Virus record (IMG/VR): IMGVR_UViG_3300025655_000176
Coordinates: 1-31,375 of that record
Direction: 5' to 3' (one strand)
DNA from: a virus
Length of the DNA: 31,375 nt
Each line of letters begins with the position of its first letter. Positions within the stretch are counted from its first letter, which is position 1. The position numbers were made by a program, and so were the translations under genes. Below the pieces are notes generated by a model. The model saw nothing but the letters and a program-made list of their open reading frames with translations. It was not told the DNA's origin and did not search any database. This document shows, one piece after another, positions 1-31,375 of the stretch.

Positions 1-759
1 AAATCGTAAGTTCTTATCTACAAAGTAACTTGATTCGCTAAATGTTATTGGTATATACAATAGATTACCAAAGCGGTCAAGTAAGACCATACGGCTATCA
101 TGACGGCCTAAAAAGCGCAGGGCTGTAATAAGATTCATGTTGTTGAAATCTTGACCAACAAATCGCATACTGTGTTTGCGTGCTAATGAATTTGTGACAT
201 TCTTTGGTCGTGAAATATTGATACTTGTCGCACCACTGTTAATTGATTCACCTAATCGTATAGCCAAATCTGTTGTACGCAATCCTACATCTATTGGTTG
301 GCCGAGTTTAACTTGACGGCCTGTAAATCCAATGCCGTTGAGCGACTTTCCTTTCATGTTACGAAGATTAACCAACACACCGTATGTTGCATCTTCAATC
401 TTGTTAGGCAACAAGCGTTGGTATGAATTATCTGCGTTGTAAATGAGCATGGGGCTGTTAGAGGCGGAAATTAAATCATCAGCAAAGAAAGGTGCTGAAA
501 GTGATGAATGGCCGGGTTTATTGTTATGCGTCAATTGCACATAAGATTCTCCTTCTACGATTTGATAATTCCTTTCGGGCATAACTTGTAATGTACGAGT
601 ATTTTTCTTTTCTATAATCACCTTTGCTTTTGGTGATTTTTGTAGGCTCATACGAGCATGATGAATAGCATTATCCACAAACACAGGCTTACGAACATGT
701 GACATAATTTCATCAGCATCAGTGTTATACCGACCAGTTGGATTTGTAAGAACGGTCAT
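1..759 (-). CDS. Tail/baseplate-associated hypothetical protein (C-terminus beyond window)
   Basis: The frame is open from an ATG at 759 to the window edge without a stop, giving 253 residues of an incomplete protein. The start overlaps the stop of the preceding small gene as ATGA, which supports translational coupling. The N-terminal part is polar and basic. The middle looks like mixed beta-strand structure (for example ATYGVLVNLRNMKGKSLNG). The visible end contains HSMRFVGQDFNNMNLITALR and a beta-rich stretch around RMVLLDRFGNLLYIPITF. I do not recognise a family. Its place right after the giant distal-tail gene suggests a baseplate, hub or fibre-associated role, but that is inference from position only. 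There is no signal peptide or membrane segment in the visible part. Confidence 0.8.
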   Translation of the reverse strand, partial: MTVLTNPTGRYNTDADEIMSHVRKPVFVDNAIHHARMSLQKSPKAKVIIEKKNTRTLQVMPERNYQIVEGESYVQLTHNNKPGHSSLSAPFFADDLISASNSPMLIYNADNSYQRLLPNKIEDATYGVLVNLRNMKGKSLNGIGFTGRQVKLGQPIDVGLRTTDLAIRLGESINSGATSINISRPKNVTNSLARKHSMRFVGQDFNNMNLITALRFLGRHDSRMVLLDRFGNLLYIPITFSESSYFVDKNLRF

Positions 760-935
760 TCAATACCATCCCCAAATTCTTCTCTTAATTCCGTTTGGCG
801 TGATTCCTTGAGAAAAGCCCATGCTTTTTTCATGGGTAATTTTTTGTCCTTTGGGGTCTTTTCCTCAAATTCACGAGCCAACTTTGGGTGTTTCGCATAC
901 ATGAAACGCCTTTGGGCTTGACTCACGAATGGCAC
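756..935 (-). CDS. Small basic phage protein (59 aa, FVSQAQRRFMYAKHP motif)
   Basis: A 59-residue gene starts at GTG 935 and ends at TGA 756-758. The stop of the upstream gene is fused to its ribosome site (TGAGGTcatGTG), and its own stop overlaps the next ATG, so it sits exactly between two coupled genes. The N-terminus, PFVSQAQRRFMYAKHPKLA, resembles a recurrent small-protein motif in tailed-phage structural regions (FVS-x-x-QRR-[FWY]-M-x-AKHP); I know it from general pattern memory, without a defined function. The second half holds MKKAWAFLKESR (residues 35-46), an AW-x-x-LK motif also found in two other proteins of this operon. The protein is highly charged and probably helical. Function unknown; a virion or assembly role is inferred from context. 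Confidence 0.78.
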   Translation of the reverse strand: MPFVSQAQRRFMYAKHPKLAREFEEKTPKDKKLPMKKAWAFLKESRQTELREEFGDGIE

Positions 936-941
936 ATGACC

Positions 942-1262
942 TCACCACTTTACTTTATCAGCCCAATATGCGGCACTCATTTTACCACGATTGATATTTT
1001 TGGCGTGGCGAGCCTTGAAAGATTCTCGTCGCTTACGGTATGATGATGATTCACCTTGCTTCTTTGGTGAACCGCTTACACCCTGTTGTCCAAATCTAAT
1101 TGTTTTGACTTGATTTCCTTCTTTAGCCACAACTACATGTGACTTTTTAGGATGGTTGGGGGTGCGCTTGGGCTTGTTAAAACCGCTTACGCCAGCACGA
1201 GCAAGGCGTGGGTCACGCTTACTTTCTTTGAGAAGCATCCATGCGTCATTCATTGGATTCAC
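942..1262 (-). CDS. Basic hypothetical protein (106 aa) with N-terminal AWxLLK motif
   Basis: The start is a GTG at 1262 that overlaps the stop of the giant gene (GTGA). It is preceded by GGTGAT at about five bases, so I prefer it to the ATG three codons later. The 106-residue product is strongly basic, with many Lys and Arg and repeated Gly/Ser-Pro-Lys stretches (residues about 25-95). It looks largely unstructured apart from its ends. Near the N-terminus it has NDAWMLLKESKRDPR (residues 5-19), which resembles segments of the next small protein and of the zinc-site protein at 25784-26404. The C-terminus ends in aromatic AAYWADKVKW. A basic protein this size could bind nucleic acid or dock on the virion, but nothing in it names a function. 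Confidence 0.82.
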   Translation of the reverse strand: MNPMNDAWMLLKESKRDPRLARAGVSGFNKPKRTPNHPKKSHVVVAKEGNQVKTIRFGQQGVSGSPKKQGESSSYRKRRESFKARHAKNINRGKMSAAYWADKVKW

Positions 1263-4200
1263 GAGGCATCACCACTATGGTCATTTGAATTGTAGGTTAC
1301 ATCTCCTTTATGGCCTTTTGGATGGAGAGATTGCGAAAAGCGGGGCTGTACATTGAAATCCATGCGCTCTTGTTTGTTTTCACCTTCTTGATGAGTACGC
1401 CTTCTTGGTGCATCCGACCTGTAATGTTCAAGTGTATTTTCACTCATAACTACACGAGTAACTTCATTGTCTAATAATGATGAATCAAATGTAGTTGTTT
1501 CTGTACCGATAATTTTTGGCCCTGTACTTTCGGGTGCGCTATCACTGGTTGAAATATCCATGACATACAACGGGGCGTATGGTGGATTAGTATCGGGATT
1601 AGTGCTACGAATATAATATCCATCACCTGCACGCCCATTGCTTACTTCATATAAGTACATACCGTATTTTCCACCACCAGTAGCGGAGAAATAATTGCTA
1701 CCATACTGTGGTGATGATGAATGAAGTTCATTGTTTGGCCTAAAAATCTCAATGTGATTTTTGTCCAACAAACGGACTGGTCGCATCATGTAAGTAATAC
1801 GCTTGTCAGTAAGGTTAGTTTGTTGGGCTGATGCATCAAATACATTTGTTTCGTATGGGTTTGATGTAATCACACCGCTTCCAAAGCCACCCCATGTATA
1901 ATCATTTAATGGTGAAACAAAGTTGCGAGTTTCAGCAAGATATGTACCACCAAGAGGATTGAAGTTTGAAGTATGGGATAACTTCATTGCACCACCTTGA
2001 GGTTGTCCAGCAAAGGACAAACTGGTGAGGTCATAATTACCAAGTGTTTGCGAACCTGCTGTATATCCGCCTTGTAAAATTACACGCTGTCCTACATTTC
2101 TGTCTGTGTGTAGGCTGTGCGCTTCTGTGTTAATTGCAATGAGGTTTTCATCAACACCCTCTATGTTTTCAGTATCAAGACCAATACGAGGACTACTGCG
2201 ACTTACTGCATCCTTGTGTGGTGAATCTCCTACAACTGTTTCAACACGGTCACTTACAACTGCTTCGGGCTTGAGCAATCCATTCTCAGCAATATTAAGG
2301 CGTGCGCTAATACCACGAGGCACTTCATCGGGCTGTAATACATCATTTCTTGCTCGGATATATCCATCGTTCAATACAGGTTCAGCCGTATGATGTGATA
2401 GCACGACACCTGTTGTATGATATGGCTCATCAAGTGCGGTAAGAACATCTTCATTGAAAGCCGTTGGATAGCGCAATCCACGACCATGACCATCATCACC
2501 TACACGATGAGCATTGGTTGGGAAATATACATCAACCAAGATGTTAGCATTGTTGTTATTGATGCTGTTTGAGCGGCCACCAAAGCGTGGTACAGTAATT
2601 CCAGCACTCACACTTAGATTGCCCGATGCATCAACTAAACCTTTCATATTTACAATTGGTGTACCGCCGTTGTATATGCGCTCGTATGGTGTGTTGAGAT
2701 ATTCATATACATCAGCCGCATCCCACGCAGGGCGAATACCGAATCCACGAACAGGGTGACGACGCACATCCTCACCACGAGTATTACCCCACCAATCAAC
2801 CAAGTAATATCCTACAGCCTCGTCAATCTTTGCGATACTCTTACCTTCACTATCGCCCCACCAATCTCGTAGTACCGTATTTTTATTGCGTAAAGTACGA
2901 ACAGGACAACCGAATGGGCGAGCAACACGCATTCCATCGCTGTATCGGACTTGCCATTCGGGTTTATCCATACCAAGCATACCGCTAAAGTTTGTTTGGC
3001 GTTCCATGATACCAATTTGGGTGTTTGGATATGTAGCATTACTTAACCCATTACCACCAGCGTAAGTCCATGTTTGAGTTTCATCTTGTACAAGTGGGCC
3101 GTGTGGATAACCAACAGATGTATTTGAACCAACAATAGCAGATTCACGGTATGCACGCATTCCATACAAAGCCCATTGTGGTTTATTGTAAGGTTGGCGT
3201 AATCCAATACGATAACCAAATGGCCGAGTGCGGGTCGGGTTGCTAATAGCATCGTAGGAGGTTTTTGTAATACCGCTTGAAACTACATATGAGCCATCAT
3301 CATCTTGGTCAATCCATACAGGGCCATCAAAAGTGTATTCTCGTGGATAATCCCATGCGGCTGAAACATACCCATACCCATCAAGACGGCTCACTAATGG
3401 CCCTCCACGAGAACCCGAAGGCCAAAAGTGGTTGAGCATTGATTTCGTAGTTGCATCAGCCGCATCCCATTGACCTCCTTGAGATTCAAAATTAGTAAGG
3501 ACATATGGATTTCCATGAGATTCTAATGCGTTAGCAGTTCCCATACTACCTGTACCATGAGTCCATACTGTAGCACCAATTGGAATCGTAGCAGTAATAT
3601 CTTCATTAACTGTAATAATTGAAGATAAATCAGTATTTACTGTATATGCTATACCTTCAATTATTATTTTGATGCCACTTCCTAAACTTGCACTTGGTGC
3701 TGTTGTGGTAATTTGCTTTGTTCCTGTATTAACGGCTAATACCTTCCTATCATCCGAACTTGAAACATTTTTGAATTTATATGGTGGCGCAGGTGTTTTA
3801 CGATGGAATGCAAATGGCCCAAGACTTGCATAATATGTTGCATCATGATAATGTATAGTTTCAAAGTGTTCGGGCATACTGTTGAGTGGTTTTTGGTCAA
3901 TGGCTGGACTGAGCCATGTACGGGAAGAATCGGAATAGTAAGTGTAAGGGCGACCAAGATTTGGATGCCATAGACAAAGGAATGCATCAGCCATATGCAA
4001 ACTATTCGTATCACGGCTACCTTGCAAAGTCTGCGGCAAAGTGCGGGTTACAATACTCGTCAAAGAATCTTTGAAAATATCACCAGCAGGGCGGAAGTCG
4101 TATGGGCGGGTAAGGCGCAATTTCGTTCCAGCAGTTAAATTACCAGTAAAGTTTGCATTGGCAACAAAAGTGAACTGTTTTGGCTGATTCATGTTTGTAG

Positions 4201-7200
4201 CATCATATCCACTACGCTCGGTGTAGGTATGCGTGCGTCGTACTCCATCACTATCTGTGTATTCTAATTTGTTTCCATAGTAAGGAACTTGTGGGAATCC
4301 ACGAGCATCATCAACAGTAACAGTGGTTGAAGTCCAACTTACAACTGTACAAACCGGGTTGAGGCTGATGTTCTCAAGCACCTCATGATACAGGTCGGGG
4401 TACAGGCTTGGGTAGCCTGCGAGTGTGATTTGACAAGCAATGCTACCTGCACTGGCTCGCAAGAACTCGTAGTAATTATCAAGACGATGATGATTAAGAT
4501 GGCGGAATCCTACAGCGTTTGAATCATCCGGCCCTGTCTTATGTACGATACTCCAATATGGTATATTCGTAGTCATGCCGGGTGAAGCAAGCGCAAACAT
4601 TTGTGGATGATATGGTAATGAGCGTCGTGTAAAGGCTGGACTTTCTGTACCCTGTACACCTAATGCGTTATACAATAGAAGTGGTGGAATGTTAGTAAAT
4701 TGACTACCGAAATCGGGGTCATGGTCAAGGATGAGTTCATTGATAAACACTTCACAGCCACGCACATCAGCCGATGTTGCTTCTGCTAATACAAGCCCAA
4801 GACCACCTGTTGCTGAATCAGCCTCACGAATACCTACGACCAATGCAACTTGTTGGCTGGTTAATTCATCTCCACCGTTTTGATGGAAACCTATCAATTG
4901 CGATTTGTGAATATTTGGTTGAATGATGATTTGATATGCACCAACTTCGGCAGGGTCGGGGAAGTGATGTCGTAGCGTATAATTTGCGGCGGCTTCAAGA
5001 ACAATCGTATGTCCACCTGCGGCATTGATAACACCAGCCTCACCTTCCGATGCAAGTACACCATAACCATCACTGCGAATCTTTGATTCAAACATAAGGG
5101 AGAATGCGCCACCGTGTATATCACTTGGGCCACTTGGTGTAGCGGTTAATGCACCAAATGTGTGAATTGTATCATATCCAAACAATTCATCAGTTAATGT
5201 AGTTGAAATATCACTCATGAGGTCATCCAAGTTTTGGCTTTCCATGAGTGAGGTTTCATGCGCCTTTACAGTGGCCGAGCGGATTGCACGATGCTTGTTG
5301 TATATTCCTTGATATGCTGGATGAGCAAAATGACCGGGCATCATAGCCATTGTTGGATTGACGAAATGATGACCCATACGAGGCAAAGCAAGTGGACTCA
5401 TTTTAGGAATTGAGTATATGTCATGTCCAAGTGTATCTGCTAATACTAAATTGGTGAAATACATTGTATGAGCCATATCGGGGCTGTTTCCACTTACTTC
5501 GGCATGGTCACGCAATCTGCGTGCGGCAAAGAATCGTGTACTACCAGCAGGGATGTAGTATGATGGTACAACTTTGAATGATGAAATATCACCAGTAATT
5601 AAATCAGCGAAGTCGGTATCTCCTACACAACCAGTAAATGTTGAACCACTAATACCAGTAAATGAGGCTACACCACCCCTGTCCGTTGTTGGGTTATACA
5701 AACGCAAGAACTTACGCCCATCACGGATAGATTCGTTGTATAACGATGCATCAACTGTACCGCTCACGGTCAATGTTGTACCACTATATGATACAGCCGT
5801 GAGGTCATTGTTTGTAATACCGTTAGCATGAGTGTAATATGTAGGGTATCGGTGACTGTGCGTATTCCCATTCTTGGTGATGTGGAAGAAAAGAGTACGG
5901 TCATGTAACTCGTAAGATGTTTCTAATGGTGCGTTACCAGTAGCAGACTTCCAACCCTTGTAAGTTGAATCGGGGAATGCTTCGCCTGTAGCATTTTGAC
6001 TAATGTGTTCCCAATTGTGGTCGCTAAATGTTCCATTAAGGCGTGGCCCTTTTGTTTCATCAGTAAATAAATGGCTGATGCTGTTACTTGAAATTGGTCG
6101 CATCATACCGCCTGTTCCCATTGTTTCATTTTGGTAGGCTTGTAATCGGTCAAATCCGCTACGAATAATGAGATTGCCGGGAATAGTATCGGGGTCGGGT
6201 AAGCGTACTTTGAGGTTAGGCTCTACACCACTACCAGCGATGGCTGGTGCTAATCCTTCGGCACTTCTGTCCGATACCGAATTGAAAGTGCGAATGATTG
6301 TGCCGAATGGTGAGCCACCCTCAATGATATGAATTTGGCCTGTATCATCTTGCACTTGCATTTCTTCAAACTGCATTTCTTCATTTGGAATTTCTAATAC
6401 ATTTCGTAGTTCATCGGGATGGCGAGCCGCAATTTGTGGGTGTGCTAATTCTTGTGCTTGTATAATTGGGAACATAGCACTGTTGGTTGTTTCAAATGAA
6501 AATCGGTTGATACCGTACAATTTTTCTCCCATCGTATATGCTGTTCCACCGCTTACTCGTGTAATAAAAGGTACAGCACCAAGACCACGAGCATTTACAG
6601 CAGGGAGTGAAAGATTACCACCATCCATACGCTTCCAAACAATATGCTCAACTGAGAAATTCTTTGCTGGTGAATTTTGTCGCAATTTGAAAGCGTTAGT
6701 ATCACCAAGCCAATATGTTGCATCGTCACCATAACGGTCTAATTCAGCATCCGTACTTGTAGTTACATAATCAGTAATTAAATTCCGCTCAATATCAGTT
6801 GTATCTTCTAAAAAGAAACTGCCCGGACTTTCATCTAAGTCAAAGAATAAATCACCAGTTTTGGCAAAACATGGTTCTGCATTAAACAATAAAGAATCAG
6901 CAATGATTGGTGCGTGGAAATTAAAAGCGGCTGATGGAATATCACCTGTTGGTAAATCAAGTGAAGCAATCAAAGCCTCAATGTTTGGCCCACCATGAGC
7001 AGGTGCAACAAATCTATCTACACTGTGTATGCGCTCATCCCATTGTGCTGTACCAGCAAATGTAATTGCTGTGCTTGCGGCTACTGCATCACCAGTCTTT
7101 GATACGACAGCCAACCAATCTCCCATTGCTGTAATTCCATCACGGTCACGCTTTGCTACTAATGGCATTTCACTCTCGTATGAAATAACAAGGAATCCAC

Positions 7201-10200
7201 GAGCGAATACGCCTTGAGGATGATGAAGAGAGCGTGGTACTGCATCAGCATCCGATAGGTGTAATGGAACTCTTTGGTAATCGGAATCTTCTGCTGTTTC
7301 ATAAGCGGCGGCTGTGTATGTATCGTAAGTCCAAGTGTACGGAGTTGTCAATATAGTATCGGAATTAGAACGACCAGTCAATGGTGACATGGATTCGGGG
7401 CTGTTTTTCATTGGAGTAAAATGAGGTAAATGACTAAATGTACTCATGAAACTTGAGGCTGAACCATATGGCGAAAAGCCCAACATTGGATGCCAAGCAC
7501 CAAGTCCAGCACCATATCCTTCACTACCTACTTTGAGTGAGTTAAGATATGAATAACGCTCACCAGCCCATCCTACAGCACCTACAGGGCGTGTACGGTC
7601 AATTGCATCAACGACACCACTAAAGTGTACATGAGTCATATGGTTGCGTGTTGAATCATTGTAGTTGTTGTAATAGTGTACACCAGCCTTACTCCATACA
7701 AATACTTTAGTTGCGCCGGGTGAAAGTGATGGCCCTGTAAGAGTAGAACCACCACATTTGTCAGCCCATGTTTGTGCATCTTCAACTACAGGCATTCCAC
7801 TAATTTTATTTGGTGCAAGCCAAAATCGCACATACCATGTACCTCCACTTTCATACACTTCACGAGAATGATATGGTGCAAATGCACCACCACTACCGCT
7901 TGGTGTACGGCCATTATCGGTACGAATCCAACCACTCGCAGGTAATTGTTCTAACTGAGTTTGCTTGTTACCGCTTCCAAGTATGGCTTCAACAAATGCA
8001 GGTGATGTAGGTGAAGTTGCTAAATTTGAAAGTGTACCACCGTAGAAATATGAACTGAATGTTAATTCAACCCATCCATATCGGTCTTGACGCATTGCAT
8101 TACCCATACTTGGCATGAATGTACCACCCATTGCCTTGAGTGCGCCTTTACCGGGATTTTCATTAATGGCTTGGCCGATGATAGTCGCTAACTCTTCACC
8201 GTTTTGACACCGTGTAGCATCAATTGCGATGATTTCACGGTCAAAGTCATCGGCTGTTTCACCTAACAAACCATCTAAGATAGATGTAGCAAGAGGGCCG
8301 GAAACACGGAAAGCAGTAGGCTGAACATCATTGTTATGCTTAACAACTACATAGTTGCTTTTTTCCATTTTGGGATTGAATGCTATTTGATTATCAAGCC
8401 AGTTACCACCGGGAAGATAACCTCCATCCATGTGAAACATCATATCAGCACTTGATGCTATACCGTAATATGATACAGCACAATGACGATATGGATGTGC
8501 TTTAGCAAATTCACCTTCATTGTTTGTGTTAATCGTAAGGATTGTTCCAAAATGGTCGCCGTAATGATAACCATGTTCGGGGCGTTGTGCCATACCGTAT
8601 GTTGTACCCGAATCGTCACCGATGTTTGGAATACCTTGAGGTGGCGACCAATTCAATGTTGTTCGCCAATGGAAGCGTTGAGTACGAGATTGATATGTAG
8701 TGCTTGGAGGGCCGTATTCTCCATCGGGATTTTTAATTTCATTTGGTAAAAATTCACCCGATGGAACTTTACTCCAACTATTTCCTGTTGTTACAACATA
8801 ACCGGGATGGGGTTCAGTTTCACCAAGCGTTCCAGTAGCCGTTTCATTGAATGGGAATGATTGACCCGGCCCGTATATCAAATAAGTTGTAAAGTAAGGT
8901 GTACTTGTTTTATGGTCAGTGTAGCGTGCAGTTTGATGCGGCATACGCATAACAAGTGGAATTGGTCGTTGTCGTACAATACCAGCCGTATATCGTGCTG
9001 ATACATGTGCTGGATTACTTGAGTAATCAACAAGTGTGTTTAAATCTAAATCGGGCGACAACAGGCTGTCTTGATTAAATGCTGGTGAATTAATTGTACC
9101 CCGATGTTGGTTAAGGAATGGTGTGGCGGGGAAGAAAGCAAGTAATGCATTACAATCTACCATAGCATATGCTGTGCTGATTTCATTTGCATTTTGAATA
9201 CCAGCCGTACCAGTTGGGCCTGTTGAATACGGATGCGTGTAAAATGAAGAGTAATCATTCTTTGACCCATCATTTACATCCAGTACGACACCACTAAATC
9301 CACCACCAAAGTATAACGGTACGCTATGGTCATTACTGTCATGTCCACCCTTGAAATAAGTAATTGGCTCGCTTTCAATACTACCGTACAAACGAATACC
9401 GCTAAAATGACCATCATTATGAATCATTAATAATCCATTATTGGTTAATGTTGAACCTGCTTGATATTCACCACGCCAAGCCTCATTTGCTTCTTGAATA
9501 AAAATTTGTAATCGTTTTAATGCTACTGCTGGATTTTGCTTTGGTGTGCCTAATGCTTGTTTGAGTGTACCGTGAAATATAGTCTTTTTATCTCCAAAAG
9601 AAAGTAACCTATCTCTATTTGTACCACTTACTGATAAAGTAGCACTTTCTACACCAGCGGGGATTAATAGTGCCGCAACAGAATTGGCTAATTCAAAAAT
9701 ACTGTTTGAACCATCCCATTTATTATAGATTACAGCCGTATTATCAAGGGCTGGTGTAATGTGGTCGCCACTCTTTCCTGTAAAACGAATACCCTTCAAA
9801 TTATTTCGCCAGCGTTTTGTTGGTACTGGGTCATTGTATGAATCAACAAGTATTGGAGTTGGAGTATTTGCGTGATAACCACGAGCCTTTGTACGAATTT
9901 GTAAAACAGTATTTGGGATATATCCACATCCAAGATGCTTGTGATTATCATCAATATCCTCATCACTATACGGTTTATTTACAGTCACGCCTCCGTTTGA
10001 TACTGTCCAATTTCCACTGGCAGACTTACTCAATTTTTGATATTCACCATATTCTAAATGGGGTGCGGCGATACCTAAATCACGATATACCTTAGCACTA
10101 AACATCTTTGAAAGTGGTCGTGCGCCACGCTGAGGATTATGCGCTCGGATTTTAATTGCATCTTCCGATATACCCCATTCCGAATATTTTCGGCCATCGG

Positions 10201-13200
10201 GCGCATACATATCACGACAATTAAACGATACACCTTCAATCACATTTGGATTATCTAAATTGATAGCGGCGGCAGTAACAGTGGCTAATAATTCATCAGT
10301 AATTAAAGTCGTCATGTTAAGGCGTGGTGAAATTAATCCACGAATTATATTGTTAGATGTTGCAGGTAATGTTTGAGAAGTAGCCGCCGTAGCCGCCGCC
10401 CCAAAACTGCTAAGATAATGGGAAATAGCAAATGATGCACCTCTCACTCCATAAAATACATGTGTACCAGTTGCACTATTTTGTGTTCGGCTTTCATAAG
10501 ATACAGTATTTCCAAGTGAACCTTTTACTGTTAAACCTGCATCATAAAGAGGGTCGGTAATTTGTATAACACCGTTTTCTTTTGGAAAACCAAGATAACC
10601 AAGTATATCAGCAACATTATCAAAAGATGTGGTGGCTGTATGGAATGGATTTTCAAGTTGTACTGTAATCGTATCATTTGAACTATCCCATTTAATTTGA
10701 GAATCAACTCCTATACTTGGTGCATACATCCCTCTCCATTGATTACCACGCCACAATGCCTCAGTCATATCAGTTTGAGGTGTAAGACGACCTGTAGCAT
10801 CACCAGCACCAATCATGTGCGCCCCAATCGTAAATCCACCTTGTCCTGCATCACGGTCATCAAAATAAATACAAATTTCTTCATCAATTGTAGATGGAAT
10901 AGTTGTCAATTCATTTGCATACGGTGCATCCATTTCACGATATATGTAGCGTATTCCATACCCTGTACCACGATGGTCGGTGAAACGCAATCCGTATAAT
11001 GTCGCATCACCAATTTTATCTTGTGCTAATTCAGTAGGATTAATATGAGTTGAATATGAATTATTGGCTGTAGGTGAAGTAGCACCGTATAGAGTAGTTT
11101 CACCATATCGCTTGTTAAATTCTATATCACCAATACGACCAAGCCCATATTTTCCAGCAATTGGTGAAAAACCGGGTACACCTGCTTCAACAAGCCCACC
11201 AAAATTAATTCGTGCTACAGCCTCCTTACCTGCTCTTAATCCCTTAACAAGAGCAGTAGAAGGACTTTGAGTTTCAAACGATTCTTCATTGACACTGTTA
11301 TGTGAAATACCGCCAAGATGGGCTGAAATGTTTCGCCCAATTGGATTTGTTGTATCATCAGTTCTTGGTGCAATATCATGATTACTGGTAAATTGTTCAC
11401 TTGTTTCTTCTTGTACGATGTATTCTCGTAAAGTGGTAACGGGTGCAAATGGTCGCCCATCTTTGTTAAGCGGCATTGGTGCAGGGTGCATATTTTCACC
11501 CATGATTTCATCGGGTTGCGCCCAAAAGTTTCGGAATCGGCCACCATGACCAATTAAAAATTGAGGTTGATATGAAGATTGACCTTTACTATTATCAAGC
11601 CAAACGCAGAAATTACGACCCGAAGCACCGGGTATTGTTGAATGGATAATGATTGAGAACCCTTCATTTCCATTAATGTCCTCAACAACTCGCCCAATAT
11701 GCGCTCGTACATATCCCATATGTGAGCCTCTATCATGAGAATCAAATGCAATGTCACCATACCAAAACGGTGCAGGGTCATAAGTTGAACCTGTAGCGGC
11801 AAAATCAGCATTGATATGTGCTGATGTAGGGTCTTTGTTTTCATTAACAATATCTTGGCGTACACCAATTCGTGTAAGGTCAAGTCTTTCACTTTCACCC
11901 GGATATTGCTGTGATGGTCTGCGAGCATGTGTACGACCATTTGGTGCGCCACCTTGATTGATAAGTCGGACAATTTCTCGTGCCGCCGCTTCAATATCTG
12001 TTACTCCTTCCTTAACACCAACTTCACCTAAGTCAATAGACATACGACGCACGAAATCCATTTCACTCCAATGTTTCAAATGTTGAAGTCGGCTTTCTTC
12101 ATGGTCGGCTAAGTCAAGAGTGATATTTCTTTTACCCTTTAAACAAAGATATGCTGAAATGACACGAGTACCATCGGGTGTATCAAAAAGCGTGCTTGAA
12201 TCTTTCAAACTGTACAAATTAGGGTCTTGGTCTGCCCTGTATTTCTTTAATGCTGAAATTAAATTGTCGCCCTCTTTTTCTTTACGAATTAAATTATGTG
12301 CTTGGTTGGCGTAATATACTGATGATACGGCTTGTTGAACTCGTGGAAGGGTGTTGTCACCAACGGTATGTGTGTTAGATGTGCCTTCATGATACAAACC
12401 AGTGTGTACAAAGTGTCCGTGACCAGCACCACGCCTTGTAGGATTATTACCAAGAGTGAATGGATTTTCAAGTGTGTATTTTATTTGTGTATCAATAAGT
12501 GTGCTACCAAGTAAATCTTGAGAAATATTATTTGGAATATTATGTGCATACGCACTTTCAATAAATTTAGATTGTTGAGTTGAGCGCATGTAACGATTTT
12601 CTGTTGGGAAACCATTTGCTACATCTATTTGTGTAGTAAAGTAATGTGGCGCACCACCGTTTGTACTGATAAGGTATTTGTCAAGTTTAAGGTCGCCACC
12701 GTCATATGGAATGTTGCGTGTGTAACCAATTGAAGGTGTTGCCGCACTGGATTGAACTTGCATGTGTAAATCATGGAATGCAATAAATTCACGGTCATGT
12801 GCTACATCATATAACAAGACACGAGCGTGACCATCTGTTGAAAGATACGGGTCAATGTACGCTATTGTAGGTGCTTGCGTTGCATCAAGACCCATTGATT
12901 CGTAATTCATTTCAATGGTTTTATTGACATGTTGTGCAAAATTTTGTGCTGTTTCAAGACATGAATTTCCAATCAAGAAATTTTCAAGTGGAATTGAATC
13001 TCTTGGTCGCTCGGCTAATTGGCCTTGACCACCATTGAATCCTTTCCATACTAATGCGTCATTAAACACTCCACGACTTTTTGCGAATAACCCTTCAATA
13101 GCATGTGGATTATTCATTGTCATATTCATCCATACGGTGTCACCGTTTCGCAAACCACCTTGTGCATATGGGTAAAGCCAACTACGATTTAATACAGCAT

Positions 13201-16200
13201 CATGGTCATCTTGTACAATACTTGCACTCCCAATACCTACTTTATCCGAAGCACTAATAGCCACAAGATTATTTGCGGTAAGTGTTACTTCTGTATTTCC
13301 ACCCGTAATTTCATTTGATTCAACCTTTAACACCTCACCAATATATTCAATATCAGTTCCAGTTCCATCATCACGAAATAATTTGTCACCTTTACGAATA
13401 TTCAATCCTATTGTATTTGCGTGTGCAAACCGTTTGTTAGCATTCGTAATTTCAATTGTAGTAGTTGTGCCTGCGCTATCAGTATTAACATATGTCCATT
13501 CTTCGTTTCCTGTAGCAAAGAAAACAGCCGTTTGAAGTTCTTGAGTTGTCATATCTTCGGGATTATCAAGTCCATTTAGAACATGCCCTGCACGCTTTAA
13601 AATAAAATCAGTGTTAAGGAATTCATCTACATTGTATGTTATATTACTTGGTATTTGAATTTGAATTGAATTTTTTCCACCGTTTGAATCTAACTTTCCA
13701 TAGTAATGAACTTCAATTGGTGTATCAAGTAATATTTCACCAATAATCATCACATCTCCTTGTTCATTTACTGGTGAATTACTTGTATCTCGTGTAAATG
13801 GCGCATCGGGAAATAGCGTTGAATCTTCTAAAATAAGATTAACTAAACCACCACTAATATCATCTGCTTGTACAATCTTTGATTTTGCACGCTTTGTAAT
13901 AGTGCGAGGGGCATGAGGATTAGCCAATGGGCCAGCCTTGAACTCAACGGCTGAAACATATTGACGCAATCCGTAGTCAAGATTACCACCTTGTGTCATC
14001 ATGCTTCCAATGTCATAATAATACGGTGAACGGCCTTCGTAATCCGAAGATGGAAGTTCACTATCCGAAGAAAGAGGAAGAAGGGTTTCATTTCTAAATG
14101 AATCTATAAGATATATCTTAGAGCCAACTACTGCGCTAAAAGCAAATTTATCCGATATACCTTCGTGAAACCCGCCCGTACTATTGTGTGGAATATTCAA
14201 ATATCCATCTACTGCTGGATTGTTGATGTAAAATGCCCAATCATCAGTATTGACAAATACACGGCGTACACGGCGTATATCTTCAATACCACCAAATGTA
14301 CCTGTTGTAGTAGCATCGGGGAACATTTTTGGATGTGAAACATAAACATGGAAAAAATTACCAACAACATCAAACTTGGTAATTGTTGCTGAACTTACAT
14401 GTTCTTTGTTGTTAATTGTATAGGTATAGGCTGAATTTTTAGACTTATCAGCCGCATCAATATCATCAGCACGACGACCTACTGGTGTTGGATTCCATGT
14501 ATGTGCTGTATATGTTGCATCAATATGCAGTTTCATACTGTTATCCGGGCCGGGAAAAATACCAAGTTCAGTATGGTCAAAAAACTGCTGAGGGAATACA
14601 GGGATTTCCACCATTGCACGAGTGCTTGCAAATTGAGTGCCAAGTTGATAATCATGTGTTACAGTATCAAGAGATTGGAACAAACGGTCATTGAGCGTAC
14701 TTCCATCTTGCGCCAATGAATCATTATCAAAATCTCCATCATTGTAAATGTAAATAGAAGTAAGATATGTGCCAGTTGATGATTGATTGATAATACCAGT
14801 AGCATTACACCACTCATGGAATGTATCGTAGGCTGTACCTGCACTGTCTAAATATTTCCGTGTTTGAATTGCTACACCTGTGCTTGTTTGTGAGAAATAA
14901 AATCCTGCACCTGTCTTTTCATCATACTCAGCACTTGCGCCATCACCAAGATATATTCGCCCTTTCTTTGGAAAACAGATTGTACCCCATGATTTCATAT
15001 CGGGCGAGCCATTGTTTAATGGGCTTACACTCATGCTGTAGGGTAACGCACCTGTAGTTGCCGTGTGAACATTTCTTGCTTGTACAGCACAACTACGGCG
15101 AGTTGAACCCGGAAGGCGCATTAACGGGCTTGGGTCAAATGTTGGTTTAGTATTTACAGCACCTTGACCAGCCCCTCCCAGTGTTACTGTAACAACAGGT
15201 GAGTTAGGCTCTATTTCTTTGACTATGTGTGAGTCGGGCGAACCACTACCAATAACTGATACATTCTCATTCACGAAGGAATCTGCGATGCCCGTAGCCG
15301 TAATAATGACTGTACTCATGTTGCTTTCGGGGCTTTCATCCTTTGATATACCACGAATACGAGTACGACTCATCAAATACAATACGCTGGCAATATTTGG
15401 TATATCTCCTGCTTCGGTATATCGTAGCAAAGATAATTGATTACTCCTTAATTTATTTGAAGGCTGAATGAAAATCTTGCCCAAAATGCCTGCTTCATCT
15501 GTAATAATTACATTGTCAATGATGTTAAATGTTTCAAAAACACGAGAAGAATGTGTAGTTGGCCCAATATCAAATTCACCTGTAGCACTCTTATCAGTTG
15601 TAGGCTGGCGGGTTGATTTGCCTGCACCTTCGTCAAGTATTGTATCGGACTGGCTGGATGATAGCGATTCAATAACAACTCGGTGATATACAGAATCATG
15701 AACGCCCGAATTATGTGAACGGGCTATAGCGGTAGGTGGCGAGGCTGGTTCGGCATTTACATCGGCTACAGGAGTGTAAAGGGCTGGTGTACGGCTATAA
15801 TCTAACTCAGTTTCACTTTCTTGCCCACCAGTATTATCACCAATGAGTGTGTGCGACTCTTGCATGAGCGAGCCGTAGCCACTAATTGCATTTGTAAGGT
15901 AAATCACACCACCGGGCGAATACAGCGTACAATTAGCAATATCAGCATTGATAACATCAAGCACTCGTGTACCGCTTCCTAAGTCAAACGAGCCTGCTGG
16001 TACAGTCTTTTCTACCATCAACATTGGTGTTGCGACACCCATACTTGCACCAGTCATATCAATAGCGTTGTAATGAATTTCAACAAATGGCGCAAGGTTA
16101 TGTGAAGTCTTAAGGTCGGGTACATGAAGCAGTGCAATACGGCTTTCTGTTTCGGGAATAAGATGATACAGTCGGTTATTCTCATTAATATCACCAACTT

Positions 16201-17959
16201 CGGGTACTGGCCCTTTAAGCATAAATGGTGCATATTTGAAATTTGTACCACCAATAGCAATCATTTCCTTGACACTGGCTGGTAGCCCATTATCTACCAC
16301 TGCTGTAACGCTGGATGAGTTTTCAATCCGAGCAATCGGTGCTTCCAAAGTTTCAGTGTAAAAATCAACTAATGAATTCATAGTGAACATTTCATCAATG
16401 TTACGGGTATTAGAATCGTATGCCATCTGTACAATATCGGCTGAACCATCAGCCTGCTGGTCAATTGTAATTTCAGTAGGTTTTGGATAGCGGCGCATAT
16501 ACTCATGCCCGATGATATGGGAATAAGTATGTCGCCCACTGTGACCAACTTGGAAGAGTGTGTCAAGGCTTGAAGGCCAAACTACAGCAAATGGATTGTT
16601 AGGGTCGTCTGTAGTAGTTGCCATACGGCTTGAATATACGAAACCATGATTATTTATGTCGCTTTCATCAAGCACCATCTGTCCTGTTTTGTCAAAAATT
16701 TGTGTACCATAATGAGGTGGTTGGTATGGTTTTCCTGTACCGTTATCAATAAGTAAGTCAGCACCGACCACTACAAAGTAATTATCTACATCAGTAGTTC
16801 GTGAATGAAGCACTCCACGAAGGCCACCTGTACCATTAATGAAGTCAATATGAATACTTGATACAGTCATGACACCAGTGCTTCCATTGATGCTATGAAG
16901 TCGCACCCTTTCGGGTGGGGATTGATTAGGCTTCTGTGTGTTACGATTAATCGCACCGGGATTGATAAGAAGATTATACGGAGTGTGCGCTACAGCAATA
17001 GTTGTTGGAGTACCTTGATTTGTATAGTAATCAACAACCTTGTAGTTACCCATGCTGTATGGTGAAGCAGTAAAATCAGTTGTTGGATTACTTGAATCGT
17101 AGGCTTTACCCGTTAATCGTGCAATTAATGCTTGAGCATCAGTGGTTGGAATTGTGATTGTTGTACCACCACTTGAGCCGTAGGCAGTGAACTCGTATGT
17201 TTCTTCAATAACATCAATAGGTTCTTCAAAACGGAATAAAGCCGATGTTGTTTTACCTTTTACAGCCATAGATGGAACAAGCATATTCTCATCAAATTCA
17301 TTTGAAAAGTGAATAGCCTCTACAGCCCCACGAAATTGTCCACCTTTACCACCAAGATATACTTGGTCTGTAGAGCGTGCAAGACGAGTTTCGGGTGGTA
17401 TATCTTGTTGTGATACGATTTCTCCATTGATGGCTAAGAAAACACGACTCTTTGTAATTCCAGCCACAACATGATATAGTGGCCGATTCTTAAAATTCAA
17501 ATTTGTAGCATCACCATAATTACCTGTGTCGTATCGGTTATATGAATCATGAATACCCCCGTAATTTTGTTGAGGATAAACAATCCCATCCCATCGTGTA
17601 CCAGTGTCATATGCCGATGCTAAACGGAACACTGATGGGCCAGCATTAGATTCAACATAAACTGTAAATACAGCAGGGCCGGGTGTATCTACTGTGCCTA
17701 TCTCAAGAGTAAATTGCCCTTCACGGTGAGCAATTATACCACCACAATCGGGTACGACCCATGTTTCAATTACAAAATCTGTAATTGTTTTACTATTAAT
17801 TGAAACAATATCGCCTTGCCCTTGAAGGGTTTGAGTCATTACTTTTGTACCATTAGAATCAGCAACACCTGTTTTCGTAAAGCGACCTTGAGGTATAATG
17901 ACCGAATCGCTTACGCCATCAAAGAAGAAAGCGTGACTACTACGACCAATTGCAACCAT
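1259..17959 (-). CDS. Giant tail-associated protein, 5,566 aa, LamG-like N-terminus (probable fibre/receptor-binding or distal-tail protein)
   Basis: One unbroken frame of 16.7 kb encodes 5,566 residues, over half of the window. It starts at ATG 17959, ten bases after the stop of the distal-tail gene. Residues about 10-245 look like a LamG / concanavalin-A-type lectin fold: FFFDGVSDSVIIP at the start, a central DFVIETWVVP strand, then LYHVVAGI and FLAINGEIV, and a closing SALFRFEEP. The rest is rich in Gly, Asn, Thr, Tyr, His and Pro with few Cys, typical of beta-rich extracellular adhesins and fibres, and I see no membrane segment or signal peptide. Acidic clusters such as NDGDFDNDS (about residue 1073) and DQDDDG (about 4884) resemble calcium-binding loops. 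It follows tape measure and distal-tail genes, where tail fibres or host-recognition proteins sit. Coding is certain; the adhesin role is inference. Confidence 0.88.
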   Translation of the reverse strand: MVAIGRSSHAFFFDGVSDSVIIPQGRFTKTGVADSNGTKVMTQTLQGQGDIVSINSKTITDFVIETWVVPDCGGIIAHREGQFTLEIGTVDTPGPAVFTVYVESNAGPSVFRLASAYDTGTRWDGIVYPQQNYGGIHDSYNRYDTGNYGDATNLNFKNRPLYHVVAGITKSRVFLAINGEIVSQQDIPPETRLARSTDQVYLGGKGGQFRGAVEAIHFSNEFDENMLVPSMAVKGKTTSALFRFEEPIDVIEETYEFTAYGSSGGTTITIPTTDAQALIARLTGKAYDSSNPTTDFTASPYSMGNYKVVDYYTNQGTPTTIAVAHTPYNLLINPGAINRNTQKPNQSPPERVRLHSINGSTGVMTVSSIHIDFINGTGGLRGVLHSRTTDVDNYFVVVGADLLIDNGTGKPYQPPHYGTQIFDKTGQMVLDESDINNHGFVYSSRMATTTDDPNNPFAVVWPSSLDTLFQVGHSGRHTYSHIIGHEYMRRYPKPTEITIDQQADGSADIVQMAYDSNTRNIDEMFTMNSLVDFYTETLEAPIARIENSSSVTAVVDNGLPASVKEMIAIGGTNFKYAPFMLKGPVPEVGDINENNRLYHLIPETESRIALLHVPDLKTSHNLAPFVEIHYNAIDMTGASMGVATPMLMVEKTVPAGSFDLGSGTRVLDVINADIANCTLYSPGGVIYLTNAISGYGSLMQESHTLIGDNTGGQESETELDYSRTPALYTPVADVNAEPASPPTAIARSHNSGVHDSVYHRVVIESLSSSQSDTILDEGAGKSTRQPTTDKSATGEFDIGPTTHSSRVFETFNIIDNVIITDEAGILGKIFIQPSNKLRSNQLSLLRYTEAGDIPNIASVLYLMSRTRIRGISKDESPESNMSTVIITATGIADSFVNENVSVIGSGSPDSHIVKEIEPNSPVVTVTLGGAGQGAVNTKPTFDPSPLMRLPGSTRRSCAVQARNVHTATTGALPYSMSVSPLNNGSPDMKSWGTICFPKKGRIYLGDGASAEYDEKTGAGFYFSQTSTGVAIQTRKYLDSAGTAYDTFHEWCNATGIINQSSTGTYLTSIYIYNDGDFDNDSLAQDGSTLNDRLFQSLDTVTHDYQLGTQFASTRAMVEIPVFPQQFFDHTELGIFPGPDNSMKLHIDATYTAHTWNPTPVGRRADDIDAADKSKNSAYTYTINNKEHVSSATITKFDVVGNFFHVYVSHPKMFPDATTTGTFGGIEDIRRVRRVFVNTDDWAFYINNPAVDGYLNIPHNSTGGFHEGISDKFAFSAVVGSKIYLIDSFRNETLLPLSSDSELPSSDYEGRSPYYYDIGSMMTQGGNLDYGLRQYVSAVEFKAGPLANPHAPRTITKRAKSKIVQADDISGGLVNLILEDSTLFPDAPFTRDTSNSPVNEQGDVMIIGEILLDTPIEVHYYGKLDSNGGKNSIQIQIPSNITYNVDEFLNTDFILKRAGHVLNGLDNPEDMTTQELQTAVFFATGNEEWTYVNTDSAGTTTTIEITNANKRFAHANTIGLNIRKGDKLFRDDGTGTDIEYIGEVLKVESNEITGGNTEVTLTANNLVAISASDKVGIGSASIVQDDHDAVLNRSWLYPYAQGGLRNGDTVWMNMTMNNPHAIEGLFAKSRGVFNDALVWKGFNGGQGQLAERPRDSIPLENFLIGNSCLETAQNFAQHVNKTIEMNYESMGLDATQAPTIAYIDPYLSTDGHARVLLYDVAHDREFIAFHDLHMQVQSSAATPSIGYTRNIPYDGGDLKLDKYLISTNGGAPHYFTTQIDVANGFPTENRYMRSTQQSKFIESAYAHNIPNNISQDLLGSTLIDTQIKYTLENPFTLGNNPTRRGAGHGHFVHTGLYHEGTSNTHTVGDNTLPRVQQAVSSVYYANQAHNLIRKEKEGDNLISALKKYRADQDPNLYSLKDSSTLFDTPDGTRVISAYLCLKGKRNITLDLADHEESRLQHLKHWSEMDFVRRMSIDLGEVGVKEGVTDIEAAAREIVRLINQGGAPNGRTHARRPSQQYPGESERLDLTRIGVRQDIVNENKDPTSAHINADFAATGSTYDPAPFWYGDIAFDSHDRGSHMGYVRAHIGRVVEDINGNEGFSIIIHSTIPGASGRNFCVWLDNSKGQSSYQPQFLIGHGGRFRNFWAQPDEIMGENMHPAPMPLNKDGRPFAPVTTLREYIVQEETSEQFTSNHDIAPRTDDTTNPIGRNISAHLGGISHNSVNEESFETQSPSTALVKGLRAGKEAVARINFGGLVEAGVPGFSPIAGKYGLGRIGDIEFNKRYGETTLYGATSPTANNSYSTHINPTELAQDKIGDATLYGLRFTDHRGTGYGIRYIYREMDAPYANELTTIPSTIDEEICIYFDDRDAGQGGFTIGAHMIGAGDATGRLTPQTDMTEALWRGNQWRGMYAPSIGVDSQIKWDSSNDTITVQLENPFHTATTSFDNVADILGYLGFPKENGVIQITDPLYDAGLTVKGSLGNTVSYESRTQNSATGTHVFYGVRGASFAISHYLSSFGAAATAATSQTLPATSNNIIRGLISPRLNMTTLITDELLATVTAAAINLDNPNVIEGVSFNCRDMYAPDGRKYSEWGISEDAIKIRAHNPQRGARPLSKMFSAKVYRDLGIAAPHLEYGEYQKLSKSASGNWTVSNGGVTVNKPYSDEDIDDNHKHLGCGYIPNTVLQIRTKARGYHANTPTPILVDSYNDPVPTKRWRNNLKGIRFTGKSGDHITPALDNTAVIYNKWDGSNSIFELANSVAALLIPAGVESATLSVSGTNRDRLLSFGDKKTIFHGTLKQALGTPKQNPAVALKRLQIFIQEANEAWRGEYQAGSTLTNNGLLMIHNDGHFSGIRLYGSIESEPITYFKGGHDSNDHSVPLYFGGGFSGVVLDVNDGSKNDYSSFYTHPYSTGPTGTAGIQNANEISTAYAMVDCNALLAFFPATPFLNQHRGTINSPAFNQDSLLSPDLDLNTLVDYSSNPAHVSARYTAGIVRQRPIPLVMRMPHQTARYTDHKTSTPYFTTYLIYGPGQSFPFNETATGTLGETEPHPGYVVTTGNSWSKVPSGEFLPNEIKNPDGEYGPPSTTYQSRTQRFHWRTTLNWSPPQGIPNIGDDSGTTYGMAQRPEHGYHYGDHFGTILTINTNNEGEFAKAHPYRHCAVSYYGIASSADMMFHMDGGYLPGGNWLDNQIAFNPKMEKSNYVVVKHNNDVQPTAFRVSGPLATSILDGLLGETADDFDREIIAIDATRCQNGEELATIIGQAINENPGKGALKAMGGTFMPSMGNAMRQDRYGWVELTFSSYFYGGTLSNLATSPTSPAFVEAILGSGNKQTQLEQLPASGWIRTDNGRTPSGSGGAFAPYHSREVYESGGTWYVRFWLAPNKISGMPVVEDAQTWADKCGGSTLTGPSLSPGATKVFVWSKAGVHYYNNYNDSTRNHMTHVHFSGVVDAIDRTRPVGAVGWAGERYSYLNSLKVGSEGYGAGLGAWHPMLGFSPYGSASSFMSTFSHLPHFTPMKNSPESMSPLTGRSNSDTILTTPYTWTYDTYTAAAYETAEDSDYQRVPLHLSDADAVPRSLHHPQGVFARGFLVISYESEMPLVAKRDRDGITAMGDWLAVVSKTGDAVAASTAITFAGTAQWDERIHSVDRFVAPAHGGPNIEALIASLDLPTGDIPSAAFNFHAPIIADSLLFNAEPCFAKTGDLFFDLDESPGSFFLEDTTDIERNLITDYVTTSTDAELDRYGDDATYWLGDTNAFKLRQNSPAKNFSVEHIVWKRMDGGNLSLPAVNARGLGAVPFITRVSGGTAYTMGEKLYGINRFSFETTNSAMFPIIQAQELAHPQIAARHPDELRNVLEIPNEEMQFEEMQVQDDTGQIHIIEGGSPFGTIIRTFNSVSDRSAEGLAPAIAGSGVEPNLKVRLPDPDTIPGNLIIRSGFDRLQAYQNETMGTGGMMRPISSNSISHLFTDETKGPRLNGTFSDHNWEHISQNATGEAFPDSTYKGWKSATGNAPLETSYELHDRTLFFHITKNGNTHSHRYPTYYTHANGITNNDLTAVSYSGTTLTVSGTVDASLYNESIRDGRKFLRLYNPTTDRGGVASFTGISGSTFTGCVGDTDFADLITGDISSFKVVPSYYIPAGSTRFFAARRLRDHAEVSGNSPDMAHTMYFTNLVLADTLGHDIYSIPKMSPLALPRMGHHFVNPTMAMMPGHFAHPAYQGIYNKHRAIRSATVKAHETSLMESQNLDDLMSDISTTLTDELFGYDTIHTFGALTATPSGPSDIHGGAFSLMFESKIRSDGYGVLASEGEAGVINAAGGHTIVLEAAANYTLRHHFPDPAEVGAYQIIIQPNIHKSQLIGFHQNGGDELTSQQVALVVGIREADSATGGLGLVLAEATSADVRGCEVFINELILDHDPDFGSQFTNIPPLLLYNALGVQGTESPAFTRRSLPYHPQMFALASPGMTTNIPYWSIVHKTGPDDSNAVGFRHLNHHRLDNYYEFLRASAGSIACQITLAGYPSLYPDLYHEVLENISLNPVCTVVSWTSTTVTVDDARGFPQVPYYGNKLEYTDSDGVRRTHTYTERSGYDATNMNQPKQFTFVANANFTGNLTAGTKLRLTRPYDFRPAGDIFKDSLTSIVTRTLPQTLQGSRDTNSLHMADAFLCLWHPNLGRPYTYYSDSSRTWLSPAIDQKPLNSMPEHFETIHYHDATYYASLGPFAFHRKTPAPPYKFKNVSSSDDRKVLAVNTGTKQITTTAPSASLGSGIKIIIEGIAYTVNTDLSSIITVNEDITATIPIGATVWTHGTGSMGTANALESHGNPYVLTNFESQGGQWDAADATTKSMLNHFWPSGSRGGPLVSRLDGYGYVSAAWDYPREYTFDGPVWIDQDDDGSYVVSSGITKTSYDAISNPTRTRPFGYRIGLRQPYNKPQWALYGMRAYRESAIVGSNTSVGYPHGPLVQDETQTWTYAGGNGLSNATYPNTQIGIMERQTNFSGMLGMDKPEWQVRYSDGMRVARPFGCPVRTLRNKNTVLRDWWGDSEGKSIAKIDEAVGYYLVDWWGNTRGEDVRRHPVRGFGIRPAWDAADVYEYLNTPYERIYNGGTPIVNMKGLVDASGNLSVSAGITVPRFGGRSNSINNNNANILVDVYFPTNAHRVGDDGHGRGLRYPTAFNEDVLTALDEPYHTTGVVLSHHTAEPVLNDGYIRARNDVLQPDEVPRGISARLNIAENGLLKPEAVVSDRVETVVGDSPHKDAVSRSSPRIGLDTENIEGVDENLIAINTEAHSLHTDRNVGQRVILQGGYTAGSQTLGNYDLTSLSFAGQPQGGAMKLSHTSNFNPLGGTYLAETRNFVSPLNDYTWGGFGSGVITSNPYETNVFDASAQQTNLTDKRITYMMRPVRLLDKNHIEIFRPNNELHSSSPQYGSNYFSATGGGKYGMYLYEVSNGRAGDGYYIRSTNPDTNPPYAPLYVMDISTSDSAPESTGPKIIGTETTTFDSSLLDNEVTRVVMSENTLEHYRSDAPRRRTHQEGENKQERMDFNVQPRFSQSLHPKGHKGDVTYNSNDHSGDAS

Positions 17960-17968
17960 ATTATCACA

Positions 17969-19150
17969 TCAAAATATCCAATCAATAGGTGCAAAGTTAA
18001 TCGTGTATGAATAAATAGGCTCACCGCCAAGTTGAACAAATGTAGCATTAACTACAGTGCCTTTAATACCAGTATATTCGGAATCATATGGTTTAAATGA
18101 TGTACCAGTAGGAAGAGCATTATCAGCCGTTTTATCTACTGTAGTCATTAAACCACCAGTGGGCATGTAATAAATAGATTCATTTGAATTTGTTTTAGAA
18201 GTAAAAGGAATTTGAATACCAATAATATAATCGCCATATTTAGCATCAGCAACAACCATAGTAGTTAATATTCCACCAGCACCTCCTGCTAATAAAAGTC
18301 CAGCAGTTCCTCCCGAAGCAATTAAACCAGCCCCAAAAGCACCAGCCCCTAATGCACCTATTCCCACAGCACCACCACCACCATTGTTACTGTTATTTAA
18401 AACAGCAAACAACTCAGCCACTTTATCACCTGCACTTTTATTTCGTATATTAGGTGAATCTGCACCACCCGAAAACAGGGTGTACAGTGGTTTATACACT
18501 CCTTCACCTTTAGGCCATGTGCTAAATGAAGGATGTGGTATATTTCCACTTTTACCTAACAGAACTTGAGTAAGGGTAACAGAAACATTTGTTTCACCGT
18601 CAATTGGTGAATTAATGACTTCTGCATTCATGTTAAATGTTCCAGCATAATTGTTAATCAATGCGGCAAAATTAGTTGCCATTTGATTAGCGGTAAGTAA
18701 TGATGTACCATCATGTACAGCAAAATAATATCTTCCACCACTTAAACCATAATTAGATGTAGATTTTGCTATCCAAACCTCATATGTATTATTGATTTTA
18801 ATTGCATAATCCGCTTCACTTATTACATCTGTAGTCATTCCACTTACTAAATTGTGAGCATATGCATTCCAACGAACTGTTGAATCAACAGTTTCACCTT
18901 GACCTCTTGAAAAATCAATAAGTGCGCTTGCTTCCTGTTGGGTATCTAAATTTATTAAATCATCATCAGTCATTACACCTTCAATCGTAATGAGGGATTT
19001 AGGAAGATTAAGGTCAAATGCAAATCGTGAACCACCAGTAAAAGGCATAGTATGAGGTGTAACGCCTCTATCTACATTCATTGTAAGCGTAGTAGCCATT
19101 AGTTCAATAATCCCGCCATCATTGCGTACAAGACGAATTGGTGTACCCAT
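17969..19150 (-). CDS. Distal tail / baseplate-like protein (393 aa) with Gly/Ala-rich hydrophobic segment
   Basis: The start ATG shares one base with the tape-measure stop (TGATG), so it is translated right after the tape measure. In siphoviruses that is the position of the distal tail protein or a tail hub component. The N-terminus (IRLVRNDGGIIELMATTLTMNVDRG) and the C-terminal beta-rich end (YSYTINFAPIDWIF) fit a tail protein whose two ends fold together. The middle is unusual: residues about 256-300 run NNGGGG, then a long Gly/Ala/Leu/Ile stretch (GALGAGAFGAGLIASGGTAG) with almost no charge. It looks like a membrane-active or glycine-zipper segment. No catalytic motif is visible. Distal-tail assignment rests on gene order and the terminal regions; I could not confirm a named family. 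Confidence 0.8.
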   Translation of the reverse strand: MGTPIRLVRNDGGIIELMATTLTMNVDRGVTPHTMPFTGGSRFAFDLNLPKSLITIEGVMTDDDLINLDTQQEASALIDFSRGQGETVDSTVRWNAYAHNLVSGMTTDVISEADYAIKINNTYEVWIAKSTSNYGLSGGRYYFAVHDGTSLLTANQMATNFAALINNYAGTFNMNAEVINSPIDGETNVSVTLTQVLLGKSGNIPHPSFSTWPKGEGVYKPLYTLFSGGADSPNIRNKSAGDKVAELFAVLNNSNNGGGGAVGIGALGAGAFGAGLIASGGTAGLLLAGGAGGILTTMVVADAKYGDYIIGIQIPFTSKTNSNESIYYMPTGGLMTTVDKTADNALPTGTSFKPYDSEYTGIKGTVVNATFVQLGGEPIYSYTINFAPIDWIF

Positions 19151-20376
19151 CAGTATCGCCCCCTCATTGTTGAACCACCAATGTTTCGTGCCATCTCTTG
19201 TTGTATCATGTTGCCAATCTCACGAGCGAGCGCACGCTTATCTGTACGGTCTGTAATACCCGATGCATTAACATTAATGTTGAATGTACTCCCTTTACCA
19301 CCAAAGCCCATTTCGCCTGCTTTTTCAAGCGGCACTACTGCTTCTCTACCCGAAGCGTTGTCACCCAAAAGAGCAAGTGTAGGGCCATTTACAATACCAC
19401 CCTTAGCCAGTGCTGGAATACTCCAATCCGATAAATCAAACCCAATATCAAATGGGTCAAGACCGGGCAAATCAATGGTCTTAGAGAAACTAAATGAAGC
19501 GAAAAAATCATTTATTAACGAAACAAGTCCATTAATTGGGAATTTTAAAACACCCGCTAAACCATTTCCTAAGTCAGTAAAAAATCCAGTTAAAGAAGTT
19601 GCAACATTTGCTAATGTACCCACTGGGTCGGTAAGCAAATCCCATCCAAAACCAACAAGGTCAATCCCAAAATCAATTATATCACCAATAGATATACCAA
19701 CTAAACCATTGAGTATATCAAGAATAAATTTGAATGGTTGAGGTAAAGTACCAATCACAAAATCAATTCTATCACCGATACTAAATCCTGCAAATGCACC
19801 TTCTCCGACAAAGAAATTAACAATCTCCGTTAGCCAATCGGGTAATGTAAAAGAAAAGACATTTTCCCAATTTGGTAAATCAAAAGTAAATAAATCAGTC
19901 CAGTAAGCCGTAGTGAACATTTCGGGCATCGTGAAACTAAATACGCTATCCCAATCGGGCATACTGAAATCAAATAAATCAGTCCAATATGCCTTAGTCA
20001 AAATTTCGGGCGTATCGGGTAACATATCCCATAAGGCTGTTGCCCATTCATCAATTGTAATACCTATACCACTAAATAATTCAGCCCACCAATCTATTGT
20101 TAATACCGCAGGCATATCGGGTAACATATCAAAAAAGCCACTGAAAAATGCTATTGTAGTTTCACCGATTGCGGTTAAAACTGTATCAAAACCATTTTTG
20201 ATATTCTCCCAAGAAAGATTATTAATAGCATCACTCATTGGTTGAATAACTGTATCGTAAAACCACTTTCCTAAATTTTTCAACGCATCAATCGCCATTT
20301 GGCCTGCGGCTTTGAAACCCGGCCCTATCTGTGATACCATGCTGGACATGGATGACAGCATGGAAATCAATGACAT
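19150..20376 (-). CDS. Tail tape measure protein (408 aa)
   Basis: The protein sets tail length inside the tail tube. The clearest mark is the C-terminal block ALAKGGIVNGPTLALLGDN followed by GREAVVPLEK (residues about 322-352), which matches the GGI-V-x-x-PT-x-x-x-x-GE-x-GPEAV-PL motif of many tape measures. The N-terminus is helical and hydrophobic. Residues about 84-182 hold tryptophan-rich repeats of about 32-34 residues (MLPDMP, MLPDTP, MPEMF; AYWTDLF occurs twice). Several glycine- and isoleucine-rich hydrophobic segments follow (residues 195-290). At 408 residues it is short for a tape measure; by the usual rule of about 1.5 angstrom per residue it predicts a tail near 60 nm. It starts at ATG 20376 with GGAGTGA in front, whose TGA is the stop of the preceding chaperone frame. 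Confidence 0.93.
   Translation of the reverse strand: MSLISMLSSMSSMVSQIGPGFKAAGQMAIDALKNLGKWFYDTVIQPMSDAINNLSWENIKNGFDTVLTAIGETTIAFFSGFFDMLPDMPAVLTIDWWAELFSGIGITIDEWATALWDMLPDTPEILTKAYWTDLFDFSMPDWDSVFSFTMPEMFTTAYWTDLFTFDLPNWENVFSFTLPDWLTEIVNFFVGEGAFAGFSIGDRIDFVIGTLPQPFKFILDILNGLVGISIGDIIDFGIDLVGFGWDLLTDPVGTLANVATSLTGFFTDLGNGLAGVLKFPINGLVSLINDFFASFSFSKTIDLPGLDPFDIGFDLSDWSIPALAKGGIVNGPTLALLGDNASGREAVVPLEKAGEMGFGGKGSTFNINVNASGITDRTDKRALAREIGNMIQQEMARNIGGSTMRGRY
19834..20127 (-). repeat. Degenerate Trp-rich tandem repeats inside the tape measure gene
   Basis: Three diverged units of about 32-34 codons begin near residues 84, 118 and 150. Each starts with a [LM]-P-[DE] turn, followed by a W-[AT]-[ED]-L-F core. 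In the later two units a P-[DN]-W-[DE]-x-VFSFT segment follows. The repeats are visible at protein level and partly at DNA level. Confidence 0.75.
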
Positions 20377-20380
20377 TTTC

Positions 20381-20656
20381 TCACTCCCAATCTAAAAATG
20401 AATAATCTAATCCTACGACTTCCCTATCCCCACTCTTCGCCTGTTGTTTCTTACGCTCAATCTCCTTATTGTTCTCTTCGGTTGAAACAATTGCCCACAC
20501 GAGTGATTGCTTGAATAAGTGAGGTGGCATTGAATAAACTTCTAAGAGCGATATACTGAAATGTTTAGCGATAATGTAAGCCCAAAGTTCAATTTGACTT
20601 TCAAAATCCTCCACACTATCGTACTTTTCTTTCTTTAGAAATTTTTCAACTCTCAC
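20381..20656 (-). CDS. Tail assembly chaperone, second frame (-1 frameshift extension, gpT-like)
   Basis: This 91-codon frame begins at a GTG overlapping the stop of the preceding gene (GTGA). More importantly, it is exactly the frame reached by a -1 shift on the slippery heptamer at 20671-20677. The fused product would read 118 residues of the upstream frame, five linking residues (YQAHR) and then this frame, 214 residues in all. The arrangement of tube, two overlapping chaperone frames and tape measure is the classical lambda G/GT layout, in which the fusion helps recruit tube subunits to the tape measure. The protein is charged and helical (VEKFLKKEKYDSVEDFESQ; LYSFLDWE-like end). Independent translation from the GTG is possible, but its ribosome site is not strong. 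Assignment rests on slip site and synteny. Confidence 0.85.
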   Translation of the reverse strand: MRVEKFLKKEKYDSVEDFESQIELWAYIIAKHFSISLLEVYSMPPHLFKQSLVWAIVSTEENNKEIERKKQQAKSGDREVVGLDYSFLDWE

Positions 20657-21024
20657 TCGGTGGGCTTGGTAAAACCCCCCTGCAAAGCCTCCGCCATTTC
20701 TTGTGGCTGTGGGAGAATCTTACACACTTGTTCACCGATGTACCCCTTAAGGGATAATAATTCTTTTACTGATAAATCGGGATTTGTTTTTGTAATCCAA
20801 TTGGAGAAAGCGAATTGCCAATAGCCTGCCAAATCAAGTGTTACATCACCTTTTTCCACACGAAGCATTTGTTGTGCGGCGGCTTGAATGTCAAGGAAGG
20901 ATATGTCTCGTACCCATACCTCTATGACCTGTGTATCGTCATTAGGGTCAATCCTAATTTCGTGCTTGGTCGTTTCATTGTTCGTCAATAACAGGCTCTT
21001 GTTCGTCACTATTGTTTTCGTCAT
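20653..21024 (-). CDS. Tail assembly chaperone, first frame (gpG-like)
   Basis: The 123-residue product starts at ATG 21024 with GGAGAGG six to ten bases upstream. Its first 50 bases overlap the end of the SAP-domain gene. It has a beta-like N-terminus (EIRIDPNDDTQVIEVWVRDI) and a helical C-terminus (YWQFAFSNWITKTNPDLSVKELLSL), a pattern common to tail assembly chaperones. Those proteins bind the tape measure and keep it soluble until the tube polymerises round it. The frame contains the heptamer G-GGT-TTT six codons before its stop, so a fraction of ribosomes should continue into the 91-codon frame. Its place between tube and tape measure supports the call. Confidence 0.87.
   Translation of the reverse strand: MTKTIVTNKSLLLTNNETTKHEIRIDPNDDTQVIEVWVRDISFLDIQAAAQQMLRVEKGDVTLDLAGYWQFAFSNWITKTNPDLSVKELLSLKGYIGEQVCKILPQPQEMAEALQGGFTKPTE
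20671..20677 (-). promoter_or_regulatory. Programmed -1 frameshift slippery heptamer GGGTTTT
   Basis: On the minus strand the codons read CAG GGG GGT TTT ACC. G-GGT-TTT matches the X-XXY-YYZ rule in the correct phase. After a -1 shift the next codons are TAC CAA GCC CAC CGA and then GTG AGA, in frame with the downstream chaperone ORF, with no stop between. Position within a tail chaperone gene matches known frameshift sites in many phages. Confidence 0.85.
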
Positions 21025-21463
21025 TTATTTCCTCTCCAATGGATGCGGCTACCTCTTCGGTAGGGGCTTCCGAATCACCTTCAAGGGCTACCTCTTCGGT
21101 AGGGCTTTCCGGTGCTTCTTCGGGAATGATACCTTCATCATTTTGTTTTAATCGTAAAATAATTTCAGCCTTCGTACCATATACTGGTAGTCCACGCTCT
21201 TTGCATAAGTCACGCAATTCTGCAACAGTAAGTGCATCATATTGCTGTATATCAGCAGGGAATGGATTTACTACTTCTTCTTCAATTAACTGTACTGGTT
21301 TTTCAGCAGGGGCGGTGTCCATCAATGATTTGACATATGCATGTATGGCATGGTTGTTTAACTCAGCCATATCATCACTATACTCCACTCCATTTACAGT
21401 ACATACCCACTGAGCATATCCTTGTGCGCCAAGCCTTCGGTACTTGTTTAGTGAAGTTTTCAT
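20975..21463 (-). CDS. SAP-domain protein (162 aa) between tail tube and tail chaperone
   Basis: It starts at ATG 21463, downstream of TGAGGTG in which the TGA is the tail-tube stop. Residues 76-108 (DALTVAELRDLCKERGLPVYG followed by TKAEIILRLKQ) form a clear SAP-like helix-extension-helix motif, usually associated with DNA binding. The N-terminus has YAQWVCTVNGVEYSDD. The C-terminal 50 residues are very acidic and contain two in-frame 13-residue repeats (PTEEVA twice). The last 50 bases overlap the chaperone gene. A SAP motif in the tail region is not rare in phages, where similar modules appear in small neck or tail-associated proteins, but the job is unknown. The motif may mediate protein rather than DNA contacts here. 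Confidence 0.85.
   Translation of the reverse strand: MKTSLNKYRRLGAQGYAQWVCTVNGVEYSDDMAELNNHAIHAYVKSLMDTAPAEKPVQLIEEEVVNPFPADIQQYDALTVAELRDLCKERGLPVYGTKAEIILRLKQNDEGIIPEEAPESPTEEVALEGDSEAPTEEVAASIGEEINDENNSDEQEPVIDEQ
21047..21104 (-). repeat. Two 19-bp direct repeats (39-bp period), each with a 5-bp hairpin
   Basis: GGCTACCTCTTCGGTAGGG (plus-strand sense) occurs at 21047-21065 and at 21086-21104. The period of 39 bases is 13 codons and encodes the repeated PTEEVA segment of the SAP protein. Each copy has a CTACC/GGTAG stem with a five-base loop. The pair lies just upstream of the chaperone start at 21024. Confidence 0.8.
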
Positions 21464-21472
21464 GATAACACC

Positions 21473-23374
21473 TCAGTATTTTGGAATAGTATCTCGTGCA
21501 ATAACCTTGATGGTTTTTGGCATGATTTTGAGTTGTGACTTCATTGCACCTTTATCTTCGGGAATTTGTAATGGTGCTTCTGTAATCACATAATCATCAA
21601 TAATCAACAGCATACGCTCAGTTTGGCCTGTGGTAGTTGTTTTCTCAAAGTCAATGCGAATTTGATTAGCAGTTGAAGCATCAGCGTTAGTGCTGTACAT
21701 TTGTGCTGAACGCATTTCGTGGAAGAAAATTGGGTCATCAACAATAATTTCCATACTCATGTCGTAAGTTGTTTGACCTTCAACCATGAGTGAAGTGTTT
21801 CGTGAGCCACCAAATGGTACTTGTTCTGTTGCACTACTAACGCTGTTTTGTCCTTTTATGACATGGAATGATTGCATACCCATTTGTCCAGTTAAAGTAA
21901 AGTTCAACACTTGAGCAACTTGAACACCAGCCATGTTGATTGTACCGTTATAGAACATAAATGGTTTTTGAGTGCATGGCGCGATACCGGAAACAAATCG
22001 TTTTGTGTCTGTATTTGCTGTGTCATCAAACATACGATGAGCGGCGTATCGGGTAATTGGTGTTCCTTCTAAACGGCCTGTATCAGTATAACATAATGCT
22101 GAATTAAAATTCACAGCCAAGCGAAGAGCGGCATCATTGTCAGTTGTAAGGGTGAAATCAGTGACTTTACATCCACGAAATACACGAGATAACTCTTTTG
22201 AGTCTGTAGCACTACCATCAGTTGCACCTTCTCCCGAATCTACATTTAAACGGCGTTGTGAAACTTCAAGACTGAATGAAGGTTGATATGTGTTTGTGTA
22301 CAGCAAGTGTGTTACAGCATTACTAATCACAGCAGATGAAGATACTGCTGGTGGATTTGTACCCGATACTGCCCAATCGTAAAGATACACAGTAGTACCA
22401 GCGGCATGAGAATAAAGAAGTGGCTCATCAAGATACAATTTACTTGTGCCATCTTTACCAATAATTCTTCGTACTTCTGTTTTATCAGCATTATCAAAGG
22501 CAATACTGGCAAAAGTACCAGCCCATGAGCCTCCATCAGCCTCATGAGTTGTTGTAACTGGAACTTCATTTGTATCTACAATAACCAAATACATATCCTT
22601 ATTGTTAGCAACATTGGATGCATCATCTAAGATTAAAAAGGATTGACCTGCTTCTGCGGCATTACCACTGGTAATAGCGGTTTGATAACCTGCATCGGGT
22701 GCGGTAGTTGCGGCTACAACTTCTCCACCAAGACAATATTTGAGCCAACGAGCAGAATGCATGGCTACCTCAAATGAGCCACCTTCGGTAATGAATTTAC
22801 CCGGCACTTGAACACTGGTATCTCGGCCAAGACCGACAACATGGAAACGCTTCAAATCTACTTTTGTTTCGGGTACAGTAAGTGCGTTTGCAATACCTAA
22901 AAATTGGTCTGTAAGCACTGATTCAGTTCCCGAACCTTGAGTCATTGCATTATCAAAAGGGGGTGTTCTGTAAGGAAGAATATGTAGGTTAATTCCCGAT
23001 TGATTGTATGTAGTAGCAGTTGAAAGCATCTTAGGTGAAATTTTAATTGTGTTACCTTGTTGATACACGATAGTAAAAACACCAGCCGTATCATTAGCAT
23101 TAAGGTCGCTTCCTGTTTGTGAAAATTTAACTTGAGAGCCAACTAACATACCACGAGGATATTTTAGTTCATATGTGTCGGGTGAACCCGATACAGTTTC
23201 AAAAATAGTTGTATTGCCGTTTGCAGGGCCACTTACACCAGCAAATACAATGATTGAATGGTCGTCGCCGTGACTAATTGTAAAATTAGAGTCGGCATTT
23301 GCACTAATTGACAATCCCACCTCCGGTGCAAATGACACTTCTGCTAAATCACCCTTGTACACTGTTGCTGGCAT
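21473..23374 (-). CDS. Major tail (tube) protein, enlarged (633 aa)
   Basis: The protein is the probable tube subunit of a non-contractile tail. Residues about 172-215 (VDLKRFHVVGLGRDTSVQVP then GKFITEGGSFEVAM) resemble the conserved beta-sandwich core seen in tail-tube families. Further core strands appear toward the C-terminus (LNFTLTGQMGMQSFHVIKGQ; MSMEIIVDDPIFFHEM). At 633 residues it is two to three times the usual tube size. The extra length comes from an N-terminal region of about 140 residues and an insert around residues 225-345 that look like surface beta domains. No sheath gene accompanies it, which points to a siphovirus. It starts at ATG 23374 after TAGGTGA, where TAG is the stop of the tail-terminator gene. 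Confidence 0.85.
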   Translation of the reverse strand: MPATVYKGDLAEVSFAPEVGLSISANADSNFTISHGDDHSIIVFAGVSGPANGNTTIFETVSGSPDTYELKYPRGMLVGSQVKFSQTGSDLNANDTAGVFTIVYQQGNTIKISPKMLSTATTYNQSGINLHILPYRTPPFDNAMTQGSGTESVLTDQFLGIANALTVPETKVDLKRFHVVGLGRDTSVQVPGKFITEGGSFEVAMHSARWLKYCLGGEVVAATTAPDAGYQTAITSGNAAEAGQSFLILDDASNVANNKDMYLVIVDTNEVPVTTTHEADGGSWAGTFASIAFDNADKTEVRRIIGKDGTSKLYLDEPLLYSHAAGTTVYLYDWAVSGTNPPAVSSSAVISNAVTHLLYTNTYQPSFSLEVSQRRLNVDSGEGATDGSATDSKELSRVFRGCKVTDFTLTTDNDAALRLAVNFNSALCYTDTGRLEGTPITRYAAHRMFDDTANTDTKRFVSGIAPCTQKPFMFYNGTINMAGVQVAQVLNFTLTGQMGMQSFHVIKGQNSVSSATEQVPFGGSRNTSLMVEGQTTYDMSMEIIVDDPIFFHEMRSAQMYSTNADASTANQIRIDFEKTTTTGQTERMLLIIDDYVITEAPLQIPEDKGAMKSQLKIMPKTIKVIARDTIPKY

Positions 23375-23384
23375 TTTATTTCAC

Positions 23385-23834
23385 CTACGGTATTAGTTCT
23401 GCTAAAATTACGACTTCAATTTGGAATGTCATACGAAAAAGAAATTTACTTCGGTCACTCAAATCAGTACGAGTTTTGAATACAAGACGGTCAAAATTTG
23501 AGCCATCACCTTTCCTCTTTGTATGTATCACCCTCCGCACTTCGTTCTCAAGAGCCTGTAAATGCTTACGCCCCTTAACTGTTCTCACATCAACCGTGAT
23601 ATTTATGCGTGTCGTTACGAAGTCGTAAAACAATTCGGGTGCTTCTTCATTGTGAGCGGTTTCATATACCATGACATAATCATGTTTTTCAAGGTCAAGA
23701 CGCTTTCCATGCTCGGCTGTAGTATCAGCAATATCAATCACTACAGGGCGATAATTACTGGTATTCGCTCTATTCCAGTCGTTTTGAAAAAGTCCAATAA
23801 CAACATCAAGGGCTTCTGTCCAAGTTGCTGTCAT
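23385..23834 (-). CDS. Tail terminator / tail completion protein (149 aa)
   Basis: The gene lies immediately before the tail tube, the standard place for the ring protein that ends tail growth and joins head to tail. The sequence has the expected pattern: an N-terminal helix (TEALDVVIGLFQNDWNRAN), a strand containing RPVVIDIAD, a central DYVMVYETA strand, ITVDVRTVKGRKHLQALENEV with a helix, and a C-terminal strand ending FQIEVVILAELIP. Size and fold order match gpU-like tail-terminator proteins, though no residue-level signature proves it. The ATG at 23834 shares two bases with the preceding stop (TAATG) and has GGAGGG in front. Confidence 0.75.
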   Translation of the reverse strand: MTATWTEALDVVIGLFQNDWNRANTSNYRPVVIDIADTTAEHGKRLDLEKHDYVMVYETAHNEEAPELFYDFVTTRINITVDVRTVKGRKHLQALENEVRRVIHTKRKGDGSNFDRLVFKTRTDLSDRSKFLFRMTFQIEVVILAELIP

Positions 23835-24202
23835 TAGATTCCCTCCTTTTCAATGATTTTCTTAAAGTCAATAGGGATGAAAAAACCGTTGTCATATCGT
23901 AAATTAAATCGCTCAAGGTCGGGATTTTGCCGTAACATGGCTTTATCCGTAGCATCTTGAATCAATTTAAGTTCAATTTCTGTAGCAGGTTGTCCTGTTG
24001 AATTGTTGATTGGATAACCGTCTTGAATGGTAAATCCCTTAGCACCCGCCTCAATGCGTTCCATTTGCTCACGAAACGAGGCTGGTTGAGTCGTAAATTG
24101 CTCATGAAATTGCTGTTGCATCATTTTATCCTTCTTGAAAAGTTCATCAATAACTCGTTGATGAATACCTTCACCTTCACGCATGAAGTCACGCTGATTC
24201 AC
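23834..24202 (-). CDS. Putative neck / head-tail joining protein (122 aa)
   Basis: It starts at a GTG overlapping the adaptor stop (GTGA) and ends in the TAATG junction with the tail-terminator gene. Residues 1-55 are charged and helical (EGIHQRVIDELFKKDKMMQQ and following), probably a coiled coil. The C-terminal half has a strand-like FNLRYDNGFFIPIDFKKIIE. I recognise no family. In head-to-tail gene order a gene between adaptor and tail terminator is often the head-tail joining protein (HK97 gp10-like role), and that is the basis of the call. The helical N-terminal half is not typical of gp10, so a different neck role is possible. Confidence 0.65.
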   Translation of the reverse strand: MNQRDFMREGEGIHQRVIDELFKKDKMMQQQFHEQFTTQPASFREQMERIEAGAKGFTIQDGYPINNSTGQPATEIELKLIQDATDKAMLRQNPDLERFNLRYDNGFFIPIDFKKIIEKEGI

Positions 24203-25770
24203 TCAAACACCACCAATTCAACATATTTTGGTAGGGTTCGCTCAATCTCGGCTTGGTACAATTGTACCTTGCTGGCGAGGTCAATATTTTGAGTTCCTTC
24301 GGGAATGAGTACACTGCGGTCATCAGCCATCAGTAACTCTATGGCAACCATCTTTGTACAAATATCTTCAATGGCTTTTTCCACATATCGCTCACCATAA
24401 ATGTATGCCACCTTAACAGCATTCCATTCAAAGAACGGATAAGAGTTGTTGAAGTAAATAATACCCATCTCATGGTCAAGCCACCAATCACGAAGGCGAC
24501 CATTATCACCACTGCTTGAACCTCCTTGTAAATCAACAAGGAAAGAATGCTGAGTAATTGTTCCACTGGATGGTAGGCTACCCGTAACTACTACACATCC
24601 AGTAAATGTTGTAGCAGTTTTTGCGGTGTAGCGGAATACATTTGTGCCATCAGTAGCAACACCAGCATTTACGAAATCAGTTGTATCAGCCACAGTAATT
24701 GTACCACCGACCTCAGCCGATGCGGTAGTTGAGGCTAATTGAGTTTGTGAAATTTCAATGTCAGTGCTATCAGCGACAATGCTACAAACCTCTCCTGCTT
24801 TAACAGCACGCATAGAAGTAACCTTCACGATTCCAGTACCATAATCAGCGTTACAAGATGCAAGGAATTCATTATGAACACCCACATTTGATGTAGAGCC
24901 TTCTAAAGTAAATGCTGGTGAAAATTCTACAGCGACTTTATTCACCCTGTCCTCCTTGTTAATGAGGTCAGTAAAATTTTGAGCAACAGTTGTTGAATCA
25001 AAATCGGCTCGCCATTGTCCTGTTCCACTACCTGCGGTAAGAGTGGCAACACTTCCATTACCCGGTGAAAGATACACACTTTTACCACTTAATGAAGTTA
25101 CATCATCAAATTTGATGCGTGCTTCTGCGGCGGCAATCTCACGATAATCATCACCTTGCCATAATTCAATACGAAGCATTTGTTGTATGTTACGGAATAA
25201 GAGTGGTGTCGTACCAACATAATCAGTATAATATCGTCGTCGGTAAGGCTTGTATGTATCAAAATTGATGAATTCTGCGGCCACCAAATATGGTCGCCAA
25301 GCATTGCGTGTCAAATTATCAATGCGGTCTTGCATCTTGAGGATGATATGTTCAACCTTAGCCTTTGTCATACCACGAGTTCGCCCATTAGTAAAGGATG
25401 CTTGATTTTGCACATATCCATTATCTGCTATTTCAAAATCTGTAGTTGTAATTGTACCATCAACGGTAAGTTTTACATGACCTGTTTTACTACCAGCCCC
25501 TCTTCCAATGGCTGTAATCGCTAAATCTTCTTGGCCGAAGGGGTCAGCATCGCTGTAAATACGGATTTTGTCGCCTACGCTAAAACCTACTTGACGAAAT
25601 TCATTGCCTGTAATATACACAGCATCACTATCAGCATCAGCACTCATAAGGATAGCATCTTGTGGGCCAATGTCCAACAGGTCAGCGACTTGTTGGGCGG
25701 TGCAGTACACAACAGCAGTAGGGTCAAGAGGCCGAGTTTCCGGCTCACCGGGACTGAACACTACTGGCAT
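24199..25770 (-). CDS. Head-tail adaptor/connector protein with inserted domains (523 aa)
   Basis: The two ends look like a gp6-type adaptor, which docks on the portal. The N-terminus has VVYCTAQQVADLLDIG, and residues about 130-160 are helical (GMTKAKVEHIILKMQDRIDN). The C-terminal part contains DHEMGIIYFNNSYPFFEWNA and a helical VEKAIEDICTKMVAIELLMA. Between them, and also at residues 40-115, are beta-rich stretches rich in Gly/Thr/Ser that look like inserted immunoglobulin-like or surface domains, bringing the length to about four times a minimal adaptor. Start is ATG 25770 after TGAGGGGG, whose TGA is the stop of the preceding gene. A strong ribosome-site-like AAGGAGG stands five bases before an in-frame GTG at 24945 (residue 276). 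Adaptor role is moderate confidence. Confidence 0.75.
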   Translation of the reverse strand: MPVVFSPGEPETRPLDPTAVVYCTAQQVADLLDIGPQDAILMSADADSDAVYITGNEFRQVGFSVGDKIRIYSDADPFGQEDLAITAIGRGAGSKTGHVKLTVDGTITTTDFEIADNGYVQNQASFTNGRTRGMTKAKVEHIILKMQDRIDNLTRNAWRPYLVAAEFINFDTYKPYRRRYYTDYVGTTPLLFRNIQQMLRIELWQGDDYREIAAAEARIKFDDVTSLSGKSVYLSPGNGSVATLTAGSGTGQWRADFDSTTVAQNFTDLINKEDRVNKVAVEFSPAFTLEGSTSNVGVHNEFLASCNADYGTGIVKVTSMRAVKAGEVCSIVADSTDIEISQTQLASTTASAEVGGTITVADTTDFVNAGVATDGTNVFRYTAKTATTFTGCVVVTGSLPSSGTITQHSFLVDLQGGSSSGDNGRLRDWWLDHEMGIIYFNNSYPFFEWNAVKVAYIYGERYVEKAIEDICTKMVAIELLMADDRSVLIPEGTQNIDLASKVQLYQAEIERTLPKYVELVVFE

Positions 25771-25783
25771 ACATCAAACCCCC

Positions 25784-26404
25784 TCACTGCATTTCATCTT
25801 CGCATTGCTCACAAAGAGTGTTATCTTGTGGCCCCATTTCATTAGAACCATAATACATCATTGGTTCGGTTGGCCTTCCACACTTAGCGCATGGAACTTT
25901 TGGTGGGTTAAAAAAATCTCTTTTCAACAAACTCCAAGCATCACGCATAGCAACATCACGAGAGGTCATGATGCGGCGGAGGTGTTCAGCCTCAGCATCG
26001 GGATTAAACTCTTCATCCTCATCCTCTTGTGGTGGGAGTGTTTGGCGAAGTCTGCCCTGCTCGTCAAAGAGGTTTCCACCTCGCAACTGTTCAATAGACT
26101 CCGGCAACTGAGGTTTTTCAGCCTCCATATCCGGCTCACTCAGCGGCTCTTCTAATTCTTGCCCCTCAAATGGCATACGCTCGCCCATGAACTTGAGGCC
26201 ATGCTCTTCGGGGTTGGCTACAGCCTCACGCATGAGAGCGTCACGAGCCTGTGTGAACTGCTCACCTGTAGCATCCCCACCAGCCTGTCGTATAACAGAA
26301 GCGGCTTTTTTGTTTGCCCATTGTTGCAAACGCATTTCTTCACCATCTTCTGTCAAAACCTTTTGACGATGTGGCCGTAATTGTTTAATTAAAATTTTAC
26401 CCAT
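25784..26404 (-). CDS. Acidic hypothetical protein with C-terminal zinc site (206 aa)
   Basis: The 206-residue protein has a basic N-terminus with LQQWANKKAASVIRQAG, then a long acidic, proline- and glutamate-rich middle (residues 75-145). A conserved-looking MRDAWSLLK follows (153-161). The end is a four-cysteine site: CAKCG at 172-176 and CEQC at 198-201, which is a plausible structural zinc ribbon. AWSLLK is shared in form with two small proteins near the left end of the window. The gene starts at ATG 26404 with only a weak ribosome site, so translation probably depends on coupling to the upstream gene seven bases away. Its place among head-completion genes suggests a minor virion or assembly protein. 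Function unknown. Confidence 0.8.
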   Translation of the reverse strand: MGKILIKQLRPHRQKVLTEDGEEMRLQQWANKKAASVIRQAGGDATGEQFTQARDALMREAVANPEEHGLKFMGERMPFEGQELEEPLSEPDMEAEKPQLPESIEQLRGGNLFDEQGRLRQTLPPQEDEDEEFNPDAEAEHLRRIMTSRDVAMRDAWSLLKRDFFNPPKVPCAKCGRPTEPMMYYGSNEMGPQDNTLCEQCEDEMQ

Positions 26405-26410
26405 AATAAT

Positions 26411-26710
26411 TCACAACCTTTTCTTTTCGTCACGATGTCCTAAGTTATATTCCATAGGTTTTTCACATGCGCCACAGGTGGCTCTCCATAAGAAATGAAG
26501 GAAGCCACAGTGTACGCACCGTGTTCCTGCACCAATGTTAAGTATATCACCTATATCTTGATTACGGTTACGCTGTGATTGTGTAATCCCTGCCAGTGGC
26601 CTATCAGTATTTGTGACGACATCGCCACCATATTCATAGTCAGCCTTACGACCTTGCTTACTCGCTCTTGTGATGTCACTTAGGTCAATGTTTCTAACAT
26701 CAAAGCCCAC
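26411..26710 (-). CDS. Small zinc-ribbon protein (99 aa)
   Basis: Residues 65-82 hold CVHC and CGAC separated by ten residues, a C-x2-C ... C-x2-C zinc ribbon. The N-terminal half is polar and probably flexible (SDITRASKQGRKADYEYGGD). The start is GTG 26710, preceded by TGAGGTGG whose TGA ends the 60-residue gene upstream. Next comes a second four-cysteine protein, so two zinc proteins sit side by side between capsid and adaptor genes. Zinc ribbons bind nucleic acid or protein; nothing here decides which. No close family recognised. Confidence 0.8.
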   Translation of the reverse strand: MGFDVRNIDLSDITRASKQGRKADYEYGGDVVTNTDRPLAGITQSQRNRNQDIGDILNIGAGTRCVHCGFLHFLWRATCGACEKPMEYNLGHRDEKKRL

Positions 26711-26719
26711 TTAACCACC

Positions 26720-26902
26720 TCAAGGAACGGTGGTATAGACAATAAAGATGTTTCCAAGCACCGTGACTGGTTCTGCTGAAACTAATGTAGTACCAACTAA
26801 ACCCGCAGATTCAGTAGTAATAAGTGTGCCTAATGCGCCAATATCACTGAACTCCTTAGGCGAATAAGGGCCAAGCACTGTCACTGTAGGACTCACTGCC
26901 AA
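26720..26902 (-). CDS. Short hypothetical structural protein (60 aa), TTG start
   Basis: I place the start at TTG 26902, because GAGGTGAT lies five bases before it, while the next candidate (GTG two codons on) is too far from it. The TGA of the upstream gene is inside that ribosome site. The 60 residues are uncharged and rich in Val, Thr, Ile and Gly, with repeated strand-like segments (TVTVLGPYSPKEF; PVTVLGNIFIVYTTVP), and are therefore probably all beta. It resembles small head or decoration proteins, but no family is recognised. Confidence 0.7.
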   Translation of the reverse strand: MAVSPTVTVLGPYSPKEFSDIGALGTLITTESAGLVGTTLVSAEPVTVLGNIFIVYTTVP

Positions 26903-26913
26903 GAGGAATCACC

Positions 26914-27258
26914 TCAAGCACGACGACCAATAGCAATGAATGTACCTGCTTGAGTCACTGCACTATCTGCAAGGGTAGCATTAGCCAATCCGCCTGCAAT
27001 ACGAAGAGCAGTGCCATCAATACGCACTTGTGGATTAACCATTACCTCTTGAGTTGGTGGTGTTGCACCTGTGTCTGTGATAACTTCTGCCGCCAATGCA
27101 CCACTTGCATTTACACCAGCAAAGTCAATTTCCGAAAGGAAACTACTCAAATCAATGTAGTTATCTCCGGCATCATAAGTGCCTGTGATAATCATTCTGT
27201 CACCAAATACTGTTGGTCTGCTGTCAATTGTTACGCCTGTTGAAACTTCGCCTGCCAT
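26914..27258 (-). CDS. Small beta-rich hypothetical structural protein (114 aa)
   Basis: The gene begins at ATG 27258 after GAGGTGAAAAAAT, the same strong ribosome site used by the capsid protein and the gene after it, which suggests abundant production. The protein has few charges and many Thr, Ala, Gly and Val, with strand-like segments (MIITGTYDAGDNYIDLSSFL; VRIDGTALRIAGGLANATLA). Small size, capsid neighbourhood and strong ribosome site fit a decoration or minor head protein. Phage head decoration proteins are often like this, but I recognise no family. Confidence 0.72.
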   Translation of the reverse strand: MAGEVSTGVTIDSRPTVFGDRMIITGTYDAGDNYIDLSSFLSEIDFAGVNASGALAAEVITDTGATPPTQEVMVNPQVRIDGTALRIAGGLANATLADSAVTQAGTFIAIGRRA

Positions 27259-27269
27259 ATTTTTTCACC

Positions 27270-27593
27270 TCATTCTGTTTGTGTTAAATGTTCCTCTACA
27301 AGAGCGAGAGCGGCGGTTTTTGTTAAGTAACCACTGCCCCTATCTACACCGTTATCATCAAGCCATTTAAGGATGTCCTTTCGTGACCACCCATTGTCGG
27401 GGATGCCGTCATTGCCACCATCTACGGTGACTCCTTCATCCCCAACAATGAGAAAGTGCTTTGCTGGTAATGAGTGTCGCCACTCATTTAGCCACTCTTG
27501 TGTAACTTCTACTTCCTCACCACGAATCCACGAGGCGGAAATATCACGCCTACGCCTTTCGTAGAAAGGGCCAGTGAAAGTTACCGAAGGCAT
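27270..27593 (-). CDS. Helix-extension-helix (SAP/HeH-like) protein (107 aa)
   Basis: The N-terminus (VTFTGPFYERRRRDISASWI, then GEEVEVTQEWLNEW) resembles a short beta segment often found at the start of small phage head proteins, where a loop grips a neighbouring subunit. The C-terminal part (residues 69-103, WSRKDILKWLDDNGVDRGSG then YLTKTAALALVEEHL) is a helix-extension-helix pattern like SAP or HeH folds. Start ATG 27593 is preceded by TGAGGTGT that contains the stop of the gene upstream. The operon thus has two such modules, here and at 20975-21463. Function unknown; a capsid-associated or DNA-contacting protein is possible. Confidence 0.77.
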   Translation of the reverse strand: MPSVTFTGPFYERRRRDISASWIRGEEVEVTQEWLNEWRHSLPAKHFLIVGDEGVTVDGGNDGIPDNGWSRKDILKWLDDNGVDRGSGYLTKTAALALVEEHLTQTE

Positions 27594-27603
27594 TTAACAC
27601 ACC

Positions 27604-28017
27604 TCAGTGGTATAGAACCATCAATTGGCTTGTTCCTGTGTGCGTACCGGATGATTCAAGGGTAATTGTCTTACCGCTAAAGTTCAATCCGAGTGTTTGA
27701 GCCGCATTTGCAACACCGCTTGTTACTACTGCTGAGAGAATGGTTGCATCTCGTGCATCCGTAACACCCTCAGTCAAGATGATGGTTTCAGCATCAGCCG
27801 CATCGGTGATGGTAATCAAAGCCATCTTTGGTGCGGCATCGTAGCCGTTTGCACCATCAGCGTTGGATGCGTTGAAAGTACCCGGCCCACCACCGGGATA
27901 GGTAACATCAGCCGCACCGTCAAGCCATTCAGTAGTGTCTTGTGAACCCGCTCGGAGTTCCCAAGCACCAACAAGTGCCGTAGTCGCAGTTCCAGTTAAT
28001 ACAAGTTCTTTTGCCAT
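27604..28017 (-). CDS. Possible capsid decoration protein (137 aa)
   Basis: The gene directly follows the capsid gene and starts at ATG 28017 with GAGGTGAAAAAAT upstream, the same strong site as the capsid protein, so high expression is likely. The product is rich in Ala, Gly and Thr and mostly beta (LVLTGTATTALVGAWELRAG; PKMALITITDAADAETIILT; SGKTITLESSGTHTGTSQLM). Such sequence and position fit a protein stabilising the mature HK97-type shell. No family is recognised, and other small virion roles are possible. Confidence 0.72.
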   Translation of the reverse strand: MAKELVLTGTATTALVGAWELRAGSQDTTEWLDGAADVTYPGGGPGTFNASNADGANGYDAAPKMALITITDAADAETIILTEGVTDARDATILSAVVTSGVANAAQTLGLNFSGKTITLESSGTHTGTSQLMVLYH

Positions 28018-28047
28018 ATTTTTTCACCTCTATGTTTTTTTTCAACC

Positions 28048-29148
28048 TCACTTTAGGTCACGGATTGAACCGTGTCCACCAAAGAAAGTAGTCCAAAGTT
28101 CACCCATAGTGCGGTACATACCTTCTTGTCCAAGTCGGTTGATTGCAAATGGGTCGCCTGTTTCAATACCACTCTCAAAGTATTGGGTTGGAATTGCTGT
28201 GCTAAAGTACATGTAGTCAGTGTCAAGGAAATACATACGGCTCAAAGTGTCGGTTTGAACATCCTTTGATGGGATGATTGGAACACCGTTGTATGTAGCA
28301 ACGATAAATCCAGCCTCAACACCGGGAACACCCTTCACACCGTTGTAGGTTGGCGTAACACGCTTCTCTTCCATGAATCGCTGTTGGCTTTGAAGGAGTT
28401 GTTGCAAGCGCATCAAAGTGTCGTAACCAGTAAGGATAACCTTTGGATTTCCACCACGAGTCCATGTCTTTTGGAACAAGTCGTCAAGTTGGTCAAGTGA
28501 AAGGTTTCGGTCTGTACCGGAGTTTTGGTTGTGTTCTGCAAGTGACCATGAGTTTGCACTTCGGTCAATGGAGTAAATGTCCTCGTCTGTACCAGCAGAT
28601 GCACCAACAGTTACACGGTCAATGGATTCAAAGTTGTTACCAGCCGCAGTTGCTTTGTCAGTAGTAAGCATCTTGTTGATGTGTTCTGCGTGGTGCTTAC
28701 CCATTTCTTCTTTCAACACTGCACGAATGTCGCCAAGTCCGTCATCTTTGTCGGAAAGGAACATTGCGGTTTCGCTCATGTCAAAGGTGTGAACAACAGT
28801 CTTTGGTTTTGCGGCAATGTGTTGGAAGGTTGGTTTGGTTGTGTCGGGAAGGGTTGCGTTCTCAGCAACACCGCCACCAACAGTAAAGGAAGGGCGTGCA
28901 GTAATAACTCGCCATCCACTGCGTTCCCACGGTCGCTTTGGTAGGATGCTGAATGCGTTGAACTCTTGGTTCAATTGTGACCAAACTTTGCGCCCATAGA
29001 TTGCTTGGTATGTACCAGCAGTTGTGGACAACATTGGTGCGTCAGCCTTGAGCAACTCGCTACCGGAGTAGGAGTAGCCCATAGCGTTACCTGCGCCATA
29101 GTAGTACCGTTCCATGTCTGTAATATTTCGGATATAATCTCGTGCCAT
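28048..29148 (-). CDS. Major capsid protein, HK97 fold (366 aa)
   Basis: The 366-residue protein forms the icosahedral shell. The pattern matches HK97-fold capsids: a short N-terminal arm, an E-loop-like region (ENATLPDTTKPTFQHIAAKP), a long spine-helix segment (GDIRAVLKEEMGKHHAEHIN, residues about 139-158), and a C-terminal axial domain with NGVPIIPSKDV and DTDYMYFSTAIPTQYFESG. It lies right after the protease/scaffold gene, the standard order. It lacks a long N-terminal delta domain, so an independent scaffold would be needed; one is provided by the internal start at 30012. The start ATG has GAGGTGAAAAAAG in front, one of the best ribosome sites in the window. The gap to the protease gene is only 24 bases. 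Confidence 0.93.
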   Translation of the reverse strand: MARDYIRNITDMERYYYGAGNAMGYSYSGSELLKADAPMLSTTAGTYQAIYGRKVWSQLNQEFNAFSILPKRPWERSGWRVITARPSFTVGGGVAENATLPDTTKPTFQHIAAKPKTVVHTFDMSETAMFLSDKDDGLGDIRAVLKEEMGKHHAEHINKMLTTDKATAAGNNFESIDRVTVGASAGTDEDIYSIDRSANSWSLAEHNQNSGTDRNLSLDQLDDLFQKTWTRGGNPKVILTGYDTLMRLQQLLQSQQRFMEEKRVTPTYNGVKGVPGVEAGFIVATYNGVPIIPSKDVQTDTLSRMYFLDTDYMYFSTAIPTQYFESGIETGDPFAINRLGQEGMYRTMGELWTTFFGGHGSIRDLK

Positions 29149-29161
29149 CTTTTTTCACCTC
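29146..29161 (-). promoter_or_regulatory. Strong ribosome site of the major capsid gene
   Basis: The minus strand reads GAGGTGAAAAAAGATG. Almost the same sequence, GAGGTGAAAAAATATG, precedes the start codons at 28017 and 27258. These are the only three genes in the window with this spacing and A-rich linker, and they are the likely high-copy head proteins. Confidence 0.75.
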
Positions 29162-29172
29162 TATAATTTTAT

Positions 29173-29998
29173 TTATTCCCCTCGCAATGTTCGGTGGGCA
29201 AGGGCGTGGACTTCATCCCAACCCATGTTTGCCAAGTCTTGCGTAGAGGGAACATCAATGTTACTGAATGACTTTTGGATGGTAGCAGATTCAATGCCAC
29301 TTCCAAGATTGTCAATTCGCTCGGATAGTGCTTCAATGGACTTCACGATTTCCGACAAAGGTGCTCGTGCGTCAAAGGCGGCTTTCTCAGCCTCAGCCTT
29401 TGCAACTTCCATTTCACCGTTAAAACGGTTTGCGAATTGTGTTTCAAGGTCAGTTCGGAAAGATTGTTCCAAAGCGGCGGCTTTGTACACTTCGTAAGCG
29501 GCTTCAATATCAGCGTCGCTCACACTTTCTGCGTTAAGGTAGCCTTTGGACAACTTTGCTTCTCCGAGTGCGCCAGCAGGTGTCTTACCACCGCTTGAGG
29601 TCACTGCGTTGATTGCACCAGTTGAAGGTGAACCCATTTCTTGTCCACGACCACGAACTTGTCCGGCGAAGTAATCTGCGCCATCCACTGCGTCGGGGTT
29701 GTCAAATCCACCAAGTTGAGCCTTTTCCAAGTTATCAAAGTGGTTTCGTGCGGCATCCATATCAACACCAGCAGACTTGAGGGTGTTTTCCATCCAGTTC
29801 AAGTATTCTGCTGAGATGACATCGCTGTACTCTTCGCTCTTTTCCATTTCCATTTCATCACCTTTTTCGGTTTTCTTTTCTTCTTTGTCTGCACCCTTTG
29901 GCTCTTCTTTCATGGCTTCTTTAAGAGCAGGAGGCATTTCCCCCTTCTCCATTGCATCCAATCGTGCTTCAAGGCGTGACATAATCTCGTTCAAACTG
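29173..29998 (-). other. Scaffold region of the protease gene (coiled-coil, acidic)
   Basis: Residues about 178-451 of the fused protein form the scaffold part. They contain coiled-coil-prone stretches (NEIMSRLEARLDAMEKGEMP), a strongly acidic and lysine-rich segment (KEEPKGADKEEKKTEKGDEM), and a C-terminal coiled coil (YEVYKAAALEQSFRTDLETQ). Internal scaffolds of HK97-type heads are usually of this kind and are cleared by the protease. Confidence 0.75.
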
Positions 29999-30012
29999 TT
30001 TTCTTCTGTCAT
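29173..30012 (-). CDS. Scaffolding protein from an internal start (279 aa, nested in the protease gene)
   Basis: Within the protease gene, AAGGAGG at 30021-30027 stands eight bases before an in-frame ATG at 30012 (Met173), exactly at the end of the protease domain. Translation from it would yield the 279-residue scaffold alone, with N-terminus MTEENSLNEIMSRLEARLDA. Nested scaffold genes of this type are known, for example lambda Nu3 within C. In this window the ribosome site is stronger than that of the full-length start. The separate product has not been shown; it is inferred from motif, spacing and domain boundary. Confidence 0.75.
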   Translation of the reverse strand: MTEENSLNEIMSRLEARLDAMEKGEMPPALKEAMKEEPKGADKEEKKTEKGDEMEMEKSEEYSDVISAEYLNWMENTLKSAGVDMDAARNHFDNLEKAQLGGFDNPDAVDGADYFAGQVRGRGQEMGSPSTGAINAVTSSGGKTPAGALGEAKLSKGYLNAESVSDADIEAAYEVYKAAALEQSFRTDLETQFANRFNGEMEVAKAEAEKAAFDARAPLSEIVKSIEALSERIDNLGSGIESATIQKSFSNIDVPSTQDLANMGWDEVHALAHRTLRGE

Positions 30013-30528
30013 GTTTGTGTCCTCCTTAAGTATGCGAAATTGTGCTTCGGGGTTGATACCCTTCTCACAAATCGTCACCTCATGCAATTCCATTTTTGAA
30101 ATCTCTTGGTAGTCGCCTTTTTCCACATCGGACTTTCGCACTCTCTTGAATGCTTGGCCTCCAATGGAGAATCCACGAAGGTTGCCCTTGCGGATTTCAG
30201 CGGCTACTTCACGAGCCTTCTCAATATCATTGCGGAGTTTTACTACGACGAACATTCCGGTGTCATCCACTTCGGATTTCCACATTCGCCCATTTGTATC
30301 AATGTAACTGTCAATCACTTCACCAACTTGAATGTTGGAGTGTGCCAGTTGCACATTTCGGTACTTCTCACTCTTCATAAAGCCGTCAAAGGCATCTCGC
30401 AAAGCACCACGAGTAATTAGGTCGCCTTGCTTATCCACAAGTTCAACCGATGCGTAACCAGCAACAACCAAGTCGTTACTACTCTTGAGAAGAGTAATAC
30501 CGTCATTGGGTCGTTGCACTGTGAGCAT
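29173..30528 (-). CDS. Prohead protease (XkdF-type, S78-like) fused to scaffold (451 aa)
   Basis: The N-terminal 165 residues match the XkdF-type prohead serine protease. VVAGYASVELVDKQGDLITR opens the fold, His63 lies in QLAHSN, and Ser121 lies in LRGFSIGGQAFKRV; these are the expected catalytic pair. ELHEVTICEKGINPEAQF follows, with Glu150 a possible third residue. The C-terminal part is a coiled-coil scaffold. After assembly the protease cleaves scaffold and its own products inside the prohead. The start is ATG 30528 with GGAG seven bases upstream. A nested start at 30012 can produce the scaffold alone. The next gene is the capsid protein, giving the classic protease-scaffold-capsid order. 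Confidence 0.93.
   Translation of the reverse strand: MLTVQRPNDGITLLKSSNDLVVAGYASVELVDKQGDLITRGALRDAFDGFMKSEKYRNVQLAHSNIQVGEVIDSYIDTNGRMWKSEVDDTGMFVVVKLRNDIEKAREVAAEIRKGNLRGFSIGGQAFKRVRKSDVEKGDYQEISKMELHEVTICEKGINPEAQFRILKEDTNMTEENSLNEIMSRLEARLDAMEKGEMPPALKEAMKEEPKGADKEEKKTEKGDEMEMEKSEEYSDVISAEYLNWMENTLKSAGVDMDAARNHFDNLEKAQLGGFDNPDAVDGADYFAGQVRGRGQEMGSPSTGAINAVTSSGGKTPAGALGEAKLSKGYLNAESVSDADIEAAYEVYKAAALEQSFRTDLETQFANRFNGEMEVAKAEAEKAAFDARAPLSEIVKSIEALSERIDNLGSGIESATIQKSFSNIDVPSTQDLANMGWDEVHALAHRTLRGE
30021..30027 (-). promoter_or_regulatory. Strong internal ribosome site AAGGAGG for the nested scaffold
   Basis: The minus-strand sequence reads AAGGAGGACACAAACATG. The site is eight bases from the in-frame ATG at 30012, placed at the junction between protease and scaffold domains. 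It is one of the closest matches to the anti-Shine-Dalgarno consensus in the window. Confidence 0.8.
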
Positions 30529-30552
30529 TAATTCTCCGACTTACTGTAATAG

Positions 30553-30576
30553 TATTTATAGGCATCGTCATTGACG
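30553..30576 (-). promoter_or_regulatory. Possible TATA-like promoter element and CGTCA/TGACG inverted repeat
   Basis: In the 39-base gap before the protease gene, the minus strand has TATAAATA (30553-30560), 24 bases before the ATG. Just upstream is a CGTCA-A-TGACG inverted repeat (30566-30576) that overlaps the stop of the preceding gene. An archaeal TATA box here would put the transcript start almost at the start codon. No good bacterial -35 box is visible. This is a weak candidate. Confidence 0.25.
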
Positions 30577-31375
30577 AGAAGCGATTGGCTGGTCATTGTC
30601 ATAGTCTATAGAGTAATTTTCACCCTCGTCTGTTGTGACCTTAATGTGATTCAGTCGCTCTTTTTCTTCTTCTTTTCTTTTACCAGTATTTACTTTATCT
30701 CCATCGTAATCGGGAAGGTTAGCCTCATCAGTTAATTTAGTAGGGCCGTGTGGTGATTCTTGAGGTGTTCCTACATCAATTCCAAGACCTTTTGGCCCTG
30801 TCCATGTCAATTTTTCTTTACTAATTTTGTCTAATGCACGCTCAATAAGTTGCAGTGCTTTCTTTGTTTGATTCGGTTTGAGAATTCGCTCTTCATCATC
30901 TTCTTCAAGAATACCTGCACTTTCTTCTTCCATTTGCTCTTTTGTGGGTTTCTTTGGCATATCAAGTTCCGATTCTTTTGAAACATATCCTTTCATCATT
31001 AAGGGTGCTACAGCCGACCAAAATGGCATAAGACTTTCAGCCAGTATTACTGGATAGTCCGATTTGAGCATATCTCCCATTGTACTCTTTGGGGAATGAA
31101 TGCACCATACACCCTCCATATCTTCAATTTCGTATTTTACTACATCAACATCTTTCAAAACAATTTGAAGTTGATTATTTTGAATTTCAATATCATGTGG
31201 AATTAAAATAGGGCTGAAAGATTTTGTCATGAGGTCAAGAGATTCTGTGCTGGCCGCACCTTCACCTTCACCTTGACTTTCAATTTCTTTGACTTGTACA
31301 TTATACACTGGGCGATTTTTACGATTTTTCTTTGAAATACCCGTAATAGATGCACGAACAATGTCACCAACTTTG
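30568..31375 (-). CDS. C-terminal part of an unidentified protein (start beyond window; portal-position or ligase-like OB end)
   Basis: The frame stays open to the right edge; the GTG at 31308 is internal, since at least 22 in-frame codons precede it (KVGDIVRASITGISKKNRKN and on). The visible 268 residues begin with an OB-fold-like stretch (VGDIVRASITG, then PVYNVQVKEI), which vaguely resembles the C-terminal OB domain of ATP-dependent DNA ligases. Next comes a more ordered section (HDIEIQNNQLQIVLKDVDVV, MPFWSAVAPLMMKGYVS), and then a long charged tail (MEEESAGILEEDDEERI; KRKEEEKERLNHIKV). Position before the prohead protease is usual for a portal gene, but I see no portal signature. I cannot decide the family from this fragment. 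Confidence 0.7.
   Translation of the reverse strand, partial: KVGDIVRASITGISKKNRKNRPVYNVQVKEIESQGEGEGAASTESLDLMTKSFSPILIPHDIEIQNNQLQIVLKDVDVVKYEIEDMEGVWCIHSPKSTMGDMLKSDYPVILAESLMPFWSAVAPLMMKGYVSKESELDMPKKPTKEQMEEESAGILEEDDEERILKPNQTKKALQLIERALDKISKEKLTWTGPKGLGIDVGTPQESPHGPTKLTDEANLPDYDGDKVNTGKRKEEEKERLNHIKVTTDEGENYSIDYDNDQPIASRQ

Follow-up and report, generated by a model that had tools for sequence, protein, structure and literature searches.

The DNA analysed here, hereafter the window, is a 31,375-base fragment (positions 1-31375 of IMG/VR record IMGVR_UViG_3300025655_000176; GC 0.419). The fragment belongs to the genome of a tailed virus, a magrovirus, and carries the structural side only, with the following features.

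1..31375, both strands: absence of the five words GATC, AGCT, TCGA, CTAG and ACGT (exact count and codon-preserving null)
1259..17959, minus strand: giant open reading frame (ORF) of 5,566 amino acids, free of the five words across 16.7 kb
19150..20376, minus strand: tape-measure-like tail protein (PHROG match, E 3.5e-15), without the five words
21473..23374, minus strand: possible tail tube protein (weak PF18906 match, E 3.3e-5, under the curated cut-off), containing the sole CGCG
21980..21983, no strand assigned: the sole CGCG of the window, a sixth avoided palindrome (exact count; about 46 expected)
28048..29148, minus strand: major capsid protein (PHROG match, E 5.7e-64; 35.5-37.6% identity to haloviruses), the query for fetching relatives
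29173..30528, minus strand: head maturation protease by profile match (best PHROG match phrog_23555, E 1.3e-14)

The residues assigned to the protease also gave a weaker PHROG match to phrog_1530 (E 1.8e-10), which is named DNA methyltransferase. The family of the giant ORF is present in 15 of 21 records, and the three pieces of the ORF searched had no Pfam match. Judged by its major capsid protein, which belongs to the magrovirus/Druskaviridae lineage, the window virus is related to magroviruses and, at a greater distance, to the Druskaviridae haloviruses. Its relatives resemble Magrovirales in this capsid lineage, a B-family polymerase, a Cpn60 chaperonin and an ERCC4 nuclease; records of relatives reach 95-109 kb and Magrovirales genomes range from 90 to 110 kb. 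In the relative G003, a replication module with the B-family polymerase and chaperonin is transcribed opposite to the structural module. By published assignment, the hosts of magroviruses are the marine archaea Poseidoniales (Marine Group II), which are presumably also the hosts of the window virus, and the word depletion in Poseidoniales DNA described below is in keeping with this.

Exact counting of all 256 tetramers identified five with zero copies in the window, exactly the GATC, AGCT, TCGA, CTAG and ACGT that an initial annotation had reported as wholly absent. Its estimate of more than 100 expected copies each at roughly 42% GC agrees with the 115.7 obtained from base composition, and second-order Markov expectations were 102 (GATC), 102 (AGCT), 78 (TCGA), 40 (CTAG) and 74 (ACGT). 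The annotation even understated the loss. CGCG, which was not on its list, occurs once against a Markov expectation of 46, and CCWGG, GCWGC and several other 5-6-base words have no copies in the window. The remaining ten of the 16 palindromic tetramers occur 42-274 times each, with CATG, GTAC, TGCA, AATT and others close to expectation, so a general loss of palindromes is ruled out, as the annotation had held. Head, tail and giant genes are affected alike, as it had also noted. Its proposed codon- and dinucleotide-preserving shuffle was run on those 18 ORFs of the window that measure 300 bases or more (40 shuffles that left the proteins, the codon usage and the dinucleotides at codon junctions unchanged). 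These shuffles predicted 28 GATC, 83 AGCT, 55 TCGA, 20 CTAG, 78 ACGT and 17 CGCG; the same ORFs hold none of the first five and one CGCG. Codon use therefore does not explain the absence.

The loss extends to the magrovirus group. In the tested genes of 20 whole records (1.39 Mb), with synonymous codon shuffling that keeps junction dinucleotides as the null, there was no GATC against 1462 expected, no AGCT against 3405 and no CCWGG against 1152, which rules out codon use here as well. Among 156 capsid loci, some of them near-duplicates, GATC is missing from 152, AGCT from 150 and CCWGG from all 156. CCWGG, GATC and AGCT are thus the near-universal lost trio of magroviruses. The window itself matches G001 at 99.9% over positions 818-31375, and G008 and G016 have 28.6 kb in common at 99.98%. 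For 20 of the first 80 capsid loci an exact 60-base midpoint stretch recurs in another locus, and later loci were retained only with a new such stretch, a crude duplicate filter. Intergenic DNA (39,560 bases) likewise contains no GATC (107 expected), no AGCT (100 expected) and no CCWGG; CTAG, ACGT and TCGA are nonzero there, since clades retaining those words contribute to the pool.

Other losses are clade-specific, comprising TCGA, ACGT, CTAG, CGCG, GCGC, GTAC and many 5-6-base words, and originate at several points of the tree. GATC, AGCT, ACGT and TCGA take almost all-or-none values across loci, and 16 asymmetric words are low in sense and antisense orientations alike. The implication of the annotation that only 4-base palindromes are hit was therefore too narrow, 5-6-base and asymmetric words being lost as well. 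All of 77 magrovirus loci lack palindromes, 2-6 apiece, whereas 61 of 82 control viral loci, sampled by means of an arbitrary word, lack none. Even in these controls GATC (6/82), AGCT (6/82) and CCGG (8/68) are among the most often lost words; GATC and AGCT are therefore common targets anyway. Avoided words were compared with what we take to be the recognition sites of known enzymes.

The core lost words of the viruses are also depleted in Poseidoniales DNA. In counts pooled from 78 loci (leaving out L180, L209 and L220), AGCT (0.58) and GATC (0.66) are the most and second most depleted of 136 tetramers, CGCG ranks fourth, and CCWGG ranks second of 450 palindrome-free pentamers; the Poseidoniaceae sample consisted of 18 titled loci and 30 loci fetched via a methylase. 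No such depletion was seen in a control set (AGCT 1.12, GATC 0.97, CGCG 0.93, CCWGG 0.98) that includes L180 and L220 and otherwise members of the phylum sample of unconfirmed taxonomy, taken on the sole criterion of a size (2.3-3.8 Mb) above that of most Poseidoniales encountered. The agreement is partial. CTAG (1.03), ACGT (0.92) and TCGA (1.03) are undepleted or hardly depleted in Poseidoniales though lost in some virus clades, depletion of CCWGG was seen only in the Poseidoniaceae and not (1.01) in a small Thalassarchaeaceae sample, though the word is lost in every virus seen, and TATA is depleted in Poseidoniales yet retained in viruses. Loss in viruses was not significantly rank-correlated with depletion in hosts across all 16 palindromes (rho -0.41, p 0.11). 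The suggestion that the missing words are a fingerprint linking this virus to a host holds in that the core words are depleted in Poseidoniales too; the fingerprint is, however, not that of one virus but of an entire virus group in which the sets differ by clade.

The search of host genomes for matching methylases that the annotation had called for yielded candidate gene pairs in Poseidoniales: a Dam-family methylase adjoining a DUF6996/DUF6997 protein, a C5 methylase adjoining an EcoRII-like enzyme, and a C5 methylase adjoining an Eco47II-family enzyme. Candidate GATC and CCWGG systems occur in few genomes (DUF6997 in 3 of 292, EcoRII-C in 1 of 292), and no restriction system matching AGCT was recognised in the Poseidoniales genomes searched. 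No host with several 4-base restriction-modification systems, as the annotation had envisaged, was found, the matching candidates being scattered and rare. That one host system could account for the trio was rejected, the D12, C5, DUF6997 and EcoRII-like genes being too scattered. The Eco57I family has matches in 201 of 292 host genomes, most of those listed scoring about 40-55 bits. The weak matches, largely to one frame of about 650-750 amino acids, look like a conserved gene outside restriction-modification, and the family was accordingly set aside as a widespread host system; matches above 70 bits in at least 19 genomes, among the matches listed, are plausible Type IIG enzymes.

Could an agent other than host restriction have removed the words? 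Phages commonly avoid palindromes, and many of these magrovirus genomes have low counts of some 6-base palindromes, as would follow from a composition effect, be it codon preference, mutation bias or palindrome avoidance in general. Such an effect is nonetheless scarcely credible given the many copies that the shuffles expect, the near-normal counts of CATG, GTAC, TGCA, AATT and others, the loss of asymmetric words in both orientations and the loss of core words between genes. Self-methylation was rejected as protection, since methylase families are rare in magroviruses (PF01555 in 1 of 32 records, PF02086 and PF00145 in 1 of 47 each, in overlapping record sets with many fragments, the PF01555 search excluding G378-G405). 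That rarity, a near-universal trio as expected of a core viral enzyme, and the restriction enzyme-like nucleases listed in the ICTV profile of Apasviridae (PMC12999244) would all suit viruses that encode their own sequence-specific nucleases, degrade host DNA with them and are themselves protected by site absence instead of methylation. We regard this as improbable: the many words in clade-specific sets would require many enzymes, depletion of the same words in hosts would be unexpected, and no restriction-enzyme family was found in G003 among 30 proteins compared with Pfam and 20 scans with PHROGs or PADLOC, which took in part of its 101 ORFs and which divergent enzymes could escape. A viral core restriction enzyme was rejected on these scanned proteins. 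We give similarly little credence to a mixed arrangement in which unrecognised viral CCWGG, AGCT and GATC nucleases enforce the trio from inside and the clade-specific words are host-driven on top.

The zero state might instead be a relic, purged once in an ancestor and kept by descent without present selection. Matching host systems do seem rare now, and on a 26-row tree a single change is enough for GATC and another for AGCT. However, the magrovirus tree has long branches, with capsid identity down to about 70%, so under this reading sites should have come back by mutation. They did come back in two kinds of exception, G378 (GATC 119 of 417, evenly spread) and the AGCT-bearing loci, and we consider descent without selection an unlikely account. 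Of 18 genomes whose titles name Poseidoniaceae or Poseidonia, 15 share a conserved methylase (positions 1255-2211 of locus L274) that has no recognised endonuclease as a neighbour; the host defence may therefore be unusual in part, and the agent could be a different host mechanism, one that recognises short words without being classical restriction-modification. The several recognisable restriction-modification-like gene pairs within Poseidoniales make this very unlikely in our judgement.

The best explanation, which we hold to be highly probable, is a magrovirus genome purged of restriction sites under many host restriction systems. Codon and dinucleotide nulls fail to account for the missing words, the loss affects both orientations as well as coding and non-coding DNA, and it is word-specific and without methylase protection. 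Genome-wide pressure from several restriction enzymes, as the annotation proposed, is supported to this extent; that restriction enzymes are its cause is what we infer. Poseidoniales would harbour many different restriction-modification systems varying strain by strain, and a virus genome without any copy of a recognition word would go uncut. Host nucleases would be the selective agent, the many enzymes probably acting across the host population, not within one cell. Entry into the zero state would need common enzymes, and staying there only rare encounters, because one new site is costly at zero while among many sites losing one helps little. The weak point is that the searched genomes rarely contain matching host enzymes, with none recognised for AGCT. 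The pattern suggests a defence conflict of long standing in uncultured organisms. An uncultured virus genome could thus be a readable record of the restriction specificities used by its uncultured hosts, and loss of CCWGG, GATC and AGCT together with their depletion in Poseidoniales is a testable host fingerprint that predicts enzyme specificities in these marine archaea.

Word loss is not described in the Magrovirales ICTV profiles (PMC12999244, PMC10768690), and no report of it in magroviruses appeared in the literature searched, which most subscription papers lie outside. That literature likewise showed nothing on the methylomes or restriction systems of Poseidoniales; the one paper listed with both terms concerns Bathyarchaeia viruses. 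Purging of GATC in haloarchaeal tailed viruses without a Dam methylase is described by Liu et al. 2021 (PMC8651126), in passages that treat GATC alone and haloviruses rather than magroviruses. HVTV-1 (GATC 0 of 174) and HCTV-1 (0 of 194; 41 kb each) are alike in being distantly related archaeal tailed viruses that have lost GATC; unlike magroviruses, they keep AGCT (90/101 and 124/152). T7, our positive control, for which the method returned GATC, CCWGG and CTGAAG as absent, is a double-stranded DNA virus that has likewise wholly lost type II recognition words. Magroviruses differ from it in having lost three words almost group-wide and in having more avoided words (4-33 per record in 15 records tested versus 6); such words overlap and may belong to a single degenerate site, their number is no count of enzymes, and some may be noise, comparison phages included. 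Asymmetric words are lost in magroviruses, whereas a survey of how lytic phages avoid restriction sites (Rusinov et al. 2018, PMC6286503) reports elimination mainly at orthodox Type II sites. Restriction-site avoidance itself is a known strategy; what is new here is its group-wide extent and the match on the host side.

Five palindromic tetramers (GATC, AGCT, TCGA, CTAG and ACGT) had been described in the initial annotation as absent from the window, and exact counting bore this out, each having zero copies against a Markov expectation of 40-102. CGCG, with 46 copies expected in the same way, occurs once. Shuffles preserving proteins, codon usage and codon-junction dinucleotides (the codon null) placed the expectation for the window ORFs at 28 GATC, 83 AGCT, 55 TCGA, 20 CTAG, 78 ACGT and 17 CGCG.

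The window spans a whole virus record (31,375 bases), and its genes include the following:

window, minus strand: major capsid protein, head maturation protease and tape-measure-like protein
window 1259-17959, minus strand: giant ORF of 5,566 amino acids

The capsid protein shares 35.5-37.6% identity with its counterparts in HVTV-1, HCTV-1, HCTV-5 and related haloviruses. Relatives were drawn from a viral contig scan, with the best 80 of 512 capsid-encoding stretches retained. A longer record (G001) contains a near-copy of window 818-31375 at 99.9% identity. In a 95-kb relative (G003), the structural genes lie on one strand, and a B-family polymerase, an ERCC4 nuclease, a PD-(D/E)XK protein and a Cpn60 chaperonin lie on the other. 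This gene set is that of the magroviruses in the ICTV profiles (PMC12999244, PMC10768690), where the viruses are linked to Poseidoniales or marine archaea. The giant ORF, three scanned pieces of which gave no Pfam match, belongs to a family of median length 5,580 amino acids present in 15 of 21 clustered records.

Neither GATC nor AGCT occurs in any of 20 whole magrovirus records (46-108 kb; 1.39 Mb in total). Under the codon null, restricted here to ORFs of at least 300 bases, observed versus expected copies were 0/1462 for GATC, 0/3405 for AGCT and 0/1152 for CCWGG; CGCG was additionally lost in 18 records, CTAG in 13, ACGT in 10, TCGA in 4 and GCGC in 2. On a 26-record tree, TCGA loss marks a single clade, that of the window, and the fewest changes required were one each for GATC, AGCT, TCGA, GCGC and GTAC and four each for CGCG, CTAG and ACGT. 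GTAC is absent in a clade-specific manner from record G405 (L649-L652; 0/287) and loci L073 (0/81), L603 (0/44) and L608 (0/31). In three sets of capsid loci, GATC was missing from 80/80, 28/30 and 44/46, AGCT from 79/80 (the exception, L009, has one copy), 28/30 and 43/46, and CCWGG from 80/80, 30/30 and 46/46. Across 46 polymerase-centred loci, some of which share records, GATC, AGCT and CCWGG stood at 0 versus 2026, 1700 and 350. Many 5- and 6-base words are also lost under the codon null, including GCWGC, CAGAG, CCAGA, GAGAC, CTCAG, GATATC and TTCGAA. Avoided words numbered 4-33 per record in 15 magrovirus records, compared with 6 in T7 (a positive control, which yielded GATC, CCWGG and CTGAAG), 2 in lambda, 9 in HTVC008M, 4 in SPO1, 14 and 15 in two haloviruses, 5 in vir519, 1 in vir335 and 5 in one control contig.

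The loss extends to an intergenic pool of 39,560 bases (GATC 0 versus 107 expected, AGCT 0 versus 100, CCWGG 0), and for 16 asymmetric words the deficit, where they are avoided, affects sense and antisense orientations alike. Observed/expected values for GATC, AGCT, ACGT and TCGA are nearly all-or-none across loci, ACGT falling below 0.1 in 35 loci and between 0.1 and 0.5 in none; intermediate values are commoner for CTAG and CGCG. Word loss of this character is more in line with the cutting of double-stranded DNA than with an effect on translation or mutation. Every one of 77 magrovirus loci lacks two to six palindromes; among 82 drawn viral loci, 61 lack none, 17 one, two two, one three and one six. 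A 14.9-kb control contig (L328, IMGVR_UViG_3300032332_001372) without ACGT, AGCT, CCGG, GATC, GGCC and GTAC is another multi-word avoider, and retains 41 CCWGG. The halovirus HCTV-1 (L419) has 0/75 CATG and 0/194 GATC in the 41 kb examined.

Sites are present in a few exceptions. GATC reaches 0.29 of expectation in virus record G378 (L634-L639), with copies distributed across the whole genome, and 0.41 in G379 (L642-L643); D12 and C5 methylases were sought in both records and none was found. GATC stands at about 0.65 in loci L725 and L741, and AGCT at 0.83-0.94 in L487, L491, L735, L736 and L738. Sites seem to return once the pressure is lifted, which would argue for continuing selection in the other magroviruses.

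Some of the same words are depleted in the presumed hosts. A comparable null was applied to 140 Poseidoniales loci, pooled to 835,524 coding bases. Of 136 tetramers, AGCT was the most strongly depleted (0.58) and GATC came next (0.66), with CGCG (0.78) fourth behind TATA; among the 450 pentamers that contain no palindromic tetramer, CCWGG (0.76) ranked second. In loci with enough expected copies, GATC was below expectation in 126/126 and AGCT in 110/117, and these two held the top ranks in the Poseidoniaceae and Thalassarchaeaceae samples alike. CCWGG was depleted in Poseidoniaceae (0.67) and not in Thalassarchaeaceae (1.01, a sample limited to 46,740 coding bases). In 19 control loci, most of them from large genomes of the same phylum, the values were 1.12 for AGCT, 0.97 for GATC, 0.93 for CGCG and 0.98 for CCWGG. 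Three palindromes are missing from 85% or more of the viruses, and their depletion in the hosts exceeded that of random palindromes (permutation p 0.0028). Across the full set of 16 palindromes, virus loss and host depletion did not correlate significantly; the reason is that the hosts show little or no depletion of CTAG, ACGT and TCGA, which some virus clades have lost.

Methylases of the D12, N6/N4 and C5 types occur in 7/47, 67/115 and 17/115 Poseidoniales genomes, respectively. Candidate restriction endonucleases adjoin DNA methylases in three of these genomes, and one N6/N4 methylase is conserved:

L422:3095-3874, minus strand: DUF6996/DUF6997 protein (function-unknown families)
L423:3341-4108, minus strand: DUF6996/DUF6997 protein
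L439:3797-4663, minus strand: DUF6996/DUF6997 protein
L274:1255-2211, plus strand: conserved N6/N4 methylase

In two host genomes (G055, G044) the neighbouring methylase is of the D12 type; that of G055 belongs to the Dam family, its closest solved structure being the DpnII-system methylase, and the target of the DUF6996/DUF6997 protein beside it is perhaps GATC. C5 methylases adjoin a protein with weak likeness to EcoRII, a CCWGG enzyme, in G093, an Eco47II-family protein in G053 and a BglII-like protein in G063. In a 292-genome sample, DUF6997 occurred in three and EcoRII-C in one, and no AGCT system was recognised in the Poseidoniales genomes searched. The L274 methylase matched at E 1e-132 or better in 15/18 genomes titled Poseidoniaceae or Poseidonia and strongly in 0/10 titled Thalassarchaeaceae or Thalassarchaeum, with one weak match in the remainder of each group; CCWGG depletion parallels this family-level distribution. 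The ORFs listed for two of the loci that carry it include no recognised endonuclease.

These data are best read as purging of magrovirus genomes under many restriction systems that would be dispersed through the host population. The scarcity of matching host systems is a real tension for this reading, which would ease if defence islands are missing from assembled and single-cell genomes. Selection may also be lopsided. With many sites, one loss would gain little; at zero sites, one new site would cost roughly the fraction of cells that restrict it, and rare enzymes could therefore suffice to keep a large population at zero. Such lopsided selection fits the all-or-none values of several words.

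Restriction-site avoidance is an established strategy. A site-avoidance survey reports that elimination is mainly at orthodox Type II sites (PMC6286503); the asymmetric words, if they turn out to be targets of Type IIS or IIG enzymes, would go beyond that survey. GATC purging is reported for haloviruses (PMC8651126). As far as our literature search shows, three things are new: that magroviruses have lost three words almost universally, that many more words are lost in clade-specific sets, and that the presumed host order shows a matching depletion.
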